A DNA stretch of 64,000 nucleotides from IMG/VR virus record IMGVR_UViG_3300046513_000235, positions 1 through 64,000 of that record, one strand, 5' to 3'. A model generated the notes under the pieces. It was not told the DNA's origin. It did no database searches and saw only the letters and a list, made by a program, of their open reading frames with translations. This document shows positions 1-64,000 of the stretch, piece after piece (within the stretch, counting starts at the first letter, position 1; each line of letters begins with the position of its first letter). The position numbers and the translations under genes are program-made. The DNA is from a virus.

Positions 1-310
1 TGATATTATCCATCGATTGGTTGCCGGTACTGTTGAACTGGATATGCCTATGAACTTTTCCTTGAAGGTCGTCGTGTTCGATGACAAGGATTTCGAATAT
101 GCAAAACAAGTACATCAGCGTTATCCGTTTGCAGAGTTCTTCGTATCTGTGGGAAATGAGAACTCTACGGAGCCGGGGGATATTTCAGCACGCTTGATTG
201 GAAAGCTGGACTGGTTGTGGAACAAGGTAATAAACGATCCGGACATGAATAGGGTTAAGCCATTGCCGCAGCTACACACACTGGTGTGGGCTAACAAACG
301 GGGCGTATAA
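1..310 (+). CDS. queE: QueE, 7-carboxy-7-deazaguanine synthase (3' part)
   Basis: Only the C-terminal part (about 102 codons, read from base 2) lies in the window; the start is off the left edge. QueE is a radical-SAM enzyme that turns 6-carboxytetrahydropterin into 7-carboxy-7-deazaguanine in the preQ0 pathway. The visible end has the KVVVFDDKDFEYA stretch and the closing PLPQLHTLVWANKRGV signature typical of phage and bacterial QueE C-termini. The SAM-binding Cys cluster would be upstream and cannot be seen. The pathway partner QueD is cut by the right edge, suggesting the two are adjacent on a circular map. Confidence 0.85.
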   Translation, partial: DIIHRLVAGTVELDMPMNFSLKVVVFDDKDFEYAKQVHQRYPFAEFFVSVGNENSTEPGDISARLIGKLDWLWNKVINDPDMNRVKPLPQLHTLVWANKRGV

Positions 311-348
311 AGGTTTCAATCTTTCAAAGAAAAATAATTTTATAAGAA

Positions 349-390
349 TAGTTCATTTCAGCTCTTCTCTGTATATTATATTAATATAAG
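349..390 (+). promoter_or_regulatory. phage-class promoter element (copy 1)
   Basis: TAGTTCATTTC, 12 bases, then TATATTATATTAATATAAG, in the gap before the DUF669 gene. The same two boxes at the same spacing precede operons at 47.2 (minus), 51.9 (minus), 52.2, 59.4 and 63.5 kb. The right box contains the perfect palindrome TATATTAATATA. A promoter role is inferred from position and recurrence. Confidence 0.75.
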
Positions 391-507
391 CAGACAGTAA
401 TGAAAGCTTATACGCTTCAGGGTATACCAAACCTCAATTGGTGGGTGGATGGTCGGGAACCGATCCTAAAGGGGTCAATTGTGTTGACTATGAGGAGGTT
501 TTCTGTA

Positions 508-1002
508 ATGAGTGATTTCTTGGGTCTGGGTAACACCGAAGAGAACGCAGCCGTTAGCTCGGTGGACACCGGTGGTTTGGTATTTGACATGAATGGTGTC
601 GAAGAAGACAAGGGCTTTGAAGTCATGCCGAAAGGTGACTATGAGGCCATTGTTGACGAGCTGACATTCGGCGAGTCGAAGAGTGACAATCCAATGATCA
701 CAGTTAAGTACAAAATCGTAGCCGGTGAATTTGAAGGTCGCGTTGTGTATGATTACTGGGTGCTCAATGGTAAGGGTTCCGAGTTCGGTTTGGCTAAACT
801 GAAGAAGTTCCTCGTAAGAGTTACGCCTGAAGTAGAGCTTGGACAATTCGCACCTGCCACTTTTGCCGAAGACGAAGTTGCAGTTGGTCGTGAGCTGATC
901 CTGTCCTTGGGAATTCAGAAACAGACCAAAGGCGATTACAAGGGCGAAAGCCGCAATACCGTTCGTGATATTGCTGCGCCGTCCGGAAACGCAATGTACT
1001 AA
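508..1002 (+). CDS. DUF669 family protein, probable ssDNA-binding recombination partner
   Basis: A 164-residue protein starting at ATG 508, with GAGGAGG about 10 bases upstream; the longer upstream reading has no ribosome site. It resembles the DUF669 family: an acidic N-terminus, then a compact beta-rich domain with the PKGDYEAIV and GEFEGRVVYDYWVL segments (residues about 45-90). DUF669 genes commonly neighbour Sak4-type ATPases and are suspected to be SSB-like; a Sak4-like ATPase lies at 62.4 kb, upstream on a circular map. A strong terminator follows. The family call is good; the SSB role is inference. Confidence 0.7.
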   Translation: MSDFLGLGNTEENAAVSSVDTGGLVFDMNGVEEDKGFEVMPKGDYEAIVDELTFGESKSDNPMITVKYKIVAGEFEGRVVYDYWVLNGKGSEFGLAKLKKFLVRVTPEVELGQFAPATFAEDEVAVGRELILSLGIQKQTKGDYKGESRNTVRDIAAPSGNAMY

Positions 1003-1022
1003 TTCTATCATTCGGCAACACG

Positions 1023-1062
1023 CTTGGAGCACTTCGGGTTGAGGTGCTCCAAGTTTTTATTT
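1023..1062 (+). terminator. Rho-independent terminator after DUF669 gene
   Basis: CTTGGAGCAC, an 11-base loop, GTGCTCCAAG, then TTTTTATTT. A ten-pair stem with a T-tract on the plus strand, just downstream of the stop at 1002. Confidence 0.9.
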
Positions 1063-1108
1063 GCCTGTTTTGGAGACAGGCCACAAATCATAGTTGGAGG
1101 AATGTATT

Positions 1109-1744
1109 GTGCCATTGCCCTTAAGTATCGCACAGAAAAACAAGTTGCTGGATCTGCGGAAGAATGAATGCATTGATGCCGCAGCATTGAATGACAGTCT
1201 GTACGGAATTGAAAGTCTCATCACCCTTTGCGGGGATGATGTAACGCGTAATGGCTTACAAGAAACGCCGTTTCGTGTAGTTAAGGCCTTTATGGAATAT
1301 ACTAAGGGCTATCAGGAAAATCCGGAAGAAATCCTCGGCAAGTCGTTCGACGTCGAATACGACGAACTCGTCCTCATCAAAGATATTCCTTTCAATTCAT
1401 TGTGCGAACATCACTTTGCCCCGTTCTTTGGCGTAGCTCATGTAGCTTACATACCTCAGAAGAACGTCATTACGGGACTATCCAAGTTTGCGAGGTTAGT
1501 AGATGCGTACGCGAACCGTTTCCAAGTTCAAGAAAGACTCACCGCACAAATCGCAGATACGGTGGAACAAGTATTACAACCGCTGGGAGCTGCTGTTATT
1601 ATCGAAGCAGAACATTACTGCATGTGCGGAAGAGGCGTCAAGAAAGCAGGAGCCAAAACAGTAACATCCTCTATGCGTGGAGTCTTCCGGGATAAACCAG
1701 AAGCTCGCGCAGAACTCATGGCACTTATTAATTCCGGCAAATAA
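1109..1744 (+). CDS. folE: GTP cyclohydrolase I (FolE)
   Basis: Converts GTP to dihydroneopterin triphosphate, the first step shared by folate and 7-deazaguanine synthesis. The 211-residue reading starts at GTG 1109, eight bases after GGAGG; the upstream TTG in frame overlaps that site and is not used. The fold signature [10 protein letters not shown] (from C99) gives zinc ligands C99 and H102, with C171 in the EHYCMCGRG segment as the third. [13 protein letters not shown] (about 123-135) and the C-terminal MRGVF are also canonical. Length is normal for bacterial FolE. In this operon it should feed preQ0 synthesis with QueD, QueE and QueC. Confidence 0.95.
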
Positions 1745-1814
1745 TTTCGTAGAGAGATGCCACGGCGAGTTCGGTCACGACTTGCCAGGCATCGAACTTA
1801 AGGAGGAAGAGTTA

Positions 1815-2528
1815 ATGCAAGTTCCGTCAATTGGTCGGATAGTAACCTATCTGCGCCCGCAATCATTCGAATTGAAAGGCATTATCGAAGTACCTGCTGT
1901 CATCACTAAAGTGCATACAAACAGTGTAGTAGACCTGCAATTGTTTGGAAAGGAATACGAAGACGATCCGTATCGCAGTGACGTGCGCTTTGGCCCAGAT
2001 GATTGTCAATGGAGATGGCCTATTATCTTGCGCGCTATTCCGGAGAAACTGCGTGGCTTTGAATTCGTATCACCTGAACATCAATTTGTTTCGGATGCAA
2101 AGCTCAAATTGCTTGGCATTGAGCGGAAACTTCCTGTGCGTGCTACAAAGAATTCAGCTGCCTATGATATGTTCTCTTTGGAGCACGGCTTAGTTAAGCC
2201 AGGAGAAAAGATGGAATTCGTTACTGATGTCAAAGCCTATATGCAGCCGGACGAATTACTGCTGGGCTTAAATCGTAGTTCGCAGGGTATTAAGATGGAT
2301 ATTACCTTGGCGAATACGGGCGCCGTAATTGATTCGGATTACTACAATAATCCCAAGAACGACGGAAGCATCAGTATCTGGTTACGTAACTTGGGTACGC
2401 AGCCTGTCAGAGTCAATGCAGGTGATCGCATTGCCCAGGTAATGTTTATTAAATACCTGACGGCTGACGGAGATAATGGTCATGGATTGGCTACCCGTGA
2501 AGGTGGCATCGGCCATACAGGCAAATAA
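1815..2528 (+). CDS. dut: dUTPase with an extra N-terminal domain
   Basis: Hydrolyses dUTP to dUMP, supplying the dTMP precursor and keeping uracil out of DNA. Starts at ATG 1815 after AAGGAGGAAGAG; 237 residues. The trimeric dUTPase motifs appear in order: AAYDMFS (115-121), NRSSQG (153-158), NTGAVIDSDYYNN (167-179), AGDRIAQVMF (202-211) and REGGIGHTGK at the end. About 95 N-terminal residues are not part of the usual roughly 145-residue enzyme; they resemble a small beta domain of unknown role. The next downstream polymerase has a UDG-like domain, so uracil handling may matter to this phage. Confidence 0.9.
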   Translation: MQVPSIGRIVTYLRPQSFELKGIIEVPAVITKVHTNSVVDLQLFGKEYEDDPYRSDVRFGPDDCQWRWPIILRAIPEKLRGFEFVSPEHQFVSDAKLKLLGIERKLPVRATKNSAAYDMFSLEHGLVKPGEKMEFVTDVKAYMQPDELLLGLNRSSQGIKMDITLANTGAVIDSDYYNNPKNDGSISIWLRNLGTQPVRVNAGDRIAQVMFIKYLTADGDNGHGLATREGGIGHTGK

Positions 2529-2533
2529 GGAGG

Positions 2534-2561
2534 CGTACCAGGGTGGGTGTGGAAGCGAAGC
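2534..2561 (+). repeat. interspersed CGTACCAGG element, copy 1
   Basis: CGTACCAGGGTGGGTGT followed by GCGAAGC 21 bases from the box start. It lies between the ribosome site and the start of the kinase gene and runs into its first codons. Confidence 0.8.
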
Positions 2562-3097
2562 AAGTGAAACTTTTACTTATTGGCCCCGATTGTTCTGGTA
2601 AGTCAACGTTGGCTAAGAAATTAGCCGAGCATTTTAGATTGCCGTTGTTCAGTAATCGTAGAGCGCCAGACGAACTGGCCGCGCTGCAAAGGGTTGTTGA
2701 CTTCGCAATTGACTGGTTTTCGGACTACGATGCCGGCTTTATTCTCGATCAGTGGCAATTCCCTGTAGACATTGTATATAATCGCGTGTTACGGGATCAG
2801 GGGTCTATTTTCGAGGGAATTGCCCCTTATCTTAAGCAGGACATGGACCGTTATAAGGTTCTTATCATCCATCTCACGGCCAGTGATGAAGTGCTCACGG
2901 AGCGTTTCAATAAACGGGGCGATGAGTTGTGGAACATTGGACAGATCCTCAAGGTGGCTAATGCGTATAAGCCCATACTCCAAGAGTTAAACTTGACGCA
3001 TACTACAATAGATACATCGCCGTTGACGCCTGAAGAAGTTTTCAGTTGGACTGTGGCAAGAATTACATCATTTTATGGAGGCGAAGAGAATGTGTGA
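2543..3097 (+). CDS. P-loop deoxynucleoside monophosphate kinase-like protein
   Basis: A 184-residue P-loop protein with Walker A GPDCSGKST at residues 14-22 and a thymidylate-kinase-like layout, including an LDQWQFPVDIVYNR segment after strand 3. Probably phosphorylates a dNMP (dTMP is likely after dUTPase), but specificity cannot be read from the sequence. GTG start 2543 follows AAGGAGG; the start region overlaps interspersed element copy 1. The 3' end overlaps queC by eight bases, implying translational coupling. Confidence 0.7.
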   Translation: MGVEAKQVKLLLIGPDCSGKSTLAKKLAEHFRLPLFSNRRAPDELAALQRVVDFAIDWFSDYDAGFILDQWQFPVDIVYNRVLRDQGSIFEGIAPYLKQDMDRYKVLIIHLTASDEVLTERFNKRGDELWNIGQILKVANAYKPILQELNLTHTTIDTSPLTPEEVFSWTVARITSFYGGEENV

Positions 3098-3929
3098 ACA
3101 ATGTGGAGAAACAAACAAGTTCCATCTGAAAGCCATGGAGGAAGCTCCAGTAAGAAAGGCTGTAGTATTGTTGAGTGGGGGAATTGATTCTTCCACATTG
3201 CTGGCCGCGGCTGTAGCGGAATATGGTGCACATAATGTGACGGCGTTATCCTTGATCTACGGGCAGAAACATGCCAAGGAGCTGCAAAGCGCCGAAGCTA
3301 TTGCGGCTTACTACTGTGTCCGTCATGTCGTCGAAGATCTTGGACTGGTGTTCAGATTCAGTGACTCGCCGCTATTATCCAGAAGTTCCCAGGAGGTGCC
3401 GGATGGGTCGTATGCTGATGATATTACCCATGAAGCAGATGGAATTTCCAAAACCTACGTACCTTACAGAAACGGACTCCTTCTCAGTTATGCAGCAGCT
3501 ATTGCTTACTCTATCGGAGCCGACGAAATCCATTACGGAGCACATGCAGATGATGCAGCAGGCAATGCTTACCCTGATTGCACTCCTCAGTTCTACTCCG
3601 CCCAAGCGCAGGCTGTGTTCGAGGGTACCGGAAAGAAGGTTAACATGGTTGCCCCCCTAATTAACATGTTCAAAAAGGATGTCGTTGCGTGGGGATTGGA
3701 ACTTGGCGTCCCTTACGAAAAGACATGGTCTTGCTACAACGGTAGTGACAAGCCCTGCGGTACTTGCGGCACCTGCGTGGATAGACGCATTGCGTTCTAT
3801 GCTAATGGTACCCAAGATCCACTGAAGTATGCTGGGGCGCTGCAACCTACAGAAGGTGTTATCAAGACACTGGAATCTCTGGGCTTGGAGCCTTGGGATT
3901 ATGTAACACTGCAGACGCATTCAGAATAA
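3090..3929 (+). CDS. queC: QueC, 7-cyano-7-deazaguanine (preQ0) synthase
   Basis: ATP-dependent conversion of 7-carboxy-7-deazaguanine and ammonia to preQ0. Starts at ATG 3090 after GGAGGCGAAGAGA. The PP-loop is LLSGGIDSST (residues 27-36). The zinc site near the C-terminus is CYNGSDKPCGTCGTC (C-x7-C-x2-C-x2-C). At 279 residues it is longer than typical QueC (about 220-235). Part of the excess is an N-terminal tail that starts MCEQCGE, with a C-x2-C pair that could bind metal. It sits between nucleotide-metabolism genes and the DNA transglycosylase. Confidence 0.95.
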   Translation: MCEQCGETNKFHLKAMEEAPVRKAVVLLSGGIDSSTLLAAAVAEYGAHNVTALSLIYGQKHAKELQSAEAIAAYYCVRHVVEDLGLVFRFSDSPLLSRSSQEVPDGSYADDITHEADGISKTYVPYRNGLLLSYAAAIAYSIGADEIHYGAHADDAAGNAYPDCTPQFYSAQAQAVFEGTGKKVNMVAPLINMFKKDVVAWGLELGVPYEKTWSCYNGSDKPCGTCGTCVDRRIAFYANGTQDPLKYAGALQPTEGVIKTLESLGLEPWDYVTLQTHSE

Positions 3930-3965
3930 GGCTCGTAGCAAAAGCGGAATCATCTATGCAAGCAG

Positions 3966-3984
3966 ACCACCACACCCTGGTACG
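3966..3984 (-). repeat. interspersed CGTACCAGG element, copy 2
   Basis: Minus-strand CGTACCAGGGTGTGGTGGT between queC and the zinc-ribbon gene. Here the box is one arm of a hairpin with plus-strand sequence up to 4002. No clear GCGAAGC box follows. Confidence 0.7.
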
Positions 3985-4008
3985 CTAGGGTCTGGTGGTA
4001 ATTTTAGT
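3966..4008 (+). terminator. hairpin between queC and zinc-ribbon gene, possible attenuator
   Basis: ACCACCACACCCT pairs with AGGGTCTGGTGGT (one mismatch) around a short loop, followed by AATTTTAG. The T-tract is weak, so it may attenuate rather than stop transcription into dpdA. Confidence 0.5.
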
Positions 4009-4025
4009 TAATCGGAGGAGATACA

Positions 4026-4223
4026 ATGGCATGCAATCATTGCACGGCCACGAAGAAGATCCCAGATGGTACTACCTATGGTTTGGTCGACATCCACGTG
4101 AGACGCGCCGGGTTGCGGCTGGAATATCAAGCCTATAGTGTTGACAGTAGCTTTGATATAGTTATACCTATCAAGTTCTGCCCTATGTGCGGAAGAAAAT
4201 TAACCCAGTCGGAGGAAACATAA
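4026..4223 (+). CDS. small zinc-ribbon protein next to dpdA
   Basis: A 65-residue protein with C-x2-C near the N-terminus (CNHC) and CPMCGRKL near the C-terminus, enough for one zinc ribbon. Ribosome site CGGAGGAG precedes ATG 4026. Its stop overlaps the dpdA start by one base (TAATG), so it is probably translated together with dpdA. A role as a partner in DNA modification is only a suggestion from context. Confidence 0.7.
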   Translation: MACNHCTATKKIPDGTTYGLVDIHVRRAGLRLEYQAYSVDSSFDIVIPIKFCPMCGRKLTQSEET

Positions 4224-5047
4224 TGAAGGTAGCTACCATCGTCCCACAACAGTTTTTGGAATTGACTCGCTCAGACGAGTATCACATGAGCTTGGCACAC
4301 CTGATTGGTGCTGCCGGCTACGAACCCTATACGCATTTCTTTAAACAGATTGGAAGGCTGCCTTACACATACCTGATTATGGATAATGGCTTAATCGAAG
4401 GACGTCCGCAGCCAATTGATGTCTTGGTTGAAAAGGCTCTTATGGTCGAGGCGGATGAACTCGTACTTCCGGATGTGTTTAAGGATCGTGCAAAGACGTA
4501 TGCTGCTGTGTATGATGCATTGGACTATTTGCACAAGAAGCAAACACTCCGGGGGCGTACAGGTCTCATGGCTGTGGCACAAGGCACGACCTTAGAAGAG
4601 TGGATCGAAAGTGCCAAGGATCTCCTGAAGCTGCCTATTCGGGCTTTGGGTATTCCTAAGGTGCTAGCTAATCTGCCAGGATATACTGACGGAGGTTGGT
4701 GGTTGAATCGTCTGGAGGCTCTTAAGGCGATTGAGCCGCTACGCATGCATAGCGATATCCAGATTCACTTACTGGGTTGCTGGGAAACTCCATTGGAGGC
4801 TAAGATGATCTCAAGAGCGGAGGCTGACGGTGTTATTACGCCTGTTAGAGGAATTGATAGTGCTTTGCCTTATGTATTTGCACGGGCAGGAATGAAAATG
4901 AGCGACGGACCGCGGCCGGATACAAGTCCCATCGACTTCCAGCTTGGAGGGGTTAACCGCAAGCTGCTGCAGGAGAACATTACGATGTGGAAGCATGAAT
5001 GCAATATCCAATCTGACGAAGATAATGTAACTAAGCTCTGGGTATAG
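4223..5047 (+). CDS. dpdA: DpdA-like DNA 7-deazaguanine transglycosylase
   Basis: Predicted to replace guanine in DNA by preQ0, as tRNA-guanine transglycosylases (TGT) do in tRNA. Starts at ATG 4223 after CGGAGGAA; 274 residues. TGT-like barrel marks are visible: MDNG (53-56), LPD (82-84), AQGTTLEEW (119-127), IHLLGCWETPLEA (181-193) and ADGVITPVR (201-209). The last two match the TGT 'LMGVGTPED' and 'D-x-V-x-P-x-R' regions, making D202 the likely nucleophile. It lacks the zinc-binding C-terminal part of tRNA enzymes, as phage DpdA proteins do. The full preQ0 pathway in the same genome supports the call. Exact product and sequence specificity are unknown. Confidence 0.88.
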   Translation: MKVATIVPQQFLELTRSDEYHMSLAHLIGAAGYEPYTHFFKQIGRLPYTYLIMDNGLIEGRPQPIDVLVEKALMVEADELVLPDVFKDRAKTYAAVYDALDYLHKKQTLRGRTGLMAVAQGTTLEEWIESAKDLLKLPIRALGIPKVLANLPGYTDGGWWLNRLEALKAIEPLRMHSDIQIHLLGCWETPLEAKMISRAEADGVITPVRGIDSALPYVFARAGMKMSDGPRPDTSPIDFQLGGVNRKLLQENITMWKHECNIQSDEDNVTKLWV

Positions 5048-5059
5048 GGAGGAATTAGC

Positions 5060-7588
5060 TTGGGAATAATTAGTCATTACGGACATCCGGAAGCGCCTTT
5101 TGCCCGAGTTAATGCCCAGACATTTCCGGATAAAGTCGACATCATGGTAATTGGTGATATACCTACGCCGATGGAAATCCGCAAAGGGCAATTTTTGTCG
5201 GGTCCTGCAACTGGCATACTTAAGGAAACATTGGAGAAGGTAGGCTTACGGGCTAAGGAGTTATCTATACATTACACTACGGCTATTAAGACAGCACATC
5301 CAAAGAAGAAGGGCAAAGCAACTCCTGCAGAGATAATTAGAGGACATCATCCCTTGATTATTCGTGAGATCCAAGCAGTTAAGCCTAAGATGGTTCTGAT
5401 TCTGGGGAAAACTGCCATGCAGACTGTTTATGGGGATACAACCATCAAGGTAGGCGCAGTGATGGGAAGAGTAACCCCTATTCCGGGTGTTTCAGAAGAT
5501 ATTATCTGTATGCCTGTATTGCATCCGGCCTTAATCATGAGATCACCAGCTGACTTTAAGCCTTTTCTAGCTTCGATAGAACTGGCCGCCAAGTTGTTCA
5601 AGGGAGGTTCTACGCATGATACAGGGGAGACGCAATGGCAAGTCTTGGACACAGAGACGAAGATTGAGGCAGCACTTAAACTCCTTGCCACTAAAAAAGA
5701 AGTTAGTGGTGATATGGAAACGACAGGGCTCGATTATCGTATCGCTGAATTCCTCGTACTGGGAATTGGCTTTGAGAAGAACAAAGTATTCGTTATCCCG
5801 CGGGAAATGCGGCATCGCGTACAGGACTTCTTCAATCTGCAAAACTTAACATGGACGTGGCAGCACGGAAAGTTCGATACGAAGATAATGTGGCGTCGTA
5901 AGTTGGCTATTGTACCGTTACATGACGATGCCATGTATGCCCACTATGTATTGGATGAAACATCCGAGCACAATCTGGAATACTTATCCAAGGTGTATTT
6001 GCAAGCGGAATCATACAAGTACAAGATGAATCAGAACTTCAAGGCAATTACCTTGGAGAATTACCCTGAATGGTTTGACGCTCTGTGTGAGCGCGTAGCA
6101 GTTGACTGCGACTATACGTATCAGCTGAAGCACGTACTGCTTGCTGAGGTAGAGAAAGATCCGGGTTTATCGAACGTATACCACAACGTTATCATGCCCG
6201 CAGCACCCTTCTTGGCACGCGTAGAACAAAATGGCATCCTAATTGACTCTGAACTGTTAGAGGAATATGGAGAGCTATATGTGAAGCGTCTAGAAGGTAT
6301 TATGGAAGAGATTGAGGTCCTGGCGAAGCCTGACTGGGATCCAACACAGTACATGGCGGATATGAAGGCCAAATCTGCCCCTGATAAGTTCAACCCAGGA
6401 AGTCCTAAGCAAATGTCTTGGATGGTTTTCAACAAGTTGAAGCTTAAGCCGAGACGTAAGAAAGGGGCCAGTACGGATAAAGATGTCCTGGGCTCTATTG
6501 AGGATCCTCCAGCATTAGTTAAGAAGGTGCTGGAGTACCGCACAGTGGCAAAGGAGTATAAGACTTATGTAGTTGGGCTATTGAAGTGGCGCGACACGGA
6601 TGGGCGAGTACGTACTAACTTTTCATTGCAGGTTACGGCGACGGGTCGTTTATCTAGCAAGGAACCTAATGTACAGAACTTACCAAATGCTTTTGGTGTG
6701 GGTAATATTCGTAAGGCCATTATCCCGCCCCAGTATTACATCATTATGGACTCTGATTATTCGGGAGCAGAACTGCGTTGGCTTGCTTGTATGAGTGAGT
6801 GTCCGGTATTGTTAGATATCTTCCTGAACGGTAAGAACCTGCATCATGAAACGGCAGTTGGCTTATACGGACCTAACTACACATCACAAGACAAGATGCG
6901 TGCGAAGGCTACTAACTTCGGAATACCGTATGGTCGAGAGGCTGGATCTTTCGTGGACGAGTTTAACATCAGCAAGGAAGAAGCCATCAAGATGATAGAT
7001 GATTGGTTAAACAAATACCACGGAGCTCGTGATTATCTATTATCTTGTGCTGCTGCCGTGAAGCAGGGAAAATTGCTTCGTACACCATTTGGGCGTCAGC
7101 GGCGATTTGGTTTGGTAACTGCTGAGAACTTACATGCCCTTCAGAACGAGGCACGCAACTTCCCTATCCAGTCACCATCGTCAGATACCACCCTAATTGC
7201 GGGGATGGAGCTGGAACCCTATGCTACTAAGATGGGTTGCCAGACTGTAAACTTAGTACATGACTCCCTTCTCTACTATGTGCCAGCTGAGCATGATTTG
7301 ATCTTGGAATTCGGATATCATGTTAACCAACACATGATCAAAGTACCGGAGCGTTTATTCGGTTACCAGGTTCCCTTCGCATCCGATACGGATATCGGAT
7401 TTACGTGGGATAAGAATGACTTGGTCAATCTGCAGTTCGATAGCCAATCAGTTATCTGGGAAGAAAAAGTTGCTGGGCAAAAGGTTGAGAAGACTACAAG
7501 CCTTAAGAATTGGTTAGAGGAAGGTATTGCGAAGCATAGCTATAAATACGAGAAGCAATGGTATAAGGATTTGCGTCCATTGTTCTGA
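5060..7588 (+). CDS. family A DNA polymerase with UDG-like N-terminal domain
   Basis: The replicative polymerase, 842 residues, TTG start 5060 after GGGAGGA. Residues about 25-180 resemble a family 4-type uracil-DNA glycosylase: GDIPTP (32-37), GQFLSGPATG (43-52), TTAIKTAHP (73-81) and a late HPA (155-157). The 3'-5' exonuclease has DMETTGLD (D218, E220) and QHGKFDTK. Polymerase motifs are DYSGAELR (motif A, about 565), RAKATNFGIPYG (motif B, about 612-623) and NLVHDSL (motif C, about 732). Motif C has HDS in place of the usual HDE. Phage polymerases with a UDG-like N-terminus (SPO1 type) are known; glycosylase activity cannot be assumed. Confidence 0.95.
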   Translation: MGIISHYGHPEAPFARVNAQTFPDKVDIMVIGDIPTPMEIRKGQFLSGPATGILKETLEKVGLRAKELSIHYTTAIKTAHPKKKGKATPAEIIRGHHPLIIREIQAVKPKMVLILGKTAMQTVYGDTTIKVGAVMGRVTPIPGVSEDIICMPVLHPALIMRSPADFKPFLASIELAAKLFKGGSTHDTGETQWQVLDTETKIEAALKLLATKKEVSGDMETTGLDYRIAEFLVLGIGFEKNKVFVIPREMRHRVQDFFNLQNLTWTWQHGKFDTKIMWRRKLAIVPLHDDAMYAHYVLDETSEHNLEYLSKVYLQAESYKYKMNQNFKAITLENYPEWFDALCERVAVDCDYTYQLKHVLLAEVEKDPGLSNVYHNVIMPAAPFLARVEQNGILIDSELLEEYGELYVKRLEGIMEEIEVLAKPDWDPTQYMADMKAKSAPDKFNPGSPKQMSWMVFNKLKLKPRRKKGASTDKDVLGSIEDPPALVKKVLEYRTVAKEYKTYVVGLLKWRDTDGRVRTNFSLQVTATGRLSSKEPNVQNLPNAFGVGNIRKAIIPPQYYIIMDSDYSGAELRWLACMSECPVLLDIFLNGKNLHHETAVGLYGPNYTSQDKMRAKATNFGIPYGREAGSFVDEFNISKEEAIKMIDDWLNKYHGARDYLLSCAAAVKQGKLLRTPFGRQRRFGLVTAENLHALQNEARNFPIQSPSSDTTLIAGMELEPYATKMGCQTVNLVHDSLLYYVPAEHDLILEFGYHVNQHMIKVPERLFGYQVPFASDTDIGFTWDKNDLVNLQFDSQSVIWEEKVAGQKVEKTTSLKNWLEEGIAKHSYKYEKQWYKDLRPLF

Positions 7589-7630
7589 CGTACCAGGGTG
7601 GTGTTGGGCGCGCAGCAAAGGTTCTCCGCG
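7589..7630 (+). repeat. interspersed CGTACCAGG element, copy 3
   Basis: CGTACCAGGGTGGTGTT starts one base after the polymerase stop. GCGCAGC replaces GCGAAGC, and a GCGCG/CGCGC stem encloses it (7609-7630). This is the clearest case where box 2 and its pairing partner differ together from other copies. Confidence 0.8.
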
Positions 7631-7664
7631 CTCTTCAAACCCTATTCGAAAGGGGTTGCGTTAC

Positions 7665-7997
7665 ATGGCTGAGCATAGTGGAATTGACCTTTTCAACCTG
7701 TTGACTGAGTCGTATAAGATTTATCCGGCCTCTTCGGTAGAAACATCACGAGAAATTGCCATAGGTCGGATAGACGATGCTATATGGGGTCGTTGTTATA
7801 TAACTGTACGTATTGAGTTATCTAATAGGCAGACGTATATGAATCAAGTAACTTGGTCTGAATTGGAAATGGCACATTTAGAAGTTGCCTCGCATGGATT
7901 GCAGATCCTCGAGGGGAAGTTAACCGATCTCCTAAACAAGACGCGGGTAGGTATTGAGGCGGCGATGGACAGAACAAACAAAGAGCCCTGGACATAG
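7665..7997 (+). CDS. hypothetical protein (last gene of rightward block)
   Basis: A 110-residue soluble protein, ATG 7665 after AAAGGGGTTG. Not recognised. Mixed alpha/beta composition with no Cys cluster, membrane segment or signal peptide. It is the last plus-strand gene before the strand switch and runs directly into a strong terminator. Confidence 0.7.
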   Translation: MAEHSGIDLFNLLTESYKIYPASSVETSREIAIGRIDDAIWGRCYITVRIELSNRQTYMNQVTWSELEMAHLEVASHGLQILEGKLTDLLNKTRVGIEAAMDRTNKEPWT

Positions 7998-8018
7998 GTC
8001 CAAGGCTTTTTTTTTTTT
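7984..8018 (+). terminator. terminator at the convergent junction
   Basis: AGCCCTGGAC, a short loop, GTCCAAGGCT, then twelve T. It ends the rightward block within the last codons of the hypothetical gene. The opposing late block ends its last gene at 8017, inside the T-run. Confidence 0.9.
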
Positions 8019-9132
8019 ACAGATGGCGCTCGACGATGCTCGACATATAGCGGTGACCCTTGTCTCCTGGGTGTGCTGTATTGCTACCAGAACCCCCTGT
8101 AAAGTCTTCGGTCGCAGTGCCAAACAAACCACGTGTTTGCATGGTGGTGTAGTCCTTATTCCAAGCCGCATACATATCGATTAGAGCTGTATTGTATTTC
8201 CTAGCTAAGTCATAGTTTGCCTGTACAAAGTCCGGCCAGGCAGTAGTCCATGCTGAGCCGCCCCGCATCAAAGGCAGTAACAGAACACTGGAGCCTAGGC
8301 CAAGAAAGTGTTGCACCATGGCATCCATGTTGGTTTTGTAGGCTGCTAAACCCGTACCCAAACCACCATCGTTTACACCTAAGGCAATTATCGTCAGGTG
8401 ACAAGGTCTTCCGGCCCAAGCCGATTTGGTATTAGTGTTGTTCCAATCAATAGAGGTATAACCGGCCATGCCATTCTTCCATACCTGAATACCGGCAGTG
8501 GAAATCTCTGCAATGATCCCCTCAATCATGATCTGTGCCGAGGTGGCTGGGACAATAGTTAGCACATGCGCCGCATTAGTTAACCCCGTAAACGCTTGAT
8601 AGTTGTTGAAGGAAGTTGTGGCATTGTTGCAATTAAGCGTACCAACTGAAGTACCATCAATCCGCACGTCAGCATTACCTCCGACAGAACCCCGAGCATA
8701 TACGATCGTAAACTTATCTCCCGTGAAATTAAATGTAGCTGCCGTAGTAACCCCATTGGATGAAATATAACCACCACCAAAACCGGACTTAGTACCCGCA
8801 GCCTGTATCCAACCAGCACCCAAGCTTACACGTGGCTGCGTCCCTGCAGGAAAGACACCCTCTAGAGCATTAATCCACCCCACCCCAGCATTTCCATACT
8901 TTGCCTGCAAGGATTTGCGCAAGACACTCGCCCAAGAGGTTTCTGGTTCATTGGACGTGAATTGCCCCCGCGTAATGGAATCTCCTAGGCAAAGTATCTT
9001 GGTTGGGGTGGCCGCTGCTTTCTCTGCTAAACCAATACGATAGTCAAGTAGCCCGGGCCCTAAATTGAAACCAAACCCTGGGTTAAGCTTGTCGGCATAT
9101 TTCTTGGATGCTCCAACGCTTGCTGCGTCCAT
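8017..9132 (-). CDS. SGNH/GDSL-family hydrolase, tail-tip or fibre esterase
   Basis: A 371-residue protein with the SGNH blocks: CLGDSITRG (catalytic Ser, about residues 46-54), an IIALGVNDGG block (the N) and a C-terminal AHPGDKGH (Asp/His). The part between blocks I and III carries a roughly 100-residue beta-rich insert. Such enzymes on phage tails deacetylate or de-esterify surface glycans at adsorption. It lies last in the late block, beyond the lysis genes, directly after a small fibre-like gene. Confidence 0.85.
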   Translation of the reverse strand: MDAASVGASKKYADKLNPGFGFNLGPGLLDYRIGLAEKAAATPTKILCLGDSITRGQFTSNEPETSWASVLRKSLQAKYGNAGVGWINALEGVFPAGTQPRVSLGAGWIQAAGTKSGFGGGYISSNGVTTAATFNFTGDKFTIVYARGSVGGNADVRIDGTSVGTLNCNNATTSFNNYQAFTGLTNAAHVLTIVPATSAQIMIEGIIAEISTAGIQVWKNGMAGYTSIDWNNTNTKSAWAGRPCHLTIIALGVNDGGLGTGLAAYKTNMDAMVQHFLGLGSSVLLLPLMRGGSAWTTAWPDFVQANYDLARKYNTALIDMYAAWNKDYTTMQTRGLFGTATEDFTGGSGSNTAHPGDKGHRYMSSIVERHL

Positions 9133-9135
9133 TAG

Positions 9136-9552
9136 CTACACCAACTTTCCTTTGACAGTGACGTTACCACCGGTAACACTTGTTAGGTTTGCTATGAAGG
9201 TCTCCAAGCCTGTTACATCAAAGGTCCAAACTTCTCCCAAGGTGCCGGCTGTTCCCAGTTCCAAGTCTGATTTACGTGAACCCATGATTAGGGAGGCTGT
9301 TCCACTGGCGAGTGTGCTTTGGAATGTTACAGAGGCTGCCGTAGCTGTGCCATAGATTTCTACTGTAAGCGTCTTTCCTGAGCCGATAGTAATAGAACCC
9401 GTTCCTGTGGCTGTGGCGGCGTTTAAAGGAGTAACTACAGTAGGGCTGGAGGACCCGCTTCCGGATCCCCCAGTGATATAAACTTCTCCGGCATCAGTAA
9501 CTTTCACATTGACTTTCTTTCTATCTGCGGTTATTCCCTGCAAAATCGTCAC
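9136..9552 (-). CDS. small Gly/Ser/Thr-rich fibre-associated protein
   Basis: 138 residues: a short N-terminal beta region, a GGSGSGSSS linker, then repeated Thr/Ala/Gly beta strands resembling a small jelly-roll or Ig-like domain. Ends three bases before the SGNH hydrolase start. Probably part of the receptor-binding apparatus, judged by composition and context only. Confidence 0.6.
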   Translation of the reverse strand: MTILQGITADRKKVNVKVTDAGEVYITGGSGSGSSSPTVVTPLNAATATGTGSITIGSGKTLTVEIYGTATAASVTFQSTLASGTASLIMGSRKSDLELGTAGTLGEVWTFDVTGLETFIANLTSVTGGNVTVKGKLV

Positions 9553-9579
9553 CTTACCAGCCTCCTTAAATATTAATAC

Positions 9580-10065
9580 CTACTTGAGCGTGTCGCCCGA
9601 ACTCGCATTGGCCTCTCTCTGTGCAGCAATTGTCTCAACAAGTTTCGTAGCTTGATCTTCCGATAGTTCAGGGAGCCCAGTGTTAATTGTCACGTTGCTT
9701 GAACTCGATTGCTGGTTAGGAATCTTGTCCAACTTAATCCAGGCTTCTTGGATCTTAGCTTTGATCTCTTCCTTACTCTCGACAGGAATTTTGAGGCGTG
9801 CTGCTTTTTTAAGCGCGTAGTCAATCGCAAAGTCCAGCTTATCACTAGTCAGGAATTCAACGCCGGCCAATTCAGCTTGCGCGTAAGCTTCCTGGGCTAA
9901 AGACCACAACACACCCTGGTGCGAGGCGGCTTTCTTGACAGCGATCCATTGGCCGAGTAAACGCCAATTTTTCACGAGCAAAGCCAGTACACCAATGACG
10001 ATAGCACTTACAGCCACGGCTACTACTGAGTAACCGTTGAGCAATTGCCAAATATCTTGTACCAT
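9580..10065 (-). CDS. LLH-type holin
   Basis: 161 residues: a single N-terminal membrane segment (about residues 12-32, VVAVAVSAIVIGVLALLV) followed by a long charged helical region with ALKKAARLKIPV. This layout is that of the LL-H phage holin family. It lies just downstream of the endolysin in the same operon. Expected to form the inner-membrane lesion at lysis. Confidence 0.8.
   Translation of the reverse strand: MVQDIWQLLNGYSVVAVAVSAIVIGVLALLVKNWRLLGQWIAVKKAASHQGVLWSLAQEAYAQAELAGVEFLTSDKLDFAIDYALKKAARLKIPVESKEEIKAKIQEAWIKLDKIPNQQSSSSNVTINTGLPELSEDQATKLVETIAAQREANASSGDTLK
9904..9923 (-). repeat. interspersed element, variant copy 4 (CGCACCAGG)
   Basis: CGCACCAGGGTGTGTTGTGG within the holin gene, with one change from the box. 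An AGCTT/AAGCT hairpin lies about 35 bases downstream on the same strand. The least certain copy. Confidence 0.45.
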
Positions 10066-10077
10066 TTAAAACGCCTC

Positions 10078-10866
10078 CTATTTTTTGATCTTGGGGATAA
10101 CTCCGGAATTGTACAACATTTGAATGATGTTAAGCTCAATCTTTGACTTGTCTGCCACAGTGGTAATAGTTTTATTGGCTTTCGCAGCTTCAACCGCTTC
10201 CGTATATTGGGAAGCATAGGTCTCTGTGCCGGAAATATTCAACCGCTTTTCTACGGCAGCCAAACGTTTTTCCATAGCCGCAATAATATCATTCTGTACT
10301 TCGATCTTCTCCACCAGTAATTGGTTATCTGCCACGTCTTTCTCCTCCAATTCCCATTTCTGAATTTTGGCAATCACCGCGCCGATTTGTGCATCGCTGG
10401 GTTTCTTACCGGCTTTTAAATCGGATAGGGACATCCCAAACATCATTTGAATATGTGGGTAGTCCTTAAAGGAAGTCCAATCACCACCCCACTCAAAACC
10501 AAACAGTTTGGCTAGGGCCACTACTTCCAACCAATCGGACGTACGATTGTTATTGTAATCCGTATGCAGGTCCCACGTAACGCCCTTTGTACCAGGCACG
10601 ATTAAAACAAAGTCCAAAGCCATGTCATAGTTATGAATCGAAGAACCGGCTTTAGCATTAGTTACAATGGCTCCAGGCTTGGTTCGTCCTTGTGCATACA
10701 GCGCATCCTGCTCGGCAAAAGTGCGCTTGCCAGCTGTGAACTTCATCTCGATGCCCGCTTTGTAAGCATATTCGATTAACTTCTGTCCTGCAAACCGCAC
10801 AGCGGCATTACTGAGGCCATTGAGCACAGCAGCGGACATCTTTTGAACGTCTTCCAAGCTATTCAT
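10078..10866 (-). CDS. endolysin, M15-family peptidase
   Basis: 262 residues. The N-terminal two thirds matches L-alanyl-D-glutamate / VanY-type M15 peptidases: GKRTFAEQDALYAQGRT, the zinc motif SSIHNYDMALDF (His, Asp) and a later DYPHIQM with the third ligand. The C-terminal part is a coiled-coil-like helix rich in Glu/Lys/Val, possibly the wall-targeting region. Cleaves peptidoglycan stem peptides at lysis. Its start overlaps the preceding membrane-protein gene by eight bases. Confidence 0.88.
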   Translation of the reverse strand: MNSLEDVQKMSAAVLNGLSNAAVRFAGQKLIEYAYKAGIEMKFTAGKRTFAEQDALYAQGRTKPGAIVTNAKAGSSIHNYDMALDFVLIVPGTKGVTWDLHTDYNNNRTSDWLEVVALAKLFGFEWGGDWTSFKDYPHIQMMFGMSLSDLKAGKKPSDAQIGAVIAKIQKWELEEKDVADNQLLVEKIEVQNDIIAAMEKRLAAVEKRLNISGTETYASQYTEAVEAAKANKTITTVADKSKIELNIIQMLYNSGVIPKIKK

Positions 10867-11275
10867 GCTTATCCTCCTCCTTTAAAGCATCCATGATGTC
10901 CATGGGGTCATGACCATCCGGTACATTCTTCAAGCGTCTGCGGTAGATGAATATGTCAAAGGTTTTCTTTCTCGTGAGGTAGGTCATTATGAGGAAAGAT
11001 AGTGTGGTGCCCGTCATTGCAAACGTCCAGGCGTAAGTACTCATTGCAGCTCTGATGCCTATAGGGCCACCAGATAGTTCGATAACCTTCATAACAAAGG
11101 CTACGGCCATCTTTATGGAATAAGACGTCAGGAAGATAAAAATGGCTATAACTAGCAAACTGGCTATCCCCGCTCTGTAACGTTCCAAGAAATACTTTCT
11201 ATAAGCAATTAGAATATACAGTGCGCAGCTTAAGGAGATGGCATACTCTGCTGTCACTACATAATCCCTAATCAT
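10859..11275 (-). CDS. membrane protein of the lysis cluster
   Basis: 138 residues with about four hydrophobic segments (roughly 9-27, 36-56, 58-80 and 94-113) and a charged C-terminal tail. Position directly before the endolysin suggests a second holin or antiholin. No family motif recognised. Confidence 0.65.
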   Translation of the reverse strand: MIRDYVVTAEYAISLSCALYILIAYRKYFLERYRAGIASLLVIAIFIFLTSYSIKMAVAFVMKVIELSGGPIGIRAAMSTYAWTFAMTGTTLSFLIMTYLTRKKTFDIFIYRRRLKNVPDGHDPMDIMDALKEEDKHE

Positions 11276-11276
11276 G

Positions 11277-11462
11277 TTACTTCCCCCTATCGTATATCAA
11301 CTTCTTCGCAATGTGGTTTCTCTCTATCTCATCCTTTAGTACTTGCTCCAAAGAATGGTACCGTTGAATTGCGTAGGTGACTCTCTCTGTAGTTTCCTGC
11401 GTTTTTTCTGCTGCCTGCTTGTGTGCGGGAAGGCGATTCAGTAACTCGCGCAGACTTAGCAT
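11277..11462 (-). CDS. small charged helical protein, lysis cluster
   Basis: 61 residues, highly helical and charged (EKTQETTERV, LKDEIERNH), no membrane segment. GGGGTGAG precedes ATG 11462. Tightly packed between two membrane-protein genes. Function unknown. Confidence 0.65.
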   Translation of the reverse strand: MLSLRELLNRLPAHKQAAEKTQETTERVTYAIQRYHSLEQVLKDEIERNHIAKKLIYDRGK

Positions 11463-11464
11463 AG

Positions 11465-11752
11465 TTACTCACCCCCGTCCTCAGGGCTTTGTTCTACCTT
11501 CTTAATTCGCCGTACGAAGGTTAGAATTTCTTGTAAAGCTCCTGTTTCCTGGTTTTCCAGGATCTGCATTAGTCTTTCCGTATTGGCCTCTGACTTTTGA
11601 TAAACATCGCGAGTAACTAGGTCCCCCTTAAGTATTTTACGTCCTAGATAAGCTAAGACGAAAATACATAATACCAAAGCTACTTGTGTAACACCATACT
11701 TTTCCAGAAAATCCAACATCTGACCCAAGGAAGTTAATTCCTCACTAGACAC
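11465..11752 (-). CDS. single-pass membrane protein, lysis cluster
   Basis: 95 residues: one membrane segment (about 20-37) after a short acidic N-terminus, then a helical region with ENQETGALQEIL and an acidic end. GTG start 11752 after GGGGTGAG. Similar in layout to haemolysin XhlA-like partners of holins, but without clear family residues. Confidence 0.65.
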   Translation of the reverse strand: MSSEELTSLGQMLDFLEKYGVTQVALVLCIFVLAYLGRKILKGDLVTRDVYQKSEANTERLMQILENQETGALQEILTFVRRIKKVEQSPEDGGE

Positions 11753-11790
11753 GTCCTCACCCCTTTAACATACGAGCATAGGTATAAAGC

Positions 11791-11815
11791 GGATCCACTC
11801 TCAGGGAGTGGATCC
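11791..11815 (-). terminator. perfect hairpin ahead of the lysis genes
   Basis: GGATCCACTC and its complement GAGTGGATCC around a five-base loop. No real T-tract follows on the minus strand. It may attenuate late transcription or protect mRNA between tail and lysis genes. Confidence 0.55.
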
Positions 11816-11831
11816 AACACCTTGCACTACC

Positions 11832-11966
11832 TTACACGCCTTCTGTTAGGAATTCCAAGCCGCTATCTACGAGGATTTCTTTAACTCCGGCTTTCAGTGT
11901 GGACGGTACCTCACTGTACTTGGTTTTACCAAGAATTACGCGTTGCGCAAAGAACATTGCCATCAT
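11832..11966 (-). CDS. xkdX: XkdX-family small protein
   Basis: 44 residues starting at ATG 11966, six bases after AAAGGGGG; a longer upstream start lacks a ribosome site. Contains FFAQRVILGK and VPSTLKAGVKEIL, the pattern of the XkdX family found just after XkdW-like genes in Bacillus prophages such as PBSX. Function unknown; tail-associated by context. Confidence 0.8.
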   Translation of the reverse strand: MMAMFFAQRVILGKTKYSEVPSTLKAGVKEILVDSGLEFLTEGV

Positions 11967-12013
11967 TTCATCACCCCCTTTCCATTTTGACATGAACCAG
12001 TACAGAAGGGTGA

Positions 12014-12358
12014 TCATGCGTAAATCTGCATCGCCATTTCAGCAATGACATCCTCAATAAAATCCGCACGTTCTGATAAGGCCACGTTTTGTGCCTTAAG
12101 CAATAGATTAGCCTGCTCCAGCGTTGCAATACGGGAGCTCTCTGATTCAGGGATGGCCCTGTAGTCATAGTATAAGAAATGCTCTCTTATATTGATCATG
12201 AGAAAAGGCAGGGTTCCTGCTGGTGGTTCGGGTTGTGGCATATCAGCTGCCGCAAATTCCTCCACCAGCACACCCGTAAAGTCAAAACCCTCGATACTGT
12301 CATAGATGGCTGTAACAGGACCTATGACGGCGTCATACAAGGTATATTGGACATGCAT
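12014..12358 (-). CDS. XkdW-like tail-region protein
   Basis: 114 residues; a globular N-terminus and a C-terminal coiled-coil-like helix (RIATLEQANLLLKAQNVAL). Position between the fibre gene and xkdX matches XkdW in PBSX-like prophages; sequence support is modest. AAAGGAGG precedes ATG 12358. Confidence 0.6.
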   Translation of the reverse strand: MHVQYTLYDAVIGPVTAIYDSIEGFDFTGVLVEEFAAADMPQPEPPAGTLPFLMINIREHFLYYDYRAIPESESSRIATLEQANLLLKAQNVALSERADFIEDVIAEMAMQIYA

Positions 12359-12375
12359 AGCTCAAACCTCCTTTA

Positions 12376-13737
12376 TTAGCCTGCCGTAATAATGTCTCCG
12401 GACACCTCCATGTAAATATAACCACCGGTTGAAGGCCAATCTGCCGAAACAGAGAAGTAAAAAATGATCTGCCCGTTACAGTTAAAACCTGCAGGTATCG
12501 CACCCCCAGCTCCGATAGCTGTCAGACCAGGAGCCCAGCCACCCCAAGTCGTATCATAGCCCACACCAGAAACTTTTGTAATTATGGTGCGGGCAGCTTT
12601 ATCCAAGAGAAAGCCAGAATATAGCCAGTCACTGCTACCTATATTAGTTATCGAACGGCCGGTGAGTATGACCTGCATTCCGTTACTATCCTGCATATAA
12701 AAATTCCCGGTAGAAGTGGCCCCATTTATACCCTGAACATGGAAATGCAGGAAAGCCATCATAATGGCATAGCTGCCCCCGGCAGGTATGCGAAACAGTT
12801 CATAGATACCGCTAACGGGTGTACCGGCGGGCGGGGTGGCTACGTTAACTACGACACGACTGCCCGGCAGTAATGACCCCGTAATACCGCCATTGAATAG
12901 AGAAACACCGCTGCGAAGGTTTCCTGGCTGTAAATTTGGTTCGGAGTAGCGAATCCAGTTTATACCACTGTGATAACTGTTAGCAGCAATACCCAAGTAA
13001 GCAACCCCAGCACCCGCTGAGGCATTAGTCGCGGCTAACTGATCACCAGCATCTGGGGTTTTGACAGGAATTGCACCAGTAAGCCCAAGCGTAGTTTTAG
13101 TAGCCAAGAAATTGGCAGGAATGAAATCTGCATCATCGACAAAAACACCAAAATGATTACCACCCTGATCTGCTGTAGCATCCACATAACCACCTAGTGG
13201 AGCATAAAGGTGTACTCTACCGGGACTAGAAGCTGCCAATTGAGCACGCTCATAGCCCGCAAACTCAGAACCTGTTCTACGGACCATACTACCGGCGATA
13301 AGACCACTATCTGTACCAAGGCTGTAACCAGCCAATACTTGTGCGGATGTCGCTGTTCCATACTCACCTCCTTCACCCTGTGCAATAAAAGCCGTTCCGT
13401 TGTAAACAAAGGTATATACACTACCAACCTTTAAAGCATTAGCAGTGAAGGCCGATCCATTAGCCTTGAGCAAAGCTTTAGCACCCAGCCCATTTACATT
13501 CAATGTAGGCGCCCCAGAGTTAGTAGTCGTCCACAGAATGGTGATCTTCAGACTAGCTACATAGGCAGTAGGTGTAGGATCCATATTAACGGCGAATACC
13601 GTACCTGATCCTGTAACCGTACCCCAACCTCCAGTGTAAACGGCTAGCTGGGCTTCATTACTTTCTATCCGATTGAGATCGGATGTGGTAACCGGGTCAC
13701 TTACGGCCCATTCCGTTTTGGGAGTTGTGAAAGCCAT
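12376..13737 (-). CDS. tail fibre or tail-tip protein
   Basis: 453 residues, rich in Gly/Thr/Ser/Ala with many short beta-strand repeats and very few charged residues, as in phage fibres. The start MAFTTPKTEWAVSDPVTTSDLNRIE is the common N-terminus of Firmicute phage tail-tip proteins that attach to the baseplate. Likely carries receptor-binding strands near the C-terminus. Confidence 0.75.
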   Translation of the reverse strand: MAFTTPKTEWAVSDPVTTSDLNRIESNEAQLAVYTGGWGTVTGSGTVFAVNMDPTPTAYVASLKITILWTTTNSGAPTLNVNGLGAKALLKANGSAFTANALKVGSVYTFVYNGTAFIAQGEGGEYGTATSAQVLAGYSLGTDSGLIAGSMVRRTGSEFAGYERAQLAASSPGRVHLYAPLGGYVDATADQGGNHFGVFVDDADFIPANFLATKTTLGLTGAIPVKTPDAGDQLAATNASAGAGVAYLGIAANSYHSGINWIRYSEPNLQPGNLRSGVSLFNGGITGSLLPGSRVVVNVATPPAGTPVSGIYELFRIPAGGSYAIMMAFLHFHVQGINGATSTGNFYMQDSNGMQVILTGRSITNIGSSDWLYSGFLLDKAARTIITKVSGVGYDTTWGGWAPGLTAIGAGGAIPAGFNCNGQIIFYFSVSADWPSTGGYIYMEVSGDIITAG

Positions 13738-13748
13738 TATAATTCCTC

Positions 13749-16700
13749 CTATATTAAAAATTTGCCTTCTGTACTACCCGACAGAGCACCGTCCCAAGTT
13801 ATATCTTGTCTGGTAACGGCATAGGTGGAAAGTTCTCCATTTTCCATTACCTCGATACGATCTCCTAGGCGAACGGCTACATTACCCCGATCAGACATTA
13901 CAATATCCTGCCGGCCTTCTTTATAAGCGGCCAGGATGCGGTCTGCCAATGACTGGGCTTGTTCCCGCGTCTGGATGAATTCATGATCTACGGTGACCTG
14001 CATCCGCCCATTATCCTTAATGGACAAAGCATCTTCTGCGGTAACACTCAATTGTTCACCTTTCTGCAAGGCAATACCGTTAAAGATGATCTTCGTAACA
14101 GCAGCGGATGACCCTGCGGTGTTCTGTAACACAATACTACTTCCCCAGGCATAGTCAGCTCTTGACAGAATTGCTATTCCAGCATCAGCCGTGAGTTCTG
14201 TCGAGGTAACGGTGACTACTGGTGTTTGCGAGAAGGTGATATCCAGTACCAGGGTATTGCCTGCCAGGATTGTTACTGGTGTGGTATACTCGTGAAGGAC
14301 TTGTATGTCATCCAAAGTAACTGTGTATCCCGTATAATTAACCGAAATACTATTGACTTGTTCTCCGACAGCCAGGGGGTGTTTTGTGCTGAAGATATTG
14401 GTATCCTCATCATAACGGGCCATTACAGTAGGTGTAGCATCCAAATCCCAATTTACACGGACCTTCCCCTCCTTTGTACAATAAACCTGAATAACATCAC
14501 AACCTGCCAGGTGTTGCAAAGCATCACGGAACTTTGTGCGCTCGTACCAGGTGTGGGGTATTGTCAGCGAAGCTAGGGTGTTATCGATCTCGAAATCATC
14601 TTCGGTCAAACCAGCAGCCATAAACAGATCGTAGAAAGCCTGGTACATATTTACGTTGGATTGCACTACGCTGGTATTATATTCTACCTGCCGCAGTAGC
14701 TCGAGGCGATCTCGTCCAACAACTGTTGCACTTAAAGCGCTGTTGGCTACATCCCACGATACGGACCAATAGGTGCCCATTAGGGTCCACTCAAGCACAG
14801 TATCCACATAAGCACCAAACCATACCCTGATACGTCTGTTGCGCTTTACGAAGCCATACAACGGTGAAAGTTTGTTGGTGGGATCAAAGCGTCTGTCCTG
14901 GTTGTCCAGGATGATATCCACTTCATTGGCGGAGATATTGCCGATAGGTAAGGACCCATTAGCGTATCCGATTTCATCAATCAGGTGGATACTTTCGATG
15001 TTATCCGCTTCATATACCTGGACTATCATTGTGAACATCTCAGCCAGTTTAGCTACGGCATTAGGTTCACTGATCTTGTATATGGTAAGTGTAACACCCG
15101 CAGCAAGAGGAATAGGTGTAATGGCTCTTTGCCAATGTACCTCCGTATTATCGGTAACTACTTCGGTATGCATCGGTGTCCCTTCCGCATCAACTACGGA
15201 ATAATCGAAGTCTACAGGAAATTCCAATAACGCTGAATCGCCTGAAATACGCAGGCTCGCTACAGTACGAAGGGAAAAGTTAAGGGTGACTACTACTGGC
15301 GTAGCAAATGCGCCTTCACTGTCTGATAGCTGTGTACCCCACCAACCATAAGGGTCAGCCGCATCTCGAGGATGGTAGCTACCATCTAGTAGGTTTCTGT
15401 GCATGGACATTGTTTTGTATGGTGTATCTATTATGTTATTGTACAGGGCTGTTTCACCGGTACCTGGCTCTGAGGTAGTTATGTGTAGTGTTTCATCGGC
15501 AAAAGGATCTGTATAGGTAATCTCCACGCGGCCTAGTATATAACGCTGGTCGGCCGTCATGCTGTTGTAGATATTAAATAGCTGCTTTTGCTCTCCCAAT
15601 GCAACCACGAGGTTCTCAGGTTGATTCAGGTAAGCTGTAAAGATTTCCGCTTCAATGTTACCACGTGGGATAATACTATCACCACGATTCAACTGTGTGG
15701 TTATATCCTTGTGATCCACTACGGTAGGTAGGAACGTATCTGTGCGTGTAAAGGAATTAGTAAGGGCACTAGTGACGTTTCCTTTTATAATTCCTGTATC
15801 TGTGGCATAACGTTCGACGTATGGTAGCAAAGACCAGTCAAGTGTCTTAGCCAGTAATGAATCCCCTGTAGCTATTAGGTTGCTAACGGCTGAGGCACCC
15901 ATCAAAAGTGCTTGTAGGCTATCTGGCCTAGCTAAAGACACCATCTGCTCGGTGTCTTCTTCTATGATAGGATTTAGGGTGTCCTCCCTGGTCATAATGA
16001 AAGCATCGGCCATAAACTGCAACTTCATAGTCATACCCGGAGCGGACAGCTTTTGGATGTTCACTACGATATGTGATACGGACAAAGAGCTGGGGTAAAC
16101 CACCAACTGCCTGCTATCGGTACTTCCTGTTACGCTGTAGGTGTGTAACACCTCTCCGTGATTGTAGGTTATGATCTCTACATCGGTGGGGTAATGTCCT
16201 AGGCCAGGATCTCCGATCACGCAAAAGGCATTCATTGTACGTGGGGTACCGAATGGTGAAACTGGCAAAGCCGGCAATGTTCCCATAAAGGCCTCATAAA
16301 GAAGTGGATTACCTTCTGACGCAAGCATCAGCGCTGTACGTGTTAACACCATCGGACGACGTACACGGAAGAACTCTGAGGTTGTCCCCGAAACACTTCT
16401 AATGGTAACCACAATGGTAGCTGTCTGCGCGGTAGGTGTAAAGGAACAAACTACACGACCCCAGCCGTCAGTAGGCATACTCCCCGTGAATGGGATAGCT
16501 GCTCCGATCGTCGTGCCTGTGGATGTTCTACGTTGGATAGTAATGGAATACCCAGGAGTGCCATCCTCAGACCGAAGATCAACACTGAAGACAACTGCGG
16601 CAGCCGTGCTACTTACCTGCATAAGGGGGGATACCATAGCAAGGGCATCAAAGCCTAGTACAGTAGCAGCCCCTGAACCGTCCGTATCTAGTGTAGCCGT

Positions 16701-16970
16701 ACCTGAACTAAGAGTCCAGTTAGGCAAATCACCACAACGATTGTTGGACGTGTATTGTACTTGTACCTGGCCATCTACCGGAACCCCAGTGGAACTATCA
16801 GTGGGCGTGCCACCCCACCACCCCGGATAACCACTGTCAGGCATAGGAGTGAAGGTGCCATCAAGCTCGTTATACTCCAGCGTGAAAAGCTTATTTGCCG
16901 ATGTTGGATACTCCGTAATCTTGGACATGTCCGAAGCGGCATTCTTATCTGGTACTACATAAATAGCCAT
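13749..16970 (-). CDS. large tail-tip / baseplate hub protein
   Basis: 1073 residues. The central and C-terminal part has features of hub proteins: a GNISANEVDIIL-DNQDRRFDPTN region (about 690-715), RNRRIRVWFGAY, the TWYERTKFRDALQHLAG block and QAQSLADRILAAY near the end. These are usual in Gp37/minor-tail-like proteins that cap the tail and hold the fibres. The N-terminal third is beta-rich and may bind carbohydrate. Interspersed element copy 5 lies inside it, antisense. Confidence 0.75.
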   Translation of the reverse strand: MAIYVVPDKNAASDMSKITEYPTSANKLFTLEYNELDGTFTPMPDSGYPGWWGGTPTDSSTGVPVDGQVQVQYTSNNRCGDLPNWTLSSGTATLDTDGSGAATVLGFDALAMVSPLMQVSSTAAAVVFSVDLRSEDGTPGYSITIQRRTSTGTTIGAAIPFTGSMPTDGWGRVVCSFTPTAQTATIVVTIRSVSGTTSEFFRVRRPMVLTRTALMLASEGNPLLYEAFMGTLPALPVSPFGTPRTMNAFCVIGDPGLGHYPTDVEIITYNHGEVLHTYSVTGSTDSRQLVVYPSSLSVSHIVVNIQKLSAPGMTMKLQFMADAFIMTREDTLNPIIEEDTEQMVSLARPDSLQALLMGASAVSNLIATGDSLLAKTLDWSLLPYVERYATDTGIIKGNVTSALTNSFTRTDTFLPTVVDHKDITTQLNRGDSIIPRGNIEAEIFTAYLNQPENLVVALGEQKQLFNIYNSMTADQRYILGRVEITYTDPFADETLHITTSEPGTGETALYNNIIDTPYKTMSMHRNLLDGSYHPRDAADPYGWWGTQLSDSEGAFATPVVVTLNFSLRTVASLRISGDSALLEFPVDFDYSVVDAEGTPMHTEVVTDNTEVHWQRAITPIPLAAGVTLTIYKISEPNAVAKLAEMFTMIVQVYEADNIESIHLIDEIGYANGSLPIGNISANEVDIILDNQDRRFDPTNKLSPLYGFVKRNRRIRVWFGAYVDTVLEWTLMGTYWSVSWDVANSALSATVVGRDRLELLRQVEYNTSVVQSNVNMYQAFYDLFMAAGLTEDDFEIDNTLASLTIPHTWYERTKFRDALQHLAGCDVIQVYCTKEGKVRVNWDLDATPTVMARYDEDTNIFSTKHPLAVGEQVNSISVNYTGYTVTLDDIQVLHEYTTPVTILAGNTLVLDITFSQTPVVTVTSTELTADAGIAILSRADYAWGSSIVLQNTAGSSAAVTKIIFNGIALQKGEQLSVTAEDALSIKDNGRMQVTVDHEFIQTREQAQSLADRILAAYKEGRQDIVMSDRGNVAVRLGDRIEVMENGELSTYAVTRQDITWDGALSGSTEGKFLI
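14543..14573 (+). repeat. interspersed CGTACCAGG element, copy 5
   Basis: CGTACCAGGTGTGGGG followed by GCGAAGC 24 bases from the box start, antisense inside the tail hub gene. Confidence 0.7.
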
Positions 16971-16984
16971 GAGGCACCTCCTTT

Positions 16985-17368
16985 TTAGGATCCGATATTA
17001 ACTGTTAAGGTAACCTTCATGACCCAGGTTTGGCCGGCAAGTTTAGTACCATTGTACTCTACCATACGATTAACCATAACACCACCACTGGCTGCATTAA
17101 ATACTCCCCATTCGTTCCAGGCAAAGTTAGCTTCCGTGGTGCCGTAGGTCGACTGCAGTGTAATCACATTTGCGGCTATCGTAGGATAACTAGTATCCAT
17201 GCCCTTGCGCAGCTTTTCCGTGGTTGCCTGCAGATCCGTTTGCCCTACAGCAAAGGCAGTAGTATTGTCCCCTACGCCAATTCGTGCGGTAGCATTATCC
17301 AGCTGGGCTGCGGAAGTTTGGATCATACGCGAAGCCATAAAATCTCTTCCGGCATTTGTTAAAGGCAT
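16985..17368 (-). CDS. tail protein, duplicated pair member B
   Basis: 127 residues starting MPLTNAGRDFM, with TEANFAWNEWGVF and KLAGQTWVMKVT. It is a diverged tandem copy of the next gene upstream (TEANFHWKEWG, KQAGQTWVLRVT). Such small proteins with a conserved N-EWG core occur in tail-tip regions. Probably tail-tip or fibre-adapter subunits. Confidence 0.65.
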   Translation of the reverse strand: MPLTNAGRDFMASRMIQTSAAQLDNATARIGVGDNTTAFAVGQTDLQATTEKLRKGMDTSYPTIAANVITLQSTYGTTEANFAWNEWGVFNAASGGVMVNRMVEYNGTKLAGQTWVMKVTLTVNIGS

Positions 17369-17385
17369 CTCTTATTCCTCCTCAA

Positions 17386-17781
17386 TTAGGTTCCTGCAGC
17401 TGCTGTGATAGTTACTCTAAGTACCCAGGTTTGTCCTGCCTGCTTAGTTCCCTGATCTTCTACTTTACGGACAATCATACGTGTAGGATCAGTTATCGAA
17501 GTAAGTCCCCATTCTTTCCAATGGAAATTAGCTTCGGTAGGATCAAACGTAGTTTGGTAGGTAGTAACCAACCATCCCCCAGGAGCGGTAGGATACCCGG
17601 CATCCAAAGACTTGGCTTCAGGTGCAGCAGTACCACCCACACCCATAAGATCGTTAGCAACAGATTCAGCTGCAGTGCCATCACCTACGACAAGAAGAGC
17701 ATTGGCATGACTTAACTGAGCATCAACAGCTCCGACAGCCCCTAACCATAGAGCAGCTGCGCCCCAAGTTGTTAACGGCAT
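17386..17781 (-). CDS. tail protein, duplicated pair member A
   Basis: 131 residues starting MPLTTWGAAALW, homologous to the adjacent downstream protein through the VGDG/VGDN, TEANF-W-EWG and QTWV-(L/M)-(R/K)-VT blocks. Its start overlaps the preceding stop by one base (TAATG). Confidence 0.65.
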   Translation of the reverse strand: MPLTTWGAAALWLGAVGAVDAQLSHANALLVVGDGTAAESVANDLMGVGGTAAPEAKSLDAGYPTAPGGWLVTTYQTTFDPTEANFHWKEWGLTSITDPTRMIVRKVEDQGTKQAGQTWVLRVTITAAAGT

Positions 17782-17960
17782 TATGCTTCCTCCTTTGCCT
17801 CTTGAACTTGCCGCAATATATCCAAGGCAGCCTGTCCTGTATATGTGCGTGCCTGCTCAACGACTTCGTAAGGTTCATCTACGGCAGGATCAGCCCCTTC
17901 CGCATACTTAAGTATACGGCTTACTGCTGTTACCTGTATTTGTGCCTGCTCGTTAGCCAT
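17781..17960 (-). CDS. small tail-region protein
   Basis: 59 residues, ATG 17960 after AGGAGGCATTAGC. Soluble and helical, rich in Glu/Gln/Ala. Its stop overlaps the next start. No family recognised. Confidence 0.65.
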   Translation of the reverse strand: MANEQAQIQVTAVSRILKYAEGADPAVDEPYEVVEQARTYTGQAALDILRQVQEAKEEA

Positions 17961-17971
17961 GCTAATGCCTC

Positions 17972-18322
17972 CTATTGTTCGATTAGTGCAAAACTGATAT
18001 CCTTCCAATAGTAACCACTGATACTACGACTCTTAGTAGCCTTGATAGCCCCTCCGTATACTATAGCGGTCTTCTGATTACCATTCTCATCGTACTGGAA
18101 GGAAAAGAAACCTTTAGTACCATCCACGATAGCTGATATACGGTCAAAATCAGCTCCAGACATGATGGGGTACTCAAAGTTAAACTTCTTCTTCTTAGCG
18201 ATGATTTCCAAAGTCATCTTACCAGTAGCTACACGACCACTTTTGGTAAGATTGTACTTTTCAATGGAAAGCCCAGCAGGGGGTTCCTTAACCGCCACAC
18301 CGTCAATAATACAAATAGCCAT
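17972..18322 (-). CDS. tail assembly protein downstream of tape measure
   Basis: 116 residues, beta-rich, with SGRVATGKMTLEIIAKKKKFNFEYP split over two strands and a closing DISFALIEQ. The size, position and strand pattern fit the small domain proteins that contact the tail tube end. Start overlaps the tape-measure stop at 18322. Confidence 0.6.
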   Translation of the reverse strand: MAICIIDGVAVKEPPAGLSIEKYNLTKSGRVATGKMTLEIIAKKKKFNFEYPIMSGADFDRISAIVDGTKGFFSFQYDENGNQKTAIVYGGAIKATKSRSISGYYWKDISFALIEQ

Positions 18323-21300
18323 TAGGAAATCCCCTTTCTGGCGTTCTCAGATATGCCGACACGCTCCAGTTGTCTGTGTAACTCCTTGAGACCTCTATCA
18401 TCTGCCACGAGTACGCCGACATTGATATTCACGGTGCTGCCCCCAGAAGGATTACCTCCTGATGTAACCTGCTGAGGACCTAGCATGTCTGCTAAGTCAT
18501 TCGCAACGGCGTTACTGAACGGACGCATGAAGCCTTCGTTCTCCATCGGGATAACGGCTTCTCGACGGTTTTTCTCCCCTACCTTGATGAATTGCTCCTG
18601 GTCTACTACGCCCCCACGTTCGAGGGCCAGTGCGCCGAGCAACACAGGTGCGCCTAAGCCACCTGTTCCTGTAGCTAGGATTACACCACCAATAACAGCA
18701 GCTGTAACCGCAGCCCCGATCAATACTTCTTTATGATCTCCGGCCCAAGTCTTTGCACCATTGTAACCGTTGGTGACCGTGGTGTTGACCTCATCCATAC
18801 CACCCACAATCATCTCACCAGTAGCCTTAGCCACGTTCTTAATGGCGGTCCAAGCACTAGTAGCCCACTGCGACAGAGTAGTCAACATACTAGAAGCCCA
18901 AGACACAGTAGCTTCGGCAATACCACTGAGATAGCTTTGCGTGGTCTGCCAGGAAGCATCGGCCCAACCATTCGTAATGTCCTGAATAGCATTACCTAAC
19001 TGGGCAAAAGAAAGACTCACACCGTTAGCCCAAGTAGCCGTGTCACCGGAGGTACCCCGTAGAAAGGCCGTCCAGGTAGATCCAGCCATGTTGGATACAG
19101 TGTTAAACATGTTAATAACACTGTTACCCCAGGTAGCAAAGTTACCACCCACATTGGTAGCCCAATCATAAACATCACTGGAAGTGGCGGTGATCCACTT
19201 AGATAATGTAGAATCGGTTTTATCCGCCCAGCCGGACATAGTTTCTTGCACAGCATCCGACCACAAGGAGAAGTTAGTAGCCACATTCTCCTTCCACGTG
19301 CTAAACAAGGTTTGCACTTTCGTACTCCAAGTACTAAACTTTGTCTGTGAATCGGTTGACCAAAGACCCAAACCACCGAGAACAGCTGTGGCCCATGCTC
19401 CGAAAGTATTTTGGATGTTGGTAGACCAGGTATCCAGAGTGGTTCCGACATTGGTTGCCCATGTAGTGAATTGGGCTTCGGCTTTCATACGCCAATCCGT
19501 TAGGGAAGTGATGGCATTAACCGACCAAGTGGTTAAGCTAGTTTGTATCTTAGAAGCCCAAGTAGTTACTGTGGTTTGAACATTCTGCGACCAAGTAGCA
19601 AACGCACTATTCACATCTGCAAACCATTTGTTGAAGACGCCCAATGCGGCCGCCGCAAAGGTACTAATACTAACCACACCTGGTACGCTGAACCCTGCCG
19701 TCAGGCTGTCTAGGGCATTCTTAGCAAAGGCCGCAAGGGACCCTACTGCATTAATTGCCCATCCATCAATAGCACCCTGAACACCACCCAACGCATCGTT
19801 GAACAATGACCCGAAATTGGAAGCCCATTCTTTAATAGGCTCTATTCCCAGAGTAGGGAAGGACTTCAACGATTCCAGAAAAGCCGCAACCGCAGCTCCA
19901 ATACTTTCAATAATAGGAATAGCTGGATTCATCAGATTTCCTAGGTTGGTTGCAAAGTCTCCTAGACCCTCTAGAACGGCACTACCTAATCCCTCGAAGG
20001 AAAGCTTTAGGTTAGCCAGCAAGCTATTGATAGTAGCTAACGGCTCCGTAACTACAGCAAAGTTAGGAGGTGGTAGTTTAGGCCATTCAAAGTCAGTGAA
20101 CCATTTCTTCATATTCGCAAAGATAGGAGGCATCTTCCAGTCATCCCAGAAATGCGAAAAGTCAGCAGGTTCAACGGGCTCAGGTTTTGTTATGACGGGT
20201 GTGTCAATGTGATCTAAACCCAAATCCATATCCACACCTGGATCCAGGTCATCCAAACCAGAAGCCACATCATCCAATGTATCCGGAATCTGGTAAAGCT
20301 CATCAAAAGAAGCAACGAACTTATCCTTGACTTTCTTACCAGCCTTCGTCGCAGCATCCCCATCTTTGGTAATGTTCTTACCCGTATCTTTAAGAGAATC
20401 ATTAAGGCCGTCAATCATCTCATTGAACTGGTCAGCCTCATCTGCGGCATCTTTCAGATCCTCAACAGGAAGAATGCCACTCGTATCTCCCCCGAATAAA
20501 CTACCTAAGGAAGACATCTTAGCCATTATCTTATCAATCCACGCAGAAGCAGCTTTACTAGTGGTGATCAGATAAATTAGGGCAGCTACGACAATCATGA
20601 TGGCAGCTACGATAGGATTTCGTGTGAGGACCAAGGTAAGACCCGTAATGGCATTCCGTAACGTAGTTACTGCGGCAGCCACGGCGGTACACACAGCCCC
20701 CAGGCGTGTGATGCTCCATAAGAACATCAGAGCCTTGGCTGCTACCTGTGCTATGACTAAACCAGCTATGGCAGCTGTTAGGACCTTTAGCCAAGGCCAA
20801 GCCTCTAAAGCACCTGCAGCCAGCTTAGCAAAGGCAAGAATAACTCCAGCAACCATTGGCAGGATTTGTCCTAGACCGTCTACAATCATACGACCCAACT
20901 GTCTAAAACCAGGACCTAATGCAGACCACACAATCTGCCCAGCTTTCGCTAAATCCCGGAAAGCAGCAATGATATTCCTAATGGTCTGTTGCAAAGCCTT
21001 CTCAGGTATCAGCGCTTCGAAGGCTCCACCTAAACCACCAGAAGTCATATTTTCCCGGAATTTATCTACCGTATCCCGCCAGCCCTTTAGGAACTTTCTC
21101 AAGGAGTTCATAGGAGGCTCAAATAGCTTCTCGCTGATAAACAACGTATCGTCCTTGATAGTGTCCCACATACCGCCTAACGTATCAGCAATACGGTCAG
21201 CCGCGCCCTGGTACTGGTCTTGCAATCCCTTCAGGACGGCCTGCACCCCAGTATCACCGCTAATACCCAACTTACCGATATTACGCATCTGGTCTGCTGT

Positions 21301-21945
21301 AAGACCCAGTTCCTTGCGGATGATAGAATAGATAGGAATACCCGCTTCGGCTAATTGCCGTAACTCCTGCCCGGCAATCTTACCGTTGGTTTTCATCTGC
21401 GTCAAGGCTAGGACGATACGGTCCATCTGCTGAGCCGTAGCCCCCGTAGCCGCATTCGCATCATTGAGAATCGTCATGACACTTCTGATTTGCTCTGGCT
21501 TTACCTGAGCACCCATAAGGCGTCTAGACAACTGCAAGGCCTGCTCCGTGCTAAATGCCGTATCTGCTGCAAAGTCTTGCATATTTGTAATGAAGCCTGC
21601 TGCACGTTCGGCATTACCTACAAAGTATTCCATTGCGATACCAGCTTTTTCCATTTCACTACTGAAACGTACTACATTGGTAACCCCATCTTCAATAGCA
21701 TTAACACCCGCATAGAAAATCTGCGATATCAAGATACCACTGACCATTCTATCCAAGTCTTTGAAACTACTCGTGAGATTATTCACACTGTTTCGCGTGC
21801 TGTTAATACTATTCTGCGCATTGGGACCTAACGCACCACTTAAGTTAGTTCCCAGTCGACCTACGGCAGCTTGCACCTGTCCTACAGCGGCCATAAAAGG
21901 TTGTAAATTGAGGGCTATCGTGGCTGCTAATGTACCTACATCCAC
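18322..21945 (-). CDS. tape measure protein
   Basis: 1207 residues, setting tail length. The N-terminal part (about 40-290) matches the lambda/TP901-type tape-measure core: FSSEMEKAGIAMEYF, NAERAAGFITNMQDFA, RRLMGAQVKPEQI and GQELRQLAEAGIPIY. Hydrophobic stretches follow near 360-385, 390-415 and 435-460, and a GGAVTAAVIGGVILATG-like segment near 1090. Residues about 770-1030 are a Trp-periodic region with W every 10-12 residues. Interspersed element copy 6 lies within the gene. Confidence 0.9.
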   Translation of the reverse strand: MDVGTLAATIALNLQPFMAAVGQVQAAVGRLGTNLSGALGPNAQNSINSTRNSVNNLTSSFKDLDRMVSGILISQIFYAGVNAIEDGVTNVVRFSSEMEKAGIAMEYFVGNAERAAGFITNMQDFAADTAFSTEQALQLSRRLMGAQVKPEQIRSVMTILNDANAATGATAQQMDRIVLALTQMKTNGKIAGQELRQLAEAGIPIYSIIRKELGLTADQMRNIGKLGISGDTGVQAVLKGLQDQYQGAADRIADTLGGMWDTIKDDTLFISEKLFEPPMNSLRKFLKGWRDTVDKFRENMTSGGLGGAFEALIPEKALQQTIRNIIAAFRDLAKAGQIVWSALGPGFRQLGRMIVDGLGQILPMVAGVILAFAKLAAGALEAWPWLKVLTAAIAGLVIAQVAAKALMFLWSITRLGAVCTAVAAAVTTLRNAITGLTLVLTRNPIVAAIMIVVAALIYLITTSKAASAWIDKIMAKMSSLGSLFGGDTSGILPVEDLKDAADEADQFNEMIDGLNDSLKDTGKNITKDGDAATKAGKKVKDKFVASFDELYQIPDTLDDVASGLDDLDPGVDMDLGLDHIDTPVITKPEPVEPADFSHFWDDWKMPPIFANMKKWFTDFEWPKLPPPNFAVVTEPLATINSLLANLKLSFEGLGSAVLEGLGDFATNLGNLMNPAIPIIESIGAAVAAFLESLKSFPTLGIEPIKEWASNFGSLFNDALGGVQGAIDGWAINAVGSLAAFAKNALDSLTAGFSVPGVVSISTFAAAALGVFNKWFADVNSAFATWSQNVQTTVTTWASKIQTSLTTWSVNAITSLTDWRMKAEAQFTTWATNVGTTLDTWSTNIQNTFGAWATAVLGGLGLWSTDSQTKFSTWSTKVQTLFSTWKENVATNFSLWSDAVQETMSGWADKTDSTLSKWITATSSDVYDWATNVGGNFATWGNSVINMFNTVSNMAGSTWTAFLRGTSGDTATWANGVSLSFAQLGNAIQDITNGWADASWQTTQSYLSGIAEATVSWASSMLTTLSQWATSAWTAIKNVAKATGEMIVGGMDEVNTTVTNGYNGAKTWAGDHKEVLIGAAVTAAVIGGVILATGTGGLGAPVLLGALALERGGVVDQEQFIKVGEKNRREAVIPMENEGFMRPFSNAVANDLADMLGPQQVTSGGNPSGGSTVNINVGVLVADDRGLKELHRQLERVGISENARKGIS
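19665..19687 (-). repeat. interspersed CGTACCAGG element, copy 6
   Basis: CGTACCAGGTGTGGTTAG in the tape-measure gene, sense orientation. A TGCGG/CCGCA hairpin with a three-base loop follows about 30 bases from the box. Confidence 0.6.
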
Positions 21946-21961
21946 TACATTACCTCCCCTC

Positions 21962-22626
21962 TTACATTATTTGATCAATATATAGCGTCTGAGCGCTGTT
22001 CTTCTCATTCTCGGTCGAATTAAGGCGGATGTGAATAACCGATAAAGCGTTAAGCTTTCTTGGTGTCATACGCCAAAATTGTTTCTCTGTTCTATTGAAG
22101 AGCACCGTAGCAACGTAGAACAAGAAAGGCCAGTCCCACGAGTCATGTCTAGGCATTGAAGACCTGACTTCGTGGTCTAGGCGTTTTTTTCCTGTACCTC
22201 TTCTTCGGTCAATACTACCGTAGCAGTACCTTCAGGCAAGGCCCCCACCACCGTAGGTGTAGCAGCTTTCTGAGAGGTGAGCGTATTGTCAGGCGAATTC
22301 TCATTCAGTGCCTCGACCAACTTGTTAATAAGCGTTGTCATCGCGGCAGGATTCTTAACCCAACCACCCACCTGGTACGGGGTAATGTTGTATGAAATGG
22401 GTTCGCCCTCTTCATTTAGAATAGCTTCATCATGAATCAAACTAGTCCACAAAATTTTACGCACATCGGTGATCTTGCCGGCCACCAGCTTTTCCAATGC
22501 TTCTTGGATGGACCCATAATCTTCCTCCAGTTTAGCGAAAGCATTCATGTCAAACTGCAACGTTCTAAGACGTCCGCCGATTTCCATAGAAACCACTTTT
22601 TCCCTAATAGTGTCCAATTTAGCCAT
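21962..22626 (-). CDS. tail assembly chaperone, -1 frameshift fusion product
   Basis: Product of ribosomes that slip at A-AAA-AAC (22189-22183) and continue in the -1 frame for about 74 codons to 21962. The extension contains HDSWDWPFLFYVATVLFN and KQFWRMTPRKL, typical of the T part of tail assembly chaperones. The -1 frame is open from the slip site through its own ATG at 22156. A stem of ten pairs with one bulge starts about seven bases after the heptamer. Position directly before the tape measure matches G/GT chaperones. Confidence 0.85.
22136..22189 (-). promoter_or_regulatory. programmed -1 ribosomal frameshift signal
   Basis: Slippery heptamer AAAAAAC, read A-AAA-AAC relative to the zero frame, at 22189-22183. 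A seven-base spacer follows, then CCACGAAGTCA (22175-22165) pairing with TGACTCGTGG (22145-22136) around a 19-base loop. Confidence 0.8.
22177..22626 (-). CDS. tail assembly chaperone, short (G-like) product
   Basis: 149 residues from ATG 22626 after AGGAGGAGATAC; stop at 22177, six bases past the slip site. N-terminal domain with GGRLRTLQFDMNAFAKLEE and VRKILWTSLIHDEA, as in Firmicute phage tail chaperones. The normal product is expected in excess over the fusion. Interspersed element copy 7 lies inside. Confidence 0.82.
   Translation of the reverse strand: MAKLDTIREKVVSMEIGGRLRTLQFDMNAFAKLEEDYGSIQEALEKLVAGKITDVRKILWTSLIHDEAILNEEGEPISYNITPYQVGGWVKNPAAMTTLINKLVEALNENSPDNTLTSQKAATPTVVGALPEGTATVVLTEEEVQEKNA
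22361..22379 (-). repeat. interspersed CGTACCAGG element, copy 7
   Basis: CGTACCAGGTGGGTGGTTG in the tail chaperone gene, sense orientation, encoding part of YQVGGW. Only a weak GCG/CGC pairing follows. Confidence 0.55.
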
Positions 22627-22699
22627 TTGTATCTCCTCCTGGATTTTTATAAATGCACTATGACATAGGAAGCCCATAGTGCATTAAGTGGTCTTTCTA

Positions 22700-23599
22700 T
22701 TACGCAGTAGTAAACGTAATCGATCTAGCAACAAAGGAATTACCGCCAGCATCTTTCAAGCCAGCAGACATAACTACTCTGTATTTGGTAGCTGCTGCAA
22801 GAGCCGCTGTAGGAGTGAGGGTTACGATAGTGCGTGCGGCGTTAACCGACAGGCCAGCCGCAACACCATTACCAGATGTATCATTGTATAAACTGATGTT
22901 ACCCGTATTCAGTGTAGATAGGGCCATTGGTTCACTGAAAGTCAGTACAACCGTAGCTCCTACTGCGACAGCAGTTGCACCAGTTACAGGAACTGAGGTG
23001 GTCAATGTAGGAACAGTGACATCAAGCGAGTCTCCGTAAGGGTTATTAAACCAATTAGCCCCTTGCGAAGGAACATAGTCGACAAAATCTTGGTCGATGT
23101 GACGTTCCCACTCATCATCACATTCCCGCTTCAGGAACGAACCACTAATGGTAGGGGTATTCCAGTTAATGCTATCCGCTTTAGTCTGGTTGGCTTGTTC
23201 AGGCAAAGAAAACTTACCCTTATTCAACCAGGTATAGCGGTAACTACCATTAGATTTCAGGGACATAAAGCCCACTGCAATAAATGGCGGAATATCGGAA
23301 GACTTACGTTGCAGGACACCGCCTACAATCGTATGTCCCAATAAATCTGCTTGGATCTCCATAGGAAGATCGGCTACATTTAATTCCAACCCAATCTGAC
23401 CAATTGTGGATGCTGTTTCATAAGGCCCGTCATCCGCAAACAATGTTTCGGTCGAGGAGTTAGGATTGATACTTGCTGTGATAGCACCCGGAATACGGAC
23501 AGGTGTTTCGTAAGTAGCAACACCAGTGCCAAAATCCGGATCGTTAATCAGCTTGGCGTACACAACATTCTTCAAGCCAATAGGAACACCTTTTGCCAT
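22700..23599 (-). CDS. major tail (tube) protein with C-terminal Ig-like domain
   Basis: 299 residues. The first about 200 form the tube domain (MAKGVPIGLKNVVYAKL start, FADDGPYETASTIGQIGLEL, QADLLGHTIVGGV). The last about 95 form an Ig-like fold of the SbsA/Big type: VVLTFSEPM, LSTLNTGNISLYND and ATKYRVVMSAGLKDAGGN. Ig-like domains on tube subunits decorate the tail surface. Position next to the chaperone pair supports the call. Confidence 0.88.
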   Translation of the reverse strand: MAKGVPIGLKNVVYAKLINDPDFGTGVATYETPVRIPGAITASINPNSSTETLFADDGPYETASTIGQIGLELNVADLPMEIQADLLGHTIVGGVLQRKSSDIPPFIAVGFMSLKSNGSYRYTWLNKGKFSLPEQANQTKADSINWNTPTISGSFLKRECDDEWERHIDQDFVDYVPSQGANWFNNPYGDSLDVTVPTLTTSVPVTGATAVAVGATVVLTFSEPMALSTLNTGNISLYNDTSGNGVAAGLSVNAARTIVTLTPTAALAAATKYRVVMSAGLKDAGGNSFVARSITFTTA

Positions 23600-23611
23600 T
23601 GTATTAACCTC

Positions 23612-24001
23612 CTAATCATGATAGGTAATAATGCCTACATTAAAACCGTAATAAACACGGCCCTTAGCGTCTACTCTCATACGAAACGGCGGTTGTCGTA
23701 AGGTAACTACACCCCACCTCAAAGTGGTCAATTGAACGATAGCATCCTCAGTTCTAAGACTTTGGAAAAGCTCATTCACCTTCGCTTTAGCACCTTCCAC
23801 GTTATCCGCCGTATTACGTACGAGAATTTGTATGGAGCGCGACGCACCATCAATCTGGGTGGGAGAACTTGAACCCCCATATTCAGAAACAACGATAATG
23901 GCATTGGGGTCTTCTTTTGCGCCGTCCAAGCAACATACGTAAGGATCTAATAGATCCTGTTCGATGAAATAACTTTCGAAATCCTTTAATAGGTCAGCCA
24001 T
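23612..24001 (-). CDS. tail terminator / minor capsid protein
   Basis: 129 residues in the usual slot between the HK97 gp10-like protein and the tail tube. VRNTADNVEGAKAKVNELF and the ending YYGFNVGIITYHD fit the minor-capsid / tail-completion fold. Closes the head-proximal tail end by context. Confidence 0.7.
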   Translation of the reverse strand: MADLLKDFESYFIEQDLLDPYVCCLDGAKEDPNAIIVVSEYGGSSSPTQIDGASRSIQILVRNTADNVEGAKAKVNELFQSLRTEDAIVQLTTLRWGVVTLRQPPFRMRVDAKGRVYYGFNVGIITYHD

Positions 24002-24012
24002 GACAATTCCTC

Positions 24013-24435
24013 CTACATCAGTTCGCTGGCAATATCCCGAGCAGCCTTGGTAAGAAACTTTTCTTGATATTGCTTGACAGCTTCCTCCAAAAACTTAGCT
24101 TGCCCATGCGGGTGAGCTGCATCCAGGTTTTCATGCACTGCAATCATGTATTCAGATGCCATTTGACCAGTTTTCGGATTTACTAGGTCATTTGGACCAC
24201 CGTAACCTAAACGTGCAGTAAAGTTACGATATGCTCCTTCAACCTCGTAAAAGAAAGTACCCGCCAAAGTACCCGTTTCAGTAGGAACCATTGGTATGGA
24301 TATCTCTTTGATTTCCTCGCAGGCTTGAATGGTGGCTTTTTTCGTGCCTCGTTGTACTCGGGCAATGGCCACTTCCAACTTACGTTCGAAATCCTTATAA
24401 TCAACCGTCATAGACATACGTCCAGCTATGGCCAT
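24013..24435 (-). CDS. HK97 gp10-like head-tail joining protein
   Basis: 140 residues. DFERKLEVAIARVQRGTKKA followed by IPMVPTETGTL and HPHGQAKFLEEAV is the gp10-like pattern of head-tail joining or minor capsid proteins. Overlaps the gene upstream by one base. Confidence 0.78.
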   Translation of the reverse strand: MAIAGRMSMTVDYKDFERKLEVAIARVQRGTKKATIQACEEIKEISIPMVPTETGTLAGTFFYEVEGAYRNFTARLGYGGPNDLVNPKTGQMASEYMIAVHENLDAAHPHGQAKFLEEAVKQYQEKFLTKAARDIASELM

Positions 24436-24755
24436 TAGAGATACACCACCGTAGTTCCGACATAACCGGGTATACCATTACCCTTGAAAAACGACCTGGC
24501 TAAGATCGGATAAGTCACACCATCAAAGACAAACTTGTCCTTGGGAGTGACGACCACCTTACCGGAAATATATAAGCGGAGAGCAGTAACTACCTGCTCT
24601 CCCTCCATGTTCCGGATAACATTGATCTTGCCTTCACTGATACACAGATAATCTACTGGCGGGGCATCATAGATACCTTGATTATAGCTATCCGTGCCGG
24701 TGCAGACCAAATGTTTTACAGGCTCCGATGCAGTAGAAGCTACAAAAGGATCCAT
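24435..24755 (-). CDS. minor capsid / head-tail connector protein
   Basis: 106 residues, beta-rich, with VVTPKDKFVFDGVTYPILARSFF and a closing GIPGYVGTTVVYL. Resembles the stopper-type proteins found between the connector and gp10-like genes. Confidence 0.65.
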   Translation of the reverse strand: MDPFVASTASEPVKHLVCTGTDSYNQGIYDAPPVDYLCISEGKINVIRNMEGEQVVTALRLYISGKVVVTPKDKFVFDGVTYPILARSFFKGNGIPGYVGTTVVYL

Positions 24756-24757
24756 AA

Positions 24758-25135
24758 TTACCCCTCCCTGTTATCATGCATACCGATATCAAAGATACAC
24801 CGCTTACCTGGGATGTTCATACTGGAGGCATCCCAAGACGGTGTCCCATTGGTTGTGTCGTTAAGTAAGTCTGCTAAAATCCCTTTGTACTGCTCCAAGC
24901 GCTGACTAGCTTTAACTGATTCCGGGCCTATGGTATAATCCGCCTGCTTGGCCAGCTTTCTCAGAATAGCCCGACAAGCCCGAATAGCGGCATCTCTCAG
25001 CGTTGGTGCTTTACCGATGTGGTAATTCATCTCCTCATCAGATACGAAGGCATAAAGCTCTTCTGTGTCACCACTCAAGAAGCGCACTTCATCAAGTGGA
25101 GACGTAGAAGGATCACCGCTATAAGACCAACTCAT
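24758..25135 (-). CDS. head-tail connector (adaptor) protein
   Basis: 125 residues from ATG 25135 after TAGGTGATT. Starts MSWSYSGDPSTSPLDEVRF and has DEEMNYHIGK then RDAAIRACRAILRKLA, the helical pattern of gp6-like adaptors that bind the portal. Confidence 0.7.
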   Translation of the reverse strand: MSWSYSGDPSTSPLDEVRFLSGDTEELYAFVSDEEMNYHIGKAPTLRDAAIRACRAILRKLAKQADYTIGPESVKASQRLEQYKGILADLLNDTTNGTPSWDASSMNIPGKRCIFDIGMHDNREG

Positions 25136-25144
25136 AAGAATCAC

Positions 25145-25660
25145 CTACGCTTTCTTAATGGGCGGCTTAATGACGGGCTTTACTGTATTAGTGGCAGCGG
25201 CCGTTTTGGCTGCGGGAGTAGCATCTGCAGTTGTAGTAGTTCCGGTAACAACCTTAACAGGTGCCGCGGCAGGAGCTGCCTTAGGGGCCTCCGTACCAGG
25301 GGTGGGTGTTGAATCCGCTTTAGCGCGGGGTTCCGCGACATCTGGAGCCTTGGAATCGTCCTCCTTGGACTCTTCAGCGTCTGGCTCAGACCCTTCATCC
25401 AGGTCTTGGCCGTCTTCTGGGGCATCCTCGGTTTGCGTGGCTTCATAGTCTGCGATAGCCTGCGTTAAATCAACACGTCTCCGCTGCTCGAAATACACCG
25501 ACAGTTTCGCCAGGCCTTCTTCATCCTCGGGGATAAGGATGAGCTTACGCTCATTCACTTTAATCCTGCCGAGTTTGACCTCGTCAAGACTAGTAATGAT
25601 ATCCCCGCGGTTGAAGAATTTGCCCACCGATCTGAACGGTTTATTCACGATGTACGGCAT
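25145..25660 (-). CDS. head protein with long Ala/Pro/Asp low-complexity tail
   Basis: 171 residues. The first about 60 are globular (GKFFNRGDIITSLDEVKLGRI); the rest is low-complexity Ala/Pro/Asp/Thr, with an acidic part then a basic end. Start overlaps the capsid stop by one base. Interspersed element copy 8 lies in the disordered tail, reading TPTPGTEAPK in this frame. Function unknown; head-associated by context. Confidence 0.6.
   Translation of the reverse strand: MPYIVNKPFRSVGKFFNRGDIITSLDEVKLGRIKVNERKLILIPEDEEGLAKLSVYFEQRRRVDLTQAIADYEATQTEDAPEDGQDLDEGSEPDAEESKEDDSKAPDVAEPRAKADSTPTPGTEAPKAAPAAAPVKVVTGTTTTADATPAAKTAAATNTVKPVIKPPIKKA
25292..25341 (+). repeat. interspersed CGTACCAGG element, copy 8
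   Basis: CGTACCAGGGGTGGGTGTT followed by a CGCGG/CCGCG hairpin ending TTCCGCGA. Antisense in the low-complexity tail of the head protein gene, a linker-like site. Confidence 0.75.
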
Positions 25661-26637
25661 TATTTTACAAGGTCTTTCAGGAAGATACCGAGGTCGGATG
25701 CAACCACTTTGTGGTCAAACGCCATCTCAGCTTCGATACGTTCTGTATCCATTCCCAACCAAGGCATAGGGATGCGGACTACCCGGCTGCCCATCGATTC
25801 GCCGCCCATAAGACCGGTCCATGCGAATGTATAACCTGCAGAAGCTTTCTTCAGGCCTGGTTTCTTCTCGACATACATCAGCAAGGCATGTTTGCCCATG
25901 ATGAAGGAATAAGCACCATCTTTGCCCTTAGCCGCCGTGTTCTGGATGGCGTAAGGAATATATACGTTATCCACTTCAAACAGCGTAGCCAAGAGGTCCA
26001 TTGCAACAATACCTTTTTCCGTATACTTGATACGGTCGAGGATATCTTCATTGCTGATCAGGGCATTGTATACCCAAGGACTCAGGACCAAGGTATTAGG
26101 TTTCTTACCAGTGGCTTCCATCATACGAGTACCAATCAGAGCCATGAAGCGCACTGGGTCGGCTGCAGGATCGTCAAACTGAAGCACCTGGTTAGCTCCC
26201 GGAGTAGCAGCAACACCCTGGATTTCAGTACCCCATACGCCCGTCTTGAAGAACTTCTGAGCCCACAGATTCTCACGCTTCAGCAGCAGCTTGTGCGTTA
26301 CAATTTCTGTAGCATCTTCGTTAGGTTTCAACGGCGTATCGGCATTCACGCGGTCTTCTTCAGTAACGTCAATATGGAATGCGTACTTCCGGCAGAAGTA
26401 CGGATCCGCGATATCAACGTTGTAGTCGCCGCCATCCGATTCAGTACCCTTTGCACGGAGGCCTGCTTCATCACGGAAGAAGTCATCACGGTCATAGGTG
26501 AAGTAGGTATCGGATTGTTTCTGAACGCCGATGACAGGGAAGACTTTATCAGCGATAAATACGCTAGCATCCTGAGCGTATTGAACCGACAAGTTAGTAA
26601 GCGGCTTGTCGACATGAATTTGTTGTCTTGTAGGCAA
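25660..26637 (-). CDS. major capsid protein
   Basis: 325 residues, TTG start 26637 after AAAGGGGCTGAATAAC. VDKPLTNLSVQYAQDASVFIA is a common N-terminus of gpE-like capsid proteins. Downstream are NTLVLSPWVYNALI and a C-terminal GMDTERIEAEMAFDHKVVASDLGIFLKD typical of HK97-fold major capsid proteins. It lies between decoration and connector genes. A TTG start for such an abundant protein is unusual. Confidence 0.88.
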   Translation of the reverse strand: MPTRQQIHVDKPLTNLSVQYAQDASVFIADKVFPVIGVQKQSDTYFTYDRDDFFRDEAGLRAKGTESDGGDYNVDIADPYFCRKYAFHIDVTEEDRVNADTPLKPNEDATEIVTHKLLLKRENLWAQKFFKTGVWGTEIQGVAATPGANQVLQFDDPAADPVRFMALIGTRMMEATGKKPNTLVLSPWVYNALISNEDILDRIKYTEKGIVAMDLLATLFEVDNVYIPYAIQNTAAKGKDGAYSFIMGKHALLMYVEKKPGLKKASAGYTFAWTGLMGGESMGSRVVRIPMPWLGMDTERIEAEMAFDHKVVASDLGIFLKDLVK

Positions 26638-26699
26638 GTTATTCAGCCCCTTTTCATTTTTAATGTGTGCGTTCCGCTTTCAACGCCTGGTGGGTAATA

Positions 26700-27053
26700 C
26701 TACTTCAGGAGGATGGAGCCGATGTCATCAAGTACGCCACCAACGGCGCAGATACCAATGGACTTGCCGGATGCCAACACAACGGCTTTGCCGTTTGCGC
26801 CAACTTCCATTTCTTGTCCGGCGGCTACAGTACCGCCCAGGATGACGTACGACACACCATGCACAGTTACCTGCGCTGGTTCATTAATGTTGTTGGGCTC
26901 CTGGATAACACCGATAGTAGTACCGGCAGCAGTAGCGGCAATAACATCGCCAGCGGCGTTGTAGTTAACCAAGGTATAACGCTTGCCTGCGAAGCTAATT
27001 CCAGGGTTACCTGTAATGTTCTTCCAGTGTTGCTCGAATGCTGGTCTAGCCAT
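26700..27053 (-). CDS. capsid decoration protein (DUF2190-like)
   Basis: 117 residues, beta-rich: GISFAGKRYTLVNYNAAG, GTTIGVIQEP, VTVHGVSYVILGGTVAAGQEM and a closing DDIGSILLK. This is the DUF2190 pattern of small head-decoration proteins next to capsid genes. Confidence 0.8.
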   Translation of the reverse strand: MARPAFEQHWKNITGNPGISFAGKRYTLVNYNAAGDVIAATAAGTTIGVIQEPNNINEPAQVTVHGVSYVILGGTVAAGQEMEVGANGKAVVLASGKSIGICAVGGVLDDIGSILLK

Positions 27054-27109
27054 GAGTTTTACCTCCCTCTCTTAATTACGCAAATTGTGTATTACAACGG
27101 CAGGATTAC

Positions 27110-27949
27110 TTAGTTGCCGCGGTTCTGAGCGTCGATATACTGGGCATACAACTCAGGGTGGTCCTCCATTGCCTTAGAAACAGCCGTATGAAGTGGCATG
27201 CTCTTGTTATCGCCTTTGATCCCTTTGGCAATAGTCTGGATTTCTTCCCAGATCTGCGCGGAAGACTTGCCATTTGCCAAGAAGCTCTTGTTAACACCGG
27301 CGCTGGCATTCTGGTTACCTGTGATTCCAGTTTCCTGGAAAGCTGCAGTACCTTCTTTTGCAAGCTCACTGGCCGCCTTGAAGATGCCGAATACGTCTGT
27401 GCACAATTGCGCATCCACTTTCTTCAGCTTCTTGTATACGGTAGCCAGCAAAGCTTCTTCAGCACCGAGGCCTACAACATCCTTAGCCTTAGCAACTGCT
27501 TCAGTTTCCAACGCAGCATCCTGCGCTTTAGCCACGGCTTCTTCAGCTACTTTGGTCTTTGCGATTTGCATTTCCATCAGTGCACGCACCGAAGGATCTT
27601 TAATCGACTTAATGATGTCCTCTTCGGTCTGTCCAGCAGGTAGCGGCGCTTCCGCTTTCAGCTTTTCAACCTCAGTTCGCGCTACTGCGAGGTCTTCTTC
27701 TGCCTTCTTAGTCTTAGCGATTTCAGCAGTGGTAGCCTCGTCCTTATCCTTCAGGGCTTTTTCAATTACGGAGCGGTGATTGGGCTCCAGTTTGGCCAAA
27801 ATTTGATCCAAATCCATTGTAATGCCTCCTTTTTGTTTGATAATTTTTATGTGAGCCTGTGAATTGGCACCTTCCTTAACCAAATCTACACGATCGTAGT
27901 CCAGGTTAGTCATCCAGGTTTGGTGCCAAGGCATCAACTGGTCACTCAT
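27110..27949 (-). CDS. scaffold protein with nested internal start
   Basis: 279 residues from ATG 27949 (GAGGAGGTGAATAACA upstream). An N-terminal segment VDLVKEGANSQAHIKI is followed by a long Lys/Glu/Ala coiled-coil region, as in capsid scaffolds. A second start, ATG 27817, has its own strong site AAAGGAGGCATTACA and would give a 235-residue protein lacking the N-terminal segment. Two products from one frame, as in lambda-like protease/scaffold nests, are likely. It precedes the decoration and capsid genes. Confidence 0.75.
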   Translation of the reverse strand: MSDQLMPWHQTWMTNLDYDRVDLVKEGANSQAHIKIIKQKGGITMDLDQILAKLEPNHRSVIEKALKDKDEATTAEIAKTKKAEEDLAVARTEVEKLKAEAPLPAGQTEEDIIKSIKDPSVRALMEMQIAKTKVAEEAVAKAQDAALETEAVAKAKDVVGLGAEEALLATVYKKLKKVDAQLCTDVFGIFKAASELAKEGTAAFQETGITGNQNASAGVNKSFLANGKSSAQIWEEIQTIAKGIKGDNKSMPLHTAVSKAMEDHPELYAQYIDAQNRGN

Positions 27950-27965
27950 TGTTATTCACCTCCTC

Positions 27966-28694
27966 TCACTGCCCAGTGGGAGTTCGGCGAGCTTTACCTT
28001 GAACGGAGAACATTTCATATTCTCCCTTCTTAACCTTGGCAAAGACTTCCTTATCCGGGATGTAAAAACCAACCCACCAAGCTTCAGGAACAAGTCCTTC
28101 AGGGATGCCTAGCGCTGCCTGCTTCTCTTTCGTGAACATCATACTCTCGACGAGCGTACCAACAGCTTCTCCTTCATGCTTTACGCCCGTTTCACGGTAT
28201 TTAAGCACAAAATTGTAAGCTGCTTTCTCCAGCTCCTCGGGGGCAGTGACGTCTCCGTCCCAATCCAATGGGTAAGACCCGTCAGCGTCCTTGGCTACAT
28301 TAGCCCAACCGAAAACCAATTGCTTGTCTTCTGCTGTTTTTGCCACTTGGAACATGTCGCCGGAACCAGCTCTGGCCTTCTCCACGGAAGAATACGTGAT
28401 GGTAGGCAGCTTGGCTGAAAGCACTTCCGCGACTTCCCAGTCTAAATAACGGTAATTGTAGATCGAATTTGGATCTACATCCTTCTTTAGGCGTAAGGTG
28501 ATCTCTGTGGCATACTCCATTAAGTACTGATTCCAAGCCTCTAGAATTACTCCATTGATAGCTAGGATAGAAGCTTCAGGTTTCAGGATTTGAAGTCCTG
28601 CACTACATCTCGCAGCAAACGCCTGATAGGATTCCCCCGGCATCGGATGTAACTCCGAATGTGTTTGATAATAATAAAGCTCCGCATAAGGCAA
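27966..28694 (-). CDS. XkdF-like prohead protease
   Basis: 242 residues from TTG 28694, seven bases after AAGGAGG; the GTG at 28703 abuts the site. The C-terminal half contains DWDGDVTAPEELEKAAYNF, KHEGEAVGTLVESMMFTKE, EAWWVGFYI and VKKGEYEMFSVQGKARR, the signature of the PBSX XkdF serine protease family. It processes the scaffold during capsid maturation. Confidence 0.85.
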   Translation of the reverse strand: MPYAELYYYQTHSELHPMPGESYQAFAARCSAGLQILKPEASILAINGVILEAWNQYLMEYATEITLRLKKDVDPNSIYNYRYLDWEVAEVLSAKLPTITYSSVEKARAGSGDMFQVAKTAEDKQLVFGWANVAKDADGSYPLDWDGDVTAPEELEKAAYNFVLKYRETGVKHEGEAVGTLVESMMFTKEKQAALGIPEGLVPEAWWVGFYIPDKEVFAKVKKGEYEMFSVQGKARRTPTGQ

Positions 28695-28708
28695 TTTTAT
28701 CACCTCCT

Positions 28709-30121
28709 TTACTTATCGACATAGTTTTGACTGTTGTCGTCCATTGAATGACCCACTGGGTCCACTTCACTGGACAAGGTATCCGGTGTTTTCGGTTCCT
28801 CTTCTACAATCGCATACCAGTCGTCAAGTTCCTCTTGCGTAAGGGCATCGAGACTAATAAGACTGCGGATCAAGTTCATCAAAGGAAGATCCTGTGTGGG
28901 CTTCAATCCAGCAGACTTAAGTAGGAAGGCTAATTCCTTAACGTCAGGAGTTTCAACTTCACCAGGGACAATCGTAGGCAGGCCCGTGATTCCTGGGAAA
29001 TAGTTAAACTTGAAAAGCTTAGGCACGGCATATGTGTTAAATATGTCCGCAATGTTCTGGATGTGTGCTTCTAATGAAGCCGCCAGTAAGCTTTTCTTAA
29101 CTTCTCCCAAGGCAAAGGAACCAACCTTGTCTCCACCCATCATAACGATATCCGCAAGCATTGTAATAGCAATACGGTTATCATAACGATTGATGATGGC
29201 ATTTGTATCAAATTGTCTTGTACCTCCGGTACTGACTAGGCTAAATACCCAGCCATGTGGAAGTAAGATTCCTTCAGCCTTGTCTCGGCGTACATTACGC
29301 ACAAGAGTTTCTGCACGACTCTTCATCATTACTGCTGAAGGATCGGTGGCATCCCAAATATTAACATCCGAAGGAGGCTGGATCGTAGGAAGACCAGCTA
29401 AGTCCCGCTCAATACCAATACCTTCAATTTCCTCAATCCGTTTTTTAAAATACCAAGGACGATAGGCATTACGTAGAAGCGAACGACCTTCTGGATTATC
29501 CCGTGTAACCTTTGTACGAAAGAGCAATCCCTTTTCCAATGGAATAGTAACTTTACCCCACGTGGGTGGTGCACTCTGTTCAAAAGCTTTCACATAACCC
29601 TGCTCGTCAAACTCCCAACCTGACAAGCTGCTTTGTGCACGCACAGGAAAGCCTGCCCAACCAATACGCCCGTCATTATACTTGCTACGGAACCGGGGTG
29701 AGCTAGCATCAGGTCCTTTACGTACTTTGTACACCGTTTCATGAAAGCTGAAACCGTAAGAAAACATCGAAAGGACCTCCGATATGGTGTTGTCCCAAGA
29801 CATACGCATATCGTCCATGCACTCTTGTAGGAATGCCCCTGCGGCCTTATCAGCCTCTGAGTCACTGGCTGACTTAGTTGTCCAGCCTGCTTTCTTAATC
29901 AGCTGCTCCATCATATACAGAACTGCCCCGATCGTAGGATCGTTGTCGGACATTTCCTTGAAGATGGCAGCTGCTCGAGGGTAAAGTAGCTGTGGTAAGA
30001 ATTCTTCATACACACCGCCACCAAGTCGATTAAGGCCACTTACACCCCACTCAGAAAACTCAGCTCCATACTTTGCTACGGCCGTGTCTGCTTCTGACAT
30101 TTCAGGTGCTTCTTTATCCAA
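28709..30121 (-). CDS. portal protein
   Basis: 470 residues, TTG start after GAGGAGGTGAG. It has the portal layout of the Mu gp29/DUF935-like group: NDPTIGAVLYMMEQLIKKAGW near residue 65, a central helical region with RGLLFRTKVTRDNPEGRSLLRNAYRPW in parts, and a C-terminal helical crown. Lies between terminase and protease, the standard place. Confidence 0.85.
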   Translation of the reverse strand: MDKEAPEMSEADTAVAKYGAEFSEWGVSGLNRLGGGVYEEFLPQLLYPRAAAIFKEMSDNDPTIGAVLYMMEQLIKKAGWTTKSASDSEADKAAGAFLQECMDDMRMSWDNTISEVLSMFSYGFSFHETVYKVRKGPDASSPRFRSKYNDGRIGWAGFPVRAQSSLSGWEFDEQGYVKAFEQSAPPTWGKVTIPLEKGLLFRTKVTRDNPEGRSLLRNAYRPWYFKKRIEEIEGIGIERDLAGLPTIQPPSDVNIWDATDPSAVMMKSRAETLVRNVRRDKAEGILLPHGWVFSLVSTGGTRQFDTNAIINRYDNRIAITMLADIVMMGGDKVGSFALGEVKKSLLAASLEAHIQNIADIFNTYAVPKLFKFNYFPGITGLPTIVPGEVETPDVKELAFLLKSAGLKPTQDLPLMNLIRSLISLDALTQEELDDWYAIVEEEPKTPDTLSSEVDPVGHSMDDNSQNYVDK

Positions 30122-30134
30122 TTATCTCACCTCC

Positions 30135-31592
30135 TCACAGCGACCAGCCACTATGGCCGGAATCTAAACTTGATGCATAACCAAAGTCAGAAGCATCAAG
30201 TGCATTATCCTGCCAATAGGAACCAGCGGAATCTGCAGAAGACACATCTTCAGGTGCAAAGGTAACAGGAGTAACACCTAAAGAATTGAAAGCCCCGGAA
30301 AGACCATCGACTAAGTCATCATGTCCTGTTCCTGGAAATGCTTCCAGCTCAGCGATTAACTTATCCTTGTTCCGACAACCTTTGACAATCTTGATTTGGC
30401 GTCTTTCTGCGGCGGCCGAAGCAGGTGTAGCTCGATCAAGCTTACTACCCGTACTCCGCACACCCTCATAGGCATAGCCTACAAAGATTTCTTTCTTCTT
30501 GTGCTCAATAGCGTACTTGCCTGAACTCCCGCCTTCTTCCTCTTCCCGTATCTTGACCATGGTGCCATCAGATACAGCAAGGGTCTTCTGCAGGTTCGCC
30601 ACGTTCATGGCGCTCTTCTGCACATGCTCGATATCCCAGATGTAATAAATACCCTGTTTCTCGGACATCTTAAGACCAACAGTCCAGTCAGGACTTCTGC
30701 CTTTACGCTTCTGCACAGGATCTACTTCTGTAGCTGCACAGTCCCAATAACGCAACATCCTACCGGGAATAGCCGGTGCTTCTACTTCTTCGAACCATTC
30801 TTCCTTAAACATATTACCTTTACGTACGAGCGTCCAAATACCGTCACGTAGACGAGCACGAGTAACCGGATCCAACTCTTCCAGGTTATCCACATAGGAC
30901 TCTTTGTCCAGGAATGGATTGTCATCCATACCGGCTGGAATAAAGACCACGTGCTTCTTCTTTGTTTCTGGGTTAACGAAACGATCGTATACCCATTCTG
31001 CGTCATCCCCATCATCTGGTGGGTTAGATGCCGCTCTTACGCGTAAAGGAATATGCATTGCTGTCTTAAGTCTCCGTAAACGGGAGAACATATAAGTATA
31101 GCAACCTTGGAGTATATGTGTTACTTCATCGAAGCCAATGAACTGGTATTCACCCCCCTGATAATTCAGGCGGTCTTTATAAGTCTCCATGAAACCAAAC
31201 TGTACGGTTGCACCGGAAGGGAAGACCAGCTTCTTTTCCTTGTCAACCCACTTAATGGTTTTATTAGCAATCCATGGGGCCAACCAAGTTAAGGCACGGT
31301 CGATCAACGCCCCCGGTTTAACCAAGTCAGCATAAGACTTACGAAAAATAATTGCACTGTAACCCGGAACATCAACGTGCTGTAAAGCGCACATGAGTAA
31401 GGCATCGGATTTACCACCACCAGCAGCACCCCCATAGAAACCTTCTTTTCCCTCCAGGAGCATAAACGCGGCTTGCTTGGGATATGGTCTGTGCACAATA
31501 TATTCGGTCATCTTAGGAGTTAATAGCAATGCAAGCTTCTCTTGCTCACTCCGGGGCATCGACATGATATCCAATTGACCTAAAGAAGTCAT
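30135..31592 (-). CDS. terL: terminase large subunit
   Basis: 485 residues from ATG 31592 after GGGAGGTGATAG. ATPase Walker A GGAAGGGKSDA (54-64), Walker B followed by FIGFDEVTH (about 150), and the nuclease start RYWDCAATE with a later acidic TGHDDLVDGLSGA. It cuts and packages DNA into proheads. The order terS, beta-helix gene, terL is unusual. Confidence 0.93.
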   Translation of the reverse strand: MTSLGQLDIMSMPRSEQEKLALLLTPKMTEYIVHRPYPKQAAFMLLEGKEGFYGGAAGGGKSDALLMCALQHVDVPGYSAIIFRKSYADLVKPGALIDRALTWLAPWIANKTIKWVDKEKKLVFPSGATVQFGFMETYKDRLNYQGGEYQFIGFDEVTHILQGCYTYMFSRLRRLKTAMHIPLRVRAASNPPDDGDDAEWVYDRFVNPETKKKHVVFIPAGMDDNPFLDKESYVDNLEELDPVTRARLRDGIWTLVRKGNMFKEEWFEEVEAPAIPGRMLRYWDCAATEVDPVQKRKGRSPDWTVGLKMSEKQGIYYIWDIEHVQKSAMNVANLQKTLAVSDGTMVKIREEEEGGSSGKYAIEHKKKEIFVGYAYEGVRSTGSKLDRATPASAAAERRQIKIVKGCRNKDKLIAELEAFPGTGHDDLVDGLSGAFNSLGVTPVTFAPEDVSSADSAGSYWQDNALDASDFGYASSLDSGHSGWSL

Positions 31593-31605
31593 TACTATCA
31601 CCTCC

Positions 31606-33003
31606 CTATTGTACTGAATCCGCTGCTCCAATGTTATCCCTAACAATGACGTCGGTGGAATCACTCGATATAGAAAAACCAGCTTGTAAGTTATCCTCCA
31701 AGAGGTTTCCTATAAGCTGCATCTTCTGGCAACTGTACACTTCTACGGCATAACCTTGTGTAGGACTGAAATCTGTGCAAGTTATCATATTATCCTTAAT
31801 AAAGCCTGCACGATTATATCCAACAGTTATGCCCGCCGAATAATTAAATAAACGGCCATTAAGATGAATGTTATTACCTGTAATCCAATACTGCCTCCCT
31901 CCAATATAACGGATTCCCATTTTGCCATTATTTCTAATGTGGTTGTCCTTTATAAAGGTACGGCAGGTGTTATTGACCAGTTCCAAGCCATGCCCATCGT
32001 TGCCCAATATTTGATTGTGCGTAATGTCCAAGTTGCCGGAACCAATGTCAGTTGTATTGGTGATGTAAATACCATCATCACCATTGAACTCTACGTTGTT
32101 GTGGTGTATATTCACATCCGCTACGGAATCAACGTAAATACCATAACGTTTATTGGACTGCAAGAAGCAGCTATCCACATGTACTTCATCACAACCCCTA
32201 AACAGTGGAGGTATTTCCTCATTGTCATAATAACCAAGCAAGTGTACGGCATCGCCATTACACTCGGTTATTCTGCAATGATGAACCCAGCTGAAGTAGG
32301 TAGCCCTCAGAACTAAGCCATGGGTAAGATCCTCACCCGCTATCTTAGTTCCGACTAAAGAAAGACCGCTGATCTCACTGTACGGGCATCTGTCTAATGT
32401 GAAGAAATCCACTTCTTCTTCTCCAATTAAACGTAGTGTTGCACTATGGCCGACAATCTTTAATCCGGGCTTGTCCATGATAGCTATTGGTCTGGTTCTA
32501 TATACCCCCGGTGGGAAGTAAATAGTGGAGTACGACGTAGCTGCATCCAGGCAAGCTTTTATTGCCTCGGTGTCATCTGCTACGTCATCTCCCAAAGCGC
32601 CGTAATTAACTACCACATAACGGCCAACAGCACCAGCCAGCAATAAGCTGAAAGGGCTATTAGGAGGTTCCTCGATTGGACTATCTGTCCCCGTAAGATC
32701 CGCTTGTACACTGAATGTATAGTAATCTTTAGAAGGAAACGTCTCAATATACGTTTCCTCAAAAAATAGCTTGAATTCATAACGGTAAATGCCCAGCTCA
32801 TTAGTTTCTCCTGATGCTAACCGGTAACCCACAATGCCCTGTGCGGCATCTAATACAATTGCTTCACGTTCAGCATGGAATAACTTGTTGCCGGAGTAAA
32901 TAGTACATTTGATAGTGTATATACTAAGATCAATAGGTACACCGCCTTGCTGGAGTACCTGCTGAAGCAAAATACCCTTGTCGTACTGTTTAATATTCTG
33001 CAA
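31606..33003 (-). CDS. right-handed beta-helix (pectate-lyase-like) tailspike protein
   Basis: 465 residues from TTG 33003, six bases after AAAGGAG; the GTG at 33012 directly abuts that site. Residues about 1-120 resemble a BppU-type baseplate attachment domain. VVNYGALGDDVADDTEAIKACLDAA is the classic start of a pectate-lyase superfamily helix. Coils follow with N-rich turns such as NKRYGIYVDSV and HNNVEFNGDDGIYI. It should bind or cut surface polysaccharide. It sits between terS and terL, after its own terminator, far from the other fibre genes. Confidence 0.82.
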   Translation of the reverse strand: MQNIKQYDKGILLQQVLQQGGVPIDLSIYTIKCTIYSGNKLFHAEREAIVLDAAQGIVGYRLASGETNELGIYRYEFKLFFEETYIETFPSKDYYTFSVQADLTGTDSPIEEPPNSPFSLLLAGAVGRYVVVNYGALGDDVADDTEAIKACLDAATSYSTIYFPPGVYRTRPIAIMDKPGLKIVGHSATLRLIGEEEVDFFTLDRCPYSEISGLSLVGTKIAGEDLTHGLVLRATYFSWVHHCRITECNGDAVHLLGYYDNEEIPPLFRGCDEVHVDSCFLQSNKRYGIYVDSVADVNIHHNNVEFNGDDGIYITNTTDIGSGNLDITHNQILGNDGHGLELVNNTCRTFIKDNHIRNNGKMGIRYIGGRQYWITGNNIHLNGRLFNYSAGITVGYNRAGFIKDNMITCTDFSPTQGYAVEVYSCQKMQLIGNLLEDNLQAGFSISSDSTDVIVRDNIGAADSVQ

Positions 33004-33037
33004 GAGAGCCACTCCTTTCTATGTACCTTTACGCCAT

Positions 33038-33072
33038 AAAAAAGCCAAGGAAGACTGGCGTATCTTCCTTGG
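33038..33072 (-). terminator. Rho-independent terminator between terS and spike gene
   Basis: Minus strand: CCAAGGAAGA, eight-base loop, TCTTCCTTGG, then CTTTTTT. A perfect ten-pair stem with T-run, splitting the late operon just after terS. Confidence 0.85.
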
Positions 33073-33112
33073 TCAACGGGAGGAGAACTACTGAGATGCA
33101 AATCAGGTGCTT

Positions 33113-33982
33113 TTATTTAGGATCGTCTTCGACGACCTCGTAATCGGCGTCTACTACGGTTGTCCTAGCAAAAGCACCGGATTTGTCAAGTATGTGTAAA
33201 ATTGATTGTAGATGGGAAACATCCTGTTCGGTGTTTACCGCAAGAGGTGCGTCAGAACCACTAGAGGATTCTCCACTCATAGTGGTCTGATTAATACTTA
33301 TATTGGTACCTCCAGCATCCGTTCCAGGCTTATCAGCCTGTAAACCAACAGCCAAACGACCCATCTTGGCGGCTACTTGAAGCATTTGGATAGCCGTCTT
33401 AGGACTTAACTGAGCTTCATGTTCCTCGAGGTAAGTCATACTCATTTCCAAAAGCCTGTCTGCTGTCTTAGCATGGGTGCTTTCCAACTTCTCGATGGCA
33501 ACCTCCCGCATACGAGCAGCTTGTAGCTTCTTGTGGAAATCATAGGCCTTACAACGCAAAGGCCAATGATAAGCACGTGAAAGCATGGTCAAGTTACGCA
33601 AAGGTACACCCGATAATGTAGCAACTCTGGTGACTGCCCGGGTGCCTTCTAAATACAAGGCTTCCCTATATGTTTTAAATAGATTATAATATCCTACAGG
33701 TTCACCATCTAATCTTTCCCAGATAGGAACACCATCAATTAATGGCATAGCCTCTTCAATTACAATATCCCATGTAGCCTGCTTCACTACACTCGAAGGA
33801 ACATCATCAGTAGACTCATAAGAAGGCAAATCACCGATCAACACGCTGGGATCGATAAGCTGCAATGGTATTCCATGGGTATTAGATGGCAAATTAACTT
33901 GAAAATACTGCACTAGATTTCCAAGTTTACGATATACTTCAACAGCTCCTTCATCGAAGGTAACAGCCAAATCTGTGCTCAA
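33113..33982 (-). CDS. terminase small subunit-like protein
   Basis: 289 residues from TTG 33982 after GGGTAGG. VATLSGVPLRNLTMLSRAYHWPLRC is an HTH-like segment (about 120-145), followed by a helical region and a disordered acidic tail. First gene of the late block and upstream of terL, so it probably recognises packaging DNA. Larger than most small subunits (150-200 residues). Confidence 0.65.
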   Translation of the reverse strand: MSTDLAVTFDEGAVEVYRKLGNLVQYFQVNLPSNTHGIPLQLIDPSVLIGDLPSYESTDDVPSSVVKQATWDIVIEEAMPLIDGVPIWERLDGEPVGYYNLFKTYREALYLEGTRAVTRVATLSGVPLRNLTMLSRAYHWPLRCKAYDFHKKLQAARMREVAIEKLESTHAKTADRLLEMSMTYLEEHEAQLSPKTAIQMLQVAAKMGRLAVGLQADKPGTDAGGTNISINQTTMSGESSSGSDAPLAVNTEQDVSHLQSILHILDKSGAFARTTVVDADYEVVEDDPK

Positions 33983-34090
33983 GTTATTCACCTACCCTAT
34001 TAAATGATTTTCAGAGGGGGCCGCGATATCCGATGTTTGGATCCCTGGCACACGCGTGAGGGCTTAATTGGTGGGCGGTACAACCCCTCC

Positions 34091-34130
34091 TTATATTAAT
34101 ATAATATAAGAGTGCGGAAGCAATTGCACA
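34091..34130 (-). promoter_or_regulatory. phage-class promoter element, variant (late block)
   Basis: Minus strand: TGTGCAATTG, 11 bases, then TTATATTATATTAATATAA. It keeps the right box, but GTGCAATTG replaces TTCATTTC, a change shared with the element at 39.9 kb. It would drive the whole late block. Confidence 0.7.
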
Positions 34131-34323
34131 TGGGAGAGACAGGAAATTTCAATATATTTTAGGCGCGACTGAAACCGACCGAACATCTTCCATGATAAAC
34201 CCTTCATATTAGTAGTCTCATTATACGTCTTCTTGTTGTTTGGGTGTTTCGCAAGGCGGAGTGGGCCTATCAATCTAGTAAGCTAGCCCATTTCGATATT
34301 TTTAAAAATAGTTTTTGATTTTT

Positions 34324-34354
34324 GGTATAAATTTTAGCATTTAGGGTAATAATA
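34324..34354 (+). promoter_or_regulatory. sigma-G-like promoter of the SASP gene
   Basis: GTATA (34325-34329), 18 bases, then AATAATA (34348-34354), close to the sigma-G pattern GMATR-N18-CATNMTA with one mismatch in each box. Host SASP genes use sigma-G, which makes this plausible. The area is AT-rich, so chance matches are likely. Confidence 0.4.
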
Positions 34355-34396
34355 ATAAAGTAAGACAAATCAAACTCAAAGGAGTTGTTAGGCTAG

Positions 34397-34795
34397 ATGC
34401 CAAGACGTGGAGGTAGACATTATGTACTGGTTAAAGGTGCTGAACGTGCTATGGAGGCTTTTAAGATCGAAATTGCCAAAGACTTGGGTTTATTTCACAA
34501 AATCACGGAGGACGGCTCCTATAAAGGCCTTACGACGCTCGAAGTAGGGCAAATAGGCGGCGAAATGGTACGGAGAATGCAGGCTGCTGGCGAATTTGCG
34601 ATCAAGGCACGCTTTGATATGGGTGAGCAGCGACTGATGCCCCCAGAAATTATGCCAGACCCAAAAGCGGTACGCGAAGTAACGAACAATGGAAACCCTA
34701 CATTACATGTAACAGGTGACGTACACGATGCTCCTGCTAGTGGACAGCAGTTCGCCAAGAAGGACGGCAAGAACGACCAACCATCAATCCACTGA
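34397..34795 (+). CDS. alpha/beta-type small acid-soluble spore protein (SASP) homologue
   Basis: 132 residues, ATG 34397. LVKGAERAMEAFKIEIAKDL and VGQIGGEMVRRMQAAGEF follow the SASP pattern (helix one with K-x-E-I-A, helix two with GGEMV-R). In spores these proteins coat DNA and shift it to an A-like form, protecting it. KIEIA resembles the site cut by the germination protease. SASPs are usually 60-75 residues; here helix two is followed by about 60 extra residues of disordered sequence. An own promoter and terminator flank it. It suggests phage DNA protection in, or control of, the spore. Confidence 0.85.
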   Translation: MPRRGGRHYVLVKGAERAMEAFKIEIAKDLGLFHKITEDGSYKGLTTLEVGQIGGEMVRRMQAAGEFAIKARFDMGEQRLMPPEIMPDPKAVREVTNNGNPTLHVTGDVHDAPASGQQFAKKDGKNDQPSIH

Positions 34796-34796
34796 T

Positions 34797-34842
34797 CGTA
34801 CCAGGGTGGTGTGCTTGGCTGCGAAGCTAGGCTGTCGCGACA
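34797..34842 (+). repeat. interspersed CGTACCAGG element, copy 9
   Basis: CGTACCAGGGTGGTGTG directly after the SASP stop, GCGAAGC 24 bases from the box start, then a TGCGA/TCGCG pairing. Near-ideal copy. Confidence 0.85.
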
Positions 34843-34961
34843 TTCTGGGCATGTTGCCTATAAGAACGGTGTGCGGACTCCGCTATGACATAGGCATATT
34901 GCCTTTAGGTAGGGAACTCTCCTGCCGCGATGCTTAAAGTATGTTGCTCCATCTATTTGAT

Positions 34962-35012
34962 AGACTGTAGGGTTCTAGGTACCTAGGTATAGAACCCTAC
35001 AGTCTTTCTTTT
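34962..35012 (+). terminator. strong terminator after SASP gene
   Basis: AGACTGTAGGGTTCTA and TAGAACCCTACAGTCT, a perfect 16-pair stem, then TTCTTTT. Confidence 0.9.
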
Positions 35013-35132
35013 GGCAGTTTCCGGGATAACAGAATTTGGCAAAACAGTGTGTAGAGCTGGCGAGCACCCTACGGCCCCCGTGTTTCGTACAGGACCCGGC
35101 TCCTGCTTTATTCCGGGATACGAACGTACGTT

Positions 35133-35169
35133 CAAAATGGGAGTAACGATTGTACATGTCGTTACTCCC
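35133..35169 (-). terminator. terminator with conserved loop, copy A
   Basis: Stem GGGAGTAACGA / TCGTTACTCCC, minus-strand tail CATTTTG. The plus-strand loop TTGTACATG nearly equals that of the 36.0 kb terminator. Confidence 0.75.
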
Positions 35170-35183
35170 TAATTGACAGTCAC

Positions 35184-35483
35184 TTACGCAATCCTATCAG
35201 CGAACACTTTGCGGAATTCTTTCATAAAGTTCGCAACGGTATATTGGTGATAGAACTTCGTAAGGAACGCTGCGACACCTTCTATGTCTTCTTTCCTAAT
35301 GCGGGTCAGGCCTGCCAGGTAGAAGAAGACGAACATCTGTGGCGTGGGGTCGTCAGCTTCTTCACACTTGCTAATGAAATCCGCATAGGCTATCTTCAAC
35401 ACCTTGTCATAAGGTCTGTTGTCAACCACCATAGCACATGCCACATTGATTACGTCCCTTGCTTTCAATAAGCTTACTGCCAT
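35184..35483 (-). CDS. hypothetical protein with own promoter and terminator
   Basis: 99 residues from ATG 35483, eight bases after GAGGAGA. Soluble and helical: SLLKARDVINVACAMVV, KVLKIAYADFISKCEEADD and a basic end. Not recognised. A sigma-A promoter lies upstream and a terminator downstream, so it is a self-contained cassette. Confidence 0.7.
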   Translation of the reverse strand: MAVSLLKARDVINVACAMVVDNRPYDKVLKIAYADFISKCEEADDPTPQMFVFFYLAGLTRIRKEDIEGVAAFLTKFYHQYTVANFMKEFRKVFADRIA

Positions 35484-35512
35484 ATCAATCATCTCCTCTT
35501 CTTTATATATTT

Positions 35513-35541
35513 ATTATACTACAGAATAAGGAATATGTCAC
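35513..35541 (-). promoter_or_regulatory. sigma-A-type promoter
   Basis: Minus strand: GTGACA, 17 bases, TATAAT, followed by AAATATATAAAG. The same post -10 sequence follows the promoters at 35.91 and 36.51 kb. Confidence 0.75.
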
Positions 35542-35652
35542 GCTATGTTTCTCAGCTTACACTATGAAAGAGATGGATCACTCCACCTTGCCAAAGCAAG
35601 TACCTAACATTATGACCGTAGTGGCATCTATCCGTTACCGTAGGAAACCAAT

Positions 35653-35677
35653 AACCCTACCAGTTACGGTAGGGTTT
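35653..35677 (-). terminator. hairpin after small acidic gene
   Basis: AACCCTACC / GGTAGGGTT nine-pair stem; weak T-tract on the minus strand. Confidence 0.6.
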
Positions 35678-35691
35678 AATGTATTAACGGA

Positions 35692-35874
35692 TTAATCTTC
35701 CGAATCCAAATCGAATTCGTTGTCAATTGAAATGTTTTCAAATCCATTCATCAATTCAAATTCGGATATCCCCAACACATCACACGTTACGTTCAAAATG
35801 TCATTGTCATCAATACATTGGGTATAAATGGATTTAACACAATATTCCAATAATTTTTGTTGAACCGTTTTCAT
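35692..35874 (-). CDS. small acidic protein
   Basis: 60 residues from ATG 35874 after AAGGGA; a longer in-frame start lacks a site. Strongly acidic C-terminus (DNEFDLDSED). AT-rich. Could mimic DNA or act as an anti-host protein, but nothing specific is recognised. Confidence 0.6.
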   Translation of the reverse strand: MKTVQQKLLEYCVKSIYTQCIDDNDILNVTCDVLGISEFELMNGFENISIDNEFDLDSED

Positions 35875-35905
35875 ATCAATCAATCCCTTCATCTTTTATA
35901 TATTT

Positions 35906-35934
35906 ATTATAACCTATTTCTTGTAAGTTGTCAA
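35906..35934 (-). promoter_or_regulatory. consensus sigma-A promoter
   Basis: Minus strand: TTGACA, 17 bases, TATAAT, then AAATATATAAAAGA. A perfect match; serves the small acidic gene. Confidence 0.9.
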
Positions 35935-36006
35935 CAGTTATTTTCAAGATGTAGGACTCCAGTGTGTCGTCGATTACCGTGGTAATAGTGGACACTAGGT
36001 AGGGAA

Positions 36007-36043
36007 CAAAAAGATAGGAGCGATTGTACATTTCGCTCCTATC
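36007..36043 (-). terminator. terminator with conserved loop, copy B
   Basis: Stem GATAGGAGCGA / TCGCTCCTATC, then TTTTTGTT on the minus strand. The plus-strand loop TTGTACATT matches the 35.1 kb terminator although the stems differ. Confidence 0.85.
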
Positions 36044-36052
36044 GTTTCGAAC

Positions 36053-36448
36053 TTATTGTGCCTGTTGTTCGTCACTTTCCTTTTGTTCGGTGACCACGTT
36101 TTGCAACTTGTACGTTTTTAATACGTTATGGACATAATTATAATTGGTGGACAATTCGATCGATATTTCCTTATTGGTCTTGCCGTTCAAATACATCGCA
36201 ATGATCAAATCCTTCTTCACGTTCTTTTCTTCAGCTACTAGTTCAATCTTATTCATGTTCACATAGTTCGATACGACGTTATATACGAAATTGTATCTAA
36301 CATCCATTACTGTCGAAATTTCCTTGACTGTCATTCCGATATCAAACATATTTTTCATCTTTTCGGATTTACTGGACGTTTCGTTCGACGTGATAGCGGC
36401 GATCATTTTGTCAGTTACTTTCTTTGCGTTTTCGATGTTCTTTTTCAT
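36053..36448 (-). CDS. two-HTH repeat protein, AT-rich paralogue
   Basis: 131 residues from ATG 36448 after AAGGTGGA. Two HTH modules: SEKMKNMFDIGMTVKEIS continuing to NVVSNYV, and KKDLIIAMYLNGKTNKEIS continuing to HNVLKTYK. Closely related to the protein at 38.1 kb, but AT-rich and on the opposite strand. Probably DNA-binding. The modules resemble the recombinase / sigma region 4 type of HTH. Confidence 0.75.
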   Translation of the reverse strand: MKKNIENAKKVTDKMIAAITSNETSSKSEKMKNMFDIGMTVKEISTVMDVRYNFVYNVVSNYVNMNKIELVAEEKNVKKDLIIAMYLNGKTNKEISIELSTNYNYVHNVLKTYKLQNVVTEQKESDEQQAQ

Positions 36449-36504
36449 AGTTAATTCCACCTTGTTATTATATTTAGAAAGTGTTTGTTACTTTCTATAT
36501 ATTT

Positions 36505-36533
36505 ATTATAACTGATAACGCGACAAATATCAC
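36505..36533 (-). promoter_or_regulatory. sigma-A-type promoter
   Basis: Minus strand: GTGATA, 17 bases, TATAAT, then AAATATATAGAAAG. Upstream of the AT-rich two-HTH gene. Confidence 0.75.
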
Positions 36534-36767
36534 GCTGTTTCGCACTGTAAGTTTGGAAACACTAGGACGCGGCTCGTTTAATCGGGGAAACCGTAACGCA
36601 CTAAACATTCAGCGTTTCTTTGATTAACGTGTTAACCGTTTACCCGGCCGCCGACGCCACATTGGCCCGTCTCTGGACTCCGCTAAACCGGTAACCGTTT
36701 CCTCCACGAAGCAGGGTGCGTCCTAGGGGAACGTGGGAACGGTTTCCCCGACGACTCGCCGAAGCCG

Positions 36768-36796
36768 TTGATATCTTAGATATTCTGTGATATAAT
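36768..36796 (+). promoter_or_regulatory. sigma-A promoter
   Basis: TTGATA, 17 bases, TATAAT. Upstream of the one-HTH gene at 37.0 kb with a long leader. Confidence 0.85.
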
Positions 36797-36970
36797 TAAA
36801 TTAAGAAGTAAGGAAGAGTTTCCAAGATTAACGAGATCCCCTTAGACCCGCTTACAAGGTTCCTCGCTACCCCTCCTGTTCAACAGGAAGCTCACCGATT
36901 CCCCCGGGAAACGTTTAATGGAGTAATCCGTTATTCACTTCTTCACCTAACTTGGCAACCACCAATACGC

Positions 36971-36992
36971 CCTATAAAACGTCAGCAATTGA
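36971..36992 (+). repeat. CCTATAAAAC-N7-ATYGA repeat 1
   Basis: CCTATAAAAC, 7 bases, ATTGA. Part of a possible hairpin through GTCAG and CTGAC. Lies in the leader of the one-HTH gene. Confidence 0.75.
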
Positions 36993-37036
36993 CTTCTGAC
37001 GGGGCGTGGTTGTAATAATCTAAGGGAGTGTTGAAG

Positions 37037-37246
37037 ATGGCAGTAACAGCAGCAAAGTTGTCGAAGTCGGAACAGATTAGGAGAATGTTTGACGCGGGTA
37101 TGTCGGTTGCGGAGATAGCCAATTCCATGCAAATTCGTTATCAGTTCGCGTACAACGTAATCTCCTACCACATCAAGACTAAGGGGGGTGTATCAGATGC
37201 TCCTCGGACTGATTATGATAGCAGTATTCATCGGGATGTGTGTTAA
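37037..37246 (+). CDS. one-HTH repeat protein
   Basis: 69 residues from ATG 37037 after AAGGGAG. One HTH module: SKSEQIRRMFDAGMSVAEIA, then IRYQFAYNVISYHI, matching the first modules of the 36.1 and 38.1 kb proteins. The tail after the module has no recognisable domain. Its 3' end overlaps the next gene in another frame by 50 bases. Likely a small DNA-binding regulator. Confidence 0.7.
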   Translation: MAVTAAKLSKSEQIRRMFDAGMSVAEIANSMQIRYQFAYNVISYHIKTKGGVSDAPRTDYDSSIHRDVC

Positions 37247-37412
37247 CGAGCAAACCAAGAGGCACTGCCGCAAAGGGAATCACGTGTGGAAACCTTATGG
37301 TCCACACAGAATGGAATGTAAGCATTGTCATGCGCTAACAGGTATTATTCCTCCTTCTCCTACCAACGTATACGAATATCCGACGACTGTGCGACGTTAC
37401 CGGCCTATGTAA
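37197..37412 (+). CDS. small membrane-anchored zinc-ribbon protein
   Basis: 71 residues, ATG 37197 after AAGGGGGG. Membrane segment MLLGLIMIAVFIGMCV, then HCRKGNHVWKPYG and CKHCHALTG with Cys/His spacing suited to zinc. The gene at 46.2 kb encodes a protein of the same plan (membrane segment, then C-KHGHRW and CKCCGK). Function unknown. Confidence 0.65.
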   Translation: MLLGLIMIAVFIGMCVNEQTKRHCRKGNHVWKPYGPHRMECKHCHALTGIIPPSPTNVYEYPTTVRRYRPM

Positions 37413-37423
37413 ACATTCCCGGG

Positions 37424-37445
37424 GAGGGTACCGCAAGGTACCCTC
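37424..37445 (+). terminator. GCAA-loop hairpin
   Basis: GAGGGTACC, GCAA, GGTACCCTC: a perfect nine-pair stem with a stable tetraloop, followed by TTATC. May attenuate or protect mRNA before the next gene. Confidence 0.55.
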
Positions 37446-37464
37446 TTATCTAAGGAGGATAACG

Positions 37465-37695
37465 ATGAAAAGATTGGTTAATTGGGTACTAGATCGGCTG
37501 TTTCCCGTAGTAACACCTCCCATTATTCCACCGCGAACCCAGAAAGCACGAGGATTGAACATAACTTTCCATAATGTAGTAACTTACGTGCCGAAACGTG
37601 AGAATAAGCCATTAGCTACTGTAATTTCGATAGAAGACCGCCGAAAAGCGGAATTCCTCGTATGGAGGGAGAATAACGCCCTTTTATTCGCCTAG
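37465..37695 (+). CDS. hypothetical small protein
   Basis: 76 residues, ATG 37465 after AAGGAGG. Basic, with PPIIPPRTQKARG and ISIEDRRKAEFLVWR. Not recognised. Confidence 0.6.
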   Translation: MKRLVNWVLDRLFPVVTPPIIPPRTQKARGLNITFHNVVTYVPKRENKPLATVISIEDRRKAEFLVWRENNALLFA

Positions 37696-37779
37696 GACGC
37701 TGGGTGTTTCATGGATTACCGTATTAATTTACTAAACACCGGGCGGTACGGATGGGTTATCCTATTCCACCACGAAGCC

Positions 37780-37880
37780 CAAGCATCCCAGGCCCATCTC
37801 CGCCGCCCAACATATGGCCTATTAAAACGCCTGCGATTGTCCTATGTACGCGCCCTATAAAACCCCTCACATCGACCCCA
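37780..37880 (+). repeat. composite repeat 1 with CCTATAAAAC repeats 2 and 3
   Basis: AAGCATCCCAGGCCCATCTC starts the unit. Repeat 2 (37818-37840: CCTATTAAAAC, 7 bases, ATTGT) and repeat 3 (37854-37875: CCTATAAAAC, 7 bases, ATCGA) follow. The GGCCCATCTCC box recurs at 38930 and 39728. Confidence 0.75.
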
Positions 37881-37979
37881 CCACGCGGGGCCCAACACAG
37901 CCACCACTTGGAGTACTTATACCCACCCTATCTAGGCCATTAACGGAAGTTCCACGCGTAATTTATTTTCAAAATAACG

Positions 37980-38008
37980 TTGATATTAAGTTTGTTATGT
38001 AGTATAAT
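37980..38008 (+). promoter_or_regulatory. sigma-A promoter
   Basis: TTGATA, 17 bases, TATAAT, followed by ATAAATATAG. Drives the GC-rich two-HTH gene. Confidence 0.85.
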
Positions 38009-38065
38009 ATAAATATAGAAGGAAGCAAACATTCCTTCAAATAAAAATCAAAGGTGGAATCCCAA

Positions 38066-38515
38066 ATGCAAAGAGCGATGGAAATCAACGTAAAGACCCA
38101 ACCAAAGGCAGCAGAGAAGGTGCTGGCAGACACAACTACCAGCAAGTCCCAGAAGATGAAGGACCTGTTCGACCTGGGTTTCGAAGTCAAGACTATTTCA
38201 GAAACCATGGGTGTCCGTTACAACTTCGCCTACAACGTGATTTCCAACTATGTCAACATGAACAAGATCGAATTGGTACAGACGGAGAAGTCCGGCAAGA
38301 AGGAACAAATCATCTCCATGCACCAAGCGGGCAAGACCAACAAGGAGATCAGCATCGAGCTCTCTACCAATTACAACTACGTGTTCAACGTTTTGAAAAC
38401 CTACAAAGCATCCCTGCCTAAGCTCGTCATCGACTTGACCAAGATCAACATCGATCCCGAAGTACACGCCGAAGACCCGGGACAGGGCGAAGTGGTGCAG
38501 GAGGAAGCTGAATAA
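38066..38515 (+). CDS. two-HTH repeat protein, GC-rich paralogue
   Basis: 149 residues, ATG 38066 after AAAGGTGGA. HTH 1 (about 26-62: SKSQKMKDLFDLGFEVKTIS then YNVISNYV) and HTH 2 (about 77-113: KKEQIISMHQAGKTNKEIS then FNVLKTYK), with an acidic C-terminal tail. Nearly the same HTH cores as the 36.1 kb protein, but with C/G-ending codons, so the copies diverged in base composition while protein sequence was kept. Likely binds DNA as a regulator. Confidence 0.78.
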   Translation: MQRAMEINVKTQPKAAEKVLADTTTSKSQKMKDLFDLGFEVKTISETMGVRYNFAYNVISNYVNMNKIELVQTEKSGKKEQIISMHQAGKTNKEISIELSTNYNYVFNVLKTYKASLPKLVIDLTKINIDPEVHAEDPGQGEVVQEEAE

Positions 38516-38754
38516 TGAAGAAGTTGTTGGTACTGCTCCTCGGCCTCTCGGTTGCGGCTTACGCAATCGTACCCTACACCGTCACACAGGTTGGCGGTGA
38601 AGGGTATTCCCTCAAGACCAAAAGTGGTATCGTCCTGCACATCAACCAAACGGACGTACTCAACAACAAACGCCTAACAGAAGGCGAAAAAGTGTATGGA
38701 ATATTTCTCCCCGCGGCCATGGATGAGTCCCACTTTGTAGGGGTTATAAACTAA
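38515..38754 (+). CDS. small secreted or lipid-exposed protein
   Basis: 79 residues; the start overlaps the preceding stop (TAATG). Signal peptide or anchor MKKLLVLLLGLSVAAYA, then a small beta-rich domain. Translationally coupled to the HTH gene. A role at the cell surface is possible (for example superinfection exclusion), inferred from the signal only. Confidence 0.65.
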   Translation: MKKLLVLLLGLSVAAYAIVPYTVTQVGGEGYSLKTKSGIVLHINQTDVLNNKRLTEGEKVYGIFLPAAMDESHFVGVIN

Positions 38755-38848
38755 CCCCTTCCCTTCGGGGTCTTAAGGCGGAAGGAGGTACTGCGCCCAC
38801 CCCTGGTATCCATCGAATACCGACCAACCTCATAGATGCGTCCTCTTT

Positions 38849-38874
38849 AGCCCACTCCTAGGGCTCTTTTTATT
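38849..38874 (+). terminator. terminator after the secreted-protein gene
   Basis: AGCCC, seven-base loop, GGGCT, then CTTTTTATT. A weaker ACCCC/GGGGT hairpin lies at 38754-38771. Confidence 0.7.
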
Positions 38875-38916
38875 CCCTCTTGCAGCCCACCGGCCAGGCC
38901 CAACTGGAACACCCAG

Positions 38917-39023
38917 CCGAAGCAACCTCGGCCCATCTCCACAGCCCTATAAAACGCACAAGAATACGCCCAACCTACCGGCAAGGCGCAACTTAAGGAC
39001 TATTAAAACAAACTGGGTTGACC
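38917..39023 (+). repeat. composite repeat 2 with CCTATAAAAC repeats 4 and 5
   Basis: GAAGCAACCTCGGCCCATCT starts the unit. Repeat 4 (38945-38966) has CCTATAAAAC and a degenerate second box; repeat 5 (38999-39021) has CTATTAAAAC and TTGA. It lies at the 3' end of a convergent gene. Confidence 0.65.
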
Positions 39024-39556
39024 TACTCGTGGATGCCCAACTCCAGCAACTCATTCTCAATCTCCCACTGTGACCACGTGAACGTTTGTAGGAAATCATA
39101 AGCGGCATCATAAGTACATCCACGCCCATCAACCGTAGCTTCTAGGTAAGCATGGGGACTCATCGACTCCAATATCTCCTCAGAACCCTCCTCACCGAAA
39201 CGATAATCCCTCATAAGTACCCCACAGAATACCCCATAATCCAACAACAGCTCTGCAGTCGACTGGTAGGCCTCCTCCTCTTCAACAGGTTCCTCCAACT
39301 GCTTTAACAAGGCCACCTTATACATCTCGAGTTCCACCAGAGCCCCTGCAAGAGTGGCAAGATATGGGATAGTTTCCTTGAGTGAATAGGATGTCCGCTC
39401 GAGAGTCCACTGGGGAGCATCGGCAGTCAATTCCCCTGATTCATACTCAAGGCATTCCCGGATCTTTTCCAAGATGTTATCCACCTGATGCAGACCCCAC
39501 TGCTCAATCACCATTCCCCATTTAGCCAATACGAACATTACGTTTTGCATTTCCAT
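39023..39556 (-). CDS. hypothetical acidic protein
   Basis: 177 residues, helical, acidic and Trp-rich; TAAGGAGGAATTAGTA precedes ATG 39556. LLDYGVFCGVLMRDYRFGEEGSEE and a C-terminal QTFTWSQWEIENELLELG. Not recognised. Own sigma-A promoter upstream. Confidence 0.7.
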   Translation of the reverse strand: MEMQNVMFVLAKWGMVIEQWGLHQVDNILEKIRECLEYESGELTADAPQWTLERTSYSLKETIPYLATLAGALVELEMYKVALLKQLEEPVEEEEAYQSTAELLLDYGVFCGVLMRDYRFGEEGSEEILESMSPHAYLEATVDGRGCTYDAAYDFLQTFTWSQWEIENELLELGIHE

Positions 39557-39594
39557 TACTAATTCCTCCTTAAGTTGATCTCTACTATACTTAT

Positions 39595-39623
39595 ATTATA
39601 ACACACATCTTCAGAAATGGCAA
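39595..39623 (-). promoter_or_regulatory. sigma-A promoter
   Basis: Minus strand: TTGCCA, 17 bases, TATAAT. Upstream of the acidic 177-residue gene. Confidence 0.75.
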
Positions 39624-39716
39624 CACCCGGGTGATAAGATTATTTCACAGGACTACCCAGATGGTTATGACGTCTGGAGACTTTGAGAATATCCTCTACC
39701 TCACCACTTTTAACAC

Positions 39717-39863
39717 CAAGCAACGCCGGCCCATCTCCGCGGACCAGTTGTGGTTGGCATTAAAACGCAGTCTATCGACCTATGCAGCGCCCATGTACAG
39801 CTCCTATAAAACGCTTGGCATTGAACCCAGTACAGAGCCTATAAAACGCCCACCATCGAGCCC
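39717..39863 (+). repeat. composite repeat 3 with CCTATAAAAC repeats 6-8
   Basis: AAGCAACGCCGGCCCATCTC, then repeat 6 (39758-39778, CATTAAAAC, ATCGA), repeat 7 (39803-39824, CCTATAAAAC, ATTGA) and repeat 8 (39838-39859, CCTATAAAAC, ATCGA). The 7-base spacer is kept in all three. Confidence 0.8.
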
Positions 39864-39935
39864 GTGACCCGGAGGCCGCTTCGCTGAGCCAATCTGGACA
39901 TAGTTGCTAGACATGAAATAAAATCTTATGAAATG

Positions 39936-39974
39936 GTGCAATTGAGAGTCTCTCTGGATATTATATAAATATAA
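39936..39974 (+). promoter_or_regulatory. phage-class promoter element, variant
   Basis: GTGCAATTG, 12 bases, then GATATTATATAAATATAAAC. Shares the GTGCAATTG left box with the late promoter at 34.1 kb. Before the HNH-like gene. Confidence 0.65.
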
Positions 39975-39995
39975 ACGCCATAAGGAGGACTTATA

Positions 39996-40433
39996 ATGGG
40001 AAAACAACCACAAGTAGTAAAGTCGGAGGATGTTAGTCGGTATCAGGGCTTTTGGATCTGTGATAATGGCACAATAATTGAGCGTTCTACTGGGAAGATT
40101 ATGCCCATCTATGAAAACGGGGGAATTCGCCTGCTTTGTGAGGATGGCTTAGTACGTAATACACAAGCTCATCGACTTATTGCGGCAGCGCACGTGGATA
40201 ATCCTGACGGATACAAATATGTTGGCTTTAAGGACGGCGATTCTACCAACCGTAATGCGGATAACTTGTTCTGGATCAAAACGTACAAGCAAATCAGTCA
40301 AACTACGCAGGATATCCTATCTTTATACCGTTCGGGTTGGTCTACCGTTGAATTAGCCCGTAAGTTTGTCAAAACTCCGCAGTACATCAATCGGCTCCTT
40401 AAGGATTTCCGTAAAAACGACTCCTCGCTTTAA
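39996..40433 (+). CDS. degenerate HNH-like DNA-binding protein with C-terminal HTH
   Basis: 145 residues, ATG 39996 after AAGGAGG. The middle matches NUMOD4/HNH_3 nucleases (HRLIAAAHVDN, then DGDSTNRNADNLFW), but the catalytic VNHKD is replaced by VGFKD, so the key Asn-His is gone. The C-terminal segment QDILSLYRSGWSTVELARKF then QYINRLLKDF resembles the HTH modules of neighbouring proteins. Probably a nuclease turned regulator. The double-HNH protein at 53.5 kb keeps the intact version. Confidence 0.75.
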   Translation: MGKQPQVVKSEDVSRYQGFWICDNGTIIERSTGKIMPIYENGGIRLLCEDGLVRNTQAHRLIAAAHVDNPDGYKYVGFKDGDSTNRNADNLFWIKTYKQISQTTQDILSLYRSGWSTVELARKFVKTPQYINRLLKDFRKNDSSL

Positions 40434-40450
40434 TTTCCTTCCTTTCAGAG

Positions 40451-40530
40451 GCTCTATGAACCCTATTTCAGGATCCCAAAAGTGTCTCCCCGTTGATATA
40501 TATAGGGAAATTCAATGGGTTCATAGAGAT
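40451..40530. repeat. inverted repeat flanking a 54-base spacer
   Basis: CTCTATGAACCC and GGGTTCATAGAG, extended by partial pairing of CCCTATTTC with GGGAAATTC inside. Could be an operator pair or a folded RNA. Confidence 0.6.
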
Positions 40531-40863
40531 TTACCAAAATTCCAATCCTTCAATGCCCGCCCCAAGCTTATTATATATATATAGCGCGGACGGGGTGTCA
40601 AGCGGTACGGTTCTCAATAGATAGGGTTCTGTATAGTTACGGTATCTATAGTCGGGATGAGTGTAGGGCCTCGTGTTTGTTAGCTATATACTCCAATAGA
40701 CACTCTCGTCTTATTTAGTCCTTCTATATACCTAGTTTAAAACACTGAAATAATGAAATATTGAAAAGTACTATATATATCAACGTGGAGATACGTTCAG
40801 TTTCCTATACTAAACAAATGCACATCTTGAAATCCTGAATCAGAGCTACCTACTTACGCCCGA

Positions 40864-40918
40864 TCAAAAGCAAAAAGAAACCGACCTATCAACAAATAAA
40901 TCGTTGGTAAGTCGGTTT
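40864..40918 (-). terminator. terminator of the leftward 41-47 kb operon
   Basis: AAACCGACCTATCAAC pairs with GTTGGTAAGTCGGTTT (two mismatches). On the minus strand it is followed by CTTTTTGCTTTT. Confidence 0.8.
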
Positions 40919-40925
40919 GTAATTG

Positions 40926-40948
40926 CCCTATAAAACCAAAGCAATTGA
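40926..40948 (+). repeat. CCTATAAAAC-N7-ATYGA repeat 9
   Basis: CCTATAAAAC, 7 bases, ATTGA, just outside the 3' end of the last leftward gene. Confidence 0.7.
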
Positions 40949-40949
40949 G

Positions 40950-41576
40950 TTATAGGTCGCGCAAGACATTTCTGCGGTCAAGTAAGTCATCTGGCTCTGT
41001 ACCGCTTTGCGGACTGTTGCTGACGGAAGACTCGTCTACACTTGTGTAATAAAGTTTGCCATCAATGTAAAGAGACTTAACAACAGAATCGTCAGCTATT
41101 ACCTCCAGAATGCGATCAGCTGGAAAATTAAATGCACCTCGACGGATACCATATAGAAGCTGTTCCGCCACATAGATACGATCGTCGTTGTCGTCATATT
41201 CAGCAAGCTCATTGACTAACCATTTAATGACATTACTAGTTACGAGTGCGGTAGTTGCAGCCTCCAGACGATACAGATTTGATACAGTGCCACGAGGTTG
41301 CCAGTCTGCCAACGTAGCAGGTAGGTCTGACGAGAAACAGAAGTCAGTTACCCTGACGGCAGGTGACTTAACCAATTCGAGGTCGTCATTGTAGATACGC
41401 TGGAAATAGTCGGCCTTGTCGATGAAATTGCTCCTAGGATTGATCTGCAATTCAGGTTCCGCTCCGTCTATCGATATTGCAATGATTACGTGTGTGATGT
41501 CCGGTCTTGCAGGTGAGCGTAAGGCTGAAACAAGTGCTTGTTTGGATACCTCGTGATTAAATCTGATCGATGTCAT
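40950..41576 (-). CDS. hypothetical protein
   Basis: 208 residues, soluble, mixed alpha/beta, with RIYVAEQLLYGIRRGAFNFP and a disordered Ser/Pro/Asp-rich end. Its start overlaps the upstream gene by 20 bases. Not recognised; last gene of the leftward operon. Confidence 0.65.
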   Translation of the reverse strand: MTSIRFNHEVSKQALVSALRSPARPDITHVIIAISIDGAEPELQINPRSNFIDKADYFQRIYNDDLELVKSPAVRVTDFCFSSDLPATLADWQPRGTVSNLYRLEAATTALVTSNVIKWLVNELAEYDDNDDRIYVAEQLLYGIRRGAFNFPADRILEVIADDSVVKSLYIDGKLYYTSVDESSVSNSPQSGTEPDDLLDRRNVLRDL

Positions 41577-42027
41577 TGGTGTTACCCTCCTTGGGATGGA
41601 TTGAACTTTCGATACCTGGGTACTTGTCCTCGTCCGTGAGCTTTTCGCAATTGATTACAGTGAACTCCGGGCCTAGCTTCATAATGACATTGAACTTGTC
41701 CCACACCATGATCTTGAATGTGCTTTTGTTAAGCTTGGAGTTATACGTCTTCAGTGCTTGCGCTGCCTCTTCAGTGGTCTTGTACTTAGTTGCCTCAGCA
41801 TAATTGGGAACTACTTGCATTGAATAGTAACCATTCCCTGCAGAAGCACTACTCCGCCGCGTTTTAAGATAGAGACCGCTTACCTTGTCCCTCACTACGT
41901 AACGATACCGATCATTAGGACCCGTACCAGGGTTGGGTTGTTTAGGTAGCGAAGCATTCCGATCCCTGCGCGTTGGTTCGGCAGAGTCACTGTCTCTGTT
42001 CCATGCAAACTTCTTGGCTTTTGCCAT
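41557..42027 (-). CDS. hypothetical protein with AP2-like core
   Basis: 156 residues from ATG 42027 after AGGAGGCATTAGC. A basic, disordered N-terminus (about 1-45), then DRYRYVVRDKVSGLYLKTRR and EAAQALKTYNSKLNK, somewhat like an AP2-type DNA-binding fold. The disordered part encodes PNPGTGP from interspersed element copy 10. Confidence 0.55.
   Translation of the reverse strand: MAKAKKFAWNRDSDSAEPTRRDRNASLPKQPNPGTGPNDRYRYVVRDKVSGLYLKTRRSSASAGNGYYSMQVVPNYAEATKYKTTEEAAQALKTYNSKLNKSTFKIMVWDKFNVIMKLGPEFTVINCEKLTDEDKYPGIESSIHPKEGNTNDIDQI
41923..41970 (+). repeat. interspersed CGTACCAGG element, copy 10
   Basis: CGTACCAGGGTTGGGTTG, then GCGAAGCATTCC 26 bases from the box start. Antisense in the disordered N-terminus of the downstream protein. 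Confidence 0.75.
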
Positions 42028-42028
42028 G

Positions 42029-42103
42029 CTAATGCCTCCTGTCGTAATAGAATGCAATAATCACTACCAAGACGATCAGTAGCCATGTGCTATTGGATAT
42101 CAT
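42029..42103 (-). CDS. tiny membrane protein
   Basis: 24 residues: MISNSTWLLIVLVVIIAF is one membrane segment, ending YYDRRH. AGGAGGCGCGGAGG lies directly upstream, and the stop TAG lies within the ribosome-site region of the next gene. Plausible small coupled gene. Confidence 0.5.
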   Translation of the reverse strand: MISNSTWLLIVLVVIIAFYYDRRH

Positions 42104-42174
42104 CCTCCGCGCCTCCTAGACCCAATTGAAATTGTTCATGAACTAATGCCAGAGGCACCAGATAGAGCGGCTAC

Positions 42175-42219
42175 GACCGCGAGTAATGCATGCTTCGCAG
42201 CCAACCCACACCTGGTACG
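42175..42219 (-). repeat. interspersed CGTACCAGG element, copy 11
   Basis: CGTACCAGGTGTGGGTTG, GCGAAGC 21 bases from the box start, then GCGA/TCGC pairing. Between the SpoIIID homologue and the tiny membrane gene, about 13 bases after the stop. Confidence 0.85.
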
Positions 42220-42232
42220 TCGCTCTTAGGTA

Positions 42233-42535
42233 TTAAGCCCAGGTGTTCTGGTATTGGGATGCCAAAGCTGCTTTCCGTTTGTTCCACTTCACCTTAGTGG
42301 CTTCTCCGCCACGCAGATGCATGATTGCTTTATGCATTTCCATGATACTTTCGACTTGACCAGCCAGTAGCGGATTAATGGTAGGTAAGAGTTCACGCAT
42401 ATCCTTGTGCACCGTTGAACTACTTACATTGAAATGGTAACCGGCCTGTCTTACTGTGCACCGTGTAGCTATGATGTGCTTTGCTACTGCAAGTGTCCGA
42501 TCATGTCGTACCTGTGCTGCTTTAATCTTCTTCAT
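42233..42535 (-). CDS. spoIIID: SpoIIID-like sporulation transcription regulator
   Basis: 100 residues, ATG 42535 after AGGAGGG. Matches SpoIIID, the mother-cell regulator of endospore formation: CTVRQAGYHFNVSSSTVHKD (HTH, about 27-46), ELLPTINPLLAGQVE and IMHLRGGEATKVKW. SpoIIID acts on many sigma-E genes and on sigK. On a phage it could steer host sporulation or repurpose the HTH. Identity is strong in the recognition helix and in the LRGGEATK tail. Confidence 0.93.
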   Translation of the reverse strand: MKKIKAAQVRHDRTLAVAKHIIATRCTVRQAGYHFNVSSSTVHKDMRELLPTINPLLAGQVESIMEMHKAIMHLRGGEATKVKWNKRKAALASQYQNTWA

Positions 42536-42546
42536 GAGTATCCCTC

Positions 42547-43176
42547 CTAATATGGCAAGTCGTCGTGTAGCTTAGTCAGTCCCATTTGAGACTGTGTAAG
42601 GCCTTCCTTGCAAGTACAGAAAGACTTCACAATTTTAGGCTCATTCTTTGCAGGATCGCCATAGCGACCTAATTTACCTGTGTCTTCACATTTATAGCAG
42701 TCATAGGCAGGAGTTGCCACGACCTTATAGGTAACGGTTACTATCCGTTCGAGGCCCAGTCGCTTTAGAGCAAATTCCTGCTGCGCTGAAGGGAGGCATT
42801 CAAAGTCACCCTGATGCCACTCTAATAGGTACCCAACAGATTCGTCTTTTTTGGCTAAGGCCTGCAGCCGCGAGTCAAACTCCTCCTGCGTGATGAACTC
42901 CTCGGTTGGTTTCAAGGCTTCTGTAGTCGCTTGGAAAGCTTCCCGCTGCTTGTATTCTTTGAGGAAGGTACTAACCATGATGTCGAACTTATCTTCGTAA
43001 CTCAAGTGCTCATCATTGTTCGATGAGTGTACCAAGAACCAACGACCGGTAGCCTCTTCTTTTGCCCGGAGAATCTCCCAGGCGCCTTTAGGCGGATAAA
43101 GTATTAAGCCGTTAAGTTCCAGCCAGCGCTCAAGTGGCTCAAGATGTACTCTATGCAGTTTCCCTCTAATTGCCAT
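42547..43176 (-). CDS. hypothetical protein with Cys-rich zinc motif
   Basis: 209 residues from ATG 43176 after AAAGGATG. The C-terminal part has CYKCEDTGKLGR and SFCTCKEG, a four-Cys knuckle typical of helicase-loader-type or DnaC-region phage proteins; the N-terminal part is helical. Could be a helicase loader, but no P-loop is seen. Name left open. Confidence 0.6.
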   Translation of the reverse strand: MAIRGKLHRVHLEPLERWLELNGLILYPPKGAWEILRAKEEATGRWFLVHSSNNDEHLSYEDKFDIMVSTFLKEYKQREAFQATTEALKPTEEFITQEEFDSRLQALAKKDESVGYLLEWHQGDFECLPSAQQEFALKRLGLERIVTVTYKVVATPAYDCYKCEDTGKLGRYGDPAKNEPKIVKSFCTCKEGLTQSQMGLTKLHDDLPY

Positions 43177-43324
43177 TGTCTTCATCCTTTCTGATATCTT
43201 CGCAGTAACCCCACTCCGCAAAGAGTATTGCTAATAAAAAATCTCTAACCGTACTTTCATCCTCACACTGAAATCCTTCAAGAAGCTCTTTATCACCTTC
43301 TTGAATGTATCTACATTCAAGCAT
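43166..43324 (-). CDS. small acidic protein
   Basis: 52 residues starting MLECRYIQEGDKELL; overlaps the next gene by 11 bases. Acidic and helical. Not recognised. Confidence 0.55.
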   Translation of the reverse strand: MLECRYIQEGDKELLEGFQCEDESTVRDFLLAILFAEWGYCEDIRKDEDNGN

Positions 43325-43331
43325 TAAGATC

Positions 43332-43877
43332 CTACTTCCTTTTCTCCTTGAATTCACGCATCATTTCACGCATACGATCCATACCGACACTTTCGGTCTT
43401 TTTAATTTGAGAAGCATAATTCTCAAATTTTTGTGCCTCTTGCTCGGTATAGAAGGTGGCTCTAGTTGGACGAATCGGCTTAATTTGTGTTACTGCCATA
43501 TCGTTCTCCTCCTTGTTTTCAGTCATTACGTACACCTCCAATGTTATACTTGGTAAGAGTGTACGCCAGAATGAAAAACCATATACCTTCTTGACCATCG
43601 CCCTGTGGCGTGTTTTCGTAAATGTATCCTTACTGATGCAGGGTTCCATTTGATTGTACACCCCGTAATCATAAGGCACACTACGTTGCATGTACTTGCG
43701 TGTGATAAGATCTTTTTCTGTGTCCGTTAACTGCTCCAGAGCTTCCACGACATTGGCAGCAAAGTCCTCAGGAAGAGCAGCTATGAAGCGTCTCTCCCTG
43801 TATCTTTCAAGGATAGGCTCCACCAAAGAAAGTAATCTCTTTGATGAAACCTTAGGCAGTGTGGGTAACTCTTCCAT
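43332..43877 (-). CDS. ArpU-like transcription regulator with nested start
   Basis: 181 residues. Residues about 45-100 (LEQLTDTEKDLITRKYM, CISKDTFTKTRHRAM) are like the sigma region 4 fold of ArpU-type late regulators. A strong internal site AAGGAGGAGAACGAT before ATG 43499 would also give a 55-residue product of the C-terminal basic helix. Possibly two proteins from one frame. Confidence 0.6.
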   Translation of the reverse strand: MEELPTLPKVSSKRLLSLVEPILERYRERRFIAALPEDFAANVVEALEQLTDTEKDLITRKYMQRSVPYDYGVYNQMEPCISKDTFTKTRHRAMVKKVYGFSFWRTLLPSITLEVYVMTENKEENDMAVTQIKPIRPTRATFYTEQEAQKFENYASQIKKTESVGMDRMREMMREFKEKRK

Positions 43878-43886
43878 GTGCTCCTC

Positions 43887-44114
43887 CTACTGAGACAGGA
43901 TCAGCACATCATCAGACTGTCTCGGACTTAATAAGATAGGCAATCCTTCGAACTTAATAGTCAGCGTGCAGACATCCTGTTCAATCCGGCTGCGAAATCC
44001 AGGGTGAGAGTTAAGTGCCATCCAAGCAGGGTCGTTAAGATGTATTTCAGCGGGTATGCCACCAGCCTCCTTAACAGCTTCTACCATTTTGTGCATATAT
44101 GTGAAGATGTCCAT
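43887..44114 (-). CDS. hypothetical protein
   Basis: 75 residues; start overlaps the preceding stop by one base. IHLNDPAWMALNSHPGF, then a beta pair. Not recognised. Confidence 0.6.
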   Translation of the reverse strand: MDIFTYMHKMVEAVKEAGGIPAEIHLNDPAWMALNSHPGFRSRIEQDVCTLTIKFEGLPILLSPRQSDDVLILSQ

Positions 44115-44617
44115 TACAGCTCACTCAATCCTAGCTTCGCCAGGAAAGCCTCTGCCAGGTCTTTCGCCATAACATCTTCGAAAGTCTTCACTTCCGCATC
44201 GTCAAAGAACAAAGGACCATTACGTTTGAGGATATTTACCATAATAGCCAGGCAACCCTCATATGTCGTATTAGGACTTTTACGTTCCATTTGATCTGCC
44301 AGTTCTTCCATCTTGTTCCATTGTGCGGCATTAGCACCATAGGCATCGGCAGTAGCGCGCAGCCGATCAACTGAGGCATTACCGAAAGGTTTATCCATCA
44401 TCGATTTGAAAGTTGCGAAGGTATGCCGCATCTTGTCCAGATTTTGCAAGACCTCTTCCTTAGCGGGCGAATTCTTACGATACGTAAAGAGGACATTATC
44501 GGTATAACCGGCCTCACTGATAACCATCTGAGAAACCAATTGATCCTCCGATAGAGTGGCAAGGAATTTGTTAATGGCTGTTGTGTCGGTACCTGCGAAG
44601 ATTTCAACTTGTAACAT
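44114..44617 (-). CDS. hypothetical protein
   Basis: 167 residues, soluble, helical; GGAGGAGAACTACT precedes ATG 44617. FATFKSMMDKPFGNASVDRL and a C-terminal VMAKDLAEAFLAKLGLSEL. Not recognised. Confidence 0.65.
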   Translation of the reverse strand: MLQVEIFAGTDTTAINKFLATLSEDQLVSQMVISEAGYTDNVLFTYRKNSPAKEEVLQNLDKMRHTFATFKSMMDKPFGNASVDRLRATADAYGANAAQWNKMEELADQMERKSPNTTYEGCLAIMVNILKRNGPLFFDDAEVKTFEDVMAKDLAEAFLAKLGLSEL

Positions 44618-44646
44618 AGTAGTTCTCCTCCAATAATATGATCTAT

Positions 44647-44841
44647 TTAAGTGCGATTGATGCGTACAGCCTTAGTATTGGATAATGCAATAAGGGCAGT
44701 AGACTTAGCTTGTAGTGCTGCGATGTAACGGTCATCCAATACAGCTCCACGCTCGGTTAGATGTCTTTCCAGCGCCTTGATGGTAGTATTGCAGACATCA
44801 ATGTGATTCAGGATTGTGTCTTCTATGATTCCAGTTTGCAC
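44647..44841 (-). CDS. hypothetical small helical protein
   Basis: 64 residues from GTG 44841, eight bases after AAGGAGG. IIEDTILNHIDVCNTTIKAL. The start lies inside the end of the upstream gene in another frame. Confidence 0.55.
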   Translation of the reverse strand: MQTGIIEDTILNHIDVCNTTIKALERHLTERGAVLDDRYIAALQAKSTALIALSNTKAVRINRT

Positions 44842-45151
44842 GGATCTCAGCCTCCTTTTCTTGCAAGCCTTCATACAGGCTTATCTCCTGCATGAGTTCG
44901 TCAAACCACTCCCGGTCCTTGGTCGCCAAAGCAAGATCCAGTGCCGCGTATAAGAAGTCATATGCTATATAAGTAGGCAGGCCAACTACTTGATTATTAT
45001 TGAAGAATATAGGCGTTTCCCTACGAGGCTGAATACTCTGCATGCAAACATCTCCTTCAGGACCTTGAGGCAGTGCTAAAATCCAACCACTAAAAATCAT
45101 ACCCTTCGGAGTTTCTGCATTTACCCAATCGCCGATCTCAAATAATGGCAC
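44798..45151 (-). CDS. hypothetical protein
   Basis: 117 residues from GTG 45151 after GGAGGTGATT. Beta-rich start (PLFEIGDWVNAETPKGM), then helices. Overlaps the next gene. Not recognised. Confidence 0.6.
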   Translation of the reverse strand: MPLFEIGDWVNAETPKGMIFSGWILALPQGPEGDVCMQSIQPRRETPIFFNNNQVVGLPTYIAYDFLYAALDLALATKDREWFDELMQEISLYEGLQEKEAEIRANWNHRRHNPESH

Positions 45152-45191
45152 AATAATCACCTCCACTACGAATAGGGTCTAAGCCCAGGAA

Positions 45192-45506
45192 TTAATCCCA
45201 GGCTGAGTCACCCTGCAACTCCATACCACGACGCGTGAACTCTCCTATCGTAGCATCCTTTACTTCTTCTTCAGTCATAGTAGCTAGTATCCGAGCATTC
45301 TCTTCCAGTGTAGCATCAGGAAATGCTTGACCCAAATGCAACAAGCAGAATACAAAGAAATGTACATGTGTCTCACGATAAGGTGCATCGTCATAAGTCA
45401 ACGATTCAACCTCCGCCAAATCCCCATCGGCATCCTCTGGTACTGCAATACCAGCTTGTTCTGCAAATTCCGTAAGCATCCCAGGAAAGAATCGAGCAAT
45501 TGCCAT
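45192..45506 (-). CDS. hypothetical acidic protein
   Basis: 104 residues from ATG 45506 after GGAGGTATAC. VHFFVFCLLHLGQAFPDATLEE and a GEFTRRGMELQG end. Not recognised. Confidence 0.6.
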   Translation of the reverse strand: MAIARFFPGMLTEFAEQAGIAVPEDADGDLAEVESLTYDDAPYRETHVHFFVFCLLHLGQAFPDATLEENARILATMTEEEVKDATIGEFTRRGMELQGDSAWD

Positions 45507-45540
45507 AAAGTATACCTCCATAGTTTAGTAAGGTCTAAGC

Positions 45541-45586
45541 GATCGCGGAATTCGAATTGAATGCTCCGCGACCACCCCCTGGTACG
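45541..45586 (-). repeat. interspersed CGTACCAGG element, copy 12
   Basis: CGTACCAGGGGGTGGTCG, GCGGAGC 17 bases from the box start, then a perfect seven-pair TCGCGGA/TCCGCGA stem. Two bases past a stop codon. The best hairpin copy. Confidence 0.88.
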
Positions 45587-45588
45587 AC

Positions 45589-45795
45589 TCAGTACACGTT
45601 ACGTGTGCCTGTTTCATCGGTAACATGAATTTGTACGTAAGACATGTCATCACCACTGTGGGTAATCGCTAACACGTCACCGTCTTCAAATTCAATGTCA
45701 ATTTCATTAGTACGGGCATCGGTACATCTTGCTTCCTTTACTACCTTACCTTTTAGTAAGTTCAGGAAATCTACCATATCCATATGTTCCAACAT
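45589..45795 (-). CDS. hypothetical small protein
   Basis: 68 residues, beta-rich, KVVKEARCTDARTNEIDIEF and AITHSGDDMSYVQIHV. ATAGGAGGGATGA precedes ATG 45795. Not recognised; widespread phage-type small protein by look. Confidence 0.6.
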   Translation of the reverse strand: MLEHMDMVDFLNLLKGKVVKEARCTDARTNEIDIEFEDGDVLAITHSGDDMSYVQIHVTDETGTRNVY

Positions 45796-45930
45796 CTAGT
45801 CATCCCTCCTATCCAGGAACAGATATACATTGCGTTGACGTTCATCCTTACGCCGTTGCCGTGTTTCAAAGCCTTTTTTAGTGTAATGCCCGACAGCAAC
45901 AAGAAACAATAATCCTACGAGGATACTCAT
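45796..45930 (-). CDS. small membrane protein
   Basis: 44 residues; ATGA overlap with the gene upstream and a stop just before the next start. ILVGLLFLVAVGHY is a membrane segment, followed by a very basic tail (KKGFETRQRRKDERQR). Gene packing supports reality. Confidence 0.6.
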   Translation of the reverse strand: MSILVGLLFLVAVGHYTKKGFETRQRRKDERQRNVYLFLDRRDD

Positions 45931-46145
45931 GCGTACCACTGATGAAGTGGATCAGGTATAAAAGTTATTGATTGACGCCAATCATACCCTCCACGCATTA
46001 CATGATATTCATCCCGATGCATTACTTCTTCTTCAGAATCAATAAGCCAACCTCCAGGAACCTTAGCGCGGTAATAGCAACCACGCGTAGAGTTTAAAGG
46101 CTCCCAAATAAGTTCAGGTGTTTTTTGGCCTTCTTTATCTTCCAT
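45927..46145 (-). CDS. hypothetical small protein
   Basis: 72 residues; AGGAGG close upstream, next gene overlaps by four bases. WRQSITFIPDPLHQWYA at the end. Not recognised. Confidence 0.6.
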   Translation of the reverse strand: MEDKEGQKTPELIWEPLNSTRGCYYRAKVPGGWLIDSEEEVMHRDEYHVMRGGYDWRQSITFIPDPLHQWYA

Positions 46146-46153
46146 AGTACCTC

Positions 46154-46348
46154 CTATTTCAATTTGTGACTTTCCGGTTTGATGTGTAATGTGGCATAGT
46201 AAGTCTTACCACAGCATTTACATCTAAGACGGTTCGTAGATCTGCTAGGTGTCCAACGGTGGCCATGTTTCTTACATCTTGCTTTCCTGGCTGCGTGACG
46301 TACAATTAGGAAAGCTATGAACACAGCCAGGGTAAGCAACGAAGTCAT
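46154..46348 (-). CDS. small membrane-anchored zinc-ribbon protein
   Basis: 64 residues: SLLTLAVFIAFLIV, then C-KHGHRW and CKCCGKTYYA. Same plan as the 37.2 kb protein. Starts four bases inside the upstream gene. Confidence 0.6.
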   Translation of the reverse strand: MTSLLTLAVFIAFLIVRHAARKARCKKHGHRWTPSRSTNRLRCKCCGKTYYATLHIKPESHKLK

Positions 46349-46554
46349 TGGCTGTCGTTATATTTCAGTACTACTTGTTCTACGATGGTCGTCACTGGTG
46401 TATCCGTTTCAAACGTATGCCCACATCTGTTGCAAGTTAATTTGAAGCTATCATGGGCGAATAAGTCGGTGTTACCACAAGCAGCACAACAAATACCTAT
46501 TGGTTTACTCGGTTTAAAAGGCTCTTCTTCTGTCATAATCTGAAACCTAGCCAT
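46345..46554 (-). CDS. zinc-ribbon protein
   Basis: 69 residues; overlaps the upstream stop by eight bases. C-x2-C (CAACGN) and C-x2-C (CNRCGH) knuckles form a compact ribbon. Possibly nucleic-acid binding. Confidence 0.6.
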   Translation of the reverse strand: MARFQIMTEEEPFKPSKPIGICCAACGNTDLFAHDSFKLTCNRCGHTFETDTPVTTIVEQVVLKYNDSQ

Positions 46555-47128
46555 TGTTTGATGCCCCCTGTCTGAAAGCTGATGTAAAGTTAACTCTGCG
46601 ATAGCGTAACTCATTTTCCAACATTTCGAGATATTCACTTAACTCATCACGTTGTACTTCATAATCCCGCTTATGTGAGCTAATCCAGCGAGCACGTAAG
46701 CTCTTATGAATTTCTAACACCGACTGTAGTGAAGCCTTTGCCAGTTCTTGCTTTCTTTCGATATCGTGTACCTGAAAGCTGGCCAGATCATCTTCGCATA
46801 AAGCATAAAGTTCGCTAAGAGGTTCCCTAAATGCCTTGACAAGAAGCAGACGTTCTTTCAAGTCCCTGGTGCCATTGTTATCTGACAGGTTATTACGTTG
46901 TAGCATACTCTGCTTACGCTGTAGTTGACCATTAAGTCCCATTGCTGTAGCAGCATACAGATTAACTACTTTGAACAGATTAGCTGGCGTCTTGCCATGC
47001 TTTTCAAGGTATCGTTCACAAGTACGTATAGAAGCTAGCGTAGAGCTAACGGTACTAAAGTCCAAGTTAACTCGTGCCTGCTGCCATGAGTAGACGTACA
47101 ACGAACGTTTCTTGATACTCATTGTCAT
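46547..47128 (-). CDS. hypothetical helical protein, first gene of leftward operon
   Basis: 193 residues, ATG 47128 after GGAGGTGATAAG. Almost all helical and rich in Leu, Arg and Glu; coiled-coil-like. The phage-class promoter lies just upstream. Not recognised. Confidence 0.65.
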   Translation of the reverse strand: MTMSIKKRSLYVYSWQQARVNLDFSTVSSTLASIRTCERYLEKHGKTPANLFKVVNLYAATAMGLNGQLQRKQSMLQRNNLSDNNGTRDLKERLLLVKAFREPLSELYALCEDDLASFQVHDIERKQELAKASLQSVLEIHKSLRARWISSHKRDYEVQRDELSEYLEMLENELRYRRVNFTSAFRQGASNNG

Positions 47129-47154
47129 CTTATCACCTCCACAGTTTATTCGCT

Positions 47155-47195
47155 TTATATTAATATAATATTCAAACTTATTTTGAAATGAACTA
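47155..47195 (-). promoter_or_regulatory. phage-class promoter element (copy 5)
   Basis: Minus strand: TAGTTCATTTC, 12 bases, AATATTATATTAATATAA. Drives the 41-47 kb leftward operon. Confidence 0.75.
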
Positions 47196-47196
47196 A

Positions 47197-47391
47197 TTAC
47201 GAAGAAAGTTTTTCAGCTGAATTTTGTTCCATTACGTAGCGCCGTATGGCTACTAACACAACTTCCTTGTGCTTGAACCGGACATCCACACGTTCAGTAG
47301 CCATTACCTCCATGAATTGCTCGAAGGTAAGGCTCTGCAACCAGCAGAACGTATCGGCCATTTCATTAAGTTGTTCCTCTGTTATCACCAT
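47197..47391 (-). CDS. hypothetical small protein
   Basis: 64 residues, AAAGGAG upstream. LNEMADTFCWLQSLTFEQF, helical. Overlaps the upstream gene by 26 bases. Confidence 0.55.
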   Translation of the reverse strand: MVITEEQLNEMADTFCWLQSLTFEQFMEVMATERVDVRFKHKEVVLVAIRRYVMEQNSAEKLSS

Positions 47392-47587
47392 AATACTTTT
47401 TCTCCTTTTGAGTCATACCCCTCACATAAGGCTTAGTAGGTGGTGGGGTAACTCCATATTGTGTGGCCAGGGTCAGTAATTCTGTGTTACTCATTTGATA
47501 CGGGTCTTTGATGAAAGTAGCCTGCACGATTTTCAAGTTAGTAATTAATTCAATGCGCCACCGTTGTGCGTTCTTACACTTACCCAT
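47366..47587 (-). CDS. hypothetical small protein
   Basis: 73 residues, AGGAGCTGATTTAA before ATG 47587. Basic; SNTELLTLATQYGVTPPPTKP. Not recognised. Confidence 0.55.
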   Translation of the reverse strand: MGKCKNAQRWRIELITNLKIVQATFIKDPYQMSNTELLTLATQYGVTPPPTKPYVRGMTQKEKKYYGDNRGTT

Positions 47588-47599
47588 TTAAATCAGCTC

Positions 47600-47776
47600 C
47601 TAATACTTTTTGCGTTGTCTGGGTGCTTCTTGCGTTTGTAGTACGGCCATTACGGCACGATACGGTATATGATACCGTTTCGAATACCAATTGATAAATT
47701 CTCTGTCGGTCATATTATTGTAAATCTGCCGACACTCACGAATACTCTGTTTATACGTTTCCTGCGTAGTAGCCAT
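47600..47776 (-). CDS. hypothetical small protein
   Basis: 58 residues from ATG 47776 after GGAGGGTGATG. MTDREFINWYSKRYHIPYRA suggests a small helical DNA-binding-like fold. Confidence 0.55.
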   Translation of the reverse strand: MATTQETYKQSIRECRQIYNNMTDREFINWYSKRYHIPYRAVMAVLQTQEAPRQRKKY

Positions 47777-47885
47777 TAACATCACCCTCCAAATTGTCTC
47801 CAAAAGTAGCTAAAAAAGAAGGAGCATTCCTAAAAATGCCTGGCCATCGCATTCTTATGAAATACTCCTAGTGTATGTTATGATA

Positions 47886-50504
47886 TCATTTAGCTTGGTC
47901 GCGTACTTGAGTTAGATCAATTAGAGGGGCTCCTGTTGTTGCGTTCCCTGATGTATGTCCATCTGCTAGATCAATCTCTTGTAGTTTGTCAGCAGCATAT
48001 TTGCGAATACTCTCTGTGAACTTACCATGATGTGCCTCATTTAAGAGGTATTCTAAGAAGCCTGTATTCGTTATGTTCAAGCGCAAGCCTATCCAACATT
48101 CCGTCATTACTTTATTGACGTGTAATGTGTGGGTGGTTCTTGCCTTGGATAACTTGTGCTTCTTCTCGAGGTATCTGGATAGGTGTTCTACCTTCTTTTG
48201 GACGGAAGATTCACGGAAGCCTATCCATTGGTCAAAGATGTAATTGATGAAACTAGAAGGCGTACCGCAACGAACGATCTTACCATCAGTCGCTACAGAT
48301 TCTAAATCGAATGTCTCGAGGCAGTTCGTAAAGAAGTCTGCGGTAATATCATTCTCCTGCGTGTATGCCAGCTTTTTCGCATTGGCCGTTAATGAATCGC
48401 TGAATGCTTGATTAACGACTAAACGTCTGAGACCTTCAAGGGACCAATTAAAGATTCCTGAATATTCAGCCCTAAGCTGCTCCATGATCTCAAATTTAGG
48501 GGTGACACTTCCGGTAAAGTCCTGTTCGAAGGGTACCATGAGCATGCGCCGTAACCAGCCTTCTGATTTATCACCAGTCTTGATGTCATGATTGGACGCG
48601 AAAATAAACTTGGCAGTATTGTTGAATGTGATGGGTGACTGATTTTTGACGTCAGCGATAATACGTCCTCCAGAGACAAGGTTTTTGAAGTCATCAGCGG
48701 CCCCACCACGAAGATACTCTGAACCTGCTTCGTTAACGATGTTGAGTACTTTTCCGACCAGCGACGAAGATCCAAAGCGGCTAAATAGCGTTCGCATATT
48801 AATCGAATCGACAACGTCATATCCAAGTAGCCCCTGTATGGTCTCGAGGAATAATGACTTACCGTTGGCTCCTTCACCTTGGATAACAAGGGCCTTTTCA
48901 AAGCCCATGTAAGGTATAAGGGCATAACCAATGAACTCTTGAAGGATAAGCCGAGCACCTTCATCGGGCAACCACTCCTTTAATCTTAACTCCCACATAG
49001 GAGATTTGGCTGTTGGATCGTATTGAACCGGTAGCACATAAGTTAGATGTGTCTCGGGATCCCAAGAATGCACTTCCCCCGATTTCCAATCCAATAACTT
49101 GCCTCCAGCCAAGGGAATGTACTGAAACTGTGCTATAGTCTGCGTATCCAGGTTGCGGGAATTGACCTTCCAATACCGCTCTTGAGAACGCAACTCCACT
49201 ACTAGGGCATTCGCGACATCCTTGTAATGTCGAATGGTTGTCCATGCCGGATTACCTCCATACTTCTCATTTCCTAAAGCATCACGGATATACACTTGGA
49301 AAGAACCATTACGAGTATCAATAGGCTCCCAAGGGCCGTGCGTCTTTTGGGTCATCCATACTACAGGATGCTCTGGATCGACTTTGACTACATAACCTTT
49401 AGATTCCATTAAGTTAAGAACTACCTGAGCAATTTCCCCTGGAGCAAAGATGGGAGCTTTGTCGTCGCCGCCCTTCCCTTTCTTGTACTTAGAGGATTTA
49501 ATTGCTTCAGATTCCCAAAAATGGTTCACCTTAGATTCAATAGCAAAATCATCTAGTGGGGGATCACAATAAGCCAAGTTATGACTCTTAGCCATATGCA
49601 TGATGTAATCCTTACCTGCACTACGGAAATTAGCACAGAAGCTACCAATAATTCGAGTCATCTGATTGTCACGATTACCCGAAGTGATCTTCTGTGTTAG
49701 CTCACTCTCGTCTACCTTACCATCATCCGTCTGTTGTTTAACCTCTTTGCCAGTATACTCAACATTCGGTGGTTTAATATCCAGGTCAATGCTTTCGTAG
49801 TCCGAGAACTCACTAGCCATTGTTTCCTTAGATACGATGATAGGTTTAACGTCTGCGAACTCTTCCAAGGATGCAGGAGCAGACCCCCCTGGTGCTGGGC
49901 TCTTAGGTTGATCTAGTCTAACTAGATCCAATAACCACTTAGGAGCCGGTGCACAATCGATATCCTCCGGAGAACAACCAACTTCCCAAGTATAAAGACG
50001 TCCTGAATGATGTGTGGAAGGTGGCATTACTGTTTGTTGTCCTTCACAGAGGATTGAGCACTCCTCATGCACTCCCTCACCCGGATTAACGAATTTCTTC
50101 GTTGGTAAGCCTACCGGGAAAGTGTATAACAATCTCCGACCAGCTCCTGTAGAGAATTCCCAGGTATCCGGAATGTCCCCTCCGGATATTTCCTCCAGCA
50201 TATCCTCACCAGCATACCCGTCAATGTCAATACCTACATATCCGGAATTAGTGCCTAATGGAAGACCTACATTGAAGTTAGGGAATTCTTTTGTCCAAGA
50301 ACGAACCTGGTCCATAGTGGTTACTTGCTGTGTTCGCCACCCTTTAATAAGGGGAATCTTACCGGCTTGCTTGCATGTCGAAGTGTGCTTAGCAGAGTAT
50401 CCCTTATGGTCGTGGGAGCATAAAGGTATGATCGGTAAGCCCATGTCAACATACATTTGCAAGGCCGTAAGAACGTTTTCACGATCTTTTTTGGTGTCGC
50501 TCAC
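47886..50504 (-). CDS. PrimPol-SF3 primase-helicase
   Basis: 872 residues. N-terminal primase-polymerase with GIDIDGY (D93, D95), an upstream zinc-like CSHDH/TSTCKQ segment and WEFSTGAGRRLLYTF. A C-terminal D5/P4-type SF3 helicase has Walker A QGEGANGKS (about 545) and FIFASNHDIKT, followed by the RRMLMVPF arginine region. It should open the origin and prime replication. A low-complexity PAPGGSAPAS linker joins the domains. Pairs with DNA ligase and polymerase A in the replication set. Confidence 0.88.
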   Translation of the reverse strand: MSDTKKDRENVLTALQMYVDMGLPIIPLCSHDHKGYSAKHTSTCKQAGKIPLIKGWRTQQVTTMDQVRSWTKEFPNFNVGLPLGTNSGYVGIDIDGYAGEDMLEEISGGDIPDTWEFSTGAGRRLLYTFPVGLPTKKFVNPGEGVHEECSILCEGQQTVMPPSTHHSGRLYTWEVGCSPEDIDCAPAPKWLLDLVRLDQPKSPAPGGSAPASLEEFADVKPIIVSKETMASEFSDYESIDLDIKPPNVEYTGKEVKQQTDDGKVDESELTQKITSGNRDNQMTRIIGSFCANFRSAGKDYIMHMAKSHNLAYCDPPLDDFAIESKVNHFWESEAIKSSKYKKGKGGDDKAPIFAPGEIAQVVLNLMESKGYVVKVDPEHPVVWMTQKTHGPWEPIDTRNGSFQVYIRDALGNEKYGGNPAWTTIRHYKDVANALVVELRSQERYWKVNSRNLDTQTIAQFQYIPLAGGKLLDWKSGEVHSWDPETHLTYVLPVQYDPTAKSPMWELRLKEWLPDEGARLILQEFIGYALIPYMGFEKALVIQGEGANGKSLFLETIQGLLGYDVVDSINMRTLFSRFGSSSLVGKVLNIVNEAGSEYLRGGAADDFKNLVSGGRIIADVKNQSPITFNNTAKFIFASNHDIKTGDKSEGWLRRMLMVPFEQDFTGSVTPKFEIMEQLRAEYSGIFNWSLEGLRRLVVNQAFSDSLTANAKKLAYTQENDITADFFTNCLETFDLESVATDGKIVRCGTPSSFINYIFDQWIGFRESSVQKKVEHLSRYLEKKHKLSKARTTHTLHVNKVMTECWIGLRLNITNTGFLEYLLNEAHHGKFTESIRKYAADKLQEIDLADGHTSGNATTGAPLIDLTQVRDQAK

Positions 50505-50521
50505 CCTGCATCAAACTCCCT

Positions 50522-51562
50522 TTAACTAAACTCCCACGTACACTCTTTAGCGGTCTTTGTCTCATGTAAATTCTTGAAGTTAGGGTGGCGTGGAAATCCG
50601 TCGGTTGTCTTTTCCATGAATGTCACACGTGCTACCTTACCTATATAGGCTTCCTTGTTTCGGGACAACTCTTCACGCATGGCTTGATTCATTCCGGATG
50701 CGTCACAGATATGAATAAGGTCTCCGTCTACGTAAGCCCCCAACTTAACTGAACCTATCCAATTTTTGTAATGATTTTCTGTGACCGGAACTTCAGTGCC
50801 ATTAATCTCTTGCCAGTACGACCAGGTTTCTAGGTTTTTACCCGTATATTCACGCTTAGCTTGAACATACCCGATAATAACTAGATCTGTCTCGTCGTTC
50901 TGCTTGAATTTCATCCATTGCCACATAGGTTTCTTACCCATGATGTAAAGGCTGTCCAACTTCTTAAGAACACCTCCCTCGAATCCGTTATCCAGCAGAT
51001 CCTGTAGGAAAGTTCGCTTATTATCTACGGTTACAGGAACCAGATGGATATATTGCTCCATCTCTGTACCCTGCACATAAGTATTATAGAAATACACCAG
51101 CAGATTACGGCGCTCTTTGTACGTATTCTTAATGAGCCAGTTAGCTTTAGGCGAACGTAGCATATCAAAGATAGTGTAATGTATATAACCATTCAACTCT
51201 TGGAATGCTAATGCACCTGCAGGTAATGGACCTGTTACGTGTGTTGCATACTGGCTTGTTTTGCCTGGGTAATGTAATTCGCCATCAAGGATGAGATTAT
51301 ACATCGCAAGTTTACGGAAGAAATCACGTAAATGCGGGAAGTTGTCGGTTTTTTCTACATTATCAGAACTGTAGAAACGATATCCGAGAACTTCATATCT
51401 ACACCCATCAATCTTTTCCTCCATTGCCCAATCAGATGAGTCTAGTAACTTGTCGAGCTTAGCTACATTGTTGGCATGGTCCTTATCTACCTTGCCGGGT
51501 TTCATGACTCCAACGTGTTGAGCTAAGGAGGCGATTAATTCGGCTGATGGTTCAGTTGCCAT
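50522..51562 (-). CDS. ATP-dependent DNA ligase
   Basis: 346 residues with motif I EEKIDGCR (nucleophile K50), LILDGELHYPG (motif III), EGGVLKKLD (motif IV) and MKFKQN (motif V), then an OB-fold end. Compact size, as in phage nick-sealing ligases. Downstream of the small gene behind the 51.9 kb promoter. Confidence 0.92.
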   Translation of the reverse strand: MATEPSAELIASLAQHVGVMKPGKVDKDHANNVAKLDKLLDSSDWAMEEKIDGCRYEVLGYRFYSSDNVEKTDNFPHLRDFFRKLAMYNLILDGELHYPGKTSQYATHVTGPLPAGALAFQELNGYIHYTIFDMLRSPKANWLIKNTYKERRNLLVYFYNTYVQGTEMEQYIHLVPVTVDNKRTFLQDLLDNGFEGGVLKKLDSLYIMGKKPMWQWMKFKQNDETDLVIIGYVQAKREYTGKNLETWSYWQEINGTEVPVTENHYKNWIGSVKLGAYVDGDLIHICDASGMNQAMREELSRNKEAYIGKVARVTFMEKTTDGFPRHPNFKNLHETKTAKECTWEFS

Positions 51563-51576
51563 AGCTCCGCCTCCTC

Positions 51577-51834
51577 TTAAGTATCACATTCAATGTACAA
51601 CAATGCTGCATGTACCATAGCTTCCTGCATGTTTTCCTTACGCTTGGTGACCATCTCTTTGAATTTCCAGTAAATATCAGCAGGAACAAGAGCACCAAGC
51701 ATTTTGGCTTCCTCTACCTCCATAGAAACCCTATTAAGATTAATAATGTGTTCCTTGTCAGATCCGCTACCTAGCCGAATCAGTTCTGGTTGCGGAACAA
51801 TGCCTCCGGATGCTAGTTTAGCAGGTTCACCCAT
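51577..51834 (-). CDS. small protein, possible ribbon-helix-helix
   Basis: 85 residues from ATG 51834 after AAAGGAGGTGAATAAA. The C-terminal half has a strand, then LVPADIYWKFKEMVTKRKEN and MVHAALLYIE, which could form a ribbon-helix-helix. Leads the ligase/primase operon. Confidence 0.55.
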   Translation of the reverse strand: MGEPAKLASGGIVPQPELIRLGSGSDKEHIINLNRVSMEVEEAKMLGALVPADIYWKFKEMVTKRKENMQEAMVHAALLYIECDT

Positions 51835-51863
51835 TTTATTCACCTCCTTTCACTGATAAGGTG

Positions 51864-51905
51864 TTTATATTAATATAATATTCAAGATAATTTTGAAATG
51901 TACTA
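51864..51905 (-). promoter_or_regulatory. phage-class promoter element (copy 6)
   Basis: Minus strand: TAGTACATTTC, 12 bases, AATATTATATTAATATAAA. Upstream of the small gene, ligase and primase operon. Confidence 0.75.
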
Positions 51906-52073
51906 TAATTGCAAAATAAATATGGAGATGTATTTCCGACTGAAGTTGCCTTCTTTCTTATTTAATATAGAGCTGAAAATTTTATTGCTTTCAAAGCCTG
52001 AAGCAGAGAGAGGCCTTAGCTGCTTCGGTGTGAAGGTGAAGATAGGGTTTGTTTTGTTTGAGAAAGTGGCTTT

Positions 52074-52125
52074 CGTACCAGGTGGTGGTTTGTTATTCGG
52101 CTTGCCGCGAGCGTTCCTGGGGTTG
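52074..52125 (+). repeat. interspersed CGTACCAGG element, copy 13
   Basis: CGTACCAGGTGGTGGTTTG, a CGGC-TT-GCCG hairpin and GCCGCGAGC. In the divergent promoter region. Confidence 0.75.
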
Positions 52126-52175
52126 TTTCAGGGACTACACTACGACAATAATAAATAAAATTCTTTTTGCAAATT

Positions 52176-52215
52176 TAGTTCATTTCATTTGCAAACGTAT
52201 ATTATATTAATATAG
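52176..52215 (+). promoter_or_regulatory. phage-class promoter element (copy 3)
   Basis: TAGTTCATTTC, 11 bases, TATATTATATTAATATAG. Drives the three-HTH gene. Confidence 0.75.
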
Positions 52216-52270
52216 AGCGAAGTTAGTAAGCGCTTAAGAAATCAAATATATCCTTTGGGAGGAATTGACA

Positions 52271-53431
52271 ATGGCTAGAAAGAGCAAGAACGACAATGAA
52301 ACAAACTTCTTGGGTGCAGAAGGTGAAGTAGTTGAAACGGCAGAAACCACGGAACAAGAAGGCGCGGTCGAAACCGAAGGACAGGAACAAGGCGTATACA
52401 TCGATGCAACCGCAGATAATGTACCTGCCGGCGACGCTGAAGCATCTGATACCGGAGCTGCTGGAGAAGTAACTGGCGAAGGTGCAGAATTCGATGGTTC
52501 CGCTCCTGATGCCGACGAAGCAGCTTCCGAAGCATCTGACGATCGTGTTTGGACTGTTGATGGCGCTACAGTTTCCAAATCGGAATTCATCCGCCACAAG
52601 TTCACCAAGGAAGATATGGGACGGAAAGAGATTTCCGAGAAATATGCAATTAACTACCGCACGGTTTATGGCGCTACCATGAACATGGTCAATGGTGCAG
52701 AAGCTTCCACCCGTGGACGTACTGCTTCCGCTACGAAGATCCTTATTACTGCCGATAACCGCGTTGTATCGTACGTGAAGGATGCCGAGTCCGGCGTTGA
52801 AATCCTCCATATCAACAATGCAGCAGTTGCTGACGATGCTTTGGTTGTTACACCAGCAGTTCTGGATGAAATTACCAATGAAGAAATTACTCCTGCGGTG
52901 CAGGAAGAGCTGACTGAAGTGGATCGCAACACTTGGATCAAACAACAGGTAGCCGCTGGTGTATCTCGTGGTGATATTGCTTCTGCGCTGGGTCTTTCCT
53001 ACGGCGTGATTTACGGTATCACTAAGGATGCTGAAGGCTCTTCGAACCGCCATGAAGTGGAAATCAAGGATGCTGAAGGAAACGTTGTAGAAACGATTTC
53101 CCGCAGTGAGCACATCCGCAGATTGTTCGCAACAGGCAAGACAAAAGCCGACATTGCGAAAGAGCTGGGTGTTGACTACCCTATCGTATGGGCAGCTTTG
53201 AAGGGTCTGAAGCCTGAATCCGAAAAGTTGGCTGATGCAATCGACAAGCTGGAAAAGTTCGCAGGCCAGGTTGAGCAGGCTACTGAGTTCGCTGAACTCA
53301 TCGCACAGCTGAAACTGATCACCTTGAAAGCCCCGGTTGAAGAAACCACTGAGGAAGCTGCGGCTGAAGAAGCTGCTCCTGCTGAGGAAGTACCGGCTGA
53401 GGAAGTTACGCAGGCTGAAGTAACTGAGTAA
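52271..53431 (+). CDS. acidic protein with three HTH modules
   Basis: 386 residues from ATG 52271 after GGGAGGAATTGAC. An acidic, disordered N-terminus (about 90 residues), then HTH 1 (SKSEFIRHKFTKEDMGRKEIS), HTH 2 (RNTWIKQQVAAGVSRGDIAS) and HTH 3 (SEHIRRLFATGKTKADIAK), then an acidic, Ala-rich tail of repeated EEV/AEE. The modules follow the same SExIR-x2-F-x8-IA pattern as the smaller proteins. The acidic ends are like regulators that contact polymerase or DNA-bound partners. Strong terminator downstream. Confidence 0.78.
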   Translation: MARKSKNDNETNFLGAEGEVVETAETTEQEGAVETEGQEQGVYIDATADNVPAGDAEASDTGAAGEVTGEGAEFDGSAPDADEAASEASDDRVWTVDGATVSKSEFIRHKFTKEDMGRKEISEKYAINYRTVYGATMNMVNGAEASTRGRTASATKILITADNRVVSYVKDAESGVEILHINNAAVADDALVVTPAVLDEITNEEITPAVQEELTEVDRNTWIKQQVAAGVSRGDIASALGLSYGVIYGITKDAEGSSNRHEVEIKDAEGNVVETISRSEHIRRLFATGKTKADIAKELGVDYPIVWAALKGLKPESEKLADAIDKLEKFAGQVEQATEFAELIAQLKLITLKAPVEETTEEAAAEEAAPAEEVPAEEVTQAEVTE

Positions 53432-53446
53432 TATATGTGAGGCGTT

Positions 53447-53480
53447 AAGTCGGATCTGTAATGGATCCGACTTTTTTAAT
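53447..53480 (+). terminator. Rho-independent terminator
   Basis: AAGTCGGATC, seven-base loop, GATCCGACTT, TTTTTAAT; after the three-HTH gene. Confidence 0.9.
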
Positions 53481-53532
53481 TGCCTAAATTCGGAGAGATG
53501 TTCAACTTACTTGAAAGAAGGGAGTTTTATTA

Positions 53533-54630
53533 ATGTCAGAAGAATGGAAAGCGATCGTAGAATGTCCGGGCTTTAATGTATCTACACTAGGCCGCATTAA
53601 GGGACCTAAGGGATTATTGGTAGATGATCCATACGAAGGGGCAGGTTTTTACCGTACGGTATCAATCGAAGGAAAACAATACAAGGTACATAGGCTTGTA
53701 GCCTTGGCCTTTTGCCCCAATGATAATCCAGAGATGAAGATACAAGTCAATCACAAAGACAGGAATAAGCGTAACAATTGTGCGGATAATCTGGAATGGT
53801 GTACACAGGCAGATAACGCACAACACTGGGCAGATGGATATAAAGAACAACATGGGATGGCCCATAACGAAAAGAAAGAGGAACAATTAGCTAGAGCTTT
53901 CATGGGAAAGGTTGAGTTTACTCCCGCACAAAGTGACGCATATTGCAAGGCTAAGGATGATTTGGGCGAGGTAGACAAGGGAACTGTCTTGGCTATGGGG
54001 TATAAACGTTGTGGACGTTGCGGTCATGCTAAGAAGTTTTACCTATTCAACAAGAACAGTGCCAGTAAGACGCATACATCCGGTAATTGTAAGGAATGTC
54101 AGAAGTCTACGGCATCTAACTCGTACAAGAATACGAAGCAGAGACGTAACTATCGTAAGTACTATAGGGAGAATAAGGCCTTAAAGCAAGAACATGCGCG
54201 GAAGTATTATGAGAACAATAAAGACACAATTAAGGTCAAACATGCTGCATACTTGGGTACTAAAGGTGGCAAGAAGGTTATGGCTAAAGCGCATACCAAG
54301 CGCCGCACACTCCTGGCAACCAACAAGGGGATACCTTATACCCGTGCAATGGTCATTGACCGCGATGGGGCGTTCCTTGGGCTCGAACATCCTATCTGTT
54401 ACCTATGTGAACAACCCATTACAGATATTTCCGGCGCAGGCTTACATATCGACCATGTTGTGCCTGTAGCAATTGATGGGTTGGATTGCATCACGAATGT
54501 GGCAAGTACCCACTATGTGTGTAATCTGAAGAGGGAGAAAGATGCGCGTGAGCTACTGCCAAAGCAAGTCGAAGGAATCAAACTCAGAGCTAACAACTAC
54601 ATTGACGCCCACCCTGACCTGTTTCAATGA
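53533..54630 (+). CDS. double HNH endonuclease (NUMOD4-type plus C-terminal HNH)
   Basis: 365 residues, ATG 53533 after AAGGGAG. N-terminal NUMOD4/HNH_3 unit: EEWKAIVECPGFNVSTLGRI, HRLVALAF, VNHKDRNKRNNCADNLEW. The middle has a zinc-like CGRCGHAKKFYLF and CKEC. The C-terminal HNH unit has CYLCEQPI, LHIDHVVPVA and HYVCNLKR. Homing-type nucleases with one unit are common; a fusion of two is rarer. The degenerate relative at 40.0 kb suggests an earlier duplication. Flanked by regulators. Confidence 0.85.
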   Translation: MSEEWKAIVECPGFNVSTLGRIKGPKGLLVDDPYEGAGFYRTVSIEGKQYKVHRLVALAFCPNDNPEMKIQVNHKDRNKRNNCADNLEWCTQADNAQHWADGYKEQHGMAHNEKKEEQLARAFMGKVEFTPAQSDAYCKAKDDLGEVDKGTVLAMGYKRCGRCGHAKKFYLFNKNSASKTHTSGNCKECQKSTASNSYKNTKQRRNYRKYYRENKALKQEHARKYYENNKDTIKVKHAAYLGTKGGKKVMAKAHTKRRTLLATNKGIPYTRAMVIDRDGAFLGLEHPICYLCEQPITDISGAGLHIDHVVPVAIDGLDCITNVASTHYVCNLKREKDARELLPKQVEGIKLRANNYIDAHPDLFQ

Positions 54631-54643
54631 CCACCGTAGCCCG

Positions 54644-54672
54644 TTGACTTTCATAATTAAGTGTGTTATAAT
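54644..54672 (+). promoter_or_regulatory. sigma-A promoter of the sigma-factor gene
   Basis: TTGACT, 17 bases, TATAAT; 70 bases upstream of the sigma gene. Host polymerase can therefore start the phage sigma cascade. Confidence 0.85.
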
Positions 54673-54741
54673 TAATTTATAAGTAAGTAAGTCATTAAAT
54701 TATCCGCACTCATAAAGTAGCGGGACTATGGAGGAAGAACA

Positions 54742-55677
54742 ATGACAACAGAACAGGTGACTAACCAGGGTAAAGAATTAAGCACAGGGGAAAAGTTGGT
54801 TGCATTTAGGGTAGCTCAGGTAACGGCAGATGAAATTGCGCTGGAAGAAAAGAACCAGGAAATCAAAGCACTACGTCTTCTTACTTCGGAATTATTTTCC
54901 CAATTAGCAAAAGCTCGGGAAGTTGGTTACACCATGCAAGCACAAAGGGATATTCGTAATGAAATCGTTGTCAAGAATATGCGGTTAGTCACAGTAACAT
55001 TGCAGAAGTACGGATCATTCTCACCAGACAAGTTTCAGAATGGTTGTGTGGGATTGTTAAAGGCTGCTGAGACGTTCGACATATCACGTAATGTGCCATT
55101 TTCTAGCTACGCTTGCTTTTGCATTGAGATGGAAGTGCGGGCAGCTTGGAGTAAGCAGAATCGTGCATTTGAAGGCAAGAAAGCCGGTTTTCTTGACTCC
55201 CTTGACGAAGTAAGCGGCTATGACGACTCGAAAGAAACTAGCAGATATGAGTCTGTCGAAGATCCATACGGGGAAAGTGACATCGATCAGTTACTGCAGG
55301 ATGCCGAAGTAGACACGCTATTTTATAAGATCATTATTCCTAGTATTGAAGAGTATGGTGTGCGTTCGAAGGATATCGATGTTATGCGCTGGCGGGAATT
55401 GGAAATCCAATACTTTATGGAATTGAGCATGGTTAAGTCACAGCGCCAACGGTTGACATTCTCAGCTATGGCAAAAGAGTTGGGTACAGTGACGCAGAAC
55501 CTACGGACACGTCACAAGAAGGTGATGGAGCTGATTCGCCAGAAGTGCGTAGAGTATGGCTATGCTGAAGACGTTTATGTAGTCAATGAGAAGAAAAGTA
55601 CAGAGCATCATATGGTTTTGCAGGCGGGTTACAAAATCAAGCAACGTGGTCACGGCCAATCCATGAAAAGAAAGTAG
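54742..55677 (+). CDS. sigma-70 family RNA polymerase sigma factor
   Basis: 311 residues. Region 2: RNEIVVKNMRLVTVTLQKY, then FQNGCVGLLKAAETFDIS and VPFSSYACFCIEMEVRAAW (about 73-145). Region 4: LTFSAMAKELGTVTQNLRTRHKK (about 235-257). The layout is like sporulation-type and SPO1-like phage sigmas. It sits behind its own sigma-A promoter and is the best candidate to read the TTCATTTC / TATTAATATA promoters. Binding and promoter class are inferred. Confidence 0.85.
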   Translation: MTTEQVTNQGKELSTGEKLVAFRVAQVTADEIALEEKNQEIKALRLLTSELFSQLAKAREVGYTMQAQRDIRNEIVVKNMRLVTVTLQKYGSFSPDKFQNGCVGLLKAAETFDISRNVPFSSYACFCIEMEVRAAWSKQNRAFEGKKAGFLDSLDEVSGYDDSKETSRYESVEDPYGESDIDQLLQDAEVDTLFYKIIIPSIEEYGVRSKDIDVMRWRELEIQYFMELSMVKSQRQRLTFSAMAKELGTVTQNLRTRHKKVMELIRQKCVEYGYAEDVYVVNEKKSTEHHMVLQAGYKIKQRGHGQSMKRK

Positions 55678-55684
55678 GGATAGC

Positions 55685-56158
55685 ATGAAGTTCGATGAAC
55701 TGCTCGCGCGTACCAGGGGCGGGGGTTTTATCCCACCCTTTAGGCTCCTCGCGCTCGATCCAGGCCATACCACGGGTTGGTCGATCTTTGAGGATGGCAA
55801 GTTGACGCTATCTGGTCAAGCAGACACAGAAGCTAATGGCTGGGAGGAAATTCACGGATTGTTCGAGTGGGCTATGCCAACAATGGTTATCTTTGAGAAC
55901 TATCGTGTATATGCTCATAAGCTGGAAAGGCACGCGAACAGTGAAGTATACACACTACGCTTGATAGGTGTCATAGAGTATCTATGTGACATCGTACACA
56001 AGATACCGCGGTACAGTCAGATGGCCTTGCAGCATAAAGGCTTCTGTTCCGATGACAAGTTGAAGAGCTGGGGCTATTACGATATGGGCCATAAGCATGC
56101 AAGGGATTCGATCAGAGCCGGTTGCTACTTCTTATTGTTCAACAAAGAAATCAAATAG
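55685..56158 (+). CDS. RuvC-like Holliday junction resolvase
   Basis: 157 residues. RNase H-fold with LALDPGHTTGWSIF (first Asp), VIFENYRVYAHK (Glu) and KHARDSIRAGCYFLLF (late Asp), the order of RuvC-type phage resolvases. Works on branched DNA before packaging. The N-terminus LLARTRGGGF comes from interspersed element copy 14. Confidence 0.82.
   Translation: MKFDELLARTRGGGFIPPFRLLALDPGHTTGWSIFEDGKLTLSGQADTEANGWEEIHGLFEWAMPTMVIFENYRVYAHKLERHANSEVYTLRLIGVIEYLCDIVHKIPRYSQMALQHKGFCSDDKLKSWGYYDMGHKHARDSIRAGCYFLLFNKEIK
55709..55740 (+). repeat. interspersed CGTACCAGG element, copy 14
   Basis: CGTACCAGGGGCGGGGGTT within codons 8-15 of the resolvase gene, adding a linker before the catalytic core. 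No clear GCGAAGC follows. Confidence 0.65.
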
Positions 56159-56180
56159 AGATTAACAGGAGGAACTACAG

Positions 56181-56522
56181 ATGGAATTTAACGAACAGAT
56201 CCAGTGTGATGAACAAGATTATGGTTGGTTGGAGGAGATGCGTAAGGGTTTGCCCACTTTCGAGGTGCATGGCACTCTTACAGGGCATATTGATATGGAA
56301 GAAACTGCTGCGGCTAATGAAGACACCCACACATTTACTATCCTGTCGGAGAACATCGTCATGATTGCAACCGTGCAAGGTGGTAAACTGTTGGGTGCTA
56401 CTGGATTCAATGCTAAAGTTGAGCAAGTAGAGATGAATACAGTCAAGATCACCAAGAACAAACAAACAGTGTTCCTCGAGCTTGGTGAGGATGTTCAATG
56501 GCTTCAAGAAAGGGAGGTGTAA
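56181..56522 (+). CDS. hypothetical acidic protein
   Basis: 113 residues, AGGAGG upstream. HGTLTGHIDMEETAAANEDT; beta-rich. Not recognised. Confidence 0.6.
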   Translation: MEFNEQIQCDEQDYGWLEEMRKGLPTFEVHGTLTGHIDMEETAAANEDTHTFTILSENIVMIATVQGGKLLGATGFNAKVEQVEMNTVKITKNKQTVFLELGEDVQWLQEREV

Positions 56523-56524
56523 AC

Positions 56525-56902
56525 ATGAGTGAGCAACTGAAGGTAAATGCCGCCATACGTTGTATTACCTTGGCATTGGAAATAAACCGTAGGACTTCGT
56601 TTGCGGTGCATTCGGATTTTGTCGGTAATGTTGGAGCACTCACCATCCGTATAGCCAAATCGGATGAGGAATACAACACACATCTTGCCATAGGTAGTGT
56701 CTACCTACTATCGGATCCCACCATAGAGGGTTGGGATACCCAGTATGCTACGAAGTTGGCGCAGATGGAAACTAACCTGTTGGAACTTCTGCAAGGAAGG
56801 TTAGATCTCTCGCGCTTGCCAGAGGCTCCATATATGGACATGGTAGAAGGCACGATTGTGGATCTTACGCAGCCACCTAAGGAGGTGATAGAAGATGAAT
56901 GA
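56525..56902 (+). CDS. hypothetical protein
   Basis: 125 residues from ATG 56525, two bases after the upstream stop. Soluble, helical with an acidic end. Not recognised. Confidence 0.6.
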   Translation: MSEQLKVNAAIRCITLALEINRRTSFAVHSDFVGNVGALTIRIAKSDEEYNTHLAIGSVYLLSDPTIEGWDTQYATKLAQMETNLLELLQGRLDLSRLPEAPYMDMVEGTIVDLTQPPKEVIEDE

Positions 56903-57119
56903 GCCTGATATACACGATCTACTAGATACCCACCAAGCTAAGGAAGAGTTGGAGGGGATTAAGGACTTACTGGGCGAATGTGCTGTATGTGGTAACCCCG
57001 TACTTGCCTCTGAAAGTGGTTATCGTATGGGTAATGGGGATGTAGTTCATGTGGACCACTTTGAAGAATATGCCATCAACGAGCTCAATGCCGAACTTAT
57101 CGAGGGGAGTGTAGAATAA
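56895..57119 (+). CDS. small protein with one zinc-like knuckle
   Basis: 74 residues; AAGGAGGTGATAGA upstream; overlaps neighbours. CAVCGNP with later H-x2-H (HVDHFEE) suggests one zinc site. Confidence 0.6.
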   Translation: MNEPDIHDLLDTHQAKEELEGIKDLLGECAVCGNPVLASESGYRMGNGDVVHVDHFEEYAINELNAELIEGSVE

Positions 57120-57376
57120 TGGGAGCGCAGAAATTTAATCTCACTATGTTCCTTATAGTAATTGCCAAGGAACATGGGATGGCTGACCACCTGGTAAGTA
57201 CATCCGACGCAGACGAGGTATTGCAGTATGTCAAGACCCTTGGAGAAAATGTGGGCGATCCAAGAACGGTGCAGCGTATCTTCTCGGTAGATGCGTTGGG
57301 CAATACGGCCTCGTACAAGGTAGTCTTTGAGGGTAAACTCATACTGAAGCCTATAGTAATAGACGTCGAAGGCTAA
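57119..57376 (+). CDS. hypothetical protein
   Basis: 85 residues; TAATG overlap with upstream gene. Starts MGAQKFNLTMFLIVIAKEHG. Not recognised. Confidence 0.55.
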   Translation: MGAQKFNLTMFLIVIAKEHGMADHLVSTSDADEVLQYVKTLGENVGDPRTVQRIFSVDALGNTASYKVVFEGKLILKPIVIDVEG

Positions 57377-57400
57377 ATTTGATCATGGGAGAGGGTTAAT

Positions 57401-57778
57401 ATGAAAGAAGGATTAGGAGATTTGCCGGAAGCACAGAAGGAATTGTTCAGGGAAGATATCTGGTGGATTACGGATAAGTACATCAACCTTGCCGTAGCCA
57501 TGGTAGCTGAGCAGTTCATCAATGAGGAAACACCAAACTATAAGCATGCTGGCGAGCTTGTAGAACGTATCAACTACGTATTCCGCCAGCATTGTCCGAT
57601 TGCCTATTCGTACTTCTTTGACCGCACAGGAGAAGATATTCTCCCTTCTGGTGCAGTTGCGATTGTCATCGATGTTATCAAACGCGAACGTCCACTGTTC
57701 GCTGTAGGAGGAATTACACTTGGACAACTTAACTCCATTATCCAACCTTCAGCAAAAGGTCAAGGGTATTTGGGATAA
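57401..57778 (+). CDS. hypothetical helical protein
   Basis: 125 residues. YFFDRTGEDILPSGAVAIVID near the C-terminus. Its end overlaps the helicase start by 59 bases. Not recognised. Confidence 0.6.
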   Translation: MKEGLGDLPEAQKELFREDIWWITDKYINLAVAMVAEQFINEETPNYKHAGELVERINYVFRQHCPIAYSYFFDRTGEDILPSGAVAIVIDVIKRERPLFAVGGITLGQLNSIIQPSAKGQGYLG

Positions 57779-59270
57779 CATCCTCCGACCATATCAACAG
57801 ACAGAAGCCATGAGAATGATACAGAAGGGAAAGTACCTCAATTACATGGACATGGGATTAGGGAAGTCGCTAACGACTTCCTTTTCTGTTGTCTACTTGG
57901 AGGCTTTCCCTTGTATTATTGTATGCCCTAAGTCTGCCATGTACGTGTGGGAAGGCGAACTGCGCAATTGGTTCGGGATGGACTCTACGATTTATGTAGG
58001 TAAGCCAAAAGAGCGTAAGGAACGCTTGAAGGAATTCAAAGAGCGCAAACACAACTTCATCATAACTAATTATTCCCTCATTGAGGAACTAGCCATTCAC
58101 TTCGGGATACTGCAGAAACGTCCCAATGAAGGCTCGGTTGCTCGCGGAACCGCTAAGACGAGATACACGCCACACCCACCTGGTACGGGCAACAACACAA
58201 TCAAGGGATTGATTGCTGATGAAATCCATGGGGCTGGTCTTATGAACCATACTACTAAGACATACGATATCTTCAAACACATCATGGGAGAGATCCAATA
58301 TGGTTTCTTGCTTACCGGCACTCCGACACGTAAGGGTTGTATTGACTTCTATGGACCCTTAAGTTTAGTAGAGCCTGAAGAGTTTGACAACTACTGGCGG
58401 TTTGTTAGCAAGTACTGCGTCGTCATTAAGGATCGCTTTGGTACTTCTATTGAGCGGAATCCGCAGGATATAATAGCTTTTAGGGCTATGCTAAGAGAGT
58501 ATGCGGGTATACTTAAGAAGGAAGATTATTTAGAAGAGTTACCGGGTAAAATTCGTAAGAATATACCGGTAGAGTTGGATGAGGAGCAGCGTAGGGTTTA
58601 TGATGAGCTTACGGCTGAAATGTTTACCATAACGGATAAGGGTGAGCTTATCATCACACAGAGTAAGTTGGTTTTGCAAATGCGCCAGAGACAGTTAGTT
58701 GTTGCCCCTCAGATACTCGGTCTAAAGACGCGTGGTGCTAGTATTGATACTCTAATTGAAATGGTAGAAGACATAGTAAGTGAGAACAGGCAATTTGTTG
58801 TCTTTACGCCTTTTAAGAAAGCCATTCCATTTATTGCGGAAGCCCTAAAGAAAGATTATCCGGGGTTAGCTATCTTTACTATAACTGGGGGACTTACGGC
58901 TGAGGAGTTTGGGCGTGAGTGGCAAACATTTCAAAAGAGTACGAAGGCTGCGGCTTTGTTATGTGTGATCAAATCTGGTGCTTCCTTCCAAGCTACAGTT
59001 GCAGATAATGCTTTCTTCCTGGGAGCCGAGTACGATTTCAATTTGGATCTACAGGCAGAGGATAGATTGAATCGCATGGGTCAAAAGCGATTAGTGCATT
59101 GTAATTACATTACTGGTCGGGGTACGGTAGACGAAGAAATTGCTAAGTTGATGAACGATAAGAAGTATGCAGCAGATTTACTCCTATCGGCGGAAGATTT
59201 ATTTAAGCTAATGCTGAAGAAGAATCCCCAATATGCCTCAGCGGTAAAGGAACTCAAGTTGATTCTATAA
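57720..59270 (+). CDS. SNF2-type DNA helicase
   Basis: 516 residues from TTG 57720 after TAGGAGGAATTACAC. Motif I DMGLGKS (about 44-50), motif II DEIH (about 165-168), TGTPTRKGC (motif III) and late EDRLNRMGQKR (motif VI). SNF2 helicases in phages act in replication fork or recombination steps. An inserted TPHPPGTGNNT loop between motifs Ia and II corresponds to interspersed element copy 15. Confidence 0.88.
   Translation: MDNLTPLSNLQQKVKGIWDNILRPYQQTEAMRMIQKGKYLNYMDMGLGKSLTTSFSVVYLEAFPCIIVCPKSAMYVWEGELRNWFGMDSTIYVGKPKERKERLKEFKERKHNFIITNYSLIEELAIHFGILQKRPNEGSVARGTAKTRYTPHPPGTGNNTIKGLIADEIHGAGLMNHTTKTYDIFKHIMGEIQYGFLLTGTPTRKGCIDFYGPLSLVEPEEFDNYWRFVSKYCVVIKDRFGTSIERNPQDIIAFRAMLREYAGILKKEDYLEELPGKIRKNIPVELDEEQRRVYDELTAEMFTITDKGELIITQSKLVLQMRQRQLVVAPQILGLKTRGASIDTLIEMVEDIVSENRQFVVFTPFKKAIPFIAEALKKDYPGLAIFTITGGLTAEEFGREWQTFQKSTKAAALLCVIKSGASFQATVADNAFFLGAEYDFNLDLQAEDRLNRMGQKRLVHCNYITGRGTVDEEIAKLMNDKKYAADLLLSAEDLFKLMLKKNPQYASAVKELKLIL
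58135..58187 (-). repeat. interspersed CGTACCAGG element, copy 15
   Basis: CGTACCAGGTGGGTGTGGCG, with GCGGTTCCGCGAGC about 40 bases on. Antisense in a loop of the SNF2 helicase. Confidence 0.7.
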
Positions 59271-59288
59271 ATCGTTTCCTGGAGAGAT

Positions 59289-59320
59289 GCCCAAGCTGTT
59301 CCGGCTTGGGCTTCCTCAAA
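59289..59320 (+). terminator. hairpin after SNF2 helicase
   Basis: GCCCAAGC, seven-base loop, GCTTGGGC, then TTCCTC; weak tail. Confidence 0.55.
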
Positions 59321-59345
59321 GGGTCTGAAATTCTTTTTAAGTGAA

Positions 59346-59387
59346 TAGTTCATTTCGAATATAATATGAATATTATATTAATATAAG
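59346..59387 (+). promoter_or_regulatory. phage-class promoter element (copy 4)
   Basis: TAGTTCATTTC, 12 bases, AATATTATATTAATATAAG. Confidence 0.75.
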
Positions 59388-59427
59388 CAAGTGAATAAGG
59401 AAGATCTTACGCTAGGAGGACATTAGT

Positions 59428-59685
59428 ATGAGACCAGGCGATTGGGTAAGAAGACCTATGCACTCTACGTATGATGTTCCTACAGGTACATACTTGGTTT
59501 GCATCAAAGAGCATCCTGCAGGCGATTATACAGTGGGCAAAGTGTATAAGGTGGCCTCTACCAATCCTAAGTTTCGTATGCGGACTAACCAGGTACGTAT
59601 ACGGGATAACAACAGGGAAAAGACAGACTTCAACTTTTCGGAAATTTCCGATAATTATCTGTGGGATTACTTCCGCCTTATATAA
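59428..59685 (+). CDS. hypothetical small beta-rich protein
   Basis: 85 residues, AGGAGG upstream, first behind promoter copy 4. RPGDWVRRPMHSTYDVPTG; SH3/KOW-like strand pattern. Not recognised. Confidence 0.6.
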   Translation: MRPGDWVRRPMHSTYDVPTGTYLVCIKEHPAGDYTVGKVYKVASTNPKFRMRTNQVRIRDNNREKTDFNFSEISDNYLWDYFRLI

Positions 59686-59727
59686 GGTGGACTGCAATAA
59701 TATAAAGATACTTTAGGAGGAATTACA

Positions 59728-60441
59728 ATGAACAGCGAAATTAGGCAAGTATTGCGTCCAGAGGGAAGCAAGTTTGAATTCTTTGTTGGGCAGGAGGTAT
59801 TTTGGAAGGGTAAATTACACACAATTCAAAATGTCCGCCTGCAGTACAATTATGAGCACCATTACAAAAGTATATTTGATGGCCTCCAGCGTTCGACAGT
59901 TCCCTTCTTAAAGGACACCACTCTGTACGCGCATGTCATGTCGAATGACAATAAGTGGAGCGTTATAGAGGTTAATATGGTGGAACTGGAGCCATTGGTA
60001 GAAAGTATTTTTGCCATCGGAGATCGAGTACAGTCCAATTATACCTTCCGCGGTCGGGTAGTAGGTTATGAACCTGAAACAAACAGGGTCGTCGTTATCA
60101 GTGATGCCATTGGCAAGTATACAGATACCTTTGAACCCGGTTCAGGTAATCGTGTACGTTATGCCTACGGTGTAGGTGAACTATCCTTGATGCCTACGGA
60201 AATTACATTTGAACGTAATCGGCGATATGTAATCCGTGCTGGTGATGGACAGGCGGCAAGCGACTTTGAAGTGCGTGCTGTTGAGGGTGAGCCAGCTTCA
60301 ATCATGACAAATCTATATCGGGTTGATAATGGCACATTGTTTGCTAAGACCAAGGCCCTCTCACCAGTATCCGGCTGGCTTACACCTTACGGAAGAGTAT
60401 TATCCGTCGAACTTATTACAAACACTGGGACATCCCTATGA
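59728..60441 (+). CDS. hypothetical protein
   Basis: 237 residues, AGGAGG upstream. Beta-rich, with repeated short strand pairs (VGQEVFWKGKLHTIQNV, IGDRVQSNYTFRGRVVGYE) like KOW/Tudor repeats. Overlaps the next gene by four bases. Confidence 0.6.
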   Translation: MNSEIRQVLRPEGSKFEFFVGQEVFWKGKLHTIQNVRLQYNYEHHYKSIFDGLQRSTVPFLKDTTLYAHVMSNDNKWSVIEVNMVELEPLVESIFAIGDRVQSNYTFRGRVVGYEPETNRVVVISDAIGKYTDTFEPGSGNRVRYAYGVGELSLMPTEITFERNRRYVIRAGDGQAASDFEVRAVEGEPASIMTNLYRVDNGTLFAKTKALSPVSGWLTPYGRVLSVELITNTGTSL

Positions 60442-60665
60442 ACTATGATGACATCGTACAAGCTGTGAAAGATGCCGGTTTGTATCGGAGGCATTTACTT
60501 ATAGCAACGAAGAACAAAAATAAGTATCTTAAAATCTACCTTAATCAAACCGGATGGCCTGAGGCTGTAAGAATCATACGAGAAAAGGTAGAAAGCTTTG
60601 CGGGTAACCAACGTACTTTTAGTCATAATCCAAGAAATGCAACTATAACATTTACCCTGTATTAG
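60438..60665 (+). CDS. hypothetical small basic protein
   Basis: 75 residues, overlapping start (ATGA). Basic with YRRHLLIATKNKNKYLKIY. Not recognised. Confidence 0.55.
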   Translation: MNYDDIVQAVKDAGLYRRHLLIATKNKNKYLKIYLNQTGWPEAVRIIREKVESFAGNQRTFSHNPRNATITFTLY

Positions 60666-60678
60666 TAGTCACGTGGAG

Positions 60679-60706
60679 AAGCCGATATCATTGGTATCGG
60701 CTTTTC
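60679..60706 (+). terminator. Rho-independent terminator
   Basis: AAGCCGATA, seven-base loop, TATCGGCTT, TTC; short T-tract. Confidence 0.75.
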
Positions 60707-60807
60707 GGCGTGGAAACTAAACCACACTATACCTAAAAGGAACGTGGTGGTTATGATGTAGTTATTAATTGTTGCCTGTCGGACATTTTACCTGGGAGAG
60801 GTGTTAT

Positions 60808-62184
60808 ATGTCAACAGTTAGCAAGTACACAGTGCGTACGAGCGGACGTAGAACGTTCCGTAGATGTATGCGCAAATGGGGATTCCAATCCTCTATGAGA
60901 TTGAATCTGCAGCGTAAGGGGGCGGAAACCAATATCAATTTTTGGTTCGGCTCTGCTATCCATTTTGCGATGGAGGATTACTTCGGACATAACAAGTTCG
61001 GAGATGTAACAAAAGCTTTTCAGGCTTACTACGCAGCGTTCAAACCTGCGGATCGTCCTAATGGAGCAGATGAGCATTATTACTTGGGCATGGGGATGTT
61101 GGACTACTTCAAGACGTGGTATCCTAAACACAACGAGGCCTACGGCTTCGAAACTGTGTGGTTGGACGCCGATAAGAAGGAAGTAGCACCAGGCACTCCT
61201 GGAGCTAAGCCACTTATCGAATCTTCCTTCATTCTGGACCTCAGTACGAAGGTATGGGCCCGTCAAGATACGGGTGCAATTGTAGACCTGGCCGATTACA
61301 ATGAGGTAATTAAGCCAGATAATAAACATTACATCGTCATAGGTACCGCGGATACTGAAATGGCCTGGGAGCCATCCGAAGAAGTACTGGTAGAGGTAAT
61401 TGAAGTTCCTGTATGCTATCATGGTACACTTGACCGTGTAGTGCGTGATAAAGCTGGTCGTTGGTGGATTATGGACTGGAAGACGGCTAAAAGTGCAGAT
61501 ACTAATAAGCTTGATACTGATGATCAGATCAGTGCTTATATGTGGGCAGCTGAACAGTGGTTTGGCCATCCCTTCCACGGATTTATTTATGTGCAGTTGA
61601 CTAAGGACCTGGCTAAACCACCTAAGCGGCTGGGTAATGGGACTATGTCGGTAGACAAGAAACAGAAGACCACCTACGCACTGACAAAGGAAATGATTAT
61701 CAAGGATTATGGAGAAGTTAGGAAAGCTCCGGCCAAGACAATTGACTTCCTTAACATGATTGCCGCACAGGAGTCCCCAGAAGGGGACCGTTATATTCGT
61801 TGGGATCTTGTTACTCGCACTAAGGCACAAAAGGAAAGCACTTATCGCAACATACTTGCCGAAGTAAATCTTATGATCCAACCAAATCTAGACTTGTTCC
61901 CGAATCCTACGCGAGACTGTATCTGGGATTGTGATTTCCGCGACACATGCCTTCGTATGGATAACGGGGACGAACATCAGGCTATGCTGGATCTTTATGT
62001 CTCGTATGAAGAGCGTCCTCGTGAGGAGGATGGTAATATCGACCCATGGAGGGTAAATATCCCATGGCCTGATACAGATCGTTATGCTGCTGTAGGAACA
62101 CTGGTTAAGGAAATGGAAATGGATGCCGAACGCATACTTAATATCATTCTGCCGGCAGGTTACGATACTGAAGACAGAGATTAG
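60808..62184 (+). CDS. PD-(D/E)XK nuclease of the Cas4/AddB type (FeS)
   Basis: 458 residues from ATG 60808 after GGGAGAGG. The nuclease core has HYHGTLDRV-like YHGTLDRVVRD, the WWIMDWKTAK segment and DDQISAYMWAAEQW. A Cys at RRCMRKW near the N-terminus plus C-x3-C-x5-C (CIWDCDFRDTC) near the C-terminus forms the usual four-Cys iron-sulfur site. Likely a 5'-3' exonuclease that makes ends for the Sak4/DUF669 recombination pair encoded nearby. Confidence 0.85.
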   Translation: MSTVSKYTVRTSGRRTFRRCMRKWGFQSSMRLNLQRKGAETNINFWFGSAIHFAMEDYFGHNKFGDVTKAFQAYYAAFKPADRPNGADEHYYLGMGMLDYFKTWYPKHNEAYGFETVWLDADKKEVAPGTPGAKPLIESSFILDLSTKVWARQDTGAIVDLADYNEVIKPDNKHYIVIGTADTEMAWEPSEEVLVEVIEVPVCYHGTLDRVVRDKAGRWWIMDWKTAKSADTNKLDTDDQISAYMWAAEQWFGHPFHGFIYVQLTKDLAKPPKRLGNGTMSVDKKQKTTYALTKEMIIKDYGEVRKAPAKTIDFLNMIAAQESPEGDRYIRWDLVTRTKAQKESTYRNILAEVNLMIQPNLDLFPNPTRDCIWDCDFRDTCLRMDNGDEHQAMLDLYVSYEERPREEDGNIDPWRVNIPWPDTDRYAAVGTLVKEMEMDAERILNIILPAGYDTEDRD

Positions 62185-62192
62185 GAGACAGC

Positions 62193-62366
62193 ATGCCAGA
62201 AGATAATGTTACTACAATTGACGTTTGGGAGAAACGTTGGAATACGTTGAAAAATTGGCTGGCGGCAGAACAAGATAGGGAAGGTTATGACGATCCGCAC
62301 TACAATATGATGGACATAGTGGATTCGGCCATAACACTAATCGAGAAAATGGGGGACGATTTATAA
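62193..62366 (+). CDS. small protein between nuclease and Sak4 ATPase
   Basis: 57 residues, ATG 62193 after GGAGACAG; TAATG overlap with the next gene. Acidic helical. WEKRWNTLKNWLAAEQDRE. Real by packing; function unknown. Confidence 0.65.
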   Translation: MPEDNVTTIDVWEKRWNTLKNWLAAEQDREGYDDPHYNMMDIVDSAITLIEKMGDDL

Positions 62367-63454
62367 TGCCAGAACAACCGAAACAAGAGGTAAAGGCTGC
62401 TGACGTACCAGGGGGTGGTGATCAGGCCGCGAAGCCAGGGATTCCGGTAGCTCAACCGTCCTTTGACTACTCTAACTTGAGTCACATGATCCCTATGATG
62501 GGATTGCGCCCTATTGAGTCTGTATATAACTGGCTTAATGCCCTGTTTTACGGAGCCTATGGGGATGGTAAGACCTGGTTGGCGGGTTCCGCATGCCTTG
62601 AAGAGAATATGCGGGATATCCTGTACGTCAGTTTGGAGGGGGGTGAAAAGACCCTCCGCGACCTGATTCGTCTTTGTAAGGAACGTGGTATTGACCCAAG
62701 TTGCATCATGGTCATGCCTATTCAAACTTATCGGCAATTTGCTCAGTCCTATGAAACGCTTAAGGCACATGTAGCTTTCCGTGATTCGAACAATATCAAG
62801 GGTCTGCGTATGATTGAATGCCAGCTGCGCGGAGTAGAGATGTTGGAAAAGATTGGGTGGCAGCCAACTACTACAGACCCTGCCAAGGTTGTTGCCGAGA
62901 TGACGGCAGCCATCCAGAAGTTGTCCCAGAATGCTGAAGCACTGGAGACACTTATTCCTAGCCCTAAGAAGTTCAAAACCGTTATTATTGATTCCTTGAC
63001 CGAAGCACAGAAGTACTGCATGTATCAGATTCTTGGAATTGATCCGCTGTCACAGAAATTGGATAAGGAACCCGATTCTGCAGAGTGGAAAGACTGGGGT
63101 TCTTCACGTGAAATGATCCAATTCTTGGTTCGTCGTTTCCGTGACCTGGAGATTCATTCTATCTTTGTTGCTGCCGTAGACGAAGACCAGGATGCCAAGA
63201 AGAAATGGTACTTCACTCCGATGCTTCCTGGTAAGCTTTCGAAGGATGTACAAGGCCTTGTTGACGTTGTGGGGTTCATCAAGAAGATGCCACAAGAGGG
63301 CGGAAAGCAGGTTATTCATCGGCTATTCTTGGAGGGCGGAGACTATGGCGGTACCAATATCGCAGCCAAACACCGTTTTGGAGCTAAGATGAAAGGCCGC
63401 CAATATCTTGACGACGCTACTATGTCTACCTTGTATGAACTGGATAACGGCTAA
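62366..63454 (+). CDS. Sak4-like RecA-fold recombination ATPase
   Basis: 362 residues. Walker A GAYGDGKTW (63-71), Walker B KTVIIDSL (about 205), and an acidic-rich core typical of the Sak4 single-strand annealing ATPases. Its partner (DUF669, position 508) lies one gene pair away on a circular map, as in other phages. The first 30 residues (VPGGGDQAAKPG) are a linker made by interspersed element copy 16. Confidence 0.85.
   Translation: MPEQPKQEVKAADVPGGGDQAAKPGIPVAQPSFDYSNLSHMIPMMGLRPIESVYNWLNALFYGAYGDGKTWLAGSACLEENMRDILYVSLEGGEKTLRDLIRLCKERGIDPSCIMVMPIQTYRQFAQSYETLKAHVAFRDSNNIKGLRMIECQLRGVEMLEKIGWQPTTTDPAKVVAEMTAAIQKLSQNAEALETLIPSPKKFKTVIIDSLTEAQKYCMYQILGIDPLSQKLDKEPDSAEWKDWGSSREMIQFLVRRFRDLEIHSIFVAAVDEDQDAKKKWYFTPMLPGKLSKDVQGLVDVVGFIKKMPQEGGKQVIHRLFLEGGDYGGTNIAAKHRFGAKMKGRQYLDDATMSTLYELDNG
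62404..62436 (+). repeat. interspersed CGTACCAGG element, copy 16
   Basis: CGTACCAGGGGGTGGTGATC, GCGAAGC 25 bases from the box start, within codons 13-24 of the Sak4-like gene. Confidence 0.8.
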
Positions 63455-63470
63455 ATAAATTTTGCAATTA

Positions 63471-63510
63471 TAGTTCATTTCAAGAGCTGGCTGTATATTA
63501 TATAAATATG
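63471..63510 (+). promoter_or_regulatory. phage-class promoter element (copy 2)
   Basis: TAGTTCATTTC, 12 bases, TATATTATATAAATATG. Directly before queD, so the modification genes have their own promoter. Confidence 0.75.
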
Positions 63511-63542
63511 CAGTCAGTTTTCTATTTTAAGGAGGCTACAAA

Positions 63543-64000
63543 GTGGGCAAAGAACAAGTAATGGTATGTAAGACGTTTTCGTTCGATTCATCGCATCAAT
63601 TGATTGGGCATTTTGGCAAATGCGCTAATCTGCACGGGCACACGTACAAGCTGGAAGTTAAGTGCTTGGATACTCCCACAGAGATCTATGAGCTGCCTGA
63701 AAGTCCGAGTAAGCTGGAGATTGATATGCACGACCGGAGTATTTCGGATGAGGGTTTTGTCATTGACTTCTACCATCTGAAGAAGGTCGTGCATGAAGTT
63801 ATCGTCGACAAGTTGGATCACGCCTTTATTGCGATGGGGAATGAACCTGCTTTGAAGACGCTGCAGCAGTCAGGAGCTAAGGTAGTTGTTCTTGGTTTCC
63901 GTACAACTGTTGAGAATATGTCCCGTTACATTTGCTGGCGATTAATGCTAGCTGGTTTGCCTGTATATTCTGTGCGCATGTGGGAAACACCTACAGGCTG
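63543..64000 (+). CDS. queD: QueD, 6-carboxytetrahydropterin synthase (5' part)
   Basis: At least 152 residues, open at the right edge. GTG start 63543 after AAGGAGG. Zinc ligands SSHQLIGHFGKC and NLHGHTY (His pairs); FDSSHQ and DFYHLKKVVHEVI, then LDHAFI with the catalytic Asp-His. Second step of preQ0 synthesis. QueE should follow off the edge. Confidence 0.92.
   Translation, partial: MGKEQVMVCKTFSFDSSHQLIGHFGKCANLHGHTYKLEVKCLDTPTEIYELPESPSKLEIDMHDRSISDEGFVIDFYHLKKVVHEVIVDKLDHAFIAMGNEPALKTLQQSGAKVVVLGFRTTVENMSRYICWRLMLAGLPVYSVRMWETPTG

Follow-up and report, generated by a model that had tools for sequence, protein, structure and literature searches.

Module-bearing genes in the window

Within the 64,000-nt window (the whole stretch of viral DNA that was analysed), four genes, here called A, B, C and E, encoded proteins carrying one to three copies of a short helix-turn-helix (HTH) module, and a fifth, D, encoded a degenerate HNH-like protein. 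The likely ATG starts of A, B, C and E (36448, 37037, 38066 and 52271) were chosen by eye from ribosome-binding sites. The genes and modules were as follows.

36053–36448, − strand: A, two-module HTH protein (ATG start; listed ORF 36053–36460; orthologue in G001)
36269–36373, − strand: A module 1 (SKSEKMKNMFDIGMTVKEISTVMDVRYNFVYNVVS; module HMM 1.1e-19)
36116–36217, − strand: A module 2 (KKDLIIAMYLNGKTNKEISIELSTNYNYVHNVLK; module HMM 3.5e-16)
37037–37246, + strand: B, single-module protein (module HMM 7.2e-18)
38066–38515, + strand: C, two-module HTH protein (ATG start; listed ORF 38054–38515; NF040595 Cbp1 E 1.3e-8)
38141–38245, + strand: C module 1 (module HMM; AlphaFold helices 31–40, 45–52, 56–71)
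38297–38398, + strand: C module 2 (module HMM; AlphaFold helices 82–91, 96–102, 107–120)
39996–40433, + strand: D, HNH_3-like but degenerate, with a helix pair at the C-terminus (HNH_3 E 7e-4)
52271–53431, + strand: E, three-module protein; N-terminal arm acidic and disordered, C-terminal tail acidic
52574–52669, + strand: E module 1 (module HMM 2.6e-12; AlphaFold helices 105–114, 120–126, 131–139)
52934–53026, + strand: E module 2 (module HMM 6.1e-11)
53099–53191, + strand: E module 3 (module HMM 4.4e-13)

When the module HMM was iterated against 673 six-frame ORFs of the window and L005, exactly eight modules of about 31–35 residues were recovered in the window, two in A, one in B, two in C (E-values 1.3e-17 and 2.8e-17) and three in E; the best full-sequence E-value in the reversed-ORF control was 2.0. 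Profile-profile comparison joined the two-module and three-module families with a probability of 97% (E 7e-11). The original prediction had counted at least eight shared HTH modules and proposed a profile search and a structure prediction of E; the search recovered a real family of that size, and the AlphaFold models of C and E contained tri-helical HTHs. Its description of the two-module paralogues as differing in strand and base composition also held. A lies on the − strand and C on the + strand, their GC contents were 0.36 and 0.48 (GC3 0.52 and 0.71), and of the 66 core residues that are identical, 34 were encoded by different codons. Both strands and the GC contrast were retained in G001, in which the orthologue of B was 85% identical. 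The helix pair read at the end of D fared less well. The module HMM matched the G001 counterpart of D, which is 25% identical (E 0.0018; 8.5e-5 in another run), but failed to detect D itself among the window ORFs, so that membership of D in the family is suggestive only.

Apart from Cbp1, the only matches of A, B, C and E in Pfam, PHROGs, NCBIfam and PADLOC were weak or to generic HTH families. Pfam assigned HTH_23 and HTH_28, barely over the cut-off; unlike a specific family assignment, these are superfamily-level matches that name no function. In the PDB, 8vd6 matched both the two-module and the three-module profiles and was rejected as a solved relative; since the associated paper (PMC12339374) reportedly concerns protein design, it was taken to be a designed repeat. 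A match to 2lvs was found at E 0.034, titled in the database as a putative uncharacterised protein, which we take to be a Cbp1 structure.

The 29-bp element and the oriented arrays

Copies of a 29-bp asymmetric element were present both at E and alongside the two-module genes, which were also surrounded by arrays of shorter units. The sites in the window were as follows.

36648–36676, + strand: GGCCC[AG]TCTC element ('leader'; PWM score 26.4)
36970–36991, + strand: CCCTATAAAACG..GCAATTG unit (score 27.1)
37775–37803, + strand: GGCCCATCTCC element heading an array (PWM)
37818–37874, + strand: two array units 35 nt apart (scores 25.5, 24.6)
38914–38942, + strand: GGCCCATCTCC element heading an array (PWM)
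38945–39020, + strand: two array units 54 nt apart (scores 20.3, 14.1)
39712–39740, + strand: GGCCCATCTCC element heading an array (PWM)
39756–39858, + strand: three array units 46 and 35 nt apart (scores 17.9, 26.0, 28.2)
40926–40947, + strand: CCCTATAAAACC..GCAATTG unit (score 27.2; kept in G001)
51866–51881, − strand: ATATTATATTAATATA promoter-like box of the leftward early operon
52003–52031, − strand: 29-bp element between divergent promoters upstream of E (PWM_T score 14.3)
52199–52214, + strand: promoter-like box for the E operon, a mirror copy of the leftward box

PWM_T, a matrix built solely from 21 elements of the two-module regions, matched the interval upstream of E in all ten genomes G000–G009, with 33 matches elsewhere in about 447 kb. 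In 9/9 genomes having E on the contig, the E-upstream element was carried by the opposite strand to the gene. It was placed upstream of both divergent promoters, indicating that neither promoter would transcribe it. Among 14 further high-scoring sites that were picked, 13 were intergenic and four directly followed the DNA polymerase gene. By contrast with PWM_T, a matrix trained on six E-upstream elements (PWM_E) missed the E-upstream sites of all four genomes outside its training set (G000, G001, G005 and G006), and a combined matrix found no element in G010, showing that the element is loose. An IMG/VR scan with the operator pattern returned three contigs. Two belonged to this lineage and had both served for training; the third was a chance match inside what by eye looked like a portal gene, and none of its ORFs matched the window.

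Exact ATAAAACG array cores were found within 3 kb of two-module genes in 29 of 33 cases and kept to one strand per region, so the predicted neighbourhood of module proteins and short-repeat arrays was confirmed at the sequence level. No exact core was present in G008. The local repeats were degenerate words of 13–24 nt, repeated directly on the same strand with a period of 23–46 nt, and an IMG/VR scan with the array pattern returned one contig, of this lineage. Some units fell in the 3' or leader regions of genes and thus could be RNA elements. Read on the opposite strand, the array word suggested a T7-like promoter, of which TATAGGG is the motif; this reading was dropped because no single-subunit RNA polymerase was found among the proteins scanned (part of the proteome).

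Lineage and gene neighbourhood

The module family marked an uncultured phage lineage of 18 IMG/VR records, a little-known group with spore-forming bacteria as putative hosts. The closest isolate phages shared about 42% identity in TerL and about 35% in ligase, and tblastn with C or E gave no match in isolate phage records. When 84,980 genomes were scanned twice by pattern, no cellular relative was confirmed, and Pfam placed the modules only in the generic HTH_23 and HTH_28; plain copies of a host HTH with a known role, the case named beforehand as fatal to the prediction, were thus not found. As far as could be searched, the sequences support a phage rather than a host origin. No paper on phage tandem or triple HTH proteins was found in a literature search of partial coverage.

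The gene for E opened the rightward early operon and was the first gene past the divergent ligase/primase operon in all ten records with E flanks examined (G000, eight loci and G006). The two-module genes clustered near the small terminase gene TerS wherever both were on the contig; TerS itself was a separate gene (33113–33991; phrog_6299, E 1.1e-14). SASP and SpoIIID genes also lay nearby; phage sporulation genes are treated in PMC10294663.

Interpretation

We consider the chances about even that these proteins are duplicated tri-helical HTH regulators reading the phage's own asymmetric sites. One tri-helical HTH would have been duplicated into a regulator family of the lineage. Each protein would probably span an extended asymmetric word of DNA and read one sub-site with each head, as Cbp1 does on CRISPR repeats with its three heads. 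For E, the most likely targets are the 29-bp element lying between the divergent early promoters beside its own gene and the copies in other intergenic gaps; binding there would therefore give it control of itself and of the early operons. The two-module proteins (A, C and paralogues) would most likely read the related GGCCCRTCTCC elements, the oriented ATAAAACG arrays or both, at sites that surround their own genes and lie immediately upstream of the terminase operon. From this pairing we infer operator- or stoperator-like control of transcription at the early and late switch. The dedicated recognition system suggested in the original prediction is partly supported, by the family itself, the constant-orientation arrays beside two-module genes and the 29-bp element that links these genes with E, the repeats being candidate targets of the proteins.

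Less probably, though still credibly, the proteins are transcription regulators of an ordinary kind that act on other targets, and the arrays and elements are RNA features (terminators or structured leaders) or sites of another factor, e.g., a phage sigma factor. A sigma-70 region 2 protein was encoded at 54.7 kb, some array units lay in 3' regions of + strand genes, and an RNA-like stretch at 36.77–37.03 kb had 94% mean column identity with G001 (384-column alignment; fold z −2.3). However, the position of the E-upstream element ahead of both promoters, the intergenic location of the extra picked sites (13/14) and an Rfam search without a match all speak against this reading. We regard as improbable a phage-encoded, Cbp1-like silencing in which E reads the 29-bp element, at the early switch and in the gaps between genes, as a three-part word and the two-head paralogues read two-part words of the oriented arrays, jointly coating the phage genome or stopping its transcription, possibly quieting it in spores of the host.

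A role of the two-module proteins in packaging, reading pac-like sites beside the terminase genes, has a slim chance. It would fit their position near TerS where both were on the contig, and the small terminase domain of G20c gave a weak superposition with module 2 (Z 5.9, rmsd 2.1, 45 residues). However, HTH folds superpose widely at Z 5.9, TerS is another gene, Terminase_5 scored 15.5 bits (cut-off 20.3) with no match to a recognised TerS family, and related sites recurred far from the terminase, at E and past the polymerase gene. Equally slim is the chance that the arrays serve as iterons, for replication or for partition, with the two-module proteins as their Rep- or ParB-like binders, perhaps carrying the phage genome into spores. 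Same-strand direct repeats with the period given above, ParB and KorB HTHs among the weak fold matches, and the nearby SASP and SpoIIID genes would agree with it; the cumulative GC skew minimum was near 52 kb, away from the arrays, and neither ParA nor an unwinding region came to light in analyses that included no profile of either. A viral Cbp1 relative acting on host CRISPR repeats as a counter-defence would account for the remote Cbp1 profile similarity, yet no evidence linked the phage words with CRISPR repeats and PADLOC matched none of the four module proteins, and we consider it very improbable.

If regulators and sites are paired as we propose, the lineage would offer a naturally graded set of DNA readers with one, two and three heads, alongside candidate words of matching complexity, and would show how long asymmetric operators evolve through added heads. 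It would also extend the Cbp1-like principle beyond CRISPR and beyond archaea, and offer a way into the control of phages infecting spore formers.

Comparison with known systems

The tri-helical fold of the phage modules is common to HTH_23 and HTH_28, resolvase, TerS and paired-domain folds. By sequence profile, the closest known proteins appear to be the archaeal Cbp1 and Cbp2, multi-HTH binders of CRISPR repeats, and the relationship is remote. The Cbp1 profile NF040595 matched C with 34.8 bits (E 1.3e-8) and A with 32.6 bits, and matched 16 of the 18 records (best E 1.4e-12, in G003; best score 43.2 bits); its curated cut-off of 140 bits was exceeded in none of the 18. Below the cut-off it also matched 3 of 14 control genomes, indicating that the similarity is partly general to HTHs. 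The match spanned two HTHs. In Cbp1 and Cbp2 of Crenarchaeota, duplication has produced two or three HTHs joined by short linkers, as in the phage two-module proteins; this likeness is confined to the latter because the linkers of E are long. E further differs from Cbp1 in its long acidic arms and in beta strands ahead of the modules. Both families occur with direct-repeat arrays, and according to PMC10883916 the three HTHs of Cbp1 are aligned 5' to 3' on the CRISPR repeat. The phage arrays, unlike those of Cbp1, are not CRISPR-like in length, and the phage genes belong to bacterial phages and lack Cren7.

The immunity repressor of the mycobacteriophages L5 and TipsytheTRex offers a second comparison. 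According to PMC9283540, it has two DNA-binding domains, the second described as an HTH variation, and many asymmetric sites; its stoperators occupy promoters and short intergenic gaps and are oriented by transcription. No PDB sequence match to the L5 repressor was found, and it was absent among the fold matches listed, an absence that excludes nothing. The phage sites resembled stoperators in being asymmetric, mostly intergenic (13/14) and oriented (9/9 at E), with the module proteins as their presumed binders. The phage family differs from the L5 repressor in having one to three repeated modules and several paralogues per phage.

HTH modules and their paralogues

The window covered nearly all of one IMG/VR phage record of 64,993 bases. 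A module profile, built from five modules and then iterated over the family, recovered eight modules in four proteins; the reversed ORFs used as a control gave no match (best E 2.0). The proteins were:

A, 36053-36448, minus strand: two modules by module profile
B, 37037-37246: one module by module profile
C, 38066-38515: two modules by module profile
E, 52271-53431: three modules by module profile

The HTH module of the original prediction, described from sequence alone, is real. When protein E was subjected to structure prediction, as had been proposed, the AlphaFold model contained three tri-helical HTHs (mean pLDDT 60), two preceded by a beta hairpin and one by a short strand, and an acidic, disordered N-terminal arm. 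The model of C (mean pLDDT 71) had tri-helical HTHs at residues 31-71 and 82-120, joined by a low-confidence linker. The observation was confirmed except for D, the HNH_3-like protein at 40.0 kb (PADLOC label, homing endonuclease-like), whose C-terminal helix pair had been considered a relative of the module: the profile did not detect D in the window, but its counterpart in the related record G001 was detected (E 0.0018). D (39996-40433) and this counterpart were just 25% identical, whereas several adjoining genes reached at least 80%, as if D had been replaced or were fast-evolving.

The two-module paralogues A and C kept protein identity while differing in strand and base composition, as predicted. 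Their overall identity was 57%, with the first linker and both recognition helices almost entirely shared; they lay on opposite strands, GC was 0.36 in A vs 0.48 in C (GC3, 0.52 vs 0.71), and codons differed at 34 of the 66 identical core residues. G001 retained both genes with strands and composition contrast unchanged. Together, these features favor two separately maintained genes that would have similar DNA specificity and different expression.

Distribution in the lineage

Viral contigs scanned by profile and by pattern yielded 17 further IMG/VR records, giving a lineage set of 18. Two-module proteins were found in 16/18 records (G000, the record studied here, to G009 and G011-G016) and three-module proteins in 11/18 (G000, G002-G010, G017). 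Records without one of these types were fragments; every record of at least 57 kb (G000, G003-G006, G008, G009) had both. E lay directly across a divergent junction from ligase and primase, and had an HNH protein after it, in several records also a sigma factor. The two-module genes, usually two or three paralogues, were near the terminase genes TerS and TerL. In a tree of 34 rows (including two E and two B proteins), with many open forks and some long branches, one paralogue clade spanned eight records (support 94/83; inner clade of seven, 96/86), indicating that the duplication is old. Pattern-limited searches of 84,980 bacterial and archaeal genomes yielded no confirmed relative, and neither did tblastn against 50,697 phage records. 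The family is new and lineage-specific.

Two sporulation-related genes were present in the window:

34397-34795, plus strand: SASP, alpha/beta type (PF00269, E 1.2e-13)
42233-42535, minus strand: SpoIIID (PF12116, E 4e-27)

Because SASP occurred in 6/18 records and SpoIIID in 3/18, the hosts are probably spore formers. Sporulation genes in phages are already known, as described in PMC10294663.

DNA words near the module genes

A 29-bp element, related to the GGCCC[AG]TCTCC leader element of the two-module genes, was located between mirrored early promoters beside E. A matrix from 21 element copies, taken from two-module regions only with E-upstream copies kept out, matched the E-upstream interval in 10/10 genomes; the same threshold gave 33 matches in ~447 kb elsewhere. 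In G001, where E is beyond the contig end, the interval was placed by the ligase gene and the small gene beside it. Two results count against this link: in all four genomes outside its training set, a matrix from six E-upstream copies failed to find the site upstream of E, and no E-upstream element was found in G010 with the combined matrix. Among 14 further high-scoring copies inspected, 13 were intergenic, and four of these lay shortly past the DNA polymerase gene. The versions near E (..AGCTT.CGCCCATCTCTT) and near two-module genes (..AGCAAC..GGCCC[AG]TCTCCG) differed fairly regularly, a suggestive pattern that might be expected of two related proteins, each specific to one version.

Array units matching C[TC]AT(A/T)AAAACG, in many cases with GC.ATTGA after them, occurred around two-module genes singly or in runs with a period of 23-46 nt, and the leader element was often ahead of an array. 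In G000, 9/11 unit matches scoring at least 14 were plus-strand copies located at 36.9-41.0 kb, using a matrix partly trained on those same units. In ten genomes, 29/33 exact array cores were within 3 kb of two-module genes, zones that made up 10-27% of each genome. Wherever a two-module region had two or more cores, they were always on one strand; G008 had zero exact cores. The proposed recognition system was partly supported, by the oriented repeats around two-module genes and the related element at E; the pairing of proteins with words is suggested by analogy.

Other words and conserved non-coding stretches

The word CGTACCAG, often followed by GCGAAGC, was genome-wide (e.g., 2534, 7589, 34797, 42219, 52074, 62404), in both coding and non-coding DNA. 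G000 had 15 copies vs 2.8 expected, and 9/10 genomes exceeded expectation more than threefold; CGCACCAG outnumbered it in G003, G004, G007 and G008. A phage-wide promoter-like box, ATATTATATWAATATA (373, 34092, 39958, 47156, 51866, 52199, 59370), had 10 matches at up to 2 mismatches vs 0.12 expected, and its operons included E, early-left and TerS, among others. It is perhaps the target of the phage sigma factor encoded at 54.7 kb.

The non-coding stretch at 36770-37027 (plus strand), before B, was strongly conserved in G001 (mean column identity, 94%); its fold z was -2.3, and by eye it had a promoter, TTGATA-N17-TATAAT. An Rfam search of this stretch gave no match; it is possibly a new RNA. 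A second stretch, 38774-38875 (plus strand), after the C operon, appeared conserved by eye between the window and the related locus L005, and ended in a terminator-like hairpin with a T run.

Comparison with known multi-HTH proteins

According to PMC10883916, the crenarchaeal CRISPR-repeat-binding proteins Cbp1 and Cbp2 have three and two HTHs, respectively, the Cbp1 heads align 5' to 3' along the CRISPR repeat, and Cbp1 alters CRISPR array transcription. The NCBIfam Cbp1 profile extended over two HTHs of C (E 1.3e-8) and A (E 6.3e-8) and matched 16/18 lineage records at E of 0.01 or lower, none above the cut-off; 4/14 controls also matched, one of them above the cut-off. The two-domain mycobacteriophage L5-type repressor is described in PMC9283540 as using dispersed asymmetric sites whose orientation follows transcription. 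By analogy with these systems, the 29-bp element would be read by E, and the related GGCCC[AG]TCTCC element and/or the array units by the two-module proteins; such sites may act as operators or stoperators for early and late genes. By the tests made, the family is probably a member of neither Cbp1/Cbp2 nor the L5-type repressors, but if this reading holds, it would work like the one or the other.

Follow-up and report, generated by a model that had tools for sequence, protein, structure and literature searches.

Directional two-part DNA sites cluster around tandem-HTH genes in related phages and are predicted targets of a phage protein

In a phage region of about 4 kb, nine asymmetric two-part sites lie in one orientation around genes for small tandem-HTH proteins, and comparison with related phages makes it probable that they are bound by the phage's own tandem-HTH protein and control local transcription. 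The established features of the sites are their grammar, direction and intergenic location, their linkage to tandem-HTH genes across phages and the turnover of the right box at constant spacing. The constant left half and the phage-variable right half point to a virus-specific predicted DNA-binding system of which there is apparently no earlier description.

Nine directional sites in five neighbouring gaps

The window analysed here, 64 kb long, comprises positions 1 to 64,000 of IMG/VR record IMGVR_UViG_3300046513_000235. The initial annotation had described nine copies of one consensus, all on the plus strand within about 4 kb. Strand and clustering were borne out, and the nine sites occupy five neighbouring intergenic gaps, singly or in small groups. 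The sites and the features around them are, in window coordinates:

Site 1, 36971..36992, plus strand: CCTATAAAAC-gtcagca-ATTGA, exact match, in the leader of the single-HTH gene; counterpart at the same place in sister phage G001 (L124:6591)
Site 2, 37818..37840, plus strand: variant CCTATTAAAAC-N7-ATTGT; the G001 counterpart (L124:7440) carries ATTGA
Site 3, 37854..37875, plus strand: CCTATAAAAC-N7-ATCGA, exact match
Site 4, 38946..38967, plus strand: left box alone, AATAC instead of ATYGA
Site 5, 38999..39021, plus strand: variant ACTATTAAAAC-N7-GTTGA, same in G001
Site 6, 39757..39778, plus strand: variant GCATTAAAAC-N7-ATCGA
Site 7, 39803..39824, plus strand: CCTATAAAAC-N7-ATTGA, exact match
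Site 8, 39838..39859, plus strand: CCTATAAAAC-N7-ATCGA, exact match
Site 9, 40927..40948, plus strand: CCTATAAAAC-N7-ATTGA, exact match, same in G001 (L124:11289)
36053..36448, minus strand: two-HTH paralogue, 131 aa, second candidate reader
37037..37246, plus strand: single-HTH relative, 69 aa
38066..38515, plus strand: two-HTH protein, 149 aa, best candidate reader (family profile, two-HTH models)
36768..36796, plus strand: sigma-A-like promoter TTGATA-17-TATAAT of the 37037 operon
37980..38008, plus strand: sigma-A-like promoter TTGATA-17-TATAAT serving the 38066 gene; site 3 lies about 105 bp upstream
37779..37809, plus strand: shared upstream block (family D3), cluster A copy
38918-38948 and 39716-39746: further copies of the shared upstream block

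The exact left box CCTATAAAAC occurs six times in the window, always on the plus strand (sites 1, 3, 4, 7, 8 and 9), with no exact copy on the minus strand, and CCYATAAAAC is found six times forward and never in reverse in the whole 65 kb record. The other three left boxes are variants (sites 2, 5 and 6). The right box is mostly ATTGA or ATCGA, as proposed, ATYGA being exact in six of nine copies (sites 1, 3 and 6 to 9); sites 2 and 5 are one base off, and site 4 lacks it, so a single consensus for all nine slightly overstates the case. The 7-base gap proved stricter than claimed: counted from AAAAC, the distance to the second box is exactly 7 bases in all eight copies that have one, an extra T within the left box being the source of the apparent off-by-one gap. 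The pattern YATT?AAAAC-N7-RTYG is found eight times on the plus strand of the window and never on the minus strand. When gaps of 0 to 30 were scanned from ten plus-strand cores, ATYGA occurred six times at gap 7 and at no other gap. With up to three mismatches allowed, ten matches were observed where 3.97 +/- 1.78 were expected, a count that none of the shuffles attained.

The statement that varying flanks speak against simple duplication needed qualifying: the flanks do differ, but a common 31-nt block, AAGCAWCxYCGGCCCATCTCC, stands upstream of three clusters (A, B and C), so that part of the repeat pattern is an ancestral duplication. Sites 5 and 9 end one base ahead of the stop codons of minus-strand genes (39023-39556 and 40950-41576, respectively). 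Some sites lie by the 3' end of a gene with no promoter nearby, and the genes flanking the sites run in both directions.

Several other readings were rejected. A coding reading, TAT AAA ACN NNN NNN ATY GAN giving YKTxxI(D/E), would account for the 7-base gap and the Ile wobble; it was rejected on inspection of the sequences, as TATTAAAAC forms bring an in-frame stop, the frame is not kept in the G001 copies and a fitting start or ribosome site is absent. No consensus base pair was found across 15 copies, and among six sites folded only the hairpin of site 1 (z -3.1) clearly beat shuffles; Rfam gave nothing near gathering score in 34.0-43.5 kb. By eye, no -35-like element stands at a constant distance upstream of the left box, as phage-specific promoters would require, and stems are too weak, except at site 1, for minus-strand terminators (a hairpin followed by GTTTTATAGG).

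The sites accompany tandem-HTH genes across phages

All five gaps occupied in the window also hold sites in the sister phage G001. The two are 97% identical over the left box and 89% over the right, with 80% for N7 and 71-81% for the flanks. Their gene content near the sites differs: there is an additional gene after cluster A, and the gene after cluster C is not the same. At least eleven records of related uncultured phages contain the left box, CCYAT(T)AAAAC. CCYATAAAAC is carried by 12 of 17 virus records picked via the HTH protein, mostly on one strand per record; no clustered motif was found in the distant tandem-HTH phages L130 and L131.

Across phages, 58 of the 63 left boxes near HTH genes are intergenic. 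Of the 55 intergenic boxes that multi-site phages carry, 54 lie on the majority strand, a number that reached at most 45 in 20,000 random trials. Rather than being spread evenly over the genome, the boxes cluster near tandem-HTH genes: all six in the window (P ~5e-6) and all eight in G301 (P ~7e-7) lie less than 3 kb from one. Site orientation tracks HTH-gene direction in most phages; the relation is not clear in G299, G305 and G314, where both strands carry HTH genes. About 20-120 bp upstream of several HTH-gene promoters lies a site pointing the same way, and site spacing is tight, 22-36 bp, in G300, G305 and G299. The right box varies by phage at a constant offset, reading ATYGA, NTTGA, GATTGGA or NCGCG, and columns +9 to +12, averaged over five phages with differing right boxes, hold 1.0-1.4 bits (shuffled maximum 0.87). 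G299, G300, G305 and G314 have left boxes with no clear right box found.

Taken together, the clustering by tandem-HTH genes and the constant right-box offset strongly support the earlier proposal that one protein would bind the sites iteratively, the HTH-repeat proteins being the nearest candidates. Further support for this predicted role came from DNA alone: a scan for paired left boxes in 2.9 million viral contigs retrieved the tandem-HTH phages G314, G329 and G331, which had been missed by protein search. The left box, alone or paired, was the productive probe for viral contigs; a scan with the exact motif returned mostly single chance matches, because the right box is phage-specific. Tandem-HTH relatives were present in only 2 of 295 genomes when the order of the Herbinix-assigned genome was scanned, and three protein searches found no relative among 50,697 phage genome records.

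Candidate readers carry two HTH domains

The genes adjoining the boxes across phages encode small proteins with two tandem HTH domains, both units being seen in the sequence and in the predicted model. HTH-repeat proteins at 36.1, 37.0 and 38.1 kb had been named as candidate readers; two HTHs are indeed present at 36.1 and 38.1 kb, but the protein at 37.0 kb has a single one. Among 26 proteins, the recognition helix of HTH1 is nearly invariant and that of HTH2 variable (entropy 0.52 vs 1.21 bits). Several HTH paralogues per phage are common, and two protein classes, RYNF and RYNH, occur together in some phages. RYNH might be tied to the CGCG right boxes (G301, G306 and partly G304), but G303, also with the RYNH class, has sites that read GATTGGA, so RYNF would tentatively fit better than RYNH as the candidate reader; the phages are few.

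We infer that the reader is a tandem-HTH protein encoded by the phage itself (38066-38515 and/or 36053-36448), and that HTH1, through its near-invariant recognition helix, would read the invariant left box, while the more variable HTH2 would read the right box, which is specific to each phage (ATYGA here) and lies 7 bases downstream. With about one helical turn between the two modules, one monomer would span about 22 bp and point in a fixed direction. The many intergenic sites around the HTH genes may thereby allow the protein to coat the region, regulating or insulating small transcription units, HTH genes included; the presumed outcome is transcriptional control during lytic growth. If so, this would be a previously undescribed phage protein-site system. 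It would also provide a natural series, with one HTH constant together with its half-site and the other HTH varying together with its own, in which the DNA-recognition rules of tandem HTH proteins are directly testable.

Alternative readings of the array

A Cbp-like local chromatin or self-marking system is a possible, though tentative, reading. The universal half-site and the swapped half would then form a lineage address code, and the array would silence or protect the phage's own early accessory region and ignore or interfere with relatives.

It is rather unlikely that the sites act as transcription roadblocks, as stoperators do in cluster A mycobacteriophages, and serve type-specific immunity or exclusion. 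The cluster A repressor (L5, TipsytheTRex) is a monomer with two DNA-binding domains, of which the C-terminal is the more diverse, and acts in an orientation-dependent manner on many copies of one directional asymmetric site (PMC9283540, PMC6550527). The phage system shares the single asymmetric site in many copies and mainly one orientation (the 54 of 55 above), its variable parts are the right box and HTH2, and several sites come after the 3' ends of plus-strand genes. The second domain of the repressor, however, is a Stoperator domain and not a second HTH of the same family, and stoperators are 13-14 bp sites spread genome-wide in temperate phages (L5-type), whereas the sites here are about 22 bp long and cluster in one region. 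Moreover, no tyrosine or serine integrase or ParA-type ATPase (PF00589, PF00239, PF13614) was found in ten records (five of 57-65 kb, some fragments), and lysogeny is therefore not supported.

We also consider it unlikely that the sites are replication-origin iterons, or another initiation landmark, with the tandem-HTH protein as initiator or helper. In the classical initiator-iteron layout, a directional array adjoins the gene of the presumed binding protein. The direct repeats near the HTH genes match this arrangement, known from plasmids and phages, and both the 22 bp site length and the tight spacing in G300, G305 and G299 would suit it. By contrast, the sites are distributed among five separate gaps across about 4 kb and form no single iteron block, no extremum of cumulative GC skew falls at 37-41 kb in the window, no initiator domain was recognised and the HTH genes often come in several paralogues per phage. 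The suggestion of a replication origin made in the initial annotation thus found no support.

It is very unlikely that the repeats are duplication or recombination linkers at accessory-gene swap joints, with no protein reader. The 31-nt block common to clusters A, B and C and the altered gene content beside the sites in G001 agree with such linkers, but the two short boxes and their spacing are conserved although the sequence between and around them has drifted, and from phage to phage a different right box takes up an unchanged offset, which passive duplication would not predict. Centromere-like partition or genome-packaging landmarks are hardly credible: directional direct repeats by the gene of a DNA-binding protein do look like partition sites, and terminase genes lie within several kb of the HTH region in the window, L130 and L131, but no ParA-type ATPase was found and the sites are dispersed between coding genes.

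Comparison with known DNA-binding systems

Paired-type bipartite HTH domains (Tc3 transposase, Pax, Sleeping Beauty), to which the phage proteins give weak fold and sequence matches, likewise place two linked HTH subdomains on one bipartite site; a transposase catalytic domain and transposon ends are not seen here.

The phage proteins most resemble Cbp1 and Cbp2, the archaeal CRISPR-repeat binders, at a level below the family cut-off. Cbp1 (NF040595) is the only NCBIfam family matched by all 26 proteins at E <= 0.01; the model score of 34.8 bits (E 1.3e-8) lies far under the curated equivalog cut-off of 140 bits, and the model also gives below-cut-off matches in three control genomes. The top fold match of both predicted models is 2LVS, a CRISPR repeat-binding protein, at weak Foldseek E-values of 0.09-0.11. 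Both systems consist of small proteins of tandem HTH units (three or two in Cbp, two in the phage) and, as predicted on the phage side, read an asymmetric repeat in one direction. The HTHs of Cbp1 lie 5' to 3' along the repeat, and its binding is lowered by the double mutations A17/A18, T19/T20 and A22/A23 (PMC10883916). Sulfolobus repeats end in GAATTGAAAG (PMC3718332), which includes ATTGA, also found in the right box here. Cbp proteins, however, are crenarchaeal and the phage is bacterial, and the phage sites studied are intergenic, with a right half that varies between phages and no regular repeat-spacer layout like that of a CRISPR array. If the resemblance holds true, it may tie a bacterial virus group to archaeal CRISPR-repeat binders and bear on the origins of Cbp1-like proteins.

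A directional two-box repeat occupies five neighbouring gaps

The IMG/VR virus record containing the window is 64,993 bases long and carries genes for terminase, tail proteins, primase, DNA polymerase, ligase and a sigma factor. In its accessory region (34-41 kb), small genes run in both directions, and several of them have a sigma-A-like promoter of their own. Here, the left box CCTATAAAAC is present in six exact copies and three variants, all on the plus strand, and a scan of the window returned zero copies of the two-box pattern on the reverse strand. The initial annotation had described nine directional repeats, eight of them with an exact 7-base gap: the direction is confirmed for all nine, three of them being variants of the left box, and a right box matching ATYGA with at most one mismatch begins exactly 7 bases past AAAAC in 8/9 copies aligned on AAAAC, one copy having no right box at that offset. 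The sites keep their orientation across five neighbouring gaps, whatever the directions of the flanking genes:

Gap 1: 36448 (-) to 37037 (+), divergent
Gap 2: 37695 (+) to 38066 (+), co-directional
Gap 3: 38754 (+) to 39023 (-), convergent
Gap 4: 39556 (-) to 39996 (+), divergent
Gap 5: 40433 (+) to 40950 (-), convergent

All five gaps also hold sites in the sister phage G001 (locus L124), and identity between the two phages over seven orthologous pairs is 97% in the left box, 89% in the right box, 80% in the N7 spacer and 71-81% in the flanks. In both, the last base of sites 5 and 9 lies one short of the stop codon of a minus-strand gene. A small ORF called at 39661-39867 encloses sites 7 and 8; since its frame is interrupted in G001, both were counted as intergenic.

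Binding by one protein had been suggested, as in a replication origin or a long-range regulator. The origin reading is less likely, being supported neither by the GC skew nor by the dispersed site layout. A coding reading and a conserved RNA structure at the sites were rejected, given in-frame stops in variant copies and a structure not conserved between copies.

Tandem-HTH proteins lie beside the sites

Of the HTH-repeat proteins initially proposed at 36.1, 37.0 and 38.1 kb, the first and last have two HTH units and the middle one a single unit:

36053-36448 (-), two tandem HTH units, paralogue of 38066
37037-37246 (+), one HTH unit
38066-38515 (+), two tandem HTH units ("38066")

Cbp1, a CRISPR-repeat-binding protein, was the sole NCBIfam match of 38066 at E <= 0.01 (E 1.3e-8), with 34.8 bits versus a model cut-off of 140 bits. 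Because the same model also gives sub-cut-off matches in three control genomes (Thermotoga, Methanocaldococcus, Haloferax), this is a resemblance and not membership. A profile search of PDB sequences returned the CRISPR repeat-binding protein 2LVS, spanning both HTHs (E 0.016). AlphaFold models from 7 and 26 sequences predicted two HTH units of uncertain mutual placement (pLDDT 73.8 and 74.2, pTM 0.45 and 0.38); 2LVS was the best PDB fold match of both (E 0.11 and 0.09), followed, with the deeper alignment, by the Tc3 transposase bipartite DNA-binding domain on DNA.

Far from the cluster, 52271-53431 (+) (E ~3e-10 to the tandem-HTH profile; relative at L164:2201-3076 (-)) encodes a larger protein in which this type of HTH unit is repeated several times, possibly a longer multi-HTH reader.

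The left box accompanies tandem-HTH genes in related phages

Searching IMG/VR with the HTH alignment yielded 16 loci, and in most of them CCYAT(T)AAAAC, the left box, occurs close to the HTH genes.

Left-box counts in whole records (forward/reverse) and right box, by phage
Window record: 6/0; ATYGA
G001: 5/1; ATYGA
G298: 0/5; NTTGA(GTA)
G300: 0/3
G301: 8/0; NCGCGAG
G303: 1/5; GATTGGA
G305: 0/5 (CCYATTAAAAC form)
G306: 6/0; MCGCGR

A backward-read control motif occurred at most three times per virus record. With a simple gene caller, 58/63 strict left boxes near HTH genes were intergenic. In ten multi-site phages, with sites 7 and 8 of the window taken as intergenic, the majority strand holds 54/55 intergenic boxes, the maximum under random strand assignment being 45/55 (20,000 trials). 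In the window and in G301, the motif is clustered rather than evenly spread: the sequence up to 3 kb from a tandem-HTH gene makes up 13% of the window record and contains all six exact left boxes (P ~5e-6); in G301 it contains 8/8 (P ~7e-7).

We also probed 2.9 million viral contigs for left-box pairs 14-44 bases apart, with no protein input. Two scans gave 22 and 12 stretches on 31 distinct contigs, ten of which code for tandem-HTH proteins; seven had been found in the protein searches and three were new (G314, G329 and G331, the last with a weak match broken by stops). Among the other contigs, several looked like chance matches or had the left box embedded in a different kind of short tandem repeat. 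G314 (L187) carries several tandem-HTH genes or fragments within 5 kb (2475-7227), some stop-interrupted, giving the family an appearance of expansion or decay; GGACA often precedes its left boxes.

Right-box geometry is constant between phages and its sequence phage-specific. Mean information at offsets +9, +10, +11 and +12 is 1.43, 1.02, 1.07 and 1.18 bits (five phages), the largest value in 300 flank shuffles being 0.87 bits. Among 26 aligned tandem-HTH proteins, the recognition helix of the first unit (HTH1), RYN(F/H)(V/A)YNV, has a mean entropy of 0.52 bits, and that of the second (HTH2) 1.21 bits. A fixed half-site with an invariant HTH1, and a variable half-site with a variable HTH2, is the pattern that a bipartite monomer would show; which half-site pairs with which domain is what we infer. 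Taken together, these data probably reflect a directional operator-like array in a group of uncultured phages, with a tandem-HTH protein as its likely reader and half-sites that evolve as modules.

Other elements in and around the region

34397-34795, phage-borne small acid-soluble spore protein gene (E 1e-13 to Pfam SASP)
35950-35986, 36610-36636 and 37690-37728 (+), second directional intergenic repeat, approximately GTGTTTCNTNGATTACCGTNTTAA; similar copies in G001 L124 at 4925, 5490 and 7315
36797-37036, unusually conserved leader of ~230 nt running from a sigma-A-like promoter to the single-HTH gene, with a possible AAGAAGT/ACTTCTT closing pairing
40870-40926, terminator-like hairpin, T-rich on the minus strand; stem pairing kept in G001 despite changes on both sides
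42233-42535, phage gene for a SpoIIID-like regulator (E 4e-27)

The leader may be a regulatory RNA, and carriage of the SASP and SpoIIID-like genes suggests a spore-forming host. Two contigs with a tandem-HTH gene and a terminase gene carry other repeats. In L131 (Herbinix-assigned), a perfect 32-nt repeat, TAAGTAAGTAAAGTAAAGGGTGGGTGGGTGGG, occupies two gaps adjoining the related HTH gene (7230-7261 and 7596-7627); L130, which has no CCYATAAAAC clusters, has AT-rich 17-bp tandem iterons close to both genes (L130:2578-2752).

Comparison with known systems

The HTH domains of Cbp1 run 5' to 3' along its repeat, and binding is lowered by the double mutations A17/A18, T19/T20 and A22/A23 (PMC10883916). 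Sulfolobus islandicus repeats, GCTAATCTACTATAGAATTGAAAG, have a terminal GAATTGAAAG (PMC3718332), within which ATTGA, as in the right box of the window, is present; these five shared letters may be a coincidence.

Searching 50,697 phage records by tblastn gave no match to 38066, G306 439 or G306 2548, a text search of the literature on the left box in phages found nothing relevant, and two plasmid records match the tandem-HTH family over one HTH only.

The repressor of cluster A mycobacteriophages is monomeric and places two domains, the C-terminal one more diverse, on an asymmetric site whose orientation matters for stopping elongation (PMC9283540). Unlike in those phages, lysogeny is not supported here, since neither a tyrosine or serine integrase nor a ParA-type ATPase was found in ten records, several being fragments. 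As to how the DNA would be read, the repressor offers a good analogy for the phage tandem-HTH system.
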